NCBI GenBank assembly: GCA_963281255.1
Contig: OY725493.1
Location: forward strand, 2,883,857-2,947,856
Source of the DNA: Aphrocallistes beatrix
Taxonomy: Eukaryota; Porifera; Hexactinellida; Sceptrulophora; Aphrocallistidae
Length of the DNA stretch: 64,000 nt
Direction of reading: 5' to 3'
Shown here piece by piece: positions 1 to 64,000 of this stretch. The notes under the pieces are model-generated. The model was given only the letters and a program-made list of their open reading frames with translations. It was not told the DNA's origin and ran no database searches. The translations under genes were made by a program, and so were the position numbers. Every line of letters begins with the position of its first letter. The stretch's first letter is position 1.

Positions 1-149
1 CTCAGATATAGCTGCAGGAAACAAGGACTAAACTACTCTCAAGCATGCGGACAATGCCAAGAGAACAACTGCGACAATGTGAGCGAAAGAATTGCATCAG
101 ATGATGAAACGGAAGATAAAACTGAAATACGAGCATATCTATCAATCTA

Positions 150-356
150 CAGTCAACTCCGCTTAAGAGGACTACAGGTTAATCGGGCCGACAGCTTAAT
201 CAGACCACTTTTGTTAGGACCGGATTATTTATCACACATACCTAGAAGCTAATGGAAAATATAGACACGTATATCTATATATTTGAATAGGATTCTCTGC
301 TTAATCGGACCAAAATGTCCTCTCACAGATGTGATCCTATTAAGCGGAGTCGAGTG
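150..356. mobile_element. pogo-like MITE (AAGCGG family)
   Basis: A 207-bp non-autonomous element. It begins CAGTCAACTCCGCTTA and ends in the imperfect inverse, TAAGCGGAGTCGAGTG, flanked by TA. The motif TTAATCGG/TTAAGCGG recurs inside. Better-preserved 188-bp relatives lie at 26937-27124 and 49531-49718. There is no coding capacity. CAGT termini and TA target sites are typical of pogo/Tigger elements. Confidence 0.8.
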
Positions 357-970
357 TATTTAACAATCTATCCCATCTAATTTTCCATTTTTAAATTTCA
401 TAGGTGTTAAAAGAGTCAAAGTTATGAGTTTTTTCCCATTAAAAATACACTTATGCCACTAGTCGTAAGTAATAATATTTTAAAACTAACATTTAGACTA
501 TTTATATTAAGAAATTCGTACTCAGCAAGCATAGCCGAGAAAAACAAGGGGTCACTCGATATGGTTTCTACCAAATTTGGATATCGGAATTTTCACATTC
601 CAGGCCGTTGCTAGGGAGGATCAGAAAATATTTGCCCAAAATATAGTCAATATATATATCAAATTGTAGGAAATTTGATGCTGAGCACGAATATGACAAT
701 AAAAATGATCTGCAATCATTTGAAAGTTTAAATATCCGTTTTCAAAACCGGCGATTTGTATAGTCCGGGGTCAACGACGGTGTCGTACCAATCCACTTTC
801 GGATAGTCCGATTTCGGTAAACTTTTAGTATGTCACTCTTAAGACATGATACTACGGAAAAATGCAATAAAACAATTTCTTGCAATTATTTTGGGGTTAG
901 GATAATTTGCTTCCTATTTTGACCCGACTAATAGAAAATAATATCTAAATTAATTATAACATTTTGAATT
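357..970. other. AT-rich stretch, no feature recognised
   Basis: No coding exon, known element terminus or RNA gene was recognised. It lies between a MITE and the integrase-like pseudogene, and may hold decayed 5' parts of the latter. Confidence 0.4.
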
Positions 971-971
971 T

Positions 972-3083
972 AGCGAATCCAACAATGCGGCAAGGAACTA
1001 AACCTTGAAGTTCCTATCCGTGAAGATCTTCAGCAGTTGATGTATTGATTTCACAAAGAATTAGGCCATCCTGGAATTAATTCCACAGTCCAAGGAATAC
1101 AGCAACGCTACACATGGGTTGGATTACATCCAGACGTTAAGAAATACGCAAATCTTGTCTAATTATTTAATATCATTAGTGTAGCCCATGTATAGCTTTA
1201 TATTGTGAAGATGAATATTGATAGATCAAATACCAATTGTAAATATTCCAAGCATTTGACTACATTTCTATTTAGGTGAAGTCCAGTAACGGATGCCAAA
1301 AAGTTGCGCCACTACCTCAGCAGCATCAGAGGAAGTTACAGCCCATTCCACATCGAGATAGACCCTGGAAATACATTGGAATGGACTTGATGGATCTTCC
1401 TGAGACTCCGGATGGCTATAAACACGTATTGGTAACAATCTGTTATCTTTCCAAGTACGTCGTTGTTAGACCACTCAGAACAAAGAAAATAATGAGGTCA
1501 TCAGACAGTTGGAAGATATCTATCTTGAGTTAGGATTGCCAGATATCATACAACATGATCTGGGAAAGGAATTCACCCCAAGGTACGTATTATTTTTGCT
1601 AAGATTATGATACAATCACGTCAATATTATTGTCTTTCTTGTTAATACTTGTACTTGTACTTTTAGGCATTCCAGGAGTTTACTCAGAAATTAAGTATTC
1701 AGAATCGAAGTACCCGTGCATATCATCCAATGGCAAACGGATTGGTTGAAGCGCACAATAAAGTCCTAAAGGAGTACGTAAGAACTTTAGATTATCTCTA
1801 ATTTCTTGATTAGAATTGTAAATCAATTTAATGTCAATCCATAATTTGTAATTGTTTAATTAGTGCATTGTATATAGGAAGTTGAATAAAATGGTTATTC
1901 AATCTGGTAAGACAAGTAGTTGGTCGCTACTCAAGTTAGCTGTCCTCTGTATGAACTCCACCCGAAAGAAATCACACGGGAATACACCGTTCAGAGTGAT
2001 GAAGGAAAGAGATTCCAGATATGAGGACCCAACTATCAATAAAATATCAGTTTCCGCAGAAGATGACTTGAATATGGAGGAGGCTATTCTCTCTCTCATT
2101 GATATCGTTGAAGAAGGAGATTTACCTGATACTATCTCTCCATCCCAGGAGCAGCTACAAGAGTCCATTAAAATATTGGAACAATTCAGAACTGACACTT
2201 TTGAGCTAGCTGGTGAAAAGATTCGTACTGAACAGTTGAAGCAGAAGGGGCAATATGACAAGAAGTTTCTCAGAAGAGGCAACTTGATGAATTAATGAAT
2301 CTAACAGTCACTTTTTTCTATTACTAAGTAATATAGTCATATCTAAAATATCCCCGTTTGATGAAAGAGGTTCGCTAAATTATAGTCAAGTGAAGGGTGT
2401 CCGGTTTGAGAAGTCCTAACTCCTAAGTTTATGCGTATTCCGTTTGCTAGCTTCTAATGCATAGAAATAGAAAGAAGGTTTTTATTCGATATTCATAATA
2501 GACCTGAGATAAAGGAAGGCGATGACATCCTATACACCAACATGCCAAAATAAAGAAGATGCCTAACACCAAGCATCAAAGTAAATATTTAGGGCCTTAT
2601 ACTGTCTCACGGATAAAGCCATGTTATCATTCCTGATCCGAAAGCTGGCGCTGGGCTACTAAAGAAGGAGAAGAAGATACCGATTGACACGACCTTACTA
2701 TAAACAAGATCTCGAACTTGGCGGCGCAACACATAAGAGAAAATCAGAAACAACATCTGATTCCCCAAGCAAGAAACTTCGACAGGTAAATACCAAATAT
2801 TTTTGAAGAATGTAATATCATCTCCTGTAGAATATGTGATGATGAATTTCTTACTTTCTTTGTACGTAGTCACAATATCTGTTCGGATTTTCAAAATGCA
2901 ACATTCTTTCAAAACTTCATGACCTCAAGGTATGTTTCACACAATAAAATAAATAATTAACGTCGAAACATGATTAATTAAGATGCATTTTTAGCGCGTT
3001 AGAATATTATTTCTATGATTTATTTTTAGCCGAATCTACAGCAGAACATAAGAGACAGCACTTTTGTGACCCCATTGCACTAG
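972..3083 (+). pseudogene. Ty3/gypsy-type integrase pseudogene with spliceosomal-like introns
   Basis: This encodes a retroelement integrase, which in the family inserts cDNA into chromosomes. Pieces in order: an HHCC-like zinc region (H..GHPG at about 1060-1080, then NGCQK after 1276); the catalytic core (YIGMDL near 1380, then a conserved block reading HPMANGLVEAHNKV at about 1715-1765); and the post-core segment NTPFRVM near 1985. The coding sequence is interrupted by GT-AG segments at 1157-1275, 1583-1676 and 1774-1877. Removing the third restores KEKLNKM exactly at the junction. Further exon-like blocks at 2502-2785 (the LGPYTVSRI-like tail is in another frame), 2870-2929 and 3030-3083 join in phase 0 and end at a TAG. 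The copy is broken: one TGA in the first block and two apparent 1-base deletions in the second. Introns are unusual for an LTR element, so it may derive from a host-domesticated integrase gene. The exon boundary after about 2275 is unresolved. Confidence 0.65.
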
Positions 3084-3154
3084 GACTTGAATAAGAAATT
3101 TAATCGTTTCCATGAATATGTTCCCAACACATTGTTATTTTGTTTTCTTAATGA

Positions 3155-3713
3155 CAAGCGCGCTTCGCTTGCAAAATAATGATTCTTAAATTAAACAAGA
3201 GCGCTTCGCTTGCTTGCGCTGCGGGGCTGGCGGACACTTTGTGTCCGCCAGAGGCGCCCTTTGGGCGCCTGGGTCACATTGATTAATTATAAGAGAGATA
3301 ACATCCCTAAATACCTCTGTCCTACTGTTATAATCGATATCGCACGAAAAACCAAATTTGTCAATTTTTAAAATTTTGATGCGCAATGATGACATCATAA
3401 CAGAGTCATCATTTTTTGATGATGGTTGTATCATATGTGAGATATATTAATATACATATTCTATTAAAATTTCAGCCTTCTATCGCCAAAAATGGCTGAG
3501 TTATAGTCAATTTCTGATTATAAAAAAGGTGACAATGACGTCATAATTCCATGATGAGTCGACATTTTCGTTTGAGGTCAGAACTTACTGGAGCCATAGC
3601 CAAAAGACTCCCACATGCAAAAATCAGCTTTCTACGCCTGGCAGTTTCTTCAATCAATTCGTTACAGATATATATATAAACATTCATCGAGTTTTAATAG
3701 TAAGGATAACAGC
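3155..3713 (+). repeat. R1 hairpin-rich repeat, near full copy
   Basis: Copy of the repeat called R1 here. A GC-rich head carries short palindromes (AAGCGCGCTT, the GGCGGACAC..GTGTCCGCC hairpin, GGCGCC..GGCGCC). An AT-rich body follows with TGACGTCA palindromes and the block CAGCCTTCTATC. A tail ends CAATTCGTTACAGATATATA and TCGAGTTTTAATAGTAAGGATA. The head motif is partly duplicated at 3155-3175. No protein is encoded. The element class is unknown. Confidence 0.75.
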
Positions 3714-3827
3714 GAGTACCCCTCAGTTTATTTTCAGTCTATACTAGTATTGGTAAAATGACCTGAAGGTTCAGTCTATATTTTAACAAAAAGACAAATA
3801 GCAGTAATAATACATATGTTTACATTA

Positions 3828-3990
3828 GAATTCGCTTATTAGCAACTCCATTATTAGCAATATTCTATTAGCAATCAATTTACAGATCCCAGGTGAAGAT
3901 TTTGTGTTGATTCTGTTCCCTATTAGCAACTTCGCATATTAGCAAGCATTTCATGAGCAAAACTCGAGTTGCTAATAAGCCCACATCCCA
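3828..3990. mobile_element. Pogo-like MITE fragment (TTATTAGCAAC family)
   Basis: TTATTAGCAA and its complement recur five or more times (start TTCGCTTATTAGCAAC; end GAGTTGCTAATAAG). The same motif builds the element at 30637-30753. Terminal CAGTG and TA are not clearly preserved here. Confidence 0.55.
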
Positions 3991-5215
3991 CCTTGGAGCC
4001 ACAGGTCCGAGGGGATAAAATTAAGGGGAGACTCCTGGCACTACGACACAAAAACACTACATATAAGCAAACACAATAATATCCATTCATAATCTACCTT
4101 TTGATCTTATAATTAAAACGAAACAGTAATGATCAAATCACTAATTAATTACTGTAGGTCCTGCACACATTGGTGTTAATGATTATTTGTAACCAGTTAA
4201 TTATTATTCGTAACCATTCGATCAGGGCACTTAATCTTGACAAATCATGAACTTTAGTTTTAACAGAGCCTACTCAAATCAGGACTCAAGTAGAATGTAA
4301 ATTTTGGATATAGGATGCGATGGTGCAGAATGAATTAATATATGAGTAGTCTAAAATCATTAATTATGCAGAATGGATATCAAGAATTTATTAACAGTAT
4401 GTATAGTCATCGTTTACAAGTACACATACTATCAGTGGTAAAATTTTGATTCGCCATCGCATTATATTGCTATAGAGATATTTAGGGAGATTCAAAAATA
4501 CGATATTCTAAATCTACACACCTAAAAATCCCTTATCAACAGTTGTAAGATAGTATCTATAGATTTGTTTACTGTAGGTATATATTGTAAACAAAGGTAA
4601 ACAAATAATTTATGACTATATCGATTCAAACAAATGATATTCTAAATTTACCATATATTAAAAAGGACTGGGCACATGCGCCTACATATCCATATATTTG
4701 TATTAAATACGTTCATCTGCATGCGGCGGGATGTGGATAAGCCTGAGATACTAAAATTGTAGCATCATAGATTCACAAGTGAGGAGATAGTCTTGATCTT
4801 TTAACTCGAATACTTATTGCTGTGGATTTCAATTTTGTTGTGCGAAGTAAGATTATTATCACTTTGGCGCGGTACCAAGTAGAAATTCCTACTTGGCGCA
4901 GAACAGTAATACAATCTACATTGTAATATTGGTACAATACTTTGAGTTGAAATGTGGATCAGTGGGCATATTTATAGTACATATACTTAAGTATAATTTG
5001 TTTGCTCGTCCCAAAGTGGCATCAAACTAATCTAAAACCTCGATCAGAAATGTGGAATTTCAATACTACTTGCAATTAATACAAATTCCACATTTCTGAT
5101 TAAAATTTTACATTGGATTTCTGGTCAAAATTCTACATATTTTCGGATCAAAATATACAGTTTCTATAAGCGATCAAATTTTTCAAAGCTATCAGAATTG
5201 ATAGGTTGCGGCTAT
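3991..5215. other. AT-rich intergenic stretch with one short inverted repeat
   Basis: No gene or element terminus recognised. The only structure is at 5046-5100, where CAGAAATGTGGAATTT is followed about 25 bases later by its inverse, a potential 16-bp stem. Confidence 0.4.
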
Positions 5216-8087
5216 CATAGGCGTAACGTTAGGGGTGGCAGGGGTGGCTCGCCACCCCAGGTTTGTTAGAATTTTGCTCGAGTTGAAATCGCTTCGAATA
5301 GAATAGTAATTCATTCAAATTAAAAGTAAACTCCTCCAAGTTGTCACACATCAGTCATCTGATACGGTCAGTATTCTAGTCTCAAAATTCAATTGGTTGT
5401 AACTGATATTAATTCATGATGCCATCTAACTCACCTTTCCTTTCATGATTGAGTGTTTTGAAACACCTTTCAGCCAATGACATGTAATTACCTCTTAATT
5501 GGTTTCATCACAGTTATGGCTTCAAACAATATACTAATATACTATATAGTTTATACTACATTCATACTTCACAACTTTGGAATTTACATTTACAACAATG
5601 GCTACCAGTAGATCTGTAAAGAGGATAAGAGATCCCGGTGCGAATCAACCTTCTATAATCGTGAGCTTCGGCGCGAAAAATCCAAGGCTCGATAACGTAG
5701 ATTATTCCAGTGAAGCTTCTGGTGAGGTCGGCTTGGAACCTGGTACTGATGTATATTTCCCAAAGGAGAAAGATACGCTATGCTTACCATCGGTGATGCC
5801 CAAGTCCCTAAGTGGTCACTCCATTCAAAAGCAGTGGTTTGCAGAAAATGCGTGGCTTAAGATGTGTGACGACAGGAAATCATTATAATGCATCATCTGT
5901 CACTGGGCTTTTGAGAATCGCCGTATCCAACATTCGGATATAACCAGTTGCTCTAACAATCCTTGGAAGAACAAGCTCTCTGGGTTTTCCACATTCAAAA
6001 GGGGGAAAGCTGGTCTGGACAAGCATGTGAATAGTGGAATTCACAAGACGGCTGAGTATGCCATGAACAGCGATAAGCATGCCGCTACAAAAAGTTATGT
6101 TAGATGAGTCGGTAAATACGAAATTTGAGCTTGCAAGGACTGGTTTGAAGGCTATCTTTGAAGCCGTGAGGTTGTGTGGGCACCAGTGTATCCCGATGAG
6201 GGGTCACAGAGAAGAAGATGTCTCAGCCAATTTCAACTGCATTGTGAATGTGATAGCCAAATTTAATCCTCAAGGAAAGAAGTACCTGCAGTCAGATCTC
6301 AAGCAGAAGTTCTTGTCACCACTAATACAGAACGAAATTTTGAAAGATCTGGCCCAAGCTCTGCTGAGAAGCCTTATTGCAAGAATTTGAGTCTGTAGGT
6401 CTGTCAAAATAACCAATATTTTGCATAATTATCGACGAAACTACAGACATTAACAGAATTGAACAAGTCGCGATATGCTTGCGTTTCTGCAACAAAGACA
6501 TGGATAGTGAAGAGGTGTTTATTGGATTTCATCAGACATCCAGGACTGATGCTAATACCATGCTCAAACTCGTGAAGGATTCTCTGCTGACCTTTTGGCT
6601 TCCTTTCTCTGGTATTCGGGGTCAGGGTTACGACGGGGCATCGAATATGTCTGGCAGAGAAAACGGGTTGCAGGTTAAGGTATTGACTGAAAATCCTAAA
6701 GCCCTTTACCTATACTGCTTTGGACATCAACTCAATTTGGTTGTCCAAGATTCCTTGAAAGCCATTCCGGAAGTAGCAATCGCTCTGGAACGTATGCACT
6801 CTGTGGTTCAATTCATCAAAAACTCGCCTAAGAAGTGGGACAGATTTCAAAGCATCGTAAACTTTGCATCCACTGATGACATGTCATTCCCAAAAGACAA
6901 CCACATGCTGCGCCCCCTATGCACAACTCGGTGGGTCATGAGGTTTCCCGCAGTTGATACCTTCCTAGTTCACTATCAAATTCTCGAGTTTCTAGAGTCT
7001 ATCAAGGAAGATTATACTGAACCTGCCAACAATAGGGAGAAAACTGACTCCTTTCTGCGAAACCTCGAGACTTTCAAGAACTACATCTGTCTCAGAGTAA
7101 TTCAAAAGGTTCTGCAGGCTACTAGTTCCATCCATGTCCAATGTCAGGGAAAAGGAGCACTGTAGGACAGGTTAAAACCTGGTCAATACTCTAATCCTTA
7201 CCCTCACAGCTGAATGTCAGGATCATTTAAATTCAGATGATCTGTATGAGGCTGTAAAGACACTGACTACTGAAGAGCTGCACCTCGACCTACCTTCACT
7301 TCCTAGGGAGAACCGTACACGTGATAGTATTATAAAAGCTGGCCCTATAACTGACGAACAGATCAAGGACTTCTATACATCCATGTACAGGTCTGTTATG
7401 GAAGCGGGTGCGAAAGCTCTAATCGACCGGTAATCAAAAAACGATCTCTCTACAGTAGAGTTGTTACGGAGGTGTCTGGAAGATGACACGATGACTGACG
7501 AGGATATCACAACGCTGGCAGAATATTATAATGGGGATATCGATCTCGGTCAACTCTTGTTTGAGAGAAATAACTGGTTCACTCGATGCAAGGGTATGTG
7601 TAAAGAGACAAACATTTCGACTCTTAGAAAAACATTTGCTGAGGAAGAGTCACTGAAATTTCTGCTTCCCAATCTCCATATGTTGTGTGTGATGATGTGT
7701 GCCTACCTGTGACGACATGCGAAGCTGAGAGAGCCTTTAGTATGTTGCGCAGAATACACACATACCTCCGAAACTCGCAGACACAACAGAGGTTGAACCA
7801 CTTCTCTGTACTGGCAGCACATAGTGATGTGGCGAGGATGTTGGGTATGTGCCCTATTATCAACGAGTTCATCGACAGCGCGACTCAAAGGGTTAACATA
7901 TTTGGCCATCCTGCAAAGTAGTAGGAGACTGGGTTGCTAAAATTCAGTTTAGGTAACTTCCATCAATATTCTACTAATATGTGTGGGTCTTAATAAATGT
8001 ATAGTGATAGTGTTGTAAAACTCGAGATGAAAAGCGAATCTCGCCACCCCAGATTTTTCTCTGTTATCATAAAACGTTACGCCTATG
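5216..8087 (+). mobile_element. hAT-superfamily DNA transposon, near full length
   Basis: About 2.87 kb bounded by inverted termini: CATAGGCGTAACGTT at 5216 and its inverse, AACGTTACGCCTATG, ending at 8087. GCCACCCC occurs subterminally on both sides. It contains a decayed hAT transposase. No matching 8-bp target duplication was found, so the insertion is old or the ends have drifted. Confidence 0.8.
5577..7921 (+). pseudogene. hAT transposase (TTF-finger / DUF4371 / dimerisation type), broken
   Basis: Cut-and-paste transposase relic. The ATG is near 5598. An N-terminal disordered part precedes a TTF-type zinc-finger region (CIICHWAF around 5890-5915, H..SGIH near 6030-6045). The DUF4371/RNase H-like core includes DETTDI near 6440, GYDGASNMSG near 6630 and CFGHQLNL near 6718. 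The C-terminal dimerisation region reads CEAERAFSMLRRI around 7720-7755. Breaks: in-frame TAA at about 5886, frame changes near 6390, and further loss at 7165-7460 and about 7710. It resembles ZMYM1-like hAT proteins of many invertebrates. It lies wholly between the element's inverted termini. Confidence 0.85.
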
Positions 8088-8099
8088 TGAAATATATCC

Positions 8100-8660
8100 C
8101 ATGCTTATCCCCTTCCCGTCCCATCTAGGTTTTAGTTACGACTAATTTTTCAGATATTGCAATAAACAGCACATGATCTAAGAGACATTCAGCGCATGCG
8201 CTAAGGATGTTTAATGGCTGTAGAAAAGACTCAAATTGGTAACAGCATAGGGAGACAATACAAATCTCCAAAAATGATCAGACTAAAAAAGATCGCGATT
8301 TTCCATCCGATCATTCAAAAAAATGATCGCTGGCCTACATTCTATCGTCAAAATATGATCGTGATCGCTGATTGATCGCACGATCCTAATGCCCTACAAA
8401 CTATTGATAGAGCCAGGTCCTCACTAACTCTACTTGAGCCTACGCCTCATTTATAACTACTCTGGGAACATTTAATTTATCCCAGTACCTTGTTAACATG
8501 ATATATGTCCTTTCTATTCCAACATTATGACAGTTTCTTTTATTATAACTTAATTTTTCATCTTATCCGGATGTGTATAATAATAGGCCTTATCCGCATT
8601 CGGATAAACATTTTTAATAGCTCTACCTATCTGGGCCAAGACCAATCAGGTAGCTCTACC
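8100..8660. other. Stretch without recognised gene
   Basis: AT-rich. It includes a run of GATCG/CGATC-containing sequence at about 8270-8390 and an ATCCGGA/TCCGCATTCGGATA pair at 8565-8610. Neither could be assigned to an element. Confidence 0.35.
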
Positions 8661-8884
8661 ACCATGTATATAGAATGCCCAAACATGTAGGCGCATGCGC
8701 TCAGTACTTTTCAATACCTCCAATTTTCATATCTCTACAACTTGCAAAATCGGCAATCAATTCGAACAAACAAAGAAACAAAATATCAAAAAAATCCAAA
8801 CGTTTTAATAATTACAAGCGCGCTTCGCTTAATTATGTAATGCTTTTCTTTTCTTTCAACTTGTTTTTCACAATTTTAGTCATA

Positions 8885-10410
8885 ATGTCTAATCCCAAAT
8901 CTGGGTTACAATTATCTCTCTTGGATTTTCAAGCGAAACGGCAATGTATTGTATCTAATAGTTATTATCATGATACAATTTCTTCGCAATTTAATTTTAC
9001 TGATGGAACTCAATCTTATGCTCCTACTAATTCCCAGGAAACAGCTGGAATTGAAGTTGCTAATTTGATAAATGAGAATATTGCTATCAACTCTTTCGAT
9101 GATCTTGTACATATCACCCTTCCTCTGGATGGAAATACAGTTACTCCCATATCCAGCGTCAGTGATATCCGTATTCCTAGTGATATTTCTAAAGGACCGC
9201 AGGATAAACCTACTCAACCCGATAGGTTCCTAACAATACTAGTATTTCTTCATACCTCATTGGAGGAGAAAAACGTTTGTTCAATCCAGACTGGTTCATT
9301 TATGAATAGCTAGAATACTCTATTGCGAAAGATATTGTTTCCCTTGCGTCATTTTCCAAGGAGCAGAACATATTCTAAACATTCTTTTACAAGACTTGGT
9401 TTTAATGATTGGAAACATGCAGTAGGAAAGGATGGAATTATTTCTTGTCACGCTGCTGCTAAATCGCACATTGATGCTATGCAATCCTGGGCGGATTGAA
9501 AAATAAATGAACAGTTTGGAACATCAGTTGATCATCGCTTGAAACTAGCAGAATAGAACGAATCAACCTTGATAGATAATATTTGAAAACTGTTGCTGAA
9601 GTTCTCTTATTATGCAGTCGAACGGAGATTTCTCTTCAGGGTCATGATGAATCAATTGAGTCTAATAATAAAGGAAATTTTCTTGAAATCCTCAATTGAT
9701 GTTGCTAATCATGATACTCTAGTTAAAAAGAGAATGGAAATTGGCCAGAAAAATGTCAATTATTTATCAGGCAAAATACAAAATGAAATCCTGAATATTA
9801 TGGGTAATATGTTTCGAGATATTATATGTACTGACATCCGAATTGCTGAGTTTTATTCTTTGATAGTTGATGAATCAAAAGATGCCAGCAAAAAAGAACA
9901 TCTCAATCTGCGTTAGTTATGTTAATGCTAATTCTGTCATAAATGAAAGTTTCTTAACCTACGTTGAAATTTCATCGCTTAGTGCAGGAAGTCTACCTCA
10001 TCATATCTTAACTACTTTGAAAGAAAACGCACTGAATCCGATAAATATGGTTTCTCAAGCATACGACGGTGCTTCTGTCATGAGCGGGAGGTGCAGGGGT
10101 TCAAGCACGCATCAAAGAGTTTGCACCAAAGGCAATATATGTTCACTGCTATGCACATTCACTGAATTTAGCCTTAGTTGATTGCATTAAGAGTGTACAA
10201 CATGCTTGGTATTTTTTCAGTTTAATAGAAGCTCTGTACATATTCATTTCAGCATCTAAAGCACACCCAATTTATCTGAATAAACAACAATTACTTCATC
10301 TTGGCACACAAACTCGTAGGTTTGGCAAAGTTGTCTGATACGCGATGGTCTTGTCGCTACCATTCATTGAGCTCAATATGTTGTACTTTTTATGTACTAA
10401 TAGCTACTCT
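8885..10410 (+). pseudogene. Second hAT (ZMYM1-like, DUF4371) transposase relic
   Basis: ATG at 8885 opens a 143-residue block (MSNPKSGLQLSLLDFQ..) with no known motif, as is usual N-terminally in this class. A zinc-finger-like remnant follows (RYCFPCVIF, 9330-9350). The DUF4371 core has SGKIQNEILNIM at about 9768-9800, SLIVDESKDASK at 9858-9895 and QAYDGASVMSG at 10058-10090. A decayed HCYAHSLNL-like stretch ends near 10170. Stops and frame changes occur about every 300 bp, and the C-terminal dimerisation block is missing. It is a different family from the 5.2-kb hAT. An R1 head fragment (8816-8831) lies just upstream. No termini were found. Confidence 0.8.
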
Positions 10411-10739
10411 TGAATAATTTTGGCATGGAAATGATCGTTCAAAAGCAATTGAAGCTAATGGACTTCTATTACAGATAAAAACCTTTAAATTTTTTACTAC
10501 ACTTATTATATTCGATAAGATTTTCTCCAATACGAATATTAATTAGAAGAATAAATTATTATACCCGACTAGATTTGAATACAGACAATAATATGTATTC
10601 ACTAATTTGATTTGTTCTATTTAGGTCAATCTATGGGTTATTGGACGTTGTCCCGGGGAAATAAAATGCCTAGTTCCGCCACTGTAATCAACAATATGAA
10701 TCTTAAATTAGAGATTATTCTGTTTCGAGTTTTAATAGT

Positions 10740-11222
10740 GTCTACTTTAACCTGAACAAAGTATTCATACACTATACTATTTCCAAATACAAATAGTAAC
10801 TACTAAATTGGATCTTTTCATGAAAGGAAATGCATTCAAACTCTAAAAGATACCAAAAGTCTGATTTAAGATTTCTAGACATTCGAATTAGTAATAGTTG
10901 AAGATTTTAATTAAATTGCTCGACCTAATAAGTAAATTTATAAACTTGTGGCACAAGAGGTAATTCATCACCATCATGTATAGTGGTAAATAGTGACATA
11001 TGTGGCACAATGTGGCAGTGATTGATAATTTGAAACCGTAGAGAATTAAAAATTGAATAGAAATTTCTACAAAAACTAATTCGAATGTGCAGATTTCGAA
11101 TTTGATTCCGATTAGTTGTATTACTAATCGTTTAAAGGTTTTGATTTTCAAGAATAGTTCCATTTACTACTAAACGCACGTGAAATAATAAAATATACAC
11201 ATATTCTTGTCCGGGTAGTGTA
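10740..11222. mobile_element. Tc1-like MITE (CCGGACAAAAGTATT family)
   Basis: About 480 bp. The left end reads CCTGAACAAAGTATTCAT and the right end ATTCTTGTCCGGGTAGTG next to TA. Internal blocks are arranged symmetrically (CTAATTCGAAT and its inverse). Related copies lie at 47930, 48998, 53082, 56713 and 61433. Non-coding. It sits next to gene B exon 3, inside that gene's next intron. Confidence 0.7.
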
Positions 11223-11266
11223 TAGATATATAAATGTATTCACAAAAATCAAAGAATTATTGCTAC

Positions 11267-11488
11267 CTGGTGAGTTGTAGTAACAATAAAATTTCCTGCA
11301 ATGTCTTCCAGAGCACCATCTTCTAATCCTAAATATGTCGAATCAATAGATTTAGAGATGAGAGGTGTTAATGATAACCTCATGAAGTCAGGTGGTGAAA
11401 TTGAAAAGATCACACTTGTGCGATCTAATGTTTCATAAACTATCATTCCACCAGTGAAGTAAAATACATTTCCACTATTCATATTTTC
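11267..11488 (-). CDS. Gene B exon 3: secreted Ig-like-repeat protein
   Basis: Internal coding exon of 222 nt (74 codons), read leftward. The acceptor TTCTTATAG ends at 11489 and the donor CAG/GTAGCA starts at 11266. It enters in phase 0, matching the phase-0 end of exon 2, and leaves in phase 0. The peptide completes the second repeat of the protein: a strand-turn region (FYFTGGM), a stretch of alternating hydrophobic residues (SVIFSISPPDF), then TYLGLEDGALEDIAGN, the conserved end of this repeat. The next exon should begin a third repeat; none was found between here and position 1, so it probably lies outside the window beyond a TE-filled intron. Confidence 0.8.
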
Positions 11489-11702
11489 CTATAAGAATAA
11501 GATCAATTGTTAAAACATTATATTATAATATACAAAATATTCACTCCTTCTAGCATTCTTGGAAATTTTGAATAACTTTTATTTTCTATTTTTCTATTTT
11601 TTCAGGAAAAATTTAACAAAATTTACAAGGATGTTATGAAGAGTGGGAACGCACAGTCTACGTACACAAAAATGTCCATCCAGGGCTTGAATTTTATCCA
11701 TA

Positions 11703-11842
11703 CAGTATAACCTCGTTATTACGAACAGGTATTTTATCCCCTATGGAGTAAAATACATGTAAATCACTCAGGTTAATATGAATTCCGGATAATACGAAAA
11801 AATTTCGATCGTCCCGGTGTTCGTATTAACGAGGTTCTACTG
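11703..11842. mobile_element. Pogo-like MITE, 140 bp
   Basis: Starts CAGTATAACCTCGTTATTACGA and ends in the inverse, TCGTATTAACGAGGTTCTACTG, flanked by TA on both sides. It lies in intron 2 of gene B (exon 3 ends left of it). Non-coding. Confidence 0.8.
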
Positions 11843-12943
11843 TATATTGATTCTTTCGACGCCACATATTGAATTGTAGGTATTTTACAGTGTGCAACAA
11901 ATTTTGCTAATATATTATACTTACACAAGTAGATCTAACAACCGATACCTCTTTAATTAAAAAATAAGGATTACGTTAATTATGTTGCATTCCAAATGCC
12001 TAAAACCTCTTGAGGTGTGAAAAATTCTGATACTTTGAGGAAGTGCTTTTGGGGAACATTGTACAAGTATTGGATAATAAGGCGAAATCAGCATTTTGGA
12101 TTTTTAATATGAGCCATCGTCACTTGATTACATATATATATATTTATTAAAAGGTGCTAAGATATATTATGAACATTTATTTGTTGAAAGTTATCTTCTA
12201 TTACGCCATAAAATGATAGGGTTATTCATGGATTCAGAGTTATAGCATGTCTGGATTTTAAATGGTGTCTCAATGTGCCGCGAAGTGTCAGATCAAAAAT
12301 CGTATAGTAACTTTGTCTGCCGGTAAACAGTATAGACCTTTTATCAAATTTCATTACTTTTGCACTAATGGTGATCCCAAAAATCCGTTATGGAGGAAAA
12401 TATATACGTATATATATATAGACATAGGGGCACTCATTTCAGAAGTTGGCCACTATACTTAGTATAGTCGGTAAACAAAAACGAAGAGTTATCATTATAT
12501 TTATACTTAATCATGACACATCTGTAATCAAATTAATTGACTAATTTAATTATAACTCGACATATATAATTATTAATTAACCCACGCTTGCCACAGGGAT
12601 GTGTTGCGTCATTTCCGGTTTAAGTCATTTTCAATGGGGAAGCCAAGGAGTTACTACTATAAATAGAAAAATCCCTTGCTTCCAAGGGTAAATCATATAT
12701 ATACATATAGCTTTACCTACTAAAAGGACACACCACACATACATAATAATATTCTCCACAGTATTATTCTATTTGGTTTGAAAATGCTTTCTCATCATGG
12801 GTGATAACGTCATTGTAGTTTTCTTCCATTTTGAAATTAACCTATACATCCATGGATCAGTGAAAGTAATCAATATTATGCGCCTCTGAATTCTTTGATA
12901 TCATCAGCGCCTAGGCGCCCGCAGGGCGCCACTGTGGATACTA
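11843..12943. other. Intronic stretch of gene B, no gene recognised
   Basis: AT-rich with TA microsatellite tracts (12130-12145, 12400-12420). A GGCGCC..GGCGCC mini-hairpin at 12913-12930 looks like a scrap of the R1 head. Nothing else was supported. Confidence 0.4.
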
Positions 12944-13153
12944 CAGTGGAGTCTCCGAATAACGGACACGTTGGGGACATGGCTTCTGTCCGTTGTAGAG
13001 AATTGTCCGCTTCTCGGAGACTGATCCATCTTTTTATCAAAACACCCAATATGCATCATTTTGAATGCAGTTTTACATGTATTAAAGTTGAATAGTTACG
13101 AGAGAAGTCACAAGTTTTATATTGGCATAGATTTATACTATATATATATACGA

Positions 13154-13454
13154 CAGAGTTGCACGCGGGCCGAATATAATAGTTTTGCCGGCTCCGCCGG
13201 CCGGAAATCTTGGCAGGACTCCCCGCGATGACAACCGAGACGATGTTTTTAATTGTCACGAGGTACCAATTAATGAATACTTACGTAAATGGAACTTTGT
13301 TAGTTTCCACTTATTTGTGTTTGCAGAATCTCACTCCCATAAAAGGATTCCCTAAGTGTCTCTCTATAGTTAGTAACTTACAAAGTGGGCCAAAAATATT
13401 TATGCGGGCTTCTTGCGGGCCGCGGTTACAAATTGCGGCCCGCGTGCAACTCTG
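13154..13454. mobile_element. hAT MITE (CAGAGTTGCACGCGGG family), 301 bp
   Basis: The termini CAGAGTTGCACGCGGGCCG and CGGCCCGCGTGCAACTCTG are inverse. A perfect 8-bp target duplication, ATATACGA, lies at 13146-13153 and 13455-13462. The interior matches 20653-21003 in the opposite orientation. It inserted at the very edge of the mariner fragment. Confidence 0.92.
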
Positions 13455-13462
13455 ATATACGA

Positions 13463-14098
13463 GGGTTGTCCCGAAAGTCCGTGGACTTCTTGAAGGAAAC
13501 CATAAGAGTATAGCTAATTAACATTTGACAATCTTTTAATCCAAATATTTCTCATTTTTCTACTGTATAGCATCACTTTCTATTTCTTACTGTGTTCAAT
13601 ATTGCATTGTCAAAAATTCTATCTTTTCTCCGAAATAGACTCTTTTGAAGAAAGTAAACAGACTGTAATTTGGTTCTGACGGAAACAGGGGAAATCTGGT
13701 TCGGAGATATTAACTGAGATGTCAGAAGTATATGGAGATGAATGCCCCAAAAAAGACGATGATCTACAAGTGGACTGATCGATTTTCTGATGGGTGGAAG
13801 ACTGTTGAGGATGCACCACGTAGTGGCCGTCCAAAATCCACTATTTTTCATGGTAACATCAAGCATGTGAAGAAGGTAATATATCAGAATAATCGTGTCA
13901 CTGTCAGAGAATTAGAAGAGAAGTTGGGAATCCCTAAAACGTCTATTCACCTTATACTTACTGAACATCTTGGAATGACTTATGAGTTGTGGAGTTGAGG
14001 TACGAGAAGGATTACCTCAAGCGTAGTGTGTCTGGAGATGAATCATGGCTCCATTTTTGTGAACCTCTAAATTTCAGAGCAGCCAGTGGAAAAGAAAC
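13463..14098 (+). pseudogene. mariner transposase fragment
   Basis: The left terminus reads GGGTTGTCCCGAAAGTCCGTGG, typical of mariner. The coding part 13732-13998 holds the first helix-turn-helix region: WTDRFSDGWKTVEDAPRSGRP, followed by VRELEEKLGIPKTSIHLIL. This is followed in another frame by SGDESWLHF, the block carrying the first catalytic aspartate (about 14025-14060). The middle and the C-terminal catalytic motifs are missing. The right side is cut by an R1 head fragment at 14100. Confidence 0.8.
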
Positions 14099-14165
14099 GC
14101 TTCTGGCGTACACAAAGTGTCCGCCAGACGTGCATCGCAAGCAAGCGAAGCGCGCTTGTATATAT
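14099..14165 (-). repeat. R1 head fragment
   Basis: ACAAAGTGTCCGCC followed by GCAAGCAAGCGAAGCGCGCTTG is the inverted GC-rich head of R1 without its body. It abuts the mariner fragment directly. Confidence 0.75.
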
Positions 14166-14565
14166 TATAATGGGTGCGCGAATAAGTCAGGAAGATGACT
14201 TTGCCTACTGGTTTACACTTGCATACTAGCTACAGTATCTATTGTGGTGCAAATGTCCATGGTTACTTCAAACATCTTCGACTTTCAAGAAATCTGGTAT
14301 AGTTACTCATATTATTATGTAATTTTGTGATATCCATGAAAATTATTGGGTGCAGTTTCTGGTTGTCCGTTCTTGGGAGATAATTTTGTATTAAGACACG
14401 CCATTCGGGGTCAGTTCCCTGTCCGTTGTTCGGAATTCGGAGTTGTCCGCTTCTCGGTGACTGCTTAAGTATCAAATGCTTGGCAAATTCAATCCGTGCC
14501 GCGAGGTTTGTCCGTTGTAGGGGGTTGTACGCTTCTCGGAGTATCCGTTTGGGAGACTCCACTGT

Positions 14566-15398
14566 ATTAAGTATTCGCCAAACGCGTTATGCAAGTGCTT
14601 GTTATAAAATGGTAACAATGAGATCATAATTCCTAAATGAGAGTTAATATTTTCATCTGAGACTCAAACCTGCTCGAGCCAGTCACAAAATACTCCGCAA
14701 CAGCTATCTATGGACTGGCAATTTCTACAATCAATTCATTTTCGATATAGGGTAACATTATAAAATCTAAGGTACTACCGGATTATAATAATGGGGATCA
14801 TAGCTAATTATAAAACAGGTTTTCTTCAGACAACTTCTGTAAGGTTCTCTCGAATTAAAGTATATTCTAGTAAATCGTATATACATACATCTTCAATTTG
14901 TCAAATCTCAATCCAATAAAATATTCATACGCCTAAATCGATGAATAACATTATGGTATAAGATAATATTCCAAAATTTTCAGCTCCTAAACTCGATTGG
15001 GTTTAAAAACATACATCTGAAGGAGAGTATTCCTAGATAATTTCCTGGTGGGGTTATCGAGCAATTTGGTGAATTTTGTTAAAAAAGTTGAGAATCTATG
15101 ATGTAGAAAATTACTTTAAAACAAAATAATAGATCTACCCACCTCATGGCACAAATAATATCGGCCCGCTGCCGAGGTTTTCAATGTCAGTGCTTTTAAC
15201 TTGCTTTGCGAATAAATTTCAAAATAATTAGAGAACTAGATAACCCTTTACGAATTTTTGTGAAAGCAGACATAGGTTCATGAAGCTTGATGTATGTAAG
15301 AAAAATTTAATATTTTAGTTGCACAGTATGTACTTGAATCAACGATTGATGAATGTTGCAAATATTATTCAAGGTTACAAGGTAATTACTCGTAATTA
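14566..15398. other. Intronic stretch of gene B, decayed R1-like tail only
   Basis: 14590-14745 resembles the R1 tail (AAAATGGTAACAATGAGATCATAATTCC, AATCAATTCATT) but is heavily diverged. The rest, to 15398, shows nothing recognisable. Confidence 0.4.
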
Positions 15399-15750
15399 TC
15401 ACAAGCGCGCTTCGCTTGCTTGCGCTGCGCGGCTGGTGGACACTGTATCAGCCGGAGGCGCCCTTTGGGCGCCTGGGGTCACATTGTTTAATTACAAGGG
15501 AGATGACATCCCTAAATACGTCTGTCATACGGCTATAATCGACATCGAGCGAAAAATCACCAAATTTGTCAATTTTTAAAATTTTTGATGCTTAATGATG
15601 ACGTCACAACACAGTTTAGGTGATAGAAGGCTGAAATTTTAATAGAATGTGTATATTAATATTCTTCACATGTGATACAACAACCTTCAAAAAATGATGA
15701 CTCATCACTCTGTTATAACGTCATCATTACGCATCAAAATTAGGTACTAC
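15399..15750 (+). repeat. R1 copy with inverted second half
   Basis: Starts with the intact GC-rich head ACAAGCGCGCTTCGCTTGC, runs to TTTTTGATGCTTAATGATGACGTCA, then continues with the body in inverted orientation to CGCATCAAAATT. The body palindrome around TGACGTCA probably mediated the rearrangement. Confidence 0.7.
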
Positions 15751-15769
15751 TAGTATAACCCCTACGGAA

Positions 15770-16960
15770 CCTATTGGGAAATGAATTTAGTGTATCATTT
15801 TTTATAGCTTATTTTTTATAGGTGACCTCTTATTACAATTAAATAAAAACCCCCCACAGACGGGATGGAAGTGTGCTTCCAAATCTCATAAGTCACCTTA
15901 AGTCACCTTTATTATACTTAAATAATCAATTCCAGTCCATGTCGTTAAAAGTTATTTTATGATCGAATTGATTGATCGTAGCATATAACACACTTTAATT
16001 GTTGTTAACAATCAAATTGTAGACTGAAAATAGCAGTATTCAATCATTTATATGAAATAGAATAATGTGAATGGCATTATAAAAGGCTGATAATTGATTG
16101 GTTGTCACATGAACCAATGAATTTCAATCACAAATAGTTCTTTTGATTGTATGCATAAATCAATACTATTTTATTCGAATGTATTTGCACTATAAAATAA
16201 TCGAATTTGATTGGCCAGCACATTTTGTCACCTATCTCGAAGAGGTGTGAACTCGGCGAGGTGTGAACACCGAGGTGCACATCTCCATATCACTTTGCAC
16301 CTCCTGTAAAAATTTCAAGACGATATCTCTTAAACTCTGGTCAGGACACGAATTTCGGACGGCTGGAACATCCTCATTTTAGTACTGTGCATCCTATACT
16401 ATTAGTATAGTAGCTATGCTACTATACTAATACTATAGGAAGCACACTAAAAATTAGAGCTTCCATTATTTTCCTCTGAGTTATTGAGAATAATATCATT
16501 TTGACTCCCATAGCATTTTAATATGAACTCTCTAGGCTCCGAAAGAAGCCGCTGTCATATCTTAAAAAAACTATCGAAGATACCTATAATATTCATTAAA
16601 ATATTAAATGAAAGTATATATACCATAAGATATAGGTTCCTCAAAAATCTCCTTTAAAAAAACATTTTTCTCGACTTATCATTGACTTTATTGTAAAACA
16701 AATTCAATGGAAAACTTTGAAAAAATTAGAAAATGGCGAATCTGATCAAGAAATATGTGTCCAAGTGAGGATATTATACTTAAGAATCATTACAAAGGTT
16801 GATAATAATGTACGTACATATAAAAATTTGAACACTTTTCAGGGTACTTTTGATATTCTTCCCCAAATTTGTTTAGAATATGTTAAAATAATTAGTATAA
16901 ATGCGAATATATTCCTGTCAATGCTTAGGGAAGTTAACATCCAAAAACGATATAATGTAC
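15770..16960. other. Intron 2 of gene B, mostly unassigned
   Basis: No coding exon recognised. A near-palindrome at about 16384-16450 (ATCCTATACTATTAGTATAG and its inverse around 16418) and GAGGTGTGAAC repeats at 16243-16275 are the only structures seen. Confidence 0.4.
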
Positions 16961-17300
16961 CTGTAAAAATATTTTCGTAAAATTTATTGTGAAGTTATCA
17001 ATGGGTTCATTAAACTGTAGTGTTATAGTTCTCATGTTTAAATCGATCTGTTGAAATGCTGTAAATAAAGGAGGTATTCTGTCGAATATGAAAACACTAG
17101 GTAAGAGAGGACCATTGAAAAATACAGGATTCTGATTCATATCTCTGATAAGTGAGGGAGAATAAAATAAATAAGATGTGTTTCGAGATGTTGCGAAGTT
17201 ATCAATGGATTTAAGAAAATTAACATCATTTAGTGAAAGGGAAAAATTAACGGATATTGAATCTTCAACAGATAAAATAATCCCGCCATTAAGTGTGAAG
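16961..17300 (-). CDS. Gene B exon 2: secreted Ig-like-repeat protein
   Basis: Coding exon of 340 nt. The acceptor TTTGTTTATAG ends at 17301 and the donor CAG/GTACAT starts at 16960. One base completes the codon split by exon 1 (AA+C, Asn). It is open for 113 further codons and ends in phase 0. The first part finishes repeat 1: FTLNGGIILSVEDS, a stretch of alternating hydrophobics, SLSLNDVNFLKSI, then SLIRDMNQNPV. The second part starts repeat 2 with the hallmark PPLFTAFQQIDLNMRTITLQF and NEPI. Only the half from 17140 has an ATG, so simple ORF scans miss the first 50 codons. There are no internal stops. A host gene rather than a TE is indicated by clean splice sites and repeat continuity. 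Confidence 0.85.
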
Positions 17301-17876
17301 CTATAAACAAATAATAAAAGGTTAATATTATTATAGATTAAAAAGTAGGGAAATATTATTTAATATTCGTCTAATAATTTTGGTCAGAAAGCAAGCCAAA
17401 TCGAGAATAAATTGTTATCAGTAGAAGCTGTTGATACAAACAAATATTTTACCTCCTCTGTATTTAAAGTACATGGACTAGGAATGTTTCTGGACCAGAT
17501 CATACTATATAATACGGCTATATAAGTATAGTATTTGCCTATTTCATTTCTAGGCCATTGTTTACTTTATGATTGCTAGTTTATATAAGTACCTACTATC
17601 ACGAAATCAACTTGACTTAGGTTTTCAAATATGCTGGAAACATCTAAAACACTTTTGAGAATGATTTATCATTGGACTTAACCACAATCACATATATATA
17701 TATATACACCCATATATGGTAATTATTATATAACTGAATTAAGCATTATAAATGAGTGATTACTTATAAAATTACCAACTGAAAAAAGGGAAGACGATCG
17801 TGCTAAAATTGATATTCTTCTTAGTATTGGAGAGTGCATCGTCACTCAATAATGAGCGACGAAACTCAATGCTACT
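17301..17876. other. Intron 1 of gene B, no feature recognised
   Basis: AT-rich. It includes a (TA)n tract at 17690-17706. No element terminus was seen before the mariner. Confidence 0.4.
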
Positions 17877-17878
17877 TA

Positions 17879-19201
17879 GGTCATTTCAAAAGTACTGATC
17901 ACCCCCCACCAATTTGATATTAAGCAACGACTGATGTGTTATTTAATTACATATTCTCGAAATAGTCTCCCTTGACGCGAATACACTCCTTTAGACGGTC
18001 TATCCAGCAGCGAAATGTATTTTTATACTCCGTCTGTGGGATCGATTTCAGGTACTTATGAACGGCGATTTCGATCTCCATTCGGCTAGTGAACTCCTTA
18101 TCAGAGAGATGACATTTCAGCTTTAAAACAACCAGAAGTCACAAGGACTTAGGTCAGGGGAATAGGGAGGGTGATTCAGTGTTTTCATCCCTATATCCTT
18201 GATGTATGCGGTGACTTGTTTAGTTTTATGGCTACTGGCATTATCATGCAGAAGTTTTATTCCACGAGGACCAGTTCTCGGCCGACGCTCTGTGTAGTGT
18301 TTACTGACTTCTGCGAGCACATGAGTGCAATAAAAGTCTCCAGTAACATTCTGGCCCTTCGGAACGCAAACCTGAGCAACTGAACCGTAGGCGTCAAACG
18401 CAATTGCGTATATTACCTTCTTGGCACGGAAATCTGGACGCGGTCTTTTAGGTCGGGGTACGCCGGGATGCAGCCAACACTTAGATTTTTCCTTGGATTT
18501 AGGTTGTGAATAGTAAATCCAAGTTTAATCTATGGTTACTATCTCATAGAGTCGCCTTGCATCAAATTTTTCGTAATGTAGAAGATTTTCACAACATTCT
18601 ACCCTCTGTTTCATCCGGGCCTCTGACAGCAAATACGGCACCCACCGAGCGCAAACCTTCCTTACTCAGAGATCTTCATTCAGAATGTGATAAATATTTC
18701 CCGTTAAGATATCCGTATACTTAGAAAGCTCTTCAATAGAGCAGCAAGGGTCATTTCGAAGAAATTCACCAACCAACTCAATTGAGGGTTCACAGGTTGC
18801 AGATTTAGGCCTACCAGTCCGAGGCTCATCTTCAATGCTGTCTCTTCACTCTCTAAATAGTCGAGCCCATCTTCTAACCGTGGAATAATCTAGTGTTTGA
18901 TCTCCACAAACTTCCACGAGATTATTGTGGGTATACCTGTTCGAATCTTTTAGCAGGGATCGAAACTTGATATACGCCCTTTGCTCTTGCTCAATAATAG
19001 ACGATTTTGAAGCCATAAATGTATAAGTAGCCAAAACTGACGAGATTGAAATGATGATTATAAGAAAAATACTTATGCTATCTTAAAAATTCTTAAGATA
19101 TTAGGAGAGAATGGGTAATGCTATCTGGATTATATTAATTGGTACATTCGATAACCACTAGCTGTCAAAAATCAATAGTGATCAGTACTTTTGAAATGAC
19201 C
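17879..19201 (-). mobile_element. Full-length mariner transposon, 1323 bp
   Basis: Perfect 24-bp inverted termini: GGTCATTTCAAAAGTACTGA plus TCAC on the left, and the exact inverse ending at 19201. Each end is flanked by TA. The length is typical for mariner. The transposase reads on the minus strand. It lies in intron 1 of gene B. Confidence 0.93.
18100..19018 (-). pseudogene. mariner transposase, degenerate
   Basis: DDD-type cut-and-paste transposase, read leftward from an ATG at about 19016. The N-terminal helix-turn-helix region (EQRAYIKFRSLLKDS.. and STVRRWARLFRE) covers 19034-18846. The middle part is out of frame (an 18.4-18.7 kb remnant with the RPKRPRPDFRAKK-like sense in another frame). 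The C-terminal catalytic part, 18320-18123, has LLHDNASSHKT with the second Asp and HPPYSPDLSPCDFWLF with the third Asp, fitting D,D34D. Several frameshifts separate the blocks, so this copy is not autonomous, although its termini are intact. Confidence 0.85.
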
Positions 19202-19420
19202 TAAGTAATGCACCTCGACTTGGACTGAACTTTAGAACAGTCGCCATCTGTGGAAATATTTAGTGAATGTGGAATGCATTTGGAAAATCACGACTTTAAA
19301 TTTTGTTGCAGGGTTTTCAAATATCCCAGAGCACCGTAATAACTGGAAAACTATTTGTAGAAAGAGTAGAAGCCGAGGCTAGACTTAAATAAATTTGAAT
19401 ATGATAAAATGCAGTGTATA

Positions 19421-20155
19421 ATCCTTACTATTAAAACTCGATTAATGTTGGTTTGTTTGTGTATATATATATATGTAATGAATTGATTGAAGAAACTGCA
19501 AGGCACAGAAAGCTGATTTTAGGCATGTGGGAGTCTGTTGGCTATGGCTCCACTAAGTTCTGAGCTCAGGCGAAAATGTCGACTCATCATGGAATTATGA
19601 CGTCATTGTCACCTTTTTTATAATTATAAATTTCAGTTTTTCGAACTTAACTCAGCCATTTTAAGTGATAGAAGGCTGAAATTTTAATAGAATGTTATCC
19701 TTACAATTAAAACTCGATTAATGTGTATATATATATATATATATGTGTATCTATATCTATATCTATATCTATATCTATATCTGTAACGAATTGATTGAAG
19801 AAACTGCCAGGCACAGAAAGCTGATTTTTGGCATGTGGGACTCTTTTGGCTATGGCTCCAGTAAGTTCTGAGCTCAGACGAAAATGTCGACTCATCATCT
19901 AATTATGACGTCATTGTCACCTTTTTTATAATTAGAAATTTCAGTTTTTCGATCATAACTCAGCCATTTTAGGTGATAGAAGGCTGAAATTTTAATATAA
20001 TGTGTATATTAATATGCCTCACATATGATGCAACATCATCAAAAAATGATGACTCATCATTTTATTATGACGTCATCATTACGCATCAAAATTTTAAAAA
20101 TTGACAAATTTGTTGATTTTTCGTGCGATATCGAATATAACAGTAAGACAGACGG
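19421..20155 (-). repeat. Two R1 copies in tandem, inverted orientation
   Basis: The first copy, about 19421-19694, begins ATCCTTACTATTAAAACTCGATTAATG and carries tail and body only. The second restarts TTATCCTTACAATTAAAACTCGATT at 19696 and runs to the AGTAAGACAGACG block near 20150. Between them is an (ATATCT)n tract (19745-19782). Both lack the GC-rich head. The second abuts the gypsy fragment. Confidence 0.75.
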
Positions 20156-20157
20156 GA

Positions 20158-21345
20158 CTCCCAATTGTCATACATCCTGAAGAAGCAGCCAAACAAGTCG
20201 ACGAGGAAGACGAGGCTATTGGAGAGCATGAAATTGGTGATATGGAGGAGTTTAGAGAATATGTGTTAGATGGACCTAGAACTGCAGATGACCAGGACTG
20301 CTTTAGCATGTTTATTGTAGTGGAGCGCTTAAAAAAAAGCTGAAGGTATGCGAGCACCTCACATCTTCCAGACAGTTAACGGGGGTGAATTTACTATTAA
20401 CCTGCTGAATACGACACTGCGCAATGGCGGTTACATGTACATCTTACTCATAGTTAATATCTTTTCACATTACGTCGAATCAATCCCGTTGAAAGACCAG
20501 ACCGCCACGTCCATCGTTAACGCATTCATGGAAGGATGGGCTTATCGTGGACATGGCGTACCAAATATTATGCTCACAGATCAGGGGAAGAATGTGGATG
20601 GGTTAGCGGTGCATGAACTGTGTCACGACTTAGGGATTACTAAACGTCACACCAGAGTTGCACGCGGGTCGCAATTTGTAACCGCGGCCCGGCTCGCAAC
20701 TAAATTATTCGGCCCGCAAGAAGCCCGCATAAATATTTTTGGCCCACTTTGTAAGTTACTAACTATAGAGAGACACTTAGGGAATCCTTTTATGGGAGTG
20801 AGATTCTGCAAACACAAATAAGTGGAAACTAACAAAGTTCCATTTACATAAGTATTCATTAATTTTTACCTCGTGACAATTAAAAACATCGTCTCGGTTT
20901 TCATCGCGGGGAGTCCTGCCAAGATTTCCGATCCGCGGAGCCCGCAAACTATTATATTCGGCCCGCACGGCCCGCGGGCCGAGCCGGCCCGCGTGCAACT
21001 CTGCGTCACACCCGGAGTCCGATGGGATGGCCGAAAGACATATCTGCTTCGTCAAACAAGTGATACGTTGCTTGATGCTCGAACGCCACCTAGAAAAGGG
21101 TTCCTGGCCGTCGTTGTTGCAAGAGATTACTTTCTACTGCAATAATCTGGACAACGCGTCGAGTAAAATATCTCCACACATGTTGGCGTGACCATCAGCC
21201 GAGATCACTAATCGATATAACGGTAAAGAAGAGGCAAGAATTGAGTGAAATTGTACGAGAAAACCAGGAGTGCACTCAATCGGGGGCTAAGAAGCTATAA
21301 AAAGTATGATAAAGGCAAGAAAACATCTAACATAACCACGGGAGA
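20158..21345 (+). pseudogene. Ty3/gypsy integrase fragment, split by a hAT MITE
   Basis: An acidic coding-like block (20158-20343, no known domain) is followed after a TGA by the integrase core: YILLIVNIFSHYVESIPLKD near 20433-20490 with the first Asp replaced by Asn (LIVNIF), GVPNIMLTDQGKNVDG near 20550-20600 with the second Asp, and HDLGITKRHT just before the MITE at 20653. After the MITE the core resumes in another frame with SDGMAER and VKQVIRCL (about 21015-21075), and a decayed tail to about 21345. Frameshifts and stops after 21120 make it inactive. No LTRs were recognised. Confidence 0.8.
20653..21003. mobile_element. hAT MITE (CAGAGTTGCACGCGGG family), 351 bp
   Basis: Inverted termini CAGAGTTGCACGCGGGTCG and GGCCCGCGTGCAACTCTG, with a perfect 8-bp target duplication CGTCACAC at 20645-20652 and 21004-21011. 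It splits the gypsy integrase reading frame. It is the inverse-orientation sibling of 13154-13454, with GC-rich GGCCCGC subterminal repeats. Confidence 0.95.
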
Positions 21346-21440
21346 TTGGGTCATGATTAATGTGATGGACTATTCGTATACATGTTAGTTCGTAGTAGAG
21401 AGAGAACTATCCAATTTTCCACCTCTTTTGTATTAATATT

Positions 21441-22590
21441 CATTACGCTCCATTAAATTTCAGCAAAATATAGATAAGCTATACAGTTTGTATTCTGTAC
21501 ATAAGACTTGAAGTAATCCATGGTTAAATACCGTGAAAAGGCTAGTTACGTAGGCTGTGGTATATAACACTAGATTAAGATGTTCATTGATATTTAAAAA
21601 ATATATACAAATTCAAGTAGGCGAATTATTTTGTTGTTCACTTCTATGGTGCAAATTCTTAGCAATCTAAACCCACATAAAATCATCTATATAAATTCTA
21701 AATACACGATATCCGTGATATACATCACTATAATAATTAATTTAGGTTTAACTAACGAAGAAAATAATAAAACATTTTTGGAAAATTTATTTATTTTGCG
21801 GGGGATGATGTCCGGACATGATAAGTTCCGAGGTTACTAGTAAATTCCATCGGTTTTTTAATACTCGCGGTTTGATCTTATAATCGGTTTATTATTACCA
21901 TCGGTTTATCTTTAATTCGGTTTGTTCTTACTTCAGACTATTATTCTTACATGGTTCATTCTTACTATTTTGATCTGAAAAGAAATAGCAAGACAAAACC
22001 GGTTTCAAATGTACTGTTATTCTAAGGGTTTTAGTAAGCACGCAAATATGTAAAATAGCAATATAAAAAATATTTTCAAGTGTCCCACTTGACTTTGACA
22101 GTCAAGTGGGACACTAAAAATGACAAAATACAAAACCCTACATTTAGACATCTGTCGATGCTTTATCCTAAATATAATTTAGTGTGACATAAACATGTAT
22201 AGTCTGGTAATTATTAGGCGAATTTAATTAACTCATAACATACTCAGTATGGAAACAAATCGACGGACAGATCACAATTTACGTGCAATATGGAATGAAG
22301 AAAATCGAATTTCTGAAAAATTCTGAAGTCACCAGATCAAATCAACAACGAATTCCGATACTACCAATAAGCTAGTTACTTTAGATAATAACCGTTTTCG
22401 TTGGTAATTTTTCTAAATTATTCATAAAGAATTTACACCTGTGTATAGTTACATATTCCCAAAAGATACTGTTTTTTAGTGTGTTACTATAATATTATAT
22501 AGGATCTAGTATGATCCTATATATTACTTATAGTTTAAGAGCACAGTTCTAAAGTGCGTGTTGGTACGCCGGCCATAATGCCTCCTCTAA
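21441..22590. other. Intronic AT-rich stretch with one perfect hairpin
   Basis: No coding exon or element recognised. At 22079-22115 a 15-base stem (AGTGTCCCACTTGAC) faces its perfect inverse across a 7-base loop. CGGTTT/TCGGTTT motifs recur at 21850-21925, suggesting a decayed iterated-motif MITE. Confidence 0.45.
22079..22115. repeat. Perfect short hairpin
   Basis: AGTGTCCCACTTGAC, TTTGACA, GTCAAGTGGGACACT: a 15-bp perfect stem with a 7-base loop. Function unknown; there is no T-run to suggest a terminator. Confidence 0.7.
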
Positions 22591-22649
22591 CAACATTTTA
22601 AAAGATAATGGCGTGAATATTTTTGAGATGATGAGATATTATATGTAGA

Positions 22650-23241
22650 TATTATATGTAGAAAACTTTACAACTATTTTGAACTGCCAAAAAATATTGA
22701 AGGAAATTATAAAGCAAAATGCAAGATATGTTCTAGCTAGAGGTGTACCGGATTAGAGATTTTCTACTTCGGCCGGATCCGGATATCCGGTACTCAATTA
22801 TCCGGTTATCCGGCTAAATATTTATTTGATAAATGATACCATAATATCACATCAAGACCTAAAAAACGAAGTAGGCTACTACCAGAAAATGGTGAGAGAT
22901 TAATATTCATACAAAAGAATCTTTATTTATTGAATTACAACTATTAGCTAGCATTTAGAGTTTTAATATAGTAGATTGGAATAGGTTATAGAATAGATTA
23001 GATTTATGGATTGATAATAGCTTTAGAATTAAATTGTAGTTAATTAAATAAATTGCTTCTGTTTCTATCCATTTTGTAGTTAATGTTTAATTCATACACA
23101 ATCACAGTTGGAACCACTATCCGGTAAATGGCCGGATATAGCCGGATACCGGATTAGAACCGGATATCCGGTACACCCCACAGCTTGATCTCGGCCTCGG
23201 AAAAAACTTGCTCTAATCTAACAACACACTTAAAGGTAAGG
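22650..23241 (+). pseudogene. BED-type zinc finger fragment split by a hAT MITE
   Basis: Before the MITE: FELPKNIEGNYKAKCKICSS (about 22678-22738). After it: ISASEKTCSNLTTHLK (about 23190-23237). Together this gives the CxxC..(T)HLxxH spacing of BED fingers, which are DNA-binding modules of many hAT transposases. A GTAAGG immediately follows the second half, so this could be an exon end. No transposase core was found nearby. It is either an isolated hAT relic or part of an unrecognised gene. Confidence 0.6.
22743..23184. mobile_element. hAT-like MITE (GGTGTACCGGAT family), 440 bp
   Basis: Left end AGGTGTACCGGATTAGAGAT and right end ATATCCGGTACACCCC are inverse. ATCCGG/CCGGAT is iterated near both ends at least nine times, with an AT-rich centre. 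It interrupts the BED finger. The target duplication is only weakly visible (CTAGCT/ACAGCT). Confidence 0.75.
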
Positions 23242-23412
23242 GAAAAACGTCTATATTGAAATATTTACTGTAATTGTACAACTTATCCATCATTTTAATT
23301 ACTTTAATTAATTAATAATAGAGAAAACATCCTTAAATAATAAACTTCAAATATTCTGAATCATAGCAAAGTCTTAGTAATTGTCAAGAAATTTGTAATA
23401 GTAATAGTAATA

Positions 23413-23917
23413 CAGTGGATATCGGTTATAAGAACACCGGTTATAAGAACATGTCGGTTATAAGAACCATTTATTTGGGAACGGATTATTTTATATTCAT
23501 TACTATTTAATTAACCCTACTTGGACTCGGAATGTTGAAGTGAAAGTGAAAGTTAATTGAAAGTGAAAATTAAAGTGGGATTTTTCTATTTATACTTTGT
23601 ACCCCAAGTCCAAGTAGGGTTAAACAGAACCGGTTATCGGTTATAAGAACATTCTATCAATAATTTCTAGAACTATTAGTAGTCAAGTTCTCATTTTTTC
23701 ATTCATACACAACCAATTTTGTAATTTCTGACTCCTGCATCTTCTACCTAGCTTACTTTTCCGAGCTTACTGCTATTTATTAGGTTAGGGACCAATCTTA
23801 TAGCCGATAAAGAGAACAAAATATGTTCTTATAACCGACATACTGTTATAAGAACATATCGGTTATAAGAAAAATTTTTTCAACTCCCAACGATGTTCTT
23901 ATAACCGGTTTCCACTG
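23413..23917. mobile_element. Pogo-like MITE (GGTTATAAGAAC family)
   Basis: Begins CAGTGGATATCGGTTATAAG and ends in the inverse, ATAACCGGTTTCCACTG, flanked by TA. The 12-base motif GGTTATAAGAAC or its inverse occurs about eight times. A piggyBac-like MITE is nested inside. It ends 20 bp left of the large foldback. Confidence 0.85.
23515..23619. mobile_element. piggyBac-like mini-MITE, 105 bp
   Basis: The termini CCCTACTTGGAC and GTCCAAGTAGGG are perfectly inverse (12 bp). TTAA lies on each side (23511-23514, 23620-23623), the target preferred by piggyBac. Internal AAGTGAAAGT repeats. It interrupts the pogo-like MITE, whose sequence resumes at ACAGAACCGG. Confidence 0.88.
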
Positions 23918-24101
23918 TATATTACATATAAACAAACGGCTTACTTATATATCGGCCGCCGATACTATCGGCTAGCCGATATATAAGCAAATCTCGCCGA
24001 TATTTAAGGATTCACCGGTATATAAGTAAATCTCGCCGATATATAGTAAGTAAGCCGTATAAATAATTAGTGTTTAACAGGTCTACTCTAAAATTTGTAA
24101 A

Positions 24102-24479
24102 ATGAACTCTGGGAATCAAACTGTGAAAAATTCGTGCTTCATAGAATTCATCAACCAGACTGCTTTATACTTCAACAGTCCATTCACACTCATTACACTA
24201 TTAATCACTCTCTACTTCATTAACAGACTGAGAGATTCATATAGAAAGTCAAACTGTGCTGAAGATAGTTTCGAAAGGAAGAAAGATAAGAGAATCAAAA
24301 TCCTCGCTCTAAGTCTAAGGTTTATCATTATAATCCTTTTAATCGAGTTCTCTTCCAACTTATGTGAAATGTTGTCAGGGATAGTGTATGGGTTTGTCCC
24401 TATTTTCGACAAGAACGACATTTCTCCTCTGAATAACTGTCGGACCAATTTGTTTGATAGAATATTTGTAGTGTTATGA
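24102..24479 (+). pseudogene. Left-arm copy of a membrane-protein segment
   Basis: ATG at 24102, 116 residues shared with the right arm, then nine unrelated residues from the loop before TGA... the frame closes at 24479. It has two strongly hydrophobic helices: about residues 24-42 (LITLLITLYFI) and 68-86 (LSLRFIIIILLIEF), separated by a basic, acidic loop (SFERKKDKRIK). N-glycosylation-like NQT occurs at residues 19-21. Possibly part of a seven-helix receptor, but no diagnostic motif is visible. The loop switches strand after NCRTN, so this arm is the inverted duplicate lacking the gene's continuation. Confidence 0.55.
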
Positions 24480-25003
24480 AGATGCAGCCTCTTAAGAGTA
24501 TTAAGCACATCCAACGCTTGATAGTGGTTCTGTAAGGATAGTCCAAGTATGCTCTCCTGAGTACGTTGAGGAGCAGAGACACGGTTGGCTGAAGGAACTG
24601 GACTATGGATATGTACAGCATGGTTGGGAGATAAGCGAACCATCCTCTCGGGAATAACTGCATGAAAAACTTCTTCATTGGTCCGACAGTTATTCAGAGG
24701 AGAAATGTCGTTCTTGTCGAAAATAGGGACAAACCCATACACTATCCCTGACAACATTTCACATAAGTTGGAAGAGAACTCGATTAAAAGGATTATAATG
24801 ATAAACCTTAGACTTAGAGCGAGGATTTTGATTCTCCTATCTTTCTTCCTTTCGAAACTATCTTCAGCACAGTTTAACTTTCTATATGAATCTCTCAGTC
24901 TGTTAATGAAGTAGAGAGTGATTAATAGTGTAATGAGTGTGAATGGACTGTTGAAGTATAAAGCAGTCTGGTTGATGAATTCTATGAAGCACGAATTTTT
25001 CAC
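24212..25003 (-). CDS. Right-arm ORF running through the foldback loop
   Basis: Open for 263 residues on the minus strand. Residues 1-108 repeat the left-arm segment with two membrane helices. From NCRTN it continues in frame through the loop (EEVFHAVIPERM.., rich in His and Pro), which is probably the original gene's continuation. It then reads antisense through the other arm (LVRQLFRGEMSFLSKIG..). The ATG used by the left arm is destroyed here by a 1-base deletion (AAAATGAACTC versus AAAAGAACTC), so the first codon of the open frame is GTG and translation is doubtful. No homologue was recognised. Read it as a captured gene fragment. Confidence 0.45.
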   Translation of the reverse strand: MKNSCFIEFINQTALYFNSPFTLITLLITLYFINRLRDSYRKLNCAEDSFERKKDRRIKILALSLRFIIIILLIEFSSNLCEMLSGIVYGFVPIFDKNDISPLNNCRTNEEVFHAVIPERMVRLSPNHAVHIHSPVPSANRVSAPQRTQESILGLSLQNHYQALDVLNTLKRLHLHNTTNILSNKLVRQLFRGEMSFLSKIGTNPYTIPDNISHKLEENSIKRIIMINLRLRARILILLSFFLSKLSSAQFDFLYESLSLLMK

Positions 25004-25204
25004 AGTTTGATTCCCAGAGTTCTTTTACAAATTTTAGAGTAGACCTGTTAAACACTAATTATTTATACTGCTTACTTATATATCGGCGAGATTTACTTAT
25101 ATACCGGCGAATACTTAAATATCGGCGAGATTTGCTTATATATCGGCCCAATACTTAAATATCGGCTAGCCGATAGTATCGGCGGCCGATATATAAGTAA
25201 GCCG

Positions 25205-25837
25205 ATAAACAAAATGTAATTGTAATAGTAATAGTAATAGGAAAAAATATAAGTAATAGTAATAGTAATATATTACATTTCAAAGTAATTGACCCCAGGC
25301 CTGCTATCGAGACCAGCTTGAAATACCGAATTTGTCAAAATTTGGTGCCGATTAAATACAATTAGGGGATGAATGCCTAAATAAAAAACTTGAACTAGTG
25401 ATGGATTAAAATGGTTGGGATTTGAGAATTTCAACTTGGCAGGGTCCAGACCTGTTACTATTAGTCATTACGAAATGAAATTTTTATAGAAACATCATTA
25501 CCTTGAGAAAATATAGTATAAATGGAACCGTACCCTAAAGGAGTTCTGGGTTCATAATACTTCATATACAGTAGACTCTCGTTAGTACGAATATTTAAAA
25601 GACGTACATATAAGGTAAGTAATACAATATATAACCCCTTAACCCCTTGTACGTATATGAAAGTACATACAAATGAGGGGAATACGAATTCCAGATAAGA
25701 CGTAAATATTTCAAGTTTCAGAAATAAAGAGATTACTAGTATACAGAGAAAATATTTTAAAAGTTGACACTCATCAAGTGTATTAGAAAGGAGTTAGAAA
25801 ATCTCAACTACAAAATATAATATTGTGAATTACTTAC
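25205..25837. other. Intron 1 of gene B, near its donor
   Basis: Contains TAGTAATAGTAATA microsatellite-like sequence (25220-25270) and one truncated pogo-like terminus, CAGTAGACTCTCGTTAGTACGA, at 25569 with no closing partner. Otherwise nothing recognised. Confidence 0.45.
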
Positions 25838-26220
25838 TTAGGATAAATCCCATCTTGATTATTGGACAATGTGATATCAGCAATATTCAAATCTCTGTGT
25901 CGTACAGTTTCATCAAAGGTAAGAGAAATAACATTTGCATTTAAGTCTATTTCCCAGTTTTGCAGCAGGGGAAATGTACTATCTGGAATCAATGATTGCA
26001 CTCTCAATGGTTCAGTTAATTCAATAGGTAAAATCGAATTATTATTTGTATCACGAATAAAATTTGAAGTAATTGAGATGAAACAATTTCCAACTGTAGA
26101 GCAAAATCCGGTTTCTTTCTTCAAATAATTCAAATCATTAATAGATATTGTGAGCAGTAATTCTACAAAGCAAATAAGTGAAAATATGAATAAAACAAGT
26201 AAATATCCGTGATGTGTCAT
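25838..26220 (-). CDS. Gene B exon 1: signal peptide and first Ig-like repeat
   Basis: Start ATG at 26220 (CAT at 26218-26220). 383 nt, with a perfect donor AA/GTAAGT ending the exon at 25838 in phase 2. Residues 1-24 form a signal peptide (YLLVLFIFSLICFVELLL). The next part resembles the end of a repeat: SINDLNYLKKE, two Cys (FCSTVGNCF), and NFIRDTNNN. Repeat 1 then starts at about residue 85: FPLLQNWEIDLNANVISLTF, DETV. The alternating hydrophobic pattern and the xLxF(D/N/S)E motif fit Ig-like beta-sandwich repeats of the Big_5/SbsA type known from surface proteins; large secreted proteins with this repeat are, from memory, frequent in sponges. Exons 1-3 give 315 residues so far. Confidence 0.82.
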
Positions 26221-26566
26221 TATTAATAACCCCTCCTAACCTCTCTCGAGTAGGTAGTGATAGAACGAGTAGTACTAGAGACCTAGGCTACTGGCTCTAT
26301 TCTTGATTCAGCCATTACTTTTAGTCTATTACATTGTTTCAGCAAATACTCTGAGTCTACACTCTTGCAAGAACTTTGGTGAAGCCAAAGTAGCAAATAA
26401 TATCATCGAAAATAAGAATGATACTATATTTCGTTAAGAAAAGAAAGGTTATTCCATTAGAAAAAATGTCGGTCGACAGACCGATAGTGCAGCTCCAGGA
26501 AGTGACTGGAAGGAGCATGAAATGTGACTATCGGAATGCATCGGGAAATACTTATTTTAGGGCATT
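26221..26566. other. Upstream region of gene B
   Basis: 5' flank of gene B (transcribed leftward). No TATA box or initiator could be defended. It includes a GTCGGTCGACAGACCGATAG imperfect palindrome (26468-26488) matched by CTATCGG 40 bp on. Confidence 0.35.
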
Positions 26567-26872
26567 CCAAGTGTGAAATTTGAATCTACATATTAAAATA
26601 CCGTAGAATAGCCGTTGAGAGATCGCTTTCAACCCAAAATAAGATTTTTTCAAAAGGTGTGAAAATATGTATATATATATACCTATGCTAATAACTCATA
26701 AAATATTCACATGATTACTTTAAAAGTGTAAAAATCGGATTCTACATATTAAAATTCCCTATATTAGTCTTTGAGAGCTCGCTTTTAGAATTAAATAAGA
26801 ATTTTTCCAAAGGTGTAAAAATATGCATATATCAATATGTTAATAACTCTTAAAGTATTCATATTATCCTTA
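26567..26872. repeat. Diverged tandem duplication, unit about 155 bp
   Basis: Unit 1 begins GAATCTACATATTAAAATACCGTAGAATAG and unit 2 (about 26735) GATTCTACATATTAAAATTCCC. Both continue TTGAGAG(A/C)TCGCTTT, AAAAGGTGT(A/G)AAAATATG and TAATAACTC. Non-coding. Confidence 0.7.
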
Positions 26873-27690
26873 CTATTAAAACTCCATTAATGTATATTTA
26901 TTTATTTATTTATTTATTTATTTATATATATATATACAGTCGACTCCGCTTAATAGGGCCACATCGGTCAGAGGACATTTTGGCCCGATTAAGCGAAGAG
27001 CCCTATTAACCGAAAATATTTTGTATTAGCTTCTATGTGTGAGAGCTATTCTGGTCCTACCAAAAGTGGGCCGATTAAGCGGCTGACCCGATTAAACAGT
27101 GGCCCTATTAAGTGGAGTCAACTGTATATATATGTAACGAATTGATTGAAGAAACTGCAAGGCGCAGAAAGCTGATTTTTGGCATGTGGGAGTCTTTTGG
27201 CTATGGCTCCAGTAAGTTCTGAGCTCAGACGAAAATGTCGACTCATCATGGAATTATGACGCCATTGTCACATTTTAAAAAGTTAAGCAACACAGTTATT
27301 CGGGCATAACTCAGCCATTATAGGAGATAGAAGGCTGAAATTTTAATAGAATCTGTATACTAACACGTCTCACATATGATGCAACTATCATCAAAAAATG
27401 ATGACTCATTACTTTGCTATGACAAAAAATGATATAAATGATATGACAAAAAATGATGACTCATCACTTTGCTATGACGTCATCATTACTCATCAAAATT
27501 TTAAAAATTGACAAATTTGGTGTTTTTTGAGTGATATCGATTTTCAAACTAAGATGGACTTATTTAGAGATGATGTATCCCGTTTAATTAACCAATGTCA
27601 CCTCCAGGCGACCGAAGGGAGCCTCCGGCGGACACGAAGTGTCCGCCAGCCGCGCAGCGCAAGCAAGCGAAGCGCGCTTGTTTATAATAT
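26873..27690 (-). repeat. R1 copy, inverted, with nested MITE
   Basis: Starts ATCCTTACTATTAAAACTCCATTAATG, then a (TTTA)n/(TA)n tract holding a pogo-like MITE (26937-27124). It continues AACGAATTGATTGAAGAAACTGC, the body with TGATGACTCAT, and ends in the GC-rich head GCAAGCGAAGCGCGCTTG at about 27680. ATGATATAAATGATATG insertions around 27420-27450 are local duplications. Confidence 0.8.
26937..27124. mobile_element. Pogo-like MITE (AAGCGG family), 188 bp
   Basis: CAGTCGACTCCGCTTAATAG at the left and the near-inverse TATTAAGTGGAGTCAACTG at the right, flanked by TA in a TA tract. TTAAGCGG/CCGATTAA is repeated throughout. Same length as 49531-49718, opposite orientation. Confidence 0.88.
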
Positions 27691-27955
27691 ATTAACATAA
27701 ACATTCTTTTAAAATTTAAGCCTTCTATAATCTAAAATGGCCGAGTTATAGTCGAAAAACTGATATTTCTAATTATAAAAAAGGTGACAATGACGTCACA
27801 ATTCCATGATGAGTGGACGTTTTCGTCTGAGGTCAGAACTTACTGGAGCCATAGCCAAAAGACTCCCACATGCCAAAAATCAGCTTTCTGTACCCGGCTG
27901 TTTCTTCAATCAATTCGTTACTGATATTCGTCACAGATACAGTCTCAATTCGTTA
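27691..27955 (+). repeat. R1 body and tail, direct orientation
   Basis: Immediately follows the head of the previous, inverted copy, so together they form a large imperfect palindrome. Carries TTAAGCCTTCTATAATCTAAAATGG, AAAGGTGACAATGACGTCA and the tail CTTCAATCAATTCGTTAC, partly duplicated at 27945. Confidence 0.75.
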
Positions 27956-27961
27956 CAGATA

Positions 27962-28152
27962 CAGTCCCGGCAAAAAGTCTATATTTTAGTAAAATAAATA
28001 TTTCATTCTTTTCGTGTTATAGAAATAATAGACTATATTTTCATTGCATTAAATAGATAAAAAATATTCTGCAATATTAAAATTTGTTATTTTTGCTAAA
28101 ACTAGAATATTCATATTTTACATACAATATTTCAGACTTTTTGCTGGGACTG
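27962..28152. mobile_element. Short MITE (CAGTCCCGGCAAAAAGTC), 191 bp
   Basis: Left end CAGTCCCGGCAAAAAGTC and right end GACTTTTTGCTGGGACTG are inverse with one mismatch. TA lies on the right side, and A-ACAGA on the left is a degraded TA context. The interior is AT-rich and partly palindromic. A diverged partner half lies at 28936-29095. Confidence 0.8.
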
Positions 28153-28157
28153 TATAT

Positions 28158-28225
28158 ATACGGTAGAACGTCAGTTATCCGAACTTTAGTTATCCGAACA
28201 CTTCAGTTATCCGAACCCCTTGGTT
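28158..28225. mobile_element. Half of a pogo-like MITE (GTTATCCGAAC family)
   Basis: Starts CGGTAGAACGTCAGTTATCCGA and repeats AGTTATCCGAAC three times, then stops. The closing terminus is absent. The complement motif GTTCGGATAAC builds the array at 53705-54179. Confidence 0.65.
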
Positions 28226-28371
28226 GAACAAACTAAAATACACAAAATTGATAAATGATGCATCCTTGAGTTGAGAATTGAAAGTACTACACTGCCATCC
28301 TTTTATATACTATTGATGATACGTACATAGATCAATATGTATTTTATCCATATTCATCATAATGACTACTT

Positions 28372-28935
28372 AGTACTGTTGCGTGATATCCTGAGATCGT
28401 GATAGCTTGAGATCCTAGTATTAAGTAACCATGGATGATTTAGTACCGTGATATCTTGAGATCGTAATATTTTGAGATATCCTAGCATTCTGAGATTTTG
28501 TTTGGCTCACTCAAATGACCTTGTGGTTCAATAGGTTTCATTGTGACACTAAATTGTGGCACATGACAAAATTTGATGGCACGCGACACAATTTAGCGGC
28601 ATGCGACACAATTTACTATGGTAAAACCCCATATGGACCATGGATCAATTATATTTTAATAATTTATGGTCCATATGGGGTTTTACCATAGTAAATTGTG
28701 TCGCATGCCACTAAATTGTGTCGCGTGCCATCAAATTTTGTCATGTGCCACAATTTAGTGTCACAATGAAACCTATTGAACCACAAGGTCATTTGAGTGA
28801 GCCAAACAAAATCTCAGAATGCTAGGATATCTCAAAATATTACGATCTCAAGATATCACGGTACTAAAGCATCCATGGTTACTTAATACTAGGATCTCAA
28901 GATATCACGATCTCAGGATATCACGCAACAGTACT
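28372..28935. mobile_element. 564-bp foldback element
   Basis: The left arm begins AGTACTGTTGCGTGATATCC and the right arm ends in its exact inverse. Arms of about 265 bp stay nearly identical to the centre (around 28653), with a loop of about 30 bp between the GGACCAT and ATGGTCC blocks. The inner arms repeat AAATTGTGTCGCATGCC-like units three or four times. A few mismatches only (for example GATGATTTAG versus CTAAAGCATC). No coding content is conserved. Predicted to form a long hairpin if transcribed. Confidence 0.9.
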
Positions 28936-29100
28936 ACTGCCCGGCAAAAGTCTGGAATATTGTATGTAAAATATGAATATTCTAGTCTTAGCAAAAATAA
29001 CAAATTTTAATATTGCAGAATATTTTTTATTAATTTAATGCAATGAAAATCTAGAGTCTACTCTTTCTACTAGTATAACACGAAAAGTATGAAATATTTA
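28936..29100. mobile_element. Diverged half of the CCCGGCAAAAAGTC MITE
   Basis: Starts ACTGCCCGGCAAAAGTCTGGAATATTG and parallels the inverse of 27962-28152 to the CACGAAAAGTATGAAATATT block. The far terminus is missing; an R1 head scrap follows. Confidence 0.6.
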
Positions 29101-29103
29101 ATT

Positions 29104-29143
29104 AAAACAAGCGCGCTTCGCTTGCTTGCGCTGCGCGAAAATA
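29104..29143 (+). repeat. R1 head fragment
   Basis: AACAAGCGCGCTTCGCTTGC and TTGCGCTGCGCG only; the body of R1 is absent. Confidence 0.7.
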
Positions 29144-29257
29144 GTATGTAAATATTGTGATATAGCACAAATAGTGCCAAAGTGGGGGGAATAGACACGC
29201 TTCTTGAAACAAAGTACAAGCAATCATATATTTATTAAAATAACACTGTAGAACCCA

Positions 29258-29400
29258 GTGGCGGATCTAAGGAGGTAAAGGGGGGTTTCAATTGAAACCC
29301 CCTTTGCTAACCGAGTAAATAAATATTTATCATGGGCAGATTTAGGGGGCGGGGCCCTTTTGATGTCTTTGTTTTCAAAAACGTAGGAGCGAATATATCC
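29258..29400. mobile_element. hAT-like element terminus
   Basis: CAGTGGCGGATCTAAGGAGG, followed by GGGGGTTTC/GAAACCCCC and GGGGGCGGGGCCC, is a terminus typical of invertebrate hAT elements. No inverse partner was found downstream, so the element is truncated. Confidence 0.6.
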
Positions 29401-30636
29401 GCATATTATTTGTGGACTTTGAAAGATCATTCATTCCATCATCAAAACAATACGTATAATCACTAATTATAATTATACAAGTATTATTGTAAAAGGCATT
29501 TTAGTTTGAAGTATCACATCAATAAGATGCTGAGAGGATCCTTCATAAATGGGCAGAGAAGCACACTCAAAACACACGAGGCTCGAATAGAATTATTTCA
29601 CAATCATATTATTAAAAGAATGAAGGCGTATTTTCTTATTTTTATACTCAGAAGCCCTTTTCCCCATAATTGCCTATTAACATGGGGAATTAAATCTATA
29701 AGATCGAACTAAAAAAATGAAAAGTAAAATATCCCACAGAATGTCTATATATTCATTAAAAAATGTAACAGAAGCGCCCTTGCGTTCTCTCGCGTACCTG
29801 CTTTCCTTCCCAATACACCCCTCCTGCCATTCTGAGGTTTTCTTTTGTTACCTGTATAAATATCTAGGTGAACCATAATTGTTTAATATTACGCATTCTC
29901 AATTTTCTGGGATTGTATTAGAAGTGCCGCTTCAAATGTTAGGATTTTCATGATTCATATCATGGAACTGTTAAAGAAAGTATTAATAAGGAGATTAACT
30001 TAATATCATTGCTGCATGGTTCTTAGTGAGATAATGGTTGTAAAATATATTTGAGTATGTAAGGTTAAAAAAATCTTGAGGGCAAGCCAACCTGATCCCC
30101 CTAGGGTCACTCGCTTTATGAAACCTCATTGTATAAATACTGGTTCCGCAACTGGAACCTAATCAATACGAACGCCAAGGGACGGTAGAAACTTATTTTT
30201 CGGGATTCATATATTGAATTTGTTTTATCAAAATCAGATCTAAGGAAAACAAATGCTTTCAGCTTCAAGGGGCAAAGCCTCTTGCATGCTGTATAAATCA
30301 ATGATTTGATTTATTTTTCAGATTATTTTTGTCAGATCACTTCATAAACAGTTAGTCTCTAGCATATTTTCAAAATATTCTTCATAATCTAAGAAAGATA
30401 TGCATATAAAGTTGCTAAAATATACACATAACTTTCTATCGCTAGGCACTATAATAAGATTGAGATCTCTATATAAGTTATCGCTTTGAGGTATTAATAC
30501 GATGCGGTCCATTGTGGTGATAACTTATACTACAATGATTTGTGTTATGAGAGTGAAGCCATTAATATCGTATAGAAATGGGTGTGAAAAATGATATCAT
30601 ATTTTCAAATCCATATGATAAAAAATTTGTGTACTA
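29401..30636. other. Stretch without recognised gene
   Basis: AT-rich. It lies between genes A and B in the region where further gene A exons might be expected. No acceptor followed by a repeat-like open frame was found on the minus strand. Poly-purine and GC patches at 29770-29850 are unassigned. Confidence 0.4.
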
Positions 30637-30753
30637 CAGTGAAGTTCGTTTATTAGCAACTCCCTAATAGCGACCAATTTTTATTAATGATGTTCCTCTA
30701 TTAGCAACCTTTTAGTGAGCAAAATCCGAGATGTTAATAAGCAAATTACATTG
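30637..30753. mobile_element. Pogo-like MITE (TTATTAGCAAC family), 117 bp
   Basis: CAGTGAAGTTCGTTTATTAGCA at the left; AATAAGCAAATTACATTG at the right is a diverged inverse, flanked by TA. TATTAGCAAC or TAATAGCGAC recurs three times inside. Confidence 0.7.
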
Positions 30754-30976
30754 TACTTTGATCTACAATAGTTACATAAAGTAGGCACATTCCAAAATAA
30801 GGATAGAGAAAGTTCAACTCTTGACATGGATTTTTAGGAGTGTAGATTTCAAACATCCTATTTTCGAATATAGTATACGATATAGCAGGAGTGCTCAAAT
30901 GTTTTCAAATGTGGGCATATACTCCTTTAAGTAAGGACTGTAGGTGTTCAATCTCGGGTCCTGGAACTTGGGTCCA

Positions 30977-31545
30977 TTGTATATCTTTACTATTAAACTC
31001 GATTAATGTGTATGTAAATATATATATATATACGTATATATACAAGCGCGGTTCGCTTGATTGCGCTGCGCGGCTGGCGGACAATTTGTGTCCGCCAGAG
31101 GCGCCCTTTGGGCGCCTGGGGTAACATTGATCAATTGTAAGGGAGACAACATCTCTAAATACGTCTGTCCTACTGTTATAATCGATATCGCACGAAAAAT
31201 CACCAATTTTGTCAATTAGTAATAGCAGAGTGATGAGTATTCATTTTTTGGTGATCGTTGCATCATATGTGAGGTATATTACTAGTAGTATACACATTCT
31301 ATTAAAATTTCAGCCTTCTATCACCTAAAATGGCTGAGTTAAGGTCGAAAAACTGAAATTTCTAATTCTAAAAAAGGTGACAATGACATCATCATTCCAT
31401 GATGAGTTGACGTTTTCGTCTGAGCTCAAAACTTAGTGGAGCCATAGTCAAAAGATTCCCACATGCCAAAAATCAGCTTTCTGTGCCTGGTAGTTTCTTC
31501 AATTAATTCGTTACAGATATATATATATACATACATATATAGCTA
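30977..31545 (+). repeat. R1 copy, near full length
   Basis: TTACTATTAAACTCGATTAATG and a TA tract lead into the GC-rich head (31044-31120), then the body and the tail ending TTCGTTACAGATATATA. This is the clearest direct-orientation copy with the head preceded by the ACTATTAAACTCGATT terminus, suggesting that sequence occurs at both ends. Confidence 0.8.
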
Positions 31546-31589
31546 TTACACACATATACACACATATACACATTAATCTAGTTTTAGGA

Positions 31590-31965
31590 TATAACGAATT
31601 GAGATAACCAATTGATGACGAATTGAAAGAAACTGCCTGGCACAGAAGGCTGAATTTTGGCATGTGGGAGTCTTTTGACTATGGCTCCACTAAGTACTGA
31701 TCTCAGACGAAAATGTCGACTCATTATGGAATTATGACGTCATTGTTACCTTTTTATAATTTGAATTTCCAGTTTTTCGACAATAACCCAGGTATTCTAG
31801 GTGATAGAAGGCTGAAATTTTAATAGTGTATATTAATATATCTCACATATGATGCAAATGCAACTATCATTAAAAATGATGACTAAGCACTCCTAAGCGT
31901 TATTTATGACGTCATCATTACGCATCAAATTTTTTAAAATTGACAAATTTGATGATTTTACCAGG
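31590..31965 (-). repeat. R1 tail and body, inverted
   Basis: AATTGATGACGAATTGAAAGAAACTGCC through TTATGACGTCATCATTACGCATCAAA; the GC-rich head is missing. It faces the previous direct copy across a CACACATATACA tract, making an R1 palindrome of about 980 bp. Confidence 0.75.
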
Positions 31966-32330
31966 TGAACATTACAACGGGATGTGTACTAGGGTGGTCC
32001 CCTAAAATATTTTTTTAATATTCTCAACGGGCTACCTTCAAAATATGTTTAAGTACCCAAAAAACTGTTCCTTGTAAAATATGATGGTAATCAGAACATT
32101 TTTAGAGGTCGCTAGCTGCATTTTATTATTTTTATACATATATGAAGCATCATATAATACCTAATACCTATGCACCATGTGTTCATATTCATAATACCTA
32201 TGCATGTGTTTATACTAGATAATACGTTTTGTTCATTAAATATAATTCATTCTTTTATCATCAATTTTAATTCTCAATTACGTAATTAATGTATTTTTAT
32301 TTAAGTCTGAAAAATGGAGTCTATGTTGCC
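31966..32330. other. Stretch without recognised gene
   Basis: AT-rich. ATAATACCTATGCA is repeated at 32155-32210. It probably includes the 3' end of the minus-strand transposase-like gene on its right. Confidence 0.4.
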
Positions 32331-32418
32331 TCACTATTTGTAATAAGTAATGTTTTTCTTCTTCGTCATTGGTGATTATTCAGTTAAGTCCAGTGATCAA
32401 TGAACACCACGTTCAGCG

Positions 32419-33036
32419 CATAGGCGGCAAGTATTGGAAAATAAAAATAAACAGGGGGGCCAAGAGCGAGCGAAGCGAGCGACCGTAAGGGGTGTCGGGA
32501 GGGCTTGCCCCCCGGGAAATCCTCTCAATCTTAGACGATCAAATATCGATATACAGCTATTGTTGTTACCTAGGAAAAAGAAAATCTTGGAGTATTGCGG
32601 AATAAAAATAGGGATATACAGTCGAACCTGCTATAACGGCCACTCTATATAACGGTCACCTGTCTATAGCGGTCACCATTGAACAGTCCCCTCCGAAATT
32701 CCACAATATTGAACCTGTGTATAGCGGTCACCTGCTCAACGCGGCCAGCGACCACCCATTTGCAGTCCCTTACTGATCCAAAAACTGTGTATATAACGGC
32801 CACCTGTGTATAACGGCCAATTTTGTCCAGTCCCTTGGGTGGCCGTTATATACAGGTTCCACTGTATATCTAGACTCAATTAACATAATTTTGGGGTTTA
32901 GTTGTAACCTATAAGTTTGTGTGAAGTCCTGACATTACCACAGCTTCATTCACTGCTCCACTGCCCGGAACCACAGCCCCCACAGGATTCAAACCTGGGG
33001 GGCGGCCCCCTCAGCTACCCACACTTGCCGCCTATG
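32419..33036. mobile_element. hAT MITE (CATAGGCGGCAAG family) with 8-bp TSD
   Basis: The termini CATAGGCGGCAAG and CTTGCCGCCTATG are perfect inverses. The target duplication GTTCAGCG lies at 32411-32418 and 33037-33044. It interrupts the transposase-like gene and is itself interrupted by a pogo-like MITE (32619-32864). Same family as 58073-59010. Confidence 0.95.
32619..32864. mobile_element. Pogo-like MITE (TATAACGGCCAC family), 246 bp
   Basis: CAGTCGAACCTGCTATAACG to the inverse, GTTATATACAGGTTCCACTG, flanked by TA within the hAT MITE. The motif TATAACGGCCACCTG or its GGTCACC variants occurs about eight times. The sibling is 48374-48991. Confidence 0.92.
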
Positions 33037-34290
33037 GTTCAGCGAGATCATTTAGTACTTTAATCTGTTTGACTACCTTCATAGCACCACAAAAATCGCT
33101 ATCTTCTTCCCAATTCTTTGGGTCCTTATTTGAAAAGCGGCTGATATTCCATGTGATCTTGAAAAACGCTTTGTGTTATAAGTTATAAAATCATACAAAC
33201 ATTTCTTTTGGATGTCGCAAGGATCTACAAATGCTCTCTTCGGTGGGTGTTCCTCTGTTGTGATATTTGTCAGAGCATGAACCATCTGGCAGCAGGCAAA
33301 GTGCAATAGTTCGATATCAAGCTTTTGTTCGAGAAGAACACAAGCACCATTCTTGCATCCTGTGTTTGAACTAGTTGTATCAAAACACATTCCTTTCATT
33401 TGGTTTCTGAGATTCCAATCTTTAATCGCACAGTCTACAGACGTGGCTATGCTTTGTCCAGTTATCTCCAACACAGATAGTAATTGCTCAGCACCTATCC
33501 CTGAAACAAGAATTGGGAGACGGTCAACATCTTTTCCCAGTATGTTGCATAACACCTTTCCATCCCAATGGACTACTAAGGGAACATTAGGTTTGAAATC
33601 CGCTTTTCTATTCTTTGCAATTTCCTTCCTTAATTTTTTTCTGGAACGGCGAATAGATGACCGATTGCAGATTATGTACCCAACTTGATGCCCTTAAATC
33701 TTTGCGGTAGCTGCAATAATAAATGTTGCATTACGATCACTTACCTTGGTCCTATCCAGGGTTGAAGCCAACCCAAGATCCATATAATTTCTGGCTCTCG
33801 TATTTACCACATGTATACTATGTGAAGTATAATCATCTGTGTCTTTATCTTCATCACTGCTATTATAGTCTTCCAAAATACAAAACTGATCTTTATTCAC
33901 TCGTTTTATGTCATTTTCTCACAGATTTACATACCTTGCTTTTCTCCCTGCTGATCTCTCTTCCATCCTTGTCAAAGACATATCGACTGGGCCCATGCAT
34001 CCACGGCGCCCTTTCTCTATCTGTTCGAGGAGAAACTCCTTATCTTCAGCGTTTTAATGAGAATTAATGCATCTTGATGTGCAAGGTCGAAGAGATCATC
34101 AAGTCCATTTTTGAAAATATTTCCACCAAACCATCGGATCTTTTTTGTTTATTTTCTTTATTCTTTGAGTGCTTTCCACATCAGGAACACCTTTTCGATC
34201 GCTTCCACTATATGCTTCTTTTGCCGATAAGGGATTCTTGATCGTTCCCAAAATATTATTAGTTCTTTAGATAAATTTTTATTCTTGTTG

Positions 34291-34635
34291 CCGCGCCGTT
34301 GGCAAATATTAATTGAAATTAAAATGATATTTAGTTTAATATCATTATATTTCGATATGTAACAGTAGTCCTGTATTTATTCTAGTGATAAATTATCCTG
34401 AGATTCTTTTCAATGTCTGATAAAACTTTTCAATACCTAATTCGACCTCAGCGTTCAATTTCCACGTATAATTTGATATCTACATAGCCATATTTTAAAA
34501 AATATATACATATCTCAGGAGTGTTGTCACATTCATAAACTTTTAATTATGATATTTCATTTTCATCCTGTGACATCAACGCTTGCTCCGCTAACCATTC
34601 TCAGACCATGGCTGTAGGAAACGATGGGGCTGGTA
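34291..34635. other. Stretch without recognised gene
   Basis: AT-rich; nothing supported beyond the decayed upstream part of the transposase-like gene. Confidence 0.35.
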
Positions 34636-34757
34636 AGGCCATAGCCTCACCATTTTTTATAAATTGTATTAGTTCTATGCCGATAAGGTGGTTGAGCATT
34701 ACTAATCAAATGTAGTAATGCTCAACCACCTTATCGGGCATACCCATGGCCTTACCA
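34631..34757. repeat. Short foldback, stem about 50 bp
   Basis: TGGTAAGGCCAT..., then TGCCGATAAGGTGGTTGAGC followed by ATTACT, an 11-base loop, and the inverse AGTAAT.. GCTCAACCACCTTATCGGGC, closing with ATGGCCTTACCA. The left arm carries about 30 extra bases (AGCCTCACCATTTTTTATAA). A possible hairpin RNA or small MITE. Confidence 0.75.
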
Positions 34758-34813
34758 CTTTTTATGAGGTTCAGACGGTTTCTAGGTTTCTAGCCAAACA
34801 AGTATGTTCATAT

Positions 34814-35864
34814 GGGTTAGTGCCATTTCGCCTACTCCCATTTTGCCTACTCCCATTTCGCCTACTAATAGTATAATAGTGCCATTTCGCCTACTCAATG
34901 GAATGCATTGTTTAACACGCATTGTTATGTTTTATGTGTTTGTATGGTTTTGCCTGCTCAATGAAATGGGTTGTTTGACATGTTTATGTTTTCAAGTTTA
35001 AAAAACGCAGAAGCGTTTATACTAATCTAACAGATCTTATAAATGCTACAAAGTTGAGTATTTCACTTATTAAACTTTGAATCAATATGGAATTTGTGAC
35101 AACAACCAGAGGCGTTCGTTCTCTAATATTTGAAGGCTATAGGTATGTTATTAATAGACGAGGTCGGAATGATAGTATCTTTTGGAGATGTGCAAAGAGC
35201 CGCAGTTGTAGTGGAAGTTTGACAACTATCAAAGGCGAGATCGTATCAAGCAGAGTTTCATACGTCAGACAATAGCACTTGCCTTTGTACCTGTTCGAAA
35301 TGTACGCTTAGCCTGGCTAGAGGTAAATGCGACAGCTCCGAATCTACACAGAGTTGACGAATTCATAACCTACTTTGAGGAAACATGGCTAGTGGGAAAC
35401 CTTTCTCTCGGTTTATGGAATGTGTACGAAATAAACTCCAACAGCCCAAGAACCAATAATCACATTGAAGGTTGGCATAACAAGCTTAAACGTATCGCAA
35501 AAAAATCCCACCCTAATGTTTATGAATTAATTGAAATATTCAAACAGGAGCAGGCGAATACTGAGGTTTCCATCGCTCAACTAGCAATAGGCTCCCAGAC
35601 TCCCAAAAGGGCCAAGAAATACATTGAGAAGGACAACAAAATAGAGACCTTGAAAATCAGATTACTTCAGGACACTATTACACTAAGGGAATATGTTCGG
35701 ACTATCTCAGCACATGTCTAGCATCAATTAAATATTCTTATGTTCCAGCCATAATTAATTTATGTTAACTCATTAATGTTTTGTGAAGCTAAATAATTAT
35801 TGAAAACACAAAAAATGTGTGTTAAACAATGCATTCCATTGAGTAGGCGAAATGGCACCAATTC
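34814..35864 (+). mobile_element. MULE deletion derivative with FLYWCH finger, 1051 bp
   Basis: A 40-bp perfect inverted repeat at 34879-34918 and 35819-35858 (GTGCCATTTCGCCTACTCAA and onward). A further two or three GCCATTTCGCCTACT units lie outside it on the left. The outermost copies are bracketed by GTTCATAT at 34806-34813 and 35865-35872, an 8-bp (possibly 9-bp) target duplication consistent with Mutator-like elements. Encodes only the ends of a transposase. Confidence 0.85.
35087..35721 (+). pseudogene. FLYWCH-type MULE transposase, internally deleted
   Basis: ATG at 35087. Residues 8-50 form a FLYWCH zinc finger (LIFEGYRYVINRR, FWRCAKSRSCSGSL), a DNA-binding module of Mutator-like transposases. 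The second His of the finger is lost near the stop at 35273. After a frame change the C-terminal part follows from about 35285: WNVYEINSNSPRTNNHIEGWHNKL (35404-35475), KKSHPNVYELIEIFKQEQ, and a coiled tail to the stop at 35719. The whole DDE catalytic core and SWIM finger between them are absent, which explains its size of about 200 codons versus 500-700 in the family. It may be mobilised by, or compete with, a full transposase. Confidence 0.85.
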
Positions 35865-35872
35865 GTTCATAT

Positions 35873-36655
35873 AATTGAATACATTGATTTATCAGAATTT
35901 TTGGCAAGCTAAAAGTATACTATGTTTACATACTTATTAATTATGTAAATGCTATTGGTAAATTCTAAAAATATGCTACAAAATTGGCATCAAGATATAT
36001 CACTGCTATTCTGTGGGAAGTAGATGAAATTGTATATTCATAATTTCAAAAAAGCACGATTAAATATTGCTTTATTCACAAATTTGGCTGCAATTTGCAA
36101 CATGCCAGCTGGGTTCAACGTAGTTGTACTTAAAGAAATGACGGATCAAATAGTTTTAGTCTGATGAAACAACATAGTAATATATTAAAAGTTTAGATAT
36201 CAAAGATATTTAGTATTAAATCAAATAGATCATAAAAATAATGATCAAAATAGGACTGATGAAATAGCATAAAATAATAATTTTCATGGCAGATATATGC
36301 ATAATTAACTCAGAATGCGAGAGGAGCAAAACAAGGGATTAAAGTCGAACCCAAAATTGAGAATGTAGTATGGCTACATTCTAATTCTGACATTCCGTTG
36401 CTGGAAAGAAATAGCCATGTGACCCCTCAAAAGGTTTCAAGATATAATTCGGTTAGCATTGATTTGAAGAAGCTTTTATTAATGCATCAAATACGATATA
36501 TTAAATAGGTTTCAGAGTCAATAATGCTATAATTTACAGATTGTCAAATAAAATTTTTCCAAGACTTTATCTTTTGGCCGATCGCAATGCTTGCTTAAAC
36601 CTCGCTACCTGGATAGGCCCTGCTTTTAGGGATATTTAGGGCCCTTATATACCGG
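35873..36655. other. Stretch without recognised gene
   Basis: AT-rich; both strands examined for repeat-like exons of gene A without success. Confidence 0.4.
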
Positions 36656-36658
36656 CAT

Positions 36659-36809
36659 GGCCGGCGCCATGTTTTATCGGCAGTGGGTGTCCTAAGAGGG
36701 ATTTCCCTGAAAGTGGGTGTTCATTTATAGAGGGATATATATTGTACAATATGATAAACAGGACGCAGTGGGTGTCTGGGCACCCAGGACACCCCCGGTG
36801 GCGCCGGCC
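36659..36809. mobile_element. Short MITE (GGCCGGCGCCATG family), 151 bp
   Basis: GGCCGGCGCCATGTTTTATC at the left and CGGTGGCGCCGGCC at the right are inverse over the GC part. The internal GTGGGTGTCC/GGACACCC also pairs. A sibling at 48670-48826 is about 95% similar by eye. Confidence 0.82.
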
Positions 36810-37350
36810 CTGACCGGGATTAACTTTCTTTGTTAAAAAATGTTCAGACTAAAATAATAATACTCTTTTATATGTTTACATAATTGATGCCAAAATATGA
36901 ATGTTTTCAATAAGTTGACTTCTCAATCTCATAGACACGAATCGTATATATTAAAACGCTAGGATTTCTGTTTGTAGGTCCGAATTGATTGAAGAACTGG
37001 CTATTCGTAGGAATACAAAGGTAAATAATTTAAATAATTTATAATCTAGTACGTATTTCTCCAAATACTGATATTAATATACTCCGGTCAATTCCAAGAT
37101 AATAATTGGATCAGGAGTTATAATCATACAATTAGTTGTGGTTAGGCCAACTCAGAAGGGCCTGTATAGTTCTTCAAATGGAATAGTAAAAAATTGGTAG
37201 AAAGAATACGTAGCATGTTAAAAACTCTCGACACATTGACCCAAATAATAAAAATTCTCTCGCGCACCATGAGCGAAAGGCTCGTAGAGAAATTATTGGC
37301 ATAAAGAGGAATACCTGTTTTTTTAAAGTGTATACAATTTAGTCAAATCA
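36810..37350. other. Intron after gene A exon 2
   Basis: AT-rich. An R1 tail scrap (CGAATTGATTGAAGAACTGG) lies at about 36982. No exon was supported. Confidence 0.4.
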
Positions 37351-37356
37351 ACTCAC

Positions 37357-37597
37357 CAGATGAAATATTTCGAGTTGAAATGATTCCATTTTCAAGTGAA
37401 AGAATATCAGGAGTTCCAAAAGGAGAGGATAGAAGGGTTATTTGATCAAAAAATGCTGTAGATGGGTTAATAACTTCAGTAAAAGTAAGATTTAGTTGAC
37501 CACTGTCAAGATCGATTTCTCTAAAGTAAAATAGTTGTGGAGGTGTCAAATCTTGAAAAAAATCAAAAACGGATATTCCGAGCGAATTGCCATATAC
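37357..37597 (-). CDS. Gene A exon 2: first Ig-like repeat
   Basis: Coding exon of 241 nt. The acceptor CTTATCTTTAG ends at 37598, and the donor CTG/GTGAGT starts at 37356. It enters in phase 0, as exon 1 ends, and leaves in phase 1. Reading from exon 1 gives DNVGLN|VYGNSLGISVF. A linker follows with TPPQL, then REIDLDSGQLNLTFTEVI, the hallmark of this repeat (compare EIDLNANVISLTFDETV in gene B), and LENGIISTRNISS. No internal stop. The following exon, which must begin with two bases completing a Gly codon, was not found in the window. Confidence 0.85.
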
Positions 37598-37599
37598 CT

Positions 37600-38085
37600 A
37601 AAGATAAGCATAAAAGAACTAAGAAGTGTGCTAATTAGTCAATATGTGTGTCATTCTTGTACTTAACTGTAGAATGCATACAACTTCAGTTATAAGCAAA
37701 TTAGTCACTTCTTCGATTCTTCATGCATTATGATGACGCTATAATTCAATGATGACTCATGAAATGTTATTTTAAAAATGAAAATGTAGACTCATGCTCA
37801 AAAAGATAATATCCTTTTATGATAAAAAGGTTACGATAAAGCAATAAATGTTAGATGAGTTGACATTTCGCTCTAGGACTCAAACTTACACGAATCATCC
37901 ACAAAACACTACACCCCCTTGGGGGGCGATTATTCGAGGGCGGCTCTTCTAATGATTTTTTTGTAGAAATTTACGGATTTCTACTCCTCCACGCACCCCT
38001 CACGCACCGCCACCTTTTACCAAATAAATTTAATCAGTAATAGAGACACTAAATCTGGATTCAAATTCATTTTTTTCACATTCAA
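37600..38085. other. Start of gene A intron 1 side, no gene
   Basis: AT-rich. A weak R1-like body (ATGATGACGCTATAATTCAATGATGACTCAT, 37730-37765) and a CCCCCTTGGGGGGC mini-palindrome (37914-37927) were seen, nothing else. Confidence 0.35.
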
Positions 38086-38396
38086 ATTACTCACTTTATA
38101 AGCTTTCAACCTAAATACTCTCCTTCAAGATTAAGTATTTTGAGCATTTGCTGATCTACTATGTCACGAGTTATCACAATTGTATATTATAGTAGCACAG
38201 TTTGTAAATTTTCAAGCTTGTGGGAGAGTAATCGAGTAGAAATATTAAGTGAGCATTTCGAATTTGAAGCAGCGTATCTCTTACAAATTAAATGCCCTTG
38301 ACTAGATAAATAGATTATTATTATAACTGTTTCTGTTTGAATATTTTGTATGGAAAATTTGGGGTGTGCGAATATTTTTGTCCAGGCAGTGTATGA
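38086..38396. mobile_element. Tc1-like MITE, right half
   Basis: Symmetric CAAATTACTCACTTTATAAGCTTTCAACC and its inverse (AAGCTTGTGGGAGAGTAATC..), and the terminus ATTTTTGTCCAGGCAGTG next to TA. The left terminus is lost. Closest to the copy at 56713-57172. Confidence 0.65.
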
Positions 38397-38403
38397 TTTT
38401 TCC

Positions 38404-38516
38404 AACCCAACTAGTCCCCGGGCAGGTTCGGGACTTTAAGCCGGGGCCAGGTCCGGGACAAAAGTGACCGGGATTGGCCGGGACCAGGGCCGGGGCCGGG
38501 TGACCGGTCAATCCCA
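38404..38516. mobile_element. hAT-like GC-rich terminus (GGGATCGACCGG family)
   Basis: CTAGTCCCCGGGCAGGTTCG to GGGTGACCGGTCAATCCCA is the inverse of 57978-58040. Iterated CCGGGCC/GGCCGGG. A solo end; the other terminus is absent. Confidence 0.65.
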
Positions 38517-38518
38517 AC

Positions 38519-39036
38519 ATAGGCACCCTTTGGGCGCCTAGGCTCACAATGGTTAATTATAAGGTGGATAACATCTCTAAATACGTCTGTCTTACTGTTA
38601 TAATCGAAATCGCTCGGATGATCACAAAATTTGTCAATTTTTCATTTTTCGATGCGTAATGATGACGTCATAACAGAGTCATGAGTCAGCATTTTTGATG
38701 ATAGTTGTATCACATGTGAGATATATTAATATACACAGTCTATTAAAATTTCAGCATTCTATCACCTAAAATGACGTCATTGACACTTTTTTATAATTAG
38801 AAATTTTAATAGAATGTATATATTAATATATCTCAAATATGACAAAACTTTCATCAACAAATGATGACTCATCACTCTGTTATGACGTCATCATAACTTT
38901 TTGATGAGAGTTGTATCATATGTGAGATATATTAATAGACAAATTCTATTAAAACTTCAGCCTTTTATCATCTAAAATGGCTGAGTTATAGTTGAAAAAC
39001 TGAAATTTCCAATTATAAAAAAGGTGACAATGACGT
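38519..39036 (+). repeat. R1 copy, rearranged
   Basis: The head is reduced to TAGGCACCCTTTGGGCGCCT. The body follows twice: once direct to CACCTAAAATGACGTCATTG, then an inverted and a direct partial body (38800-39036). At least three R1 pieces are fused, ending AAAAGGTGACAATGACGTCC. Confidence 0.7.
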
Positions 39037-39560
39037 CCTTATTTCCGGGGTCATCGGCCAGGTTAGTTTCATCTTAGTTCCATATATTGGAAGGGGGAAC
39101 ACAGATAAGTTCTTCGGAAAAATTGTTTAAAAAGTTATCGATCGTTTCATGAGATATCGCAGCTTCCTTTTTTTAAATATTGGCAGAAAATCTAAAACTT
39201 ATTGCTTTATTCTTTTCGAGAAAACTTTTAGTCCATTCCACCCCGGGAAAGTTTTCTTTGAACCTTGGTTATTTACATCCAGTTATGTCCAAAATGTTTG
39301 TGTCAAAAATGTATCTATTGGAAAGTCATATTCGTTCATAGCAATGCAGTGCTGCACTATTACATTCTATTCCACCTCAGTAAAGCTGTTTACCCACCAA
39401 ATTGCTTTAGATGCTCCCTCTTTTGTTTATATTTCAACGTGCTTCGAGGTATCCCAAACAGTTCTTCAGCATTGCGTTGTGATTTTTCTTTGCTTGATTA
39501 AGCACAAGCTTTTTCTAGAGAATTTGTTGAGTAATCTCTAAATTTTCTGCTTCCAGGCCT
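39030..39560 (-). pseudogene. Tigger/pogo (Jerky-like) transposase relic
   Basis: Read leftward. Near 39545-39410 lies a psq-type helix-turn-helix: KFRDYSTNSLEKACA followed in another frame by AEELFGIPRSTLKYK. Further on are IVQHCIAMNEYDFPID (about 39355-39310), NNQGSKKTFPGWNGLKVFSKR (about 39280-39215) and NLSVFPLPIYGTK (about 39110-39070), matching the order psq, CENPB-type domain, start of the DDE region. At least six frame changes or stops. It could be the kind of source whose transposase mobilised the pogo-like MITEs, one of which lies 125 bp to its right. Confidence 0.7.
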
Positions 39561-39561
39561 T

Positions 39562-39606
39562 GTATTTCCTGTATTTCCTGTATTTCCTGTATTTCCTGTA
39601 TTTCCT
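39562..39606. repeat. Minisatellite, unit CTGTATTTC
   Basis: Five adjacent CCTGTATTTC units (10 bases with the shared C) within the 5' edge of the Tigger relic. No function is implied. Confidence 0.85.
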
Positions 39607-39684
39607 TGGCATGGTTAAGTAATTAAACAAGTATTGTTGCAATAATCTATCATTAGGGATTAGTATATTTCACGAATACGAGTA

Positions 39685-40016
39685 CAGTACACCCTCGCTA
39701 ATCCGAACAGCTCTGTTCCAATGTTCGAAAAAATCGTTCGGATTAGTGAATTTGTTCCGATTAGTGAAATAACACTAATTCAATATGGCATTAATTATAA
39801 TAAATTTGTATTGTTAGAATATTAAGGATATTATTTCGCTATGAATGTTTATTTAACGAGGTTTCTCAATCTTATTGATAAATTTAAGTTTATAAACGTT
39901 TATTCAAATCATAGAAGCGAATTAAATTATATTTTGGGTGTTCGGATTTTAAGAATGAAGTGTTCGGATTAGCGAGGGTTCGGATTGGCGAGGTTCAGAC
40001 TAGCGAGGGTGTACTG
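39685..40016. mobile_element. Pogo-like MITE (CTCGCTAATCCGAAC family), 332 bp
   Basis: CAGTACACCCTCGCTAATCC at the left; the inverse, GACTAGCGAGGGTGTACTG, at the right; TA flanks. GATTAGCGAGG/TTCGGATTAG is repeated six times or more near both ends, with an AT-rich centre. Confidence 0.88.
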
Positions 40017-40183
40017 TAGTGAGAAGTTTCAACAAGTATTATTTTCAGATATTCTGTTGACTTTAGGCCTATATACGCGGAAAATAGTGAGCCCATATTG
40101 TATTAGTTGCCATAATAGGTCTATATTTATTAAAACCAATAAAGACTTAAGCCAATAAAGACCACCTTGAGACATTCACTAGG

Positions 40184-40352
40184 TCACAGTCGAAGGCGTA
40201 GCCAGCACAATTTTAGGGTGCAGCAATTCCAGTCTATTCCATGAGAGGGTTGCGGCACCCAATGCTAATTTGTGAAACTTTAGTGGGCACAGCCTTTGAG
40301 GTTGTGGCCTAGGCCCCATGTACCGCACCCTGGCTATGCCTCTGGTCACAGT
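40184..40352. mobile_element. hAT-like MITE, about 170 bp
   Basis: CACAGTCGAAGGCGTAGCCAGC at the left and GGCTATGCCTCTGGTCACAG at the right are imperfect inverses, with GGGTGC/GCACCC inside. Target duplication not clear. Confidence 0.5.
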
Positions 40353-40359
40353 GGTGTAA

Positions 40360-40690
40360 TCTCATTGAAAAGTGGTTTGAAAGGATGTAACTTTGCATAC
40401 AAGCTTGGTTTGAATAGTTTGAAAAGCTGTGAAATTTGCCCTTAAAAGATAAATACTTTTTGCGTGTCTAAAAACTTTCCGTGTGCCCCTCGTACAAGTA
40501 TTAAATTTAGCATCTAAAATTTATTTTCTGAATTACACTATACAGAAAAGAAATGCAAAAATAGAAGAATGAGTTACATAGTTATTTTTAGGTCCTTTAT
40601 TTAAACGCATCGAGGTTAAAAATCAATATTTGGGCTAAAGCAAGCCCCATGGACTAATTTCATCCTAGTTGACGGTAATGGTATTCACTC
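40360..40690. other. Stretch without recognised gene
   Basis: Unassigned; nothing supported before the hAT relic. Confidence 0.35.
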
Positions 40691-40693
40691 ATC

Positions 40694-41260
40694 ATGGAAC
40701 AAAAACCTCATAGAAAAGATATTAAATACACCTCAGGAAAGATTCAAAATGAACTGATAAAGATTCTAGCATCTATATAGAGTGGTCGTGAGATCGTAAA
40801 TGAAATTTCTTCTGCACGATTCTTTAGTTTAAGTTTAAGAAACTAAAGACGCATCCAAAACTGAACAGGTGCATTTTTTCTTGATATATTCTGAATAATG
40901 AATCACATGAAGAATTCCTCTATTTCAAAGTGCTGTTGAACTGACGGCACAAAGTTTGTTTGATGTGATTGTGGAAACCCTTTCCAAAGATTAGATATTC
41001 AACAGAGTGGGAGCACGTTTCGCGGAACCTACTGGCCCTGTTAAATTGCAATATCTCAAAATGATAGTGCGGCAGCCAGGAGAATATTTGTAAGTCGTAA
41101 GGCTACTGAACAATATGAACACCCAAAGAGCATGGTGGAGATTCTTTCAAGTCTTAATGATCTTAAAGAAGCAATTTCAGAACTCTAGATCTATATTCTT
41201 CTCAGGATAGGAATAACGTTTCCCATCACAAGTTCACAACTACATCCTGTGAGGGGAGAG
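40694..41260 (+). pseudogene. hAT (DUF4371, ZMYM1-like) relic
   Basis: YTSGKIQNELIKILAS (about 40725-40775), REIVNEISSARFFSL (about 40787-40835), then KDASK/EQVHFF-like and NESHEEF pieces in shifting frames (40850-40925). A C-terminal piece reads HPKSMVEILSSLNDLKEAI (about 41120-41180). Same family as 8885-10410 (compare SGKIQNEILNIM), but more decayed, with stops every 50-100 bp. Confidence 0.65.
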
Positions 41261-41284
41261 GAAAATAGCCCTGTAGACTGTTAA

Positions 41285-41620
41285 TAAACTATACCACATT
41301 TTAATATATCACTTATTCAATAAAATTTATTTTTATATAAATCACCAATATTATACGGAATCATGGGTTGGCGGGAGGGATCGGGATATTCAAGCCACTT
41401 TTGTTGTTGTATAATTACAAATATAAACTCAAACACCAGGAATGTTCAAACAATTGGCCTGAATACACTGCAAGTTCTTCTTAGCTCCTGGGATTTTTAA
41501 AATATATCGTAGCCCTGGAAAAAACACCAAGAAGACCCCTGCCGGAAAACCTGGCTACTCCCGGATTCGAGGGCAGATCCAAATACTAATGAACGATTTA
41601 AATCTTTATTCATCACTCCT
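41285..41620. other. Stretch between two transposon relics
   Basis: AT-rich; TATTTAATAAAATTTATTTT at 41310-41335. No feature recognised. Confidence 0.35.
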
Positions 41621-41644
41621 GGTCCACTACATATAAAATCAGCC

Positions 41645-42480
41645 ATGTAATGCCTGTATTCTCTTGTGATGGTGCTGCTATTTCTAGCTCACAGTTAGAT
41701 TGTTGTTTACTCCTTCTTACAGGGATGGATGCTGGAAGAAGACTTGTACCTTTCGCTTTTGGAATCGATAAGTCAGAAAGTAAGATACGTAGTTGGAGTT
41801 GGTTTATAGGCAAATGCGTAGAAGCTTAAGAGGTACTTAATCAATTACGAAGAGGGTTAATCAGTGACCGTGACAATGCCTCGAACGATATTAACCTAAA
41901 AGAGTTAATGCCTAATGTGAAAAAAATTTGGTGTAATCACATTGAAAGAAATCTTAATTCGAAGTTCAAAGGCCTCCCTGCTTCTGCATCCAATTTATTC
42001 TGGAATGCTGCGATTAGTACCTCTGAATAAGAATTCAATAAAGCCATGAAAGATTTCTCGACATTACATTTTGATGCTTATGCCTACATCAATGAACTGG
42101 AACTGTCAGAATGGACGACCCCTTGTCCTTGCCTCGGCATGGATGCCTTACATCTAATGCAAGTGACACCTAATTACGCTTTCAAAGTGGCAAGAACTAA
42201 GAATATGAGGCTTACTACATGATATTCTCAACTCGTGCAGAAATAAGTTTATTGAAAGAGTAAACAAATCCCGTGAATTACTAAGTAAACATCAGTGTTC
42301 TTCTTTGATTCAGAATGTACTTGACATCAATGAAACATGAAAATATACAGTACTATATCCCACACCTGAACAGTGCTTTCGGTTGGAGGTACAAAGTCAA
42401 TCAGGTTGTTTGCATAGGGTTAATGTTTATTATACTAATTTTCATTGTCCTGAATGCCCTAATCAGATAACACATGTTTC
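41645..42480 (+). pseudogene. Mutator-like (MULE) transposase core and C-terminus, degenerate
   Basis: VFSCDGAAISSSQ (about 41657) corresponds to the first catalytic Asp region, and LTGMDAGRRLVPFAFGI (about 41715-41765) and SESKIRSWSWF follow the MULE pattern. LISDRDN (about 41858) is the second Asp motif. KKIWCNHIERNLNSKF (about 41920-41970), FWNAAISTSE and EFNKAMKDFS match the MULE post-core. KNMRLLHDILNSCRNKFIE (frame change near 42215) precedes a Cys-rich tail (FHCPECPNQ, near 42445). Three or more stops. It is richer in core than the 34.8-kb derivative but has no FLYWCH finger or termini here. Confidence 0.72.
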
Positions 42481-42489
42481 GTGTGTGTC

Positions 42490-43430
42490 GACATTTAATA
42501 GTTGTTCTATTTCGTTTAAAAAAATCATCTAAGTAGGCTAGAATTCTCTTCTCTTCAAAATAACCGATCTAGATTTTAGAAAAAGTGTCTTTTTACACAG
42601 TTATGGCCCTATAAAGTCAAATGATACACAAATTCAGGAATTTTTCCTTTGAAGGCTTATAACTATGTAAAAATACACATTTTGGAAAACCAGGCATTCT
42701 GAAGGGAAGGCAAATCTAGGTCATTTTGAAAAAGATCTTTTGATATAATAAATACTTCGAGTTAGGATGGTATCAAGGTTTAATTTGCTGGGAATTTTTA
42801 GAAAATTGCTCTTCAAATTTCTGCGACCAAGTGGGGTCTTGGAGTAAAAAAGATATTAGAGTGGCTTTTTCGGATATAATACAATATTCAAATATTCTTC
42901 CAGGGTAAAATTAGTCCTCTTTCACATTATCCAAATTTTGAACTCATCGGAATAGATTAACATTGATAATTGACTTATGTTAAAGGGTTGGAAATTTTGG
43001 CAAAAGGTCCCTCTGCAAGTTTTTGCTCCATGTGACGATTGACGACCGAAATCAACTTTGGGGGCTTTTGGAGATTTGAGTGAAGAATAAGAAAATTCGA
43101 CAATTTCATTGCCCAAAACAAGGCTTTTTTGAATTTCAAACCGACCATTTCACCGGATGTTAACCTTAGTATCGATAAAATAAATAAATAAAGAATTAAT
43201 AAACATTGTGAGAAAAAGCTGAAATACTAAATAGAAACACAAAATAAACAAGTTGATAAAAATAGATATTCAATCGATGATTGTTTTCGAATGTCAAATG
43301 GATTGGATCCACAAATCATTTGTTCGATTGACCCAAATCGATATCGATTCTATTGATCAAGTGTTGCTAAATTGAGGCCGATCAACAATCAGGCCTAGAA
43401 TAAAAGAAATTTAAAATGCAACCAAGACTT
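42490..43430. other. Stretch without recognised gene
   Basis: No exon, terminus or clear repeat. The density of short polypurine words (AAAAAGTG, GGGGGC) is unremarkable. Confidence 0.4.
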
Positions 43431-43431
43431 T

Positions 43432-43552
43432 TTTGTCCCGATTAACCGGAGTTCCCAATTAACCGATGAAATTTAGTATTAGCTTCTATGGATAGGGGTG
43501 ATTCTGTTCCTGGAAACTTGTCCCAATTAAGCGGAGTCAAGTTATTAATTAA
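43432..43552. mobile_element. Pogo-like MITE fragment (AAGCGG family)
   Basis: GTCCCGATTAACCGGAGTTCCC to CCCAATTAAGCGGAGTCAAG: the right terminus is recognisable, the left CAGTCGAC is lost. Central AGCTTCTATG is shared with 26937-27124. Confidence 0.7.
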
Positions 43553-43688
43553 AGTAGTGTATTCAATAACTTAACAGGTAAATTAATATGTTGATTATAT
43601 GCATTATTTATGTAGGAGAAAGGGTAGGGTTCCGGTAGATTGTAACAACATATTTGGGATTCCGAAATAACAAAAAGGTTGAAAAATG

Positions 43689-44400
43689 TTTAATTCTAGG
43701 TTAAACCCTGAATGGATAGATACTGTTGTAATTAACGATGATATTTTTCAAAATGAAGATTCATCAGTAATTGATTCGCAAGTAGTGGAAGTAGTAATGG
43801 ACACTACAATATTAAATGCAGATTATTTATTAATTAATTGATTGCATTGATAGGAGAAATAATCAACAGTATTTCTAAAAATATTGCCCCTCCAAAATGC
43901 AATCAAATTGACATGGCAAATTAACTTGCCAATACGTGAACTTTGGATTGGAAAACTTTAACTATCCCGAATGCAAGAGTTCTGCCTGAGCATCTATCTA
44001 TTCTGTTTAAAGTTAGAAATGGGTTAATGTTAATCTCCTGGTATAAAGAAGCAAATGAAGTAGATAAGGTTTTAACCTATTTTCAGAAGAAGATCGTGAT
44101 AAAGCTACTTACTGGCATAAAAAGGCCATCGAATATGTCACAAAAGTTTTATATCATGTAGTCAATGATCTATTACTATAGGAGCAAGTAACAGAACCGC
44201 TGGAATGCATAATCAATGACTTAGATCTTTGTACAACTGAGGTGGATGGTGCAAAAATATGTCCCTCGAAAACACGTGTACAGTCTAATAAACAGTATAA
44301 ACAGCCTAAATTTAATTCAAATATAGGATGCGATCACTAAAAGTGGTATAAATATAAACGTAGATACGGTAAAGCTGTTAGATCTAATACAAACTAGGGA
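43689..44400 (+). other. Coding-like remnant of unknown origin
   Basis: A short open frame from ATG 43689 (LNPEWIDTVVINDDIFQNEDSS.., 51 codons) and another at 43943-44161 (TLTIPNARVLPEHLSILFKVRNG.., WYKEANEVDKVLTYFQKK), with degenerate continuation to about 44400. The hydrophobicity pattern is protein-like but no motif was recognised. Perhaps an old retroelement. Confidence 0.3.
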
Positions 44401-44404
44401 TTTT

Positions 44405-45005
44405 AATTCGAGTCATGCTGGTTAGCAGAAATAGTAAATTTACAAAAACAAATAATGCTCGGTTTAATTCCTAGAAGTGAACAACGATTTGTTCATTTCA
44501 TCAATTCACTTTGGGTTACAATTCTTACCAGTTTGAAATAAAGTGTTGGTCTTGCTGCTCGAATACACATAAATCTTCGAGCCAAATCAAATAATATGCT
44601 CAGAATAAACAGAATATTTTCTCTTATAAAATAATTTATCTTATTCAGTTTAATTAGTTATAGTCCCCACCTAACAGACTTGGGACAAATATGTATTTAT
44701 ATTTGTATTTGAAATACGCTGAAGTCTTGCATTTGTACAGGGTGATCCAAAAGTTCTGCAACAATAAATTTTATTTCATTGATTTGACTACGATAATTTA
44801 GTTTAAATATAAATCGGTTTGCATCTAGGAACGTACTAGTTTAGAAATGATCACTTTTCATCACACCAAAATATTTTTCTGAAATATTATATACCCGGCA
44901 CTCCAATAATCTGATCCCAAAGTGTCAAGTTCGAAAATAACTATTTTCTCCCGATTAAATATAGTTATATCTTCCAATATTCAGTTATTAATTCATAATA
45001 CTGAT
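44405..45005. other. Stretch without recognised gene; possible Tc1 terminus
   Basis: TACAGGGTGATCCAAAAGTTCTGCAACA at 44738 resembles a Tc1/mariner-type terminus. Its partner was not identified. Confidence 0.35.
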
Positions 45006-45011
45006 TTTTTC

Positions 45012-45290
45012 CGGTTTAGGGATAAAATTGCAAAAAGGGTACTTCTGATATAAGTAAAGGATCTAGCATTGAGATATTTGTGTGTGGTTTTATATCAGCT
45101 AATAATACATTTTTGTGAGCTAAAATCAATCGGTTTGGAGATATTGGTGAAATCAGTTGGGACCAGCTTTCGTACTTGTAATTATTAATGGCCCCAACTG
45201 ATTTCACCAATATTTCCAAACCGGTAGATTTTAGCTCATCAAAATGTATTATTAGCTGATATAAAACCACACCCAAATATCTCAATACAA
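45012..45290. repeat. Inverted repeat (foldback), arms about 110 bp
   Basis: CTAGCATTGAGATATTTGTG, GTGGTTTTATATCAGCTAAT and AAATCAGTTGGG on the left face their inverses on the right, with the centre near 45167-45185. Arms differ at about one base in ten. Probably a MITE or the folded end of the adjacent Tc1-like element. Confidence 0.8.
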
Positions 45291-45434
45291 AGTTGCTAGA
45301 CTAGGAACTCTGTCATCCCTCAAAAATCTTATTGCTCTATATAAGAATATAGTGACGTCATTTCCGGTATTACGCTATTAATTTAGCTTTTCTCATCTAT
45401 ATTCTACAATTTATTTATCTTAATACACTTTGAT

Positions 45435-46980
45435 ATGACCCAACTTCAGAAGAGAGAGACTATTAAAACATTGCTGGAAGCCAATTAGCATGCACCAATA
45501 GAAATTTCTCAAATTATAGATGTAAGCTTGTCTACAGTTTATTATGTTAGGTCAAGAATTGCGAAAGGAATCGACATCTCCCATCAAAAGATGCTGGAAG
45601 GAGGCCAAGTCTCTAAGGAGTGGATTAAACACTCGATTAGCCAACATATAAGGCAGACACCATGTTAGTCGTTAAGAACATTAGCCAGTAGAGCTCCCAT
45701 TCCTGTATATTGCTAGACAGTACGCCGGGCCTTGATAGATCTGAGTTATTCTAAGAGATACCCAACAAAAAAAGCCAATGCTTAGCGAGAAGAATCGTTT
45801 GTATCGTAAACAATGGGCAAATAAATTTAAATACCCCAAGATATAATGGACTAAGACAGTTTTTGCTGATGAGATCTCGATATAGCTCTCCAGGGATCAA
45901 ATTAAAATGTGGACAAAATCAGATCGAGAAAGTGTCCCCACGACTAAACATACGCCAAAGATTAGCATATATGCGGCATTCTCTTCATTGGGGAATTTCC
46001 CCTTTGTATTTTCAATCAAAATATCAAAATATTCCGTGGCCTCCAAAAAACCTGATCTCAATCCTATTGTGAATAGGGTTTTTAATCCCGGTCTAAAATT
46101 CCAATCCCGGGATTAGTAATTTTCAAGAATTGGTATGTTAGTATTTGTATATAGTTTAATATAACGTGACTATTTATGAATTACGGAAATAATATGAATA
46201 ATGAATATAGAATTAACATCTCTATTTCTTTTCTTTTTTCAGGTTGTTCCTAATAAATATAAGTGTGTCTAAAGTGCTATCATTCAGTCTTGTTCTTAAC
46301 TTGTTGCATATATCGTTCTTAAATGAATGTGTAATCATTTGGTCGATCCACCTTCGCATTTAAGCTGTTTACTACATGAATTACACTGAGCTAATTTCTC
46401 ACATAGGGAACGCTTGAAATATTTCCAAATGGGTGCACCTGCAAAATTTTGAAAACCGTTTTTCTCAGCCATCATATAGATATTTGTAAATTTGAAGTGT
46501 AAGAGTCACATACAAACACTTTAATAATAAATCAGAAAGGTCCTTGCAAGTTCAATTTGACCATATTATTAGTATCACAACTTTGTATATACATATTAAT
46601 CAAAGTGTGTTATATACGTATATTGAATCACTATTTCATCCAATTATGGGAAACCCTGTATATACAAACCAATAGACATTACAACAAATGTGTGATATAT
46701 AAACTGCATTAATCATCAGTATCCTGGGATTGAAAAATGAATCCCGGGCTAAAACAAGCCGGGATCACGGGATCGGGAATCCCGGGATTAAAAACCCTAA
46801 TTGTGAACCTTTTTGGTTGGCTAAAGCAGGAATTGCTTTAGCCAACCAAAAAGGTTAAAAGGTTCACAATTCCAGAGCTAAAGAAATAGTTGGAGGCTAC
46901 CTGGAGCAGGCTAGATTCTGATTTTCATAAGCCATACTGGTCATCAATGGCGCGCAGATGTCAAATGGTTAACAACTCAA
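45435..46980 (+). pseudogene. Tc1-like transposase, split by a hAT MITE
   Basis: The ATG at 45435 opens MTQLQKRETIKTLLEA, then the paired-type helix-turn-helix (ISQIIDVSLSTVYYVRSRI, 45505-45565), LRTLASRAPIPV (about 45680), WTKTVFADEISI (about 45850, first Asp) and KKPDLNPIVN (46045-46073), where the hAT MITE inserted. After it come FGWL-like residues (about 46810) and YWSSMARRCQMV (about 46935-46975). Five or more in-frame stops. The inverted TGCAAAAAG(A/G)GT..CTGATATA block at 45031 and 47105 may be its terminal repeats, giving about 2.1 kb including the insertion. Confidence 0.72.
46074..46799. mobile_element. hAT MITE (TAGGGTTTTTAATCCCGG family), 726 bp
   Basis: Inverse termini TAGGGTTTTTAATCCCGG and CCGGGATTAAAAACCCTA. 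A perfect 8-bp target duplication ATTGTGAA lies at 46066-46073 and 46800-46807. ATCCCGGGAT words are iterated near both ends. The middle is shared with 51267-51644 plus about 350 bp extra. It interrupts the Tc1-like transposase. Confidence 0.95.
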
Positions 46981-47129
46981 ATGTATTTTCTATATAATAT
47001 TGAATTTTAGCAATGTAGATAATATCTCTAAACTTAGAATGTTGACCATGAATAATCTTGTAAGAAAATTTTGTCAAATATAAATTCCAAATAATTATGT
47101 AACAGACTGTATATCAGGAGGACTCTTTT

Positions 47130-47757
47130 TGCAATTTTATCCCAAAACCAGAAAAATCCCATTATAAATCTGCACTTGGAGAAGCCTACCTTGCGCAACG
47201 ACTAAATCATCTCCAAATTGATTGAATTTTAATGGTGAACATTTGGTGATCAAAGCAAACTATTTGAAGGGTAAGCATCTAAAGATTCAAACTTTTGAGT
47301 TTTTTTAAACACTCGAATACCTAGCATTCGAGATTTTGTTTTTGAATTTTTCCTAAACACACAAACATATATGATCCACCTTAGCAAATATATTAGGAAA
47401 TACAGGCAATTGCAATTGCATGTTTCTTTATTTTTCACACATGGCTTTTTTTAAACGCCCTATTCATCGATATAATGACAAATAGCAACATCAAACATTG
47501 GTAAACGACAAAAAGATAAAGCTAAAATATATACATGGAGTGGCACATAGAATTGGCCTTAACGAGACATAGTACTCACCCTCACCATTATTTACCATTT
47601 TTGTTTCAGTATTTCTCAATAAATCATTAAATCATTAATCTAGCAGTAACAGTTATTTACGAGTTTCTACTGTACATCTAAATAACGTAGTACACGTACC
47701 GAAATGTCCACGTACCGAAATGTCCAAGTACCGAAATGTCCCGTACCGTACTGTCCG
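47130..47757. other. Stretch without recognised gene
   Basis: GTACCGAAATGTCC is repeated three times at 47697-47750, the residue of an iterated-motif MITE. Otherwise unassigned. Confidence 0.4.
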
Positions 47758-47928
47758 TATGCCATCAGATGTGAGATATACTAATATACACATTCTATTA
47801 AAATTTCAGCCTTCTATCACCGAAAATGGCTGAGTTAAAGTCGAAACTCGAAATTTTTAATTATAAAAAATGTGACAATGACGTCATAATTCCTTGATGA
47901 GTTGACATTTTCGTCTGTGTATATATAT
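47758..47928 (+). repeat. R1 body fragment
   Basis: From ATCAGATGTGAGATATACTAAT through TTTCAGCCTTCTATCACC to TTGACATTTTCGTCTGTG. Both head and tail are missing. Confidence 0.75.
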
Positions 47929-47929
47929 A

Positions 47930-48365
47930 CACTGCCCGGACAAAAGTATTCGACCATCACGAAAACTTACAAATAGTAGTAAATTCGTTCTTTTCAAAAA
48001 GGAATATGTACTCAAACAGTAAGAAATACTTTTTTCAAATCTACATACTCTAATTACTCATAATTGATAGTTTCAACTCAATTACTTATTCTCATGGAGA
48101 AAATTCTCACCTCTGCCACTTTTGTCATTAAACGCCATCATGTATAACGCCCGTGACTTGGGACAGGTAGTATCAAGTATCAAAGGTTTATAATTATAAA
48201 CTTGTGAGTTAGCAATTGAGTTGAGGATCTCAATTATGAGTAATTAGAAATCAAAAATAGAGTATTTCTAGCAGTTTAAGTACAAATTCTTTAATGAATA
48301 AATCCACTTTAATACTATTTGTATGGAGGTTTCTGTGGTGGTCGAATACTTTTGTCCGGGTACTG
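47930..48365. mobile_element. Tc1-like MITE, 436 bp
   Basis: CACTGCCCGGACAAAAGTATTC at the left; the inverse, TACTTTTGTCCGGGTACTG, at the right; TA flanks. The interior is symmetric (CTAATTACTCATAATTGA and its inverse). Non-coding. Confidence 0.9.
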
Positions 48366-48373
48366 TATATATA

Positions 48374-48991
48374 TAGTAAAACCTGCTATAACGGCCACTC
48401 TATATTACGGTCACCTGTCTATAGCGGTCACCAATGAACAGTCCCGTCCGAAATTCTATAATATTGAACCTGTGTATAGCGGTAACCTGCTGAACGCGGC
48501 CAGCGGCCACCCGTTTGTAGTCCCTTACTGACCCTAAAACTGGTATAACGGCCATTACCTGTCTATAATGGGCACTACTTGTCTATAACGGTCAATACCT
48601 GTCTATAACAGCCATCAACTTTTTCACCTTTTTATTAAGGACCTGTTACGAACGATAAACAAGTTTCATCATGGCCGGCGCCATGTTTTATCGGCAGTGG
48701 GTGTCCTAAAAGGGATTTCCCTGAAAGTGGGTGTCCATTTATGGGGGATATATATTGTACAATATGATAAAACAGGACGCAGTGGGTGTCTGGACACCCA
48801 GGACACCCCCGGTGGCGCCGGCCATGTTCATGTAATTACTTCAAGTAATGGGTTTCTAAAAACTTGATATTTATTGCACTACGTTGATACCTTTTGGGGA
48901 TTAAGACAATCACCTGTATATAACGGTCACCTGTGTATAACGGCCAATTTTGTCCAGTCACTTGGGTGACCGCTATATACAGGTTCCACTG
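48374..48991. mobile_element. Pogo-like MITE (TATAACGGCCAC family) with nested insertion
   Basis: TAGTAAAACCTGCTATAACG to GCTATATACAGGTTCCACTG. Iterated TATAACGG(C/T)CA motifs (ten or so). Interrupted at 48670 by the GGCCGGCGCC MITE and about 90 bp of extra sequence. It directly abuts Tc1-like MITEs on both sides. Confidence 0.85.
48670..48826. mobile_element. Short MITE (GGCCGGCGCCATG family), 157 bp
   Basis: CATGGCCGGCGCCATG at the left and GGTGGCGCCGGCCATG at the right. Near-identical to 36659-36809. Nested in the pogo-like MITE. Confidence 0.85.
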
Positions 48992-48997
48992 TATATA

Positions 48998-49476
48998 CAG
49001 TACCCAGACAAAAGTATTCGACCACCACAGAAACCGCTATACAAATAGTATTAAAGTGGGTCTATTCATAAAGGAATATGTACTTAAACTGTAAGGAATA
49101 CTCCATTTTTTTATTTCAAATTCGTAAACTACACATTCTAATTACTCATAATTGATAGCCACAGCTTAATTACTAACTCCCAAGATGATAAATATCAACA
49201 TTTGATACTTGATGCTCCTTGTCCCAAGTCACAGCCATTATATATGATGGCGTTTAGTGACACAAAGTGGCATAGGTTGATAATTTTCTACATAAGAATA
49301 AGTAATTGAGTTGAAACTCTCAATTATGAGTAATTAGAATGTGTAGATTTCGAATTTGAACTAAAAAATAGAGTATTTTCTACTGTTTGAGTACATGTTC
49401 CTTTTTTAATAGATCTAATTTAATACTATTTGTATGGAAGTTTTCGTGGTAGTCGAATACTTTTGTCCGGGTAGTG
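48998..49476. mobile_element. Tc1-like MITE, 479 bp
   Basis: CAGTACCCAGACAAAAGTATTC to AATACTTTTGTCCGGGTAGTG, with TA flanks. Symmetric interior as in 47930-48365, with an extra AAATTTGAACT-type segment. Confidence 0.9.
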
Positions 49477-49482
49477 TATATA

Positions 49483-50215
49483 TCCTTACTATTAAAACTC
49501 GATTAATGTTTGTATATATATATATATATACAGTCGACTCCGCTTAATAGGGCCACTGTTTAATCGGGTCAGCAGCTTAATCGGGCCACTTTTGGCAGGA
49601 CCGGAAAAGCTCTCACACATAGAAGCTAATACAAAATATTTTCGGTTAATAGGGTCCTCCGCTTAATCGAGGCAAAATGTCCTCTGACCGATGTGGCCCT
49701 ATTAAGCGGAGTCGACTGTATATATATATATCTGTTACGAATTGATTGAAGAAACTGCCAGGCGCAGAAAGCTGATTTTTGGCATGTCTGAGTCTTTTGG
49801 CTATGGCTCCACCAAGTTCAGAGCTCAGAGCAAAATGGCGACTCATCATGGAATTATGACGTCATTGTCACATTTTAAAAAGTTAAGCAACACAGTTATT
49901 CGGGCATAACTCAGTCATTATAGGAGATAGAAGGCTGAAATTTTAATAGAATCTGTATACTAACACGTCTCCCATATGAGGCAACTATCAATGATGACTC
50001 ATCACTTTGCTATGACGTCATCATTACTCATCAAAATTTTAAAAATTGACAAATTTGGTGATTTTTCGAGTGATATCGATTTTAAAACTAAGATGGACAT
50101 ATTCAGAGATGATATCTCCCTTATAATTAACCAATGTCACCTCCAGGCGACCGAAGGGAGCGAAGTGTCCGCCAGCCGCGCAGCGCAAGCAAGCGAAGCG
50201 CGCTTGTATATATAT
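49483..50215 (-). repeat. R1 copy, inverted, with nested MITE
   Basis: ATCCTTACTATTAAAACTCGATTAATG, a TA tract carrying a pogo-like MITE, the tail and body, ending with the GC-rich head GCAAGCAAGCGAAGCGCGCTTG at 50204. Very close in sequence to 26873-27690, which has the same 188-bp MITE at the same TA tract. Confidence 0.82.
49531..49718. mobile_element. Pogo-like MITE (AAGCGG family), 188 bp
   Basis: Perfect inverse termini CAGTCGACTCCGCTTAATAG and CTATTAAGCGGAGTCGACTG, flanked by TA. The best-preserved member of the family in this window. Confidence 0.93.
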
Positions 50216-50497
50216 ATATCATAGCCTACTGTATATAAGGCCTCACAGTAACTTGCGGATTTGGGACTAGGGATGCGGTAGAAGATGGTTAAACTTAAAC
50301 ATGAGTTGCCTTAAATAATTGACAAAGCACAATAGAGCTTAGGAATGTATTACCAGCATATATAAATATGGTGTCAAAGTACCGACATCCGTTGTTAAAA
50401 TTTGATTAGTCACTATATGGTTGCGAAATAGGTTATATTTGTGTCAAATTCGGTGATTTTCAGAGGCCGTTTAGGGGCATTTCTAAGTGTTAATACG

Positions 50498-50935
50498 AAA
50501 AATATGGATTTTTTTCATGGAATGTTGCTACATTCTAGTGTTGCTATGGAAACGTGCTTTGGTCAGTTGGGGTTATATCTTGAAAACTGCAATAGCTACA
50601 CATTCAAATGCAATTCCATTTGATAGCGAATATACTACTTCCTATCAAGCCATAATATAATTTTGACCTCTAAATTCAATGGTTTACGAGATATTCGACA
50701 AATTACCAAATGTGACCAATATGATACATTGTCGAATATCTCGTAAACCATTGAATTTAGAGGTCGAAATTATACTATCGCTTAATAGGAAGTAGTATAT
50801 TTGCTATCAAATGGAATTACATTTAAATGTCTAGCTATTACAGTTTGCAAGATATAACCCCAACTGACCAAAACACGTTACCATAGCAACACTGGAATGT
50901 AGCAACATTCCATGAAAAAAATCCAAAAAATTTCG
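50498..50935. mobile_element. 438-bp foldback element
   Basis: ATGGAATGTTGCTACATTC through TACTACTTCCTAT and GTTTACGAGATATTCGACAA faces its inverse about a centre near 50718, with arms of about 205 bp. Arms differ at roughly 5-8% of positions. No coding content. Outer flanks (TGGATTTTTTTCAT / ATGAAAAAAATCCA) extend the palindrome slightly. Confidence 0.88.
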
Positions 50936-51266
50936 TAATTAACTCATTCATATCTCAATTCAATGCGAAACAAATAGACGAGGTATCACTCGGCCGCAGT
51001 AAGTTTTACTTTCACCTTGTCTACTAACACAGCCATAAAATCCCATACAGCATACCTTCATAGACAAAAACTTTCGGGTCCCGATAATAAAAAAAAGAAA
51101 AAGTCCGCGGAAATAAAAATAATTTGAAGATTCCTATCCCAAATGCAATGAAGTAGACTGACGGGTTTTTGAGACTAATATTTTTGACATTTTGCTTCGC
51201 AGGCATAATTATAAATTTTAATTAAGGGTGCACTAATAATTGGGAATTGCTTAGCTCTGCTGTGAC

Positions 51267-51644
51267 TAGGGTTTTTAATCTCGGTCAGAAATTCCAATCC
51301 CGGGATTTCGGGATTGACAAATTCTGAATCCCGGGATCCCGGGATTAGTAATTTTCAAGAATTGGTATGCTAGTATTTGTATATAGTTTAATATAACGTG
51401 ACTATTTATGAATTACGGAAATAATATGAGTAATGAATAATGAATATAGAATTAACATCTCTATTTATTTTCTTTTTTCAGATTGTTCCTAATAAATACA
51501 AGTGTGTCTAAAGTGCTATCATTCAGCCTTGTTCTTAACTTGTTGCATAGATATCCTGAGGATCAGTATCCCGGGATTGAAAAATGAATCCCGGGATTCA
51601 ATCCCGGGCAAAAACAAGCCGGAATCCCGGGATTAAAAACCCTA
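51267..51644. mobile_element. hAT MITE (TAGGGTTTTTAATC family), 378 bp
   Basis: TAGGGTTTTTAATC and GATTAAAAACCCTA inverse termini. Perfect target duplication GCTGTGAC at 51259-51266 and 51645-51652. An internally shorter sibling of 46074-46799. Confidence 0.95.
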
Positions 51645-51652
51645 GCTGTGAC

Positions 51653-52215
51653 GCTAAAGCCAGAACGATCGCCATTCTCTTAGCATCTCGAATTCTTGAC
51701 TGCTTAATTATCATAGCTACACTAGTTCAACACTTACGTAAGTGCCTCTTACAGCAATAGCTGTATACTTTTAGTGCAGCTCCTCTGGTGGGAAATGAAA
51801 ACTATATAATGGATATCATGTAACTTCGCCCGTATGAAATATAACTAGTGAAACAATTTGTACTATATTAACAGCTGATTCGATATCTAAGATAACGAAT
51901 CAGTAAAAGTGAAATGATATGGTATGGACAACAAGTACATACGTAGTTGTAATAGTAATACGACTAGTGCGACCATTGGGAATTATTGAGAACGCATGAT
52001 TTATCAGTGCCTGCCTAGATACCTTGTTCCTACGCTGCTCTACCAAAAGTACCAAAAATAAATAGTAGCAAACGTATTGTTTTGAAAAAAGGTGCACATA
52101 TTTCAATAAGATTTCAATCGTATCACTTCCTGAGTGGATGTGTCGCTTATCATCTCTGCTTAGCATCGCCCAACCCCCCTCATTGTCTCAATGAAATAAG
52201 ACTTCCTATTTAACA
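51653..52215. other. Stretch without recognised gene
   Basis: No exon or terminus recognised. The minus-strand open frame at 51900-52166 has no motif and looks like chance. Confidence 0.35.
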
Positions 52216-52217
52216 AT

Positions 52218-52436
52218 AACAAGCCCGCTTCGCTTACTAGCGCTGCGGGGCTGACGGACACTTTTTGTCCGCCGAAAGAGCCCTTTGGGCGCCTGGGGTC
52301 ATATTGATTAATTATATGGGAGATAAAATCTCTAAATACGTCTGTCCTACTGTTATAATCGATATCGCACGAAAAATCACCAAATTTGTCAATTTTAAAA
52401 TTTTTGATGCGTAATAATGACGTTATAACAGAGTGA
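52218..52436 (+). repeat. R1 head and partial body
   Basis: AACAAGCCCGCTTCGCTTAC, a diverged head, the GTCCGCC and GGCGCC hairpins, and the body to ATAACAGAGTGATGG, where a Tc1-like transposase begins abruptly. Confidence 0.75.
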
Positions 52437-53076
52437 TGGCAAAACGATCGGGTTTGGAGTCAGGATACGCGAAATATTGAATCTGTTCATACAGTTAAAT
52501 TACCACCTAAAATCATGGTCTGGGGGATGATGAGTGGCACCGGGCTCTCGGAACTCCATTTTCTTCCTCACAAACAATCTGTAAATGCAGATTACTATAT
52601 AAACGAAATTTTGGAAGTCCTACCTTAAAGAAAAGAAAAAATACAGGCCCAGTGACAGAACGGAAAATGTGTCGCTTGATGTCCAAGGCCATTATTATGC
52701 AGGATGGGGCTCCTGCCCATACCGCCATAAAGACGCAAACCTGGCATTCCCATCATATTCCAGGCTACTGGGTAAAAGGAATTTGGCCAAGCAATTCACC
52801 AGATTTAAATCCCATTGAAAATCTTTGGACGATTATTCAAGCAGAGCTTGACAAGAAGAGACCAGCTACCAACTTGTCAGAACTCGCCAATTACCTGAAA
52901 AATATCTGGAATGGACTCACGCCTTCGACTTCGGAGAATTTAATCTCAGGGATGTCTGCTCGTATTAATTCTTGTGTTAAAGGATATCATATTGGCAAAT
53001 GATATAAGATTTCTATACTGTAGTTTACTAGTTATGGGTATTTGTACAACCGGAAAAAACTTTTGAGACACCCTAT
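52437..53076 (+). pseudogene. Tc1-like transposase, C-terminal half
   Basis: DDE-type cut-and-paste transposase missing its DNA-binding N-terminus. KIMVWGMMSG (about 52511) lies between the first and second catalytic residues. After a frameshift near 52620, IIMQDGAPAHTA (second Asp, about 52693) and SNSPDLNPIENLW (Glu, about 52790-52830) give D34E spacing, and the intact C-terminus ends at a stop at 53000. The right terminus is AACTTTTGAGACACCCTATA near 53075. The 5' end is truncated against R1. Confidence 0.85.
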
Positions 53077-53081
53077 ATATA

Positions 53082-53519
53082 CAGTACCCAGACAAAAGTA
53101 TTTGCACACTTCATTATCTCACGTTGATTTAATACTCAAATGGGTCTATTTATAAAGATTAAAACTCCGAAACGGTAAGTGATACAACTAATCGGGTTTC
53201 AGATTCGAAATCTTCGCAATCGAATTAGTTATGGTAGGATATTTCTAATCAATTATTAATTCCCAATGTTTTCAAATTATCAATCACTGCCACCTTGTGC
53301 TACATATGTCCCTTTTTTGGTTGATAATTTTACTCATTGGGTTGAGCAATTTATTAGAAATATCCTACAATAACTAATTCGAATGCGAAGATTTCGAATC
53401 TGAAACCCGATTAGTTGTATCACTTACCGTTTCAGAGTTTTAATCTTCATAAATAGACTCATTTTAGTATTAAATCAACGTGAGATAATGAAGTGTGCAA
53501 ATACTTTTGTCTGGATACG
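53082..53519. mobile_element. Tc1-like MITE, 438 bp
   Basis: CAGTACCCAGACAAAAGTATTT to AATACTTTTGTCTGGATACG. The interior is strongly symmetric: CGAAACGGTAAGTGATACAACTAATCGGG occurs with its near-exact inverse, as do the adjacent blocks. It lies directly beside the Tc1-like C-terminal half. Confidence 0.88.
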
Positions 53520-53559
53520 TATATCTATATAGCCCCACTACATGTCTCTTCATTCCACC

Positions 53560-53708
53560 CCTCTCGGAAAATGGTCCGAAACTCATATCGAGGCGCGGTT
53601 CACCGCAGCCTAGCCATCGCAACTTACCCAGACGTCGCCCTCACGCAGTTTTTTCAAAGGTACATGCCTGCGCTAGTACGCGCGGGCCAACCCGCGTACT
53701 AGCGCATA
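53560..53708 (+). other. GC-rich coding-like island of unknown origin
   Basis: Unusually GC-rich for the window, open in two frames (for example NSYRGAVHRSLAIATYPDVALTQFFQRYMPALV). It ends in a GCGCTAGTACGCG / CGCGTACTAGCGC inverted repeat (53670-53705). It shares only the word CAGTTTTTTCAAA with the GIY-YIG-like ORF at 56.4 kb. No domain recognised. Confidence 0.35.
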
Positions 53709-53943
53709 ACTGAAATATTGTGTTCGGATAACTGAAATGATGTGTTCGGATAACTGAAATGATGTGTTCGAATAACTGAAATGATGTGTTCGGATTACTG
53801 AAATAATGTGTTCGGATAACTGAAATGATGTGTTCGAATAACTGAAATGATGTGTTCGAATAACTGAAATGATGTGTTCGGATAACTGAAATGATGTGTT
53901 CGGATAACTGAAATATGTGTTCGGATAACTGAAATAATGTTTA
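53705..53943. repeat. 22-bp minisatellite, about 11 units
   Basis: Unit ATAACTGAAATGATGTGTTCGG with single-base variants; one unit is a base shorter. The GTTCGGATAAC junction equals the terminal motif of the pogo-like MITE whose right end follows at 54179. Confidence 0.92.
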
Positions 53944-54179
53944 ATAAATCAATTCCTTAAAATTGTATGTTCCAAAATTGTGCGGAGCATTGTCAATTTG
54001 TTTGGCTATACATACGTGTAAGTAGTATTCAAATCATAATACGTTCTTTAATAATATCTAAGTTGGTACATGTGCATTTAAGAGCGTAAAAACGTATTTC
54101 GCTTATCCGAACGATTTCACTTATCCGAACACCAATCTTTGAGCTAACAAACAGAGGTGTTCGGATAACCGAGGGTGTA
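53944..54179. mobile_element. Right part of a pogo-like MITE (GTTCGGATAAC family)
   Basis: TTATCCGAACGATTTCACTTATCCGAACACC, then the terminus GTTCGGATAACCGAGGGTGTACTG with TA. The left end appears to have been replaced by expansion of the 22-bp array. Confidence 0.7.
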
Positions 54180-54255
54180 CTGTACACGTATACACAACTT
54201 TGTAATATATATATATTCACATATTACATATGTGTTCATTAGCTTCTAGAAATAT

Positions 54256-56059
54256 CTACATTTTCAATACCTCTTTTATTTTCAGTTAAATGGCAACAAA
54301 ACGTGCTCCTAAGCGAGCCTATTCAGATGATTATCTGAAATTTGGATTTACCATTATCTTAACGGAAGGTATTGAAAAGCCACAATGTGTGATATGTCTT
54401 AAAGTTTTATCTGCAGAGTCCATGAAGCCGTTTCAGCTTTTCGAGAAGGAACATCCAACATACAAGGATCGAGATGTTTCTTTCTTCCAAAGAAAATCAG
54501 ATTCTGCAAAGAAATCCAGACTTGACACTACAGGACAGACATTTGTAAACATAAAAGCTGCAGTTGAAGCGTCATATGCTGTGTCACTCCGCATTGCAAA
54601 ATCTAAGAAACCCCATACTATTGGTGAAGAACTAGTATTGCCTTGCACGAAAGACATTGTGCGTCTTATGATTGGTGCGGATGCAGGGAAAAAACTAAGT
54701 TCTTTGTCACTCTCTGATAATACTATCCAATGCAGAATACAAGAAATGTCAGATGATATAAAGAACCAAGTAGTGGATCAAATTAAACAGTCACCTAGCT
54801 ATGTTTTACAATTAGACGAGTCAACAGATGTTTCTTCTTGTGCTCAGTTGATGGTATATGTACGTTATATCCACAATTGTGATTTCAAGGAAGAGTTACT
54901 CTTTTGTCACCCACTCGATTCGCAAACACGTGGAATATATATTTTCAACTAATCATTGTATGATTCATCGTGAAGCACTTGCTGCAAAAACTTTACCAAT
55001 CTGCCTAAATATAGTTTTGCAGGACGCGGTTAAAATAGTGAATTTCGTTAAAAATAGTGCTCTCAACACAAGTCTTTTCAGAAATATTTGCTTAGAAATG
55101 GATGCAGTGCAAAAGAACTTATTGTACCACACTGAAGTTCGATGGCTTTCAAAGGGCAATGTGTTGAAACGTATTCTTGATCTTAAAGATGAAATAACAG
55201 AAACAGAAGAAAGAAGACACAATGGCTTGATTTGTTCGGGGATCGAGAGTGGATTTCTTAACTTTGCTATCTCTGTGATATTTTTGAAAGACTCAACACT
55301 CTGAACCTCTCATTACAAGGCAAAGAAAGCAACATCATGGATTTCGTAGATAAGCTTTCTGCCTTTCAAGAAATGCTTGATCTCTGGGGAAAGAAAATAA
55401 AAGCAGGTAGATTGGCAATGTTTTCTCACCTTTACAACTATATTGAAGATTGCGAAACTACCATCAGCGAGCCTTTGAAAATTGACATTGGATCGCATTT
55501 GCATTCACTTACCAAATTTCAGTTTGCACTGGTTCGCAATCCTTTTTTTGTCAAAATGGATGACTGTATTCCTGAAAATGAAGATGCTGCTCAGGAGGAT
55601 TTTATCAAGCTTGCAAATGACTCAGGAGCAAAGAATTTGTTTTCAAGGGTGAATTTGACATGTTTTGGAGTTCCATACTCATAAGCAACCCAAAAGTGTC
55701 ACAGATTGCCCTTAAGTTACTAATGCCATTCCCATCAAACTATCTTTGTGAAACGGCGTTTTCTAGCATGCTTGTGATCAAAACAAAGGCTAAAAATAGA
55801 CTTGAGGTTGAGCCAGATTTACGCTGCTGTTTATCATTAACACAGCCAAGAATTGAAAGACTAGTAGATCAGAAGCAACATCAAAAATCACATTAAAACT
55901 GATAAAATAAAATAAAGCAAGAATTAGTAATATATTCTATACATTAGGCTCAATTAATTATAAAAAATTTGAGCTTCATTACAACACTGAGGGGTGGGAC
56001 GCGAAGACTGCAAAATTTAAAAAGTGGGTCGTGGTCTAAAAAAGGTTGAAAACCCCTGA
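54256..56059 (+). pseudogene. ZBED/SCAND3-like hAT transposase, nearly complete but deleted
   Basis: A TTTTATTTTCAG splice acceptor at about 54285 precedes the ATG at 54290. N-terminus with lysine-rich start and BED-like CVICLKVLS (about 54388), whose His pair seems lost. The core has YVLQLDESTDVSS (about 54800-54840, first Asp). About 40 residues are deleted at 54940-54955, including the second Asp block. THCMIHREALAAKTLP-type sequence (54955-55005), EVRWLSKGNVLKRI (55135-55175) and the C-terminal dimerisation region (CETAFSSMLVIKTKAKNRL, 55745-55805) follow with shifts at about 55300 and 55680. The right hAT terminus GGTTGAAAACCCCTG ends at 56059; the left terminus was not found. Confidence 0.87.
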
Positions 56060-56123
56060 CCTATTCCTTCCCAGAGCACTCACTCGATCATAATTATTTC
56101 ATTTGCGCACAGCGGTGTAACAT

Positions 56124-56495
56124 ATGTACCGCCTATTAGCGCCCTGCTCGCATCTTAGAATGGTGTACTTGTTACACCACCGATCTCTCCCCCATACCTA
56201 CTACGTAGGTCAGTCAGGCGCCACTCCCATGGTGACCAACCAACCGCGTTCTAATCACCGCATCCACGCCCATTTACGGGCCAATCCGGAAGTCATGTGG
56301 CAAATTTTATGCTTCATTCCCATTGATTTCCGAACCCCTACTCGTATGTCTACAAGCATCGAGCTCAAAATGATTCGCAGCCTTCGGAAAGGCAACCCAG
56401 ACGACAACTTCATGTCATGTGACCCAGCTCAGTTTTTTCAAACGCTCGCTCAAGCTCCTCCACTCAGTCCCCTTGTCCAAATAGACGAGGCTTAA
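56124..56495 (+). CDS. Small ORF resembling a GIY-YIG nuclease domain
   Basis: Open for 123 codons; an ATG at 56124 or, more likely, 56160 starts it. The order of conserved positions fits GIY-YIG: VYLL at residues 14-17 (GIY position), TYYVGQS at 25-31 (YIG position), Arg/His within RSNHRIHAH (42-50), and a Glu in SIELKMIRSL (about 83) followed by GNPDDNF with a terminal Asn. GIY-YIG domains nick DNA in homing endonucleases, repair enzymes and Penelope-like retroelements. No reverse transcriptase or partner domain lies beside it, and no splice signals were seen. It is GC-richer than its surroundings and ends with ordinary codons, TAA-like stop at 56493. Assignment is by motif pattern only; it could be chance or an unrelated protein. 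Confidence 0.45.
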   Translation: MYRLLAPCSHLRMVYLLHHRSLPHTYYVGQSGATPMVTNQPRSNHRIHAHLRANPEVMWQILCFIPIDFRTPTRMSTSIELKMIRSLRKGNPDDNFMSCDPAQFFQTLAQAPPLSPLVQIDEA

Positions 56496-56657
56496 GACCC
56501 TAGGAATACAACCCTCATATGAAAATTCAAGATGATGCAACTCAAAAATAAACTTATTATTTACCCGTAATTATTATATTCTGACGAGATATAAGTCGAA
56601 AGCATTTGTTCAATGTATTGCTTAATAAACTTCACTTCTGTTATTTCGAATCACTTT

Positions 56658-56660
<3 letters not shown>

Positions 56661-56712
<52 letters not shown>
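56661..56712. repeat. (TA)n microsatellite, about 52 bp
   Basis: Uninterrupted TA dinucleotides into which (or beside which) the Tc1-like MITE inserted at a TA. Confidence 0.95.
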
Positions 56713-56715
<3 letters not shown>

Positions 56716-57172
56716 TGCCTGAACAAAAGTATTCATACACCCCATAATTCCCCATAAAAATACGTAGTTATAATACTGATTTATTTAGCGAATCAAGGTA
56801 TTTAATTGGTAAGAGATAGGCTTAATTTAACTTCAAATTCTAATTCTCCATATTCGAATTACTCACTTTTTAATCTTTCAACTTGTTTACACTCCCACAA
56901 GGTTAAAATTTTTCAGACTGCGCCACCTCATACCACCAATGCCATCATATACAATGGTGATCACTCTCGACATGTGGCATAGGAAAGCAAATGCTGAAAA
57001 TACTTAATCTTGAAGAAGAGTAACTAAGTTAAAAACTTATAAAGCAGGTTTTTGAAGTCAAATTAAGTGTATCTCTTACCAATTAAATACATTGACTCGC
57101 TAAATAAATCAGTATTATAACTATTTGTATGGGGAATTATGGGGTGTACGAATACTTTTGTTCAGGCAGTGT
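56713..57172. mobile_element. Tc1-like MITE, 460 bp
   Basis: CACTGCCTGAACAAAAGTATTC to GAATACTTTTGTTCAGGCAGTG, perfect inverses, TA flanks. Subterminal AATTCCCCATA/TATGGGGAATT also pairs. R1-like ACATTAATCGAGTTTTAATAATGAGGATA follows directly. Confidence 0.92.
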
Positions 57173-57969
57173 ATATACAAACATTAATCGAGTTTTAATA
57201 ATGAGGATACATTTCATATGTCTAACTTCAGTGGATTACGAGATAAATTACAGGACCCGAGATTGAACACCTACAGTCTTTACTTAAAGGAGTCGATATG
57301 CTATTGCTATAGCTAAACAAAATTGTTACTAGCAATTATTACCTATATCTCGACTAATAAAACTTTAGAAGTGTGCCGATGCCACTGTGCAACACTGACT
57401 AAACAACCATCCCAGGGTTTTACACTTAATCGATTAAATTATCCGCCCAACAATAAGGATGAGAAATAATAATAAGAATGGGAAATAAAAATAAACCGCT
57501 CGAATAATTGCAAGAATAAATAATATAGTTACTCTCATGACTAGTTGTATGCATTGAATACTTTATTTGGTGAGAGTCAATTCCTACGCTAATGATAATC
57601 ATTGGCGTAACCAGGATTTTTTTGAGTGGGCCCAGGTCGGGTACGCTATCAAGTTTTTAAAGATTAGCAATGTACCATAAAATCATTCCTCCATGTCAAG
57701 AACTAAACTGGGATTTTCAGGGGGGTATAGAGTGTGCGATTTGAGCGACAGTAATAGGAGTTTTTGGGGCATGGCCCCCATAATTTTTTTCTTTGATGTT
57801 CAAAGATCGATCTACAGCAATTCTTCCATTATATGATAGGGTGATAATAACTATTATATTCACTGAAACAATTGCCACCTTTGAAATGATTTAGAAATAC
57901 AATTTTCATTCTATGAATTTTGAGCTATCAGCACTCGGGTGTTATGCCAATACAAGTGTATGGATTCAT
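57173..57969. other. Mostly unassigned; hAT-like terminus at 57602
   Basis: The R1 terminus scrap at 57180-57210, then AT-rich sequence. At 57602 TTGGCGTAACCAGGATTTTT and, further on, GGGGCATGGCCCCC look like one end of a hAT element without a partner. Confidence 0.4.
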
Positions 57970-58072
57970 GTTCCTGGTAGGGATCGACCGGTCACCCGGC
58001 CACGGCTTAAAGTTCCGAACCTGACCGGGGACTAGTTGGGTTTGAAAAATCATATTACATATACATTACTAT

Positions 58073-59010
58073 CATAGGCGCCAAGTTTTGGAGAATAGAA
58101 TGAAACTTAGGGGGCTTGCCCCCCAGAAAATTTTTTAAATCTTAGATGCTCAAATATCGATATACAGCAGTGGCGGCGACAGGGTATGGTTCGGTAGGGC
58201 GACCGCCCCACCAGCCAAACATCTCGCCCCACCTCCGGTGGGGCGAGATTTATTTATTTTTAGTCAAAAATTCTGATATTATGTATGTATACACCGGTAC
58301 GATGCTGTTATGTCCCTGATTAATTGCTACAGCTACTCACATGACAGAAATGTCGGGATGTAATTGCGAAACTGACTGTATGTTCATCTCCTTGAAAATA
58401 CTGCGCAATATTTCATGTCTTGCATGTTCATGCAGACGAACATGCCTGATGAACATGCAATCAGATCCGCATGTCGCATATGCCACGAGGTATCTTTATC
58501 CGTACACGGCGCTTACTGTTTTCTATGCACACACCATTGTAATTTGCGTTCTAAGTAACTTGTAAGGATAACTTATAAAATGTATGTGGGTATGAGCGTA
58601 TGACTAAAGTTTATATAAAAAATGTTGAATAATTACGGGAATTTCAAGTGTCTCAGCGATTTTGATAAACAAAGGGAAATTGATTCGCCCCATCGCCCCA
58701 CCAGGGTTTTGAGGCTGGCGCCGCCCCTGATATACAGCCATTCTTGCTACCTAGGGAAAAGAAAATCTCGGACTATTGTGGAAGAAAAATGAAATTGGGA
58801 TATATATTTAGACTCAATTAACATAATATCGGGGTTTAGTTGTAACCCATAAGTTCATGTGGAGTCCTGCCATACCACAGCTTCCTCCACTGCTCCATTG
58901 CCAGCACCACGGCCCCTCGCAGGCTCAAAACCTGGGGGGGCAGCCCCCCCAGGGTCCAGACCTGGGGGAGAGGGGGCGCCCCCCCCAGGTACACACATTT
59001 GGCGCCTATG
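58073..59010. mobile_element. Middle hAT MITE (CATAGGCGCCAAG family) of the nest
   Basis: CATAGGCGCCAAGTTTTGG versus ACATTTGGCGCCTATG. Target duplication ATTACTAT at 58065-58072 and 59011-59018. The interior matches 32419-33036 (AATATCGATATACAG, GGGGTTTAGTTGTAACC, poly-C/poly-G blocks). It carries the inner element. Confidence 0.95.
58168..58729. mobile_element. Inner hAT element of the nest, 562 bp
   Basis: Left CAGTGGCGGCGACAGGG; right GCTGGCGCCGCCCCTG. Perfect target duplication ATATACAG at 58160-58167 and 58730-58737; the sibling at 32.5 kb shows the uninterrupted site with a single ATATACAG. GCCCCACC/GGTGGGGCG lies near both ends. A 74-codon Cys-rich open frame inside (58341-58565) has no recognised domain. 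Confidence 0.95.
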
Positions 59011-59242
59011 ATTACTATGTATTCAGAACCCGACATTTGATTACAGTTACGATTCTATTCACGTTCACTATATTTCACGGTGTTGACTTAATTAAAGGAG
59101 CTTTGTGTATATGTTTATAAGACCCAAGCCACATCAACTCTAAACTTATATTATTTACATTAACCCTAACCCCGGTTCCTGTTAAAAATGTTTCAGCCCG
59201 GCTCCGGCCGAATTCCGTCCCCGGTCGATCCCTAGTTCCTGG

Positions 59243-59488
59243 GCCTGCACATTCTATTGCATCCACTATCCTAAAAATCTCGAAAGGGCCTAAAGTTTGG
59301 GGACATCTGTTTCTGAGACATGTGTCGGCACCACTCTAGTTTCGAAATACTCAGGTCACTTAGGGTGGGACTAGACCGCTATGGAGCGGGCCTTGGCCAG
59401 CAGGTGCTATCCTTGATTAAGCAACTGATGTTATTTGGTACAGGTTAAAATCGTATTAAACAATCGTCAAATAAAATAGTTAACTTAC
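59243..59488. other. Gene A intron 1, donor-proximal
   Basis: No feature recognised between the nested hAT elements and gene A exon 1. Confidence 0.4.
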
Positions 59489-59692
59489 ATTTAGGCCAAC
59501 GTTGTCAAGAATTACTCCATTAGTCCATGTGAGATAGCATTCTTCTTTTTTAGAGCAAATATCAGTTTGGGTTTTAATTTGATCAAGATCTTTCCTTGAA
59601 ATCTCAGAAATAACTTTATCTGTGAATTGTTCATTTGTAACATTTGAAAAAAAAGAAAAGAAAAGAAAATATATCAAAATATTACCAACCAT
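59489..59692 (-). CDS. Gene A exon 1: signal peptide of a secreted Ig-like-repeat protein
   Basis: Start ATG at 59692 (CAT 59690-59692); an in-frame TTG just upstream is not a likely start. 204 nt, 68 codons, ending in phase 0 at a perfect donor AAT/GTAAGT. Signal peptide at residues 1-17 (NILIYFLFFSFFS). Then SEISRKDLDQIKTQTDICSKKEECYL and GVILDNVGLN, which parallels gene B exon 1 (INDLNYLKKE..FCSTVGNCF..NFIRDTNNN), including the two Cys with similar spacing (DIC-SKKEE-C versus FC-STVGN-C). The protein presumably acts outside the cell or at its surface. Exon 2 lies 21.9 kb to the left, beyond an intron full of TEs. Confidence 0.8.
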
Positions 59693-60320
59693 CAAGAAAA
59701 ATAGAGATAACGATTGAAAGAGAAATGTAATCTAAATACTGTGATGTAAGACATATAAATACCCATGAACTCACTGTTGGAACTGGGGTTTTGTAATACG
59801 CCTATTGACAGAAAGTTATTTATTAGTAACCTAGCAACATATGCTAATTGTAATTTAAATGCAAGCATCGATCAAGACTAATAATACAAGTATAATGCTT
59901 ATATTATAATTATTAATAACTTTATTTGAAGGCTGACTGAACGATTTCCTATGGCAGTAAATCGTTCAGTTCCAAAATACCTTCAGTGGAGATGCAGGCG
60001 GGCAGTATTTCACTATCATTATCTCATTGTTTGATAAAATAATCAAAACTGATAATTTGATGTAAAATTAGCCCTTAACATTTAATAGTCATCGTTAGGG
60101 GCTGTTAACATTTTAGGGGTGGAGCATGAAAACTTCATAGGAGTAGAAACTTGAAAAGTTAACACTCCGATCATGTAAAGAATCATTGACAGGATTAACA
60201 TGAACCGAATCGTTGGCAGTTGCATCAATATTTATGTTAGGTTGTGAAGTATTTGATATGTTATTTCAGTTTTACGTGATACGTCACCTTTTCTCAATAA
60301 CTCAAATGAATAGTTGTCCT
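59693..60320. other. Upstream region of gene A
   Basis: 5' flank of gene A. ATTTATATG about 60 bp upstream of the ATG is TATA-like but not compelling. Between 59930 and 60000, CTGACTGAACGATTT and AAATCGTTCAGTT form an inverted pair. No gene seen. Confidence 0.4.
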
Positions 60321-60710
60321 GGGGCCTTATTCACTAAGAAAACTTAAGATTTGCTTAACTTTTGAATCTTCAAAATTAGAAGAGATTTTTAAAGAATTCA
60401 AATAGATTGCATACTCTATTAATTTTAAGTGGTACAATTGAAATGCTTGACAAATTTTGACTCATTTGTTAAACTTTTCAGAAAGTTACGTAATATTTTA
60501 AGTTAAGTATGACGTCATAATACTTAAGTATGACATCACGAATATTTCGAGAGTGACTTGGAATATTTCCAGTATTTAGGTAGTTTATATTTCTATTGGT
60601 ATCATTGAACATCTATTTACCCAAATCGTAATGCAACTCTTCAAAATTTCCACTATATAAAGTTATATAAAGTTAAGCAAATCTTAAGTTTTCTTAGTGA
60701 ATAAGGCCCC
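60321..60710. mobile_element. MITE with long inverted termini (GGGGCCTTATTCACTAAG), 390 bp
   Basis: About 38 bases at the left (GGGGCCTTATTCACTAAGAA and onward) are a near-perfect inverse of the right end, TTCTTAGTGAATAAGGCCCC. No clear target duplication. It truncates the gypsy integrase: the last seven codons of that open frame come from this element. Confidence 0.88.
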
Positions 60711-63700
60711 TGGTACGCAATTGCCATTGTGTGGAGTTATTCCGGAACGATTCGATATACTAGTCTGCCAATCTCCGCTCGATTCATTGAAGTCATCGAA
60801 CCGCAGTTCTCCAAATCCATTTTCAATCTTTCTAATAAGCCGTTGTAACCGATTAACATGGACTACCTTTACTCTACCATCAATGTTTTTAATAACACCA
60901 TTCACTGGGCTTTTTATCTCGGTCACTTCCCATCTTTTGTCAAGTTTTCTGGCAACCTGAAACGGTGCGATGCCAGTACTAGCGTGTTTCGAAGTGCTGT
61001 ATACAAATAGAACTAAATACAGATATGTTTCCCAATCATCACTACTGTCGACATAACACCGCAACATTTGAAGAACGGTTCGGTTGCTTCTTTTGACTAA
61101 GGCGTTACCCTATGGGTGGTATGGTGTAGTGTGAGTTTTGTGAATTCCTAGACTTTACACGTTTCCTTCAATAGACGTGATTCAAAATTTCGCCCCTGAT
61201 CCGAATACAGAAATTCGGCGATACCAAACCTCGAAAAAAGTTCGACCAATTTCTCAGTGATCATGATTGTTTCTGTCTTCTGGTTGGGTATCGGGTAGCA
61301 TTCTAACCATTTTGTGAATGCGTCTTACACAACCAAAAGACATCTTCCCTTTCTACTGAGGGGAAGCTCAAGAATATCCACGTGTACAAATTGCATGGTT
61401 CTTCCAATAGGAGTAATCAATAGTGGTGCCTTCTCTAATCGGACAAAAGTAGTTAAATCCTTACTATTTTCAATAATAATTAGTTTTAAAGTGGGTGTAG
61501 TGAAATGGAATCAAACTGTTAGGGATATTGTCATTTCGATTTCAAATTGATATTCTATACATTCGAATTACTCAGGTTAGATGCTTTCTATTGATTTATT
61601 AATTTCCAAGGTTAAGATTCACCAAACTGTGCCACTTTGTCCCACTCCTCGTAATGATGTCAAAGGTAATGGGAATGAAAAGTGGCACGAAATGACATAT
61701 ATTGATTATAATTCAACTTATGAATGAATATAGCAATAGAAGGCTTCAAACCTAAGTAATTCGAATGTGTAGAATATTAATTTGAAATCGAAATTACAAT
61801 ATCTGTTACTGTTTGATTACATTACTCTTCATGAATAGACCCACTTTATAACTAGTTTTGATGGAAAATAGGATTTCAAATACTATTGTCCGGTTAGAGT
61901 AGTTGGCAGTGCAAGTTTTGCTCTTTGACACACTTCGCATGATGTCACATAATCGTGGACATCAGAAGGCATCCTAACCCAAAAATCCATGGACTTTAGA
62001 CGGCTAAGTGTTTGATCAACACCCTAATGACCCGCATCATCATGGGCCTGACAGAGCAAATCCCGTTTCATGGAATCAGGAGCGACGATGATACTTTAAA
62101 AGTTTGAAAACGGTTGAATCCTGTAGTTGTGCACAAGAACTCCGTTTATAATCTGTTTATGGCGTTTAACCATGGGTGATCCCACTCAATTCCCGTAAAC
62201 TGCTGAGACATTGGAATCATCTCGAGTTCATACAATACCTTTCCTAATACTGTGTCATTTAGCTGTTGACTTCTAATGGACTCCATACTAGGAAAATTTG
62301 GTAACTCTGTGTTCATCGTTTGATAAACTCGTATCTCATCGGTTTCTGTAAATTGTAGGGATCGAGATAGTACATCTGCATTCTCGTTGTCTGACCCCCG
62401 TCGATTTCTTATTTCAAAGTCATACTCTTGTAGTATCACTGCCCAACGCCATAACCGACCCACGTTTTCTGCTTTGCTAACCATTCTAATGGTTTGTGGC
62501 GAGTAAGAATCTCAAATTCCTTCTCTAATAAGTAATGTCTGAAACGCTTTACGGATTCTACAATTGCAAAACACTCTAAATCGATAGTACTTTAATGCTT
62601 TTCTACATTTCTTAAACTTCGACTGTAATAGGCCACAACATGTTCCAGTACCGCCCTCAACCCTATACCACTGGCATCTGTGCACAATATAAACTTATTT
62701 GTTTTTTGGACATTTTAGAACAGGGTTGGAAGCTAACAAGCATTTGAGCTTCTTAATTGCAAGTTGCAACATCTGCTTCTTCATTCCACGAATATGTGAC
62801 ATCCTTAGCTAGCAACGAGGAAAGTGGTTCAGAAATAGATGCAAACTTATCAATATATCGTCGGTAATAATTCGCCAACCCCAAGAATTGTTTCAGCTCT
62901 TTTTGGGTTCCGGATTTCGGCCCATTCAAGACAGATTCCACTTTCGATGTTTGAGGTGACATTCCCATCCCCGAAAATGTATGGCCTAAATAGGTAATAT
63001 ATTGCTTTCCAATTTCACATTTTCTTCCACGTAGTGTGAAATTGACTTCACAAAGTCGCTGGAAAATATTACGTAGTGCTGTCCTATGCGATTCCAAATC
63101 ACGGGAGAAAACTAAGTTGTCATCAATAAAATTGTCTTTACAGTCCTCGAATCCACGTAACACACCCTCACTGGTATCTGCCAGTAACCTGAGTTTAGGT
63201 CCAACTTCGTAAAATATTTCATTCCACTGAGTTTGTCTTGGACCTGATCAGGAAGCGGTAGTGGCTAAGCATCTTTCTGGGTCCTCTGTTTAAATTCCTA
63301 TAGTCGATACAAAATCTAAAGCTGCCGTCTTTCTTGCTAACCAGTACCGGGGGAGCAAGCCATGGAATACTTGAAATTTTAATGATGTTTTTCCTTAACA
63401 TTTCCTCAACTTGCGATTGCATTTCCTACTGATATGCTTGCGGCACCATTCTTGGTGGTAATTTAACAGGAGCCGCATCCCCAGTTTGTATCGAAAATGG
63501 ATCGTTGCCACTCCAGGTGTAGCTGCGAATACAAGGAATTCCTCGACTATGTCTAAGAACTCAGTCTTTGAATCTGGACACTCAATTGTAGGCAAACCTA
63601 CTAAATCAGGAACAACTCCATGACTTTCCCACTCTTCCTCGTCAACCCAGGCCGTTGACTTTATTGCTGCATATATTTCGGGATATTTATGTTCATGAAC

Positions 63701-64000
63701 TGGACACAAATGGGCTCTACTCTCAACTTCGAAAATCTGAAAATGAGATGCTACCAAAATTCGGTCCATTCGCAACTCTATTAACTAAGTCAAGATTAAT
63801 TCGATGTGCTGCTGCTAAGAAGTCAACCCCAAGAATACAATATGTAATCAGTGTAGAAGCTACTCTAAACATTTTCATTGTTCGAAAGTTCCCTATGGTA
63901 ATCTCCAATTCGACTTGGCCAAGAGGGTGCATTCTATTCCCGAAGGCAGTTAATAACAATTGCCCTGCAGATGTAGTTCGTATACATTTGATTCTCCTCA
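60711..64000 (-). pseudogene. Ty3/gypsy pol (protease-RT-RNase H-integrase), runs off right edge
   Basis: Polyprotein of an LTR retrotransposon that copies RNA to DNA and integrates it; read leftward. Protease remnant: ITYCILGVDFLAAAHRI (about 63855-63805). RT: [33 protein letters not shown] (63390-63290), with the catalytic YxDD read as FIDD (about 63120), then KCEIGKQYITYLGHTF. Tether/RNase H: FLGLANYYRRYIDKF (62900-62855), degenerate DASG, HKPLEWL and FEIRNRRGSDNENADVLSRS (62420-62365). Integrase: SCEVCQRAK zinc finger (about 61945-61915), core FVHVDILELPLS and EFLYSDQGRNFES (61220-61190), and the C-terminal GPY/F-like region to 60711. Domain order is that of Ty3/gypsy. Stops and frameshifts in RT and RNase H, two MITE insertions, and no left-hand LTR. 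Gag and 5' LTR would lie beyond 64000. Confidence 0.9.
61433..61898. mobile_element. Tc1-like MITE inside gypsy integrase, 466 bp
   Basis: CTCTAATCGGACAAAAGTAG at the left, ATTGTCCGGTTAGAG with TA at the right. Symmetric interior (CATTCGAATTACTCAGGTT and its inverse). It splits the integrase between the zinc finger (KLALPT) and the core (IGRTMQFVHVDILEL). Confidence 0.85.

What the first reader, a model, noticed from the sequence alone, without database searches (positions are those of the whole stretch)
11267..59692. Two paralogous secreted-repeat genes scattered across TE-filled introns
Five exons on the minus strand form two genes, A (59692 leftward) and B (26220 leftward), each with a signal peptide, a matching two-Cys segment and the same Ig-like repeat hallmark (IDL..(I/L).LTF.E). 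Phases are consistent at 59489/37597 (0/0), 25838/17300 (2/2) and 16961/11488 (0/0). Introns reach about 21.9 kb and contain transposons on both strands. ATG-based ORF scanning misses much of this, including 50 codons of exon 2 of gene B.
Basis: partly seen in the sequence, partly recalled or inferred. Interest (0 to 1): 0.8.

Follow-up and report, generated by a model that had tools for sequence, protein, structure and literature searches.

The report
Giant glass-sponge repeat protein gene
What looked like two small secreted-protein genes is one end of a single giant gene in a glass sponge, probably coding for a protein of roughly 15,000 amino acids built of over a hundred immunoglobulin-like beads, and it is a relative of the largest protein reported for such a sponge.

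Summary
The five exons are real: they rank 1 to 5 of 2104 window frames under a repeat profile without window letters, and the three reader junctions hold. The interpretation changes. A and B are one gene: A2 ends in phase 1 inside a repeat, B1 begins in phase 1 with the missing half, and joined they make one full-length repeat (105 bits). B1's "signal peptide" is the translated polypyrimidine tract of its 3' splice site; A1's may be too, but that is open. The gene continues left of the window: ten exons over 100 kb, consistent phases, 2693 codons without a stop, 21 complete repeats. More exons follow, ending in an 11,239-codon frame. Estimated product: about 15,400 aa, about 125 repeats.

Two further loci carry the repeat. 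One holds a 49,068-codon uninterrupted frame, close to the 49,014-aa single-exon protein published for Aphrocallistes vastus. The other shows a fuller architecture: signal peptide, repeats, three TIG domains, Calx-beta. Best reading: secreted, acidic, glycosylated Ig-bead filaments acting as extracellular scaffold or adhesive. Function is inferred; splicing was not tested.

The parts
59489..59619 (-). Exon A1, phase-1 acceptor to phase-0 donor: second half of a repeat. An in-frame ATG lies at 59692 (open whether it is a start).
37357..37597 (-). Exon A2, phase 0 to phase 1: first half of a repeat (TPP...LTFTE...)
25838..26162 (-).
16961..17300 (-). Exon B2, phase 2 to phase 0
11267..11488 (-). 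Exon B3, phase 0 to phase 0; continues in exon E6 at window -7807 (C7:2876049), outside the window
37598..59488 (-). Intron A1-A2, 21,891 bases, holds a DDE_3 transposase frame (52511-52999, +)
26163..37356 (-).
17301..25837 (-). Intron B1-B2, 8,537 bases, holds an integrase-core frame (+), a mariner-type frame (-) and a fold-back element (23921-25220)
11489..16960 (-). Intron B2-B3, 5,472 bases

Best explanation
The exons are the 5' part of one giant gene (about 184 kb, minus strand, C7:2943475 to 2759786) in a glass sponge, Aphrocallistes vastus or a very close relative. It codes for a chain of roughly 125 Ig-like beads of about 123 residues and is one of three loci built of the same repeat. 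Most likely mechanism (inferred): acidic, N-glycosylated beads form filaments up to about a micrometre long outside the cell that act as a scaffold or adhesive; terminal TIG and Calx-beta domains, kept in the C11 paralogue, would anchor or cross-link it. Shown here: repeats, open frames, splice phases, paralogous loci, signal peptide and TIG/Calx-beta in C11. Inferred: transcription, splicing, secretion of the window copy, and the role.
For: Five exons rank 1-5 of 2104 frames. Ten-exon chain: nine junctions in phase, 2693 codons, 0 stops, each exon open in one of three forward frames, 21 full repeats of 52.9-101.7 bits plus a half repeat at the start. A2+B1 makes a full repeat. Continuing repeat exons on the same strand down to an 11,239-codon frame. 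Paralogous loci on C11 and C20. C11: signal peptide, three TIG, Calx-beta (22.5 bits, 27.0, cut-off 27). Mean net charge -7 per repeat; 717 sequons against 568 in shuffles.
Against: No RNA evidence. No exon was found upstream of A1 in 64 kb, so the true start is missing or A1 is a first exon after all (reading A1 from its ATG scores 29.7 bits against 23.9 from the acceptor). C7 shows no TIG or Calx-beta tail. Junctions after E10 were not checked by script, and two stretches there were seen only as rows. The role rests on composition and domain analogy.
Confidence: 0.7

Rival explanations
1. Two separate paralogous genes A and B, each with its own signal peptide.
For: Both A1 and B1 have an in-frame ATG followed by a hydrophobic stretch. 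The species trans-splices a leader (PMC10282587 section 2.1), so internal starts are conceivable.
Against: Each gene would begin and A would end in the middle of a repeat; the A2-B1 join completes it. Hydrophobic in-frame stretches also precede the internal exons B2 and E9. A2 has no stop at a repeat boundary but a GTGAGT donor.
Confidence: 0.04
2. One gene, but its 5' part in the window is a decaying remnant: the original start is lost and TE-filled introns are no longer spliced, the functional part lying further left.
For: No upstream exon or true N-terminal exon found. Introns here are 5.5-21.9 kb in a species described as having short introns.
Against: 419 window codons without a stop while the other frames hold 16-48; splice sites and phases intact at all junctions; spliced repeats score like the rest (67-101.6 bits).
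Confidence: 0.12
3. One gene as described, but the product is not a structural adhesive: for example a glycocalyx or mucus barrier, a spicule-matrix protein, or a microbe-binding surface protein.
For: Acidic, Ser/Thr/Asn-rich repeats with many sequons fit these as well.
Against: TIG and Calx-beta in C11 lean towards adhesion or matrix, but weakly.
Confidence: 0.25
4. The pieces belong to a transposon polyprotein.
For: They lie among transposons.
Against: All listed matches of a genome search lie at three loci and the repeats match no TE family in Pfam.
Confidence: 0.01

Closest known systems
Avas.s016.g412.i1 of Aphrocallistes vastus (49,014 aa, 5.34 MDa, single 147-kb exon; PMC10282587)
   Same: Taken here to be the C20 locus: 49,068-codon frame of the same repeat; mean residue mass of a 9028-residue sample 109.2 against 108.9 Da implied by the paper.
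   Different: C7 is split over at least ten short exons and long introns before its giant exon; no sequence of the published protein was available to compare.
Bacterial S-layer protein SbsC Ig-like domains (PDB 2ra1, 4uj6, 4uic) and Pfam Big_5
Giant repeat protein of a Methylococcales MAG (L050, JAQTUW010000005.1)
   Same: 118-residue repeats align end to end with the sponge profile: 53.6 bits, at most 2.7 in 50 shuffles; hhalign E 2.7e-5, probability 48.6%, 111 columns.
   Different: Prokaryotic, only one locus found in a capped scan; 17% identity in the profile alignment; direction of descent not tested.
Sponge aggregation factors
   Same: Large secreted sponge proteins; Calx-beta is recalled as a domain of their core proteins and occurs in C11.
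   Different: Main repeat differs; Wreath domain not tested; Grice 2017 was not held.
Titin and other giant Ig-chain proteins (recalled)
   Same: Long chains of Ig-like beads.
   Different: Titin is intracellular; here the one complete N-terminus seen (C11) has a signal peptide.

Membership tests
Glass-sponge giant repeat family (C7, C11, C20 loci) | Tandem copies of the 124-column repeat | tested here: met
   21 full repeats in the ten-exon chain; five window exons E 2.1e-8 or better
Glass-sponge giant repeat family (C7, C11, C20 loci) | Signal peptide at the N-terminus | tested here: inconclusive
   Seen in C11; A1 of C7 ambiguous, no upstream exon in 64 kb
Glass-sponge giant repeat family (C7, C11, C20 loci) | C-terminal TIG and Calx-beta domains | tested here: not met
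   C11 only; none of 52 TIG rows and none of 11 Calx-beta rows lies on C7 or C20. So the tail cannot define the family.
Pfam Big_5 (PF13205) | Score over the curated cut-off of 23.6 bits | tested here: not met
   Best 17.7 bits; 3 of 40 repeats match at E 0.1 or better, best 0.022; 0 matches in the genome at E 0.001
S-layer (SbsC-type) Ig-like fold | Same fold as SbsC domains | tested here: inconclusive
Sponge aggregation factor | Calx-beta domains | tested here: inconclusive
   One in C11 at or under the cut-off (22.5 bits, 27.0); none found on C7
Sponge aggregation factor | Wreath domain; re-aggregation activity | not tested
   No model or assay at hand; one search found no paper holding two of the three terms
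Transposon polyprotein | Transposase, integrase or RT domain, or dispersed copies | tested here: not met

The most novel reading that the evidence does not exclude
The three loci code for the filament core of the glass-sponge extracellular adhesive, perhaps the 'species-unspecific aggregation factor' described biochemically from Aphrocallistes in 1984 (title seen only in reference lists). The bead descends from a bacterial S-layer or adhesin-type repeat, and the giant exons arose by intron loss biased to the 3' end plus repeat expansion, giving one of the largest exons and proteins known in animals.
Probability: 0.15. Interest if true: 0.88.

Novelty: new variant of a known kind. Interest (0 to 1): 0.6.

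Why it matters
A glass sponge holds one of the largest proteins reported in an animal, which in the passages I saw is a size in one sentence. This work gives it a repeat unit, two related loci, and in one of them a signal peptide and terminal TIG/Calx-beta domains, so its role in the matrix of a syncytial animal becomes testable. It also shows how ORF-based reading can cut such a gene into false small 'secreted' genes, because translated pyrimidine tracts imitate signal peptides. Finally, exon length rises from 5' to 3' in both multi-exon loci, which makes models of intron loss testable on one family.

Tried and rejected
Two genes: rejected. Transposon polyprotein: rejected. Pfam Big_5 membership: cut-off not met. 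NCBIfam: one chance match far under its cut-off. PDB sequence searches: lowest E 0.46 and 0.27. Exon upstream of A1 over 64 kb by profile, tblastn and motif: nothing credible; no row on C7 lies above 2875632. TIG or Calx-beta near the ends of C7 and C20: none. Plasmid collection with the repeat consensus: no match. AlphaFold on exons B2 and B1: failed, pLDDT 31.5, so no fold search with it. The species is not proven: no reference sequence is held, and the size match is the main link. My note says that the C20 frame ends at a GGGTAATT donor; the DNA reads ACATTCAGTGGGAAC then TAA, with only a weak GT, so that remark is withdrawn. Shared intron positions between C7 and C11 were not worked out; no claim is made.
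Full report
WHERE IT IS. The window is C7:2883857-2947856 of a 100.5-Mb assembly in 28 contigs. A 49,068-codon open frame on contig C20 (both ends checked, 1708475 to 1855678; the middle was not fetched) is close in size to the 49,014-aa, 5.34-MDa, single 147-kb-exon protein reported as the largest of the glass sponge Aphrocallistes vastus (PMC10282587; passages, section 2.1). The mean residue mass of a 9028-residue C20 sample is 109.2 Da, against 108.9 implied by the paper. I take the genome to be A. vastus or a very close relative; the published assembly was 80.3 Mb in 186 scaffolds, so this is a different one, and no sequence comparison was possible.

THE OBSERVATION. All five exons are there, with GT/AG borders and the stated phases. 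A repeat profile trained on loci outside the window, scored against all 2104 window frames of at least 20 aa, puts the five exons at ranks 1 to 5 (E 8.7e-27 to 2.1e-8); rank 6 has E 1.2.

ONE GENE, NOT TWO. The repeat is about 123 residues (124 profile columns; consensus). Joined, the repeat is complete, columns 1-125, 105.3 bits, against 47.7 and 48.4 bits apart. Left of the window five more exons (starting at C7:2876049, 2870951, 2862040, 2849495 and 2845542) continue it. The ten-exon chain has consistent phases at nine junctions, 2693 codons, no stop, each exon open in only one of three forward frames, and 21 full repeats of 52.9 to 101.7 bits after a half repeat at the start. Introns are 2.8 to 21.9 kb. 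Two further stretches (C7:2816846 and 2801400) were seen only as rows; then come frames of 415 and 574 aa and the 11,239-codon frame, which ends with TAA at C7:2759786, near a repeat boundary and without a hydrophobic tail in its last residues. Adding these up, partly by rounded lengths (one search list; sum of the rest), I estimate about 15,400 aa and about 125 repeats. Junctions beyond E10 were judged by eye only.

THE SIGNAL PEPTIDES. In-frame extensions upstream of internal acceptors are pyrimidine-rich and so read as F, L, I, V, S. The highest mean hydropathy over 12 residues is 2.31 (A1), 3.24 (B1), 1.62 (B2) and 3.15 (E9), against 2.57 for the signal peptide of the C11 locus; taking the best of three frames in the 60 bases before each of the ten acceptors, six of ten reach 2.26 or more and four do not (A1 1.87, B3 0.0, E8 1.45, E9 0.18). 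B1's signal peptide is refuted by the join. A1's is open: no upstream exon appeared in 64 kb or among the 110 rows of a genome search with the C11 first exon, and reading A1 from its ATG scores slightly better (29.7 against 23.9 bits).

THE FAMILY. A protein search gave 172 matches; all rows listed (not all 172 are) lie on C7, C11 and C20. From the DNA held I collected 339 repeat hits and 256 distinct full-length ones; median identity of 3000 sampled pairs is 29%. C11 begins with MKRPFYHFFFLISISLFSILPTQAQ and a divergent first repeat. It ends, after the repeats, in three TIG domains (92.7 bits) and a Calx-beta domain (22.5 bits against cut-off 27; 27.0, counted as over it). C7 and C20 have no row among 52 TIG and 11 Calx-beta rows. 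The C20 frame begins within a first repeat and ends within a repeat (columns 1-54), so that 'single exon' may not be the whole gene; no further repeat exon was found within 15 kb after it (best E 0.03, other strand) or 8 kb before it.

EXON SIZES. Exon length rises from 5' to 3' in C7 (15 exons, rho 0.83, p 1e-4) and in C11 (13 frames, rho 0.84, p 3e-4). Several lengths are stop-to-stop frames or rounded by hand, and repeat expansion inside one exon could give the same trend. cDNA-mediated intron loss would predict it (the RT model is named in the abstract start of PMC3652778 in the listing; its 3' bias is recalled), but it is not proof.

HOW IT PROBABLY WORKS. The repeats are acidic (mean net charge -7) and have more N-glycosylation sequons than shuffles (717 against a mean of 568, maximum 601 of 20). 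Most lack Cys (195 of 256) or have a pair (40 of 256). With a signal peptide and TIG/Calx-beta ends in one locus, this points to extracellular filaments: at a recalled 4 nm per Ig bead, about 0.5 micrometre for C7 and 1.6 for C20. I infer a scaffold or adhesive of the sponge surface or matrix. An aggregation factor and a C-type lectin called a putative one have been described from A. vastus (titles of Muller 1984 and Gundacker 2001 seen in the reference lists of PMC4557014 and PMC8380372, passages); identity with this family is speculation.

WHAT IS IN PRINT. Searches on sponge and giant or largest proteins, glass sponge genomes, Ig-like repeats with sponge terms, aggregation factors and huge proteins (passages of PMC11573180) showed me, in listings and passages, only the one sentence in PMC10282587. 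Passages of the O. minuta genome paper (PMC10280926) mention no such protein. Only open-licence papers are held, and supplements were not seen.

Noticed in passing
window 23921-25220: Fold-back element in intron B1-B2: arms 24091-24449 and 24677-25035 are 98% complementary and encode, in both directions, a 112-aa piece found in similar pairs on other contigs at 88-99% identity, with longer frames of 365-401 aa on C8 and C19 as possible parent genes. The parent's start (L052) matches Pfam 7tm_2 weakly (14.9 bits, cut-off 20.6). It may be a mobile hairpin that captured a receptor gene fragment.
   Followed up: partly
G000 C12:4512745-4519458 (-) and C12:4541969-4548581 (+); C6:2735728-2750453 (+): Frames of 4716, 4701 and 4712 aa rich in TIG domains; the two on C12 look like an inverted duplication.
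   Followed up: no
window 53706-53940: Minisatellite: 10.7 copies of a 22-base unit, 94% matches, in intron A1-A2.
   Followed up: no
C20:1708475-1855678: The 147-kb open frame starts and ends within repeats, so the published single-exon model may lack end exons.
   Followed up: partly
window 62756-63163: Reverse-transcriptase (RVT_1) frame on the minus strand just upstream of A1.
   Followed up: no
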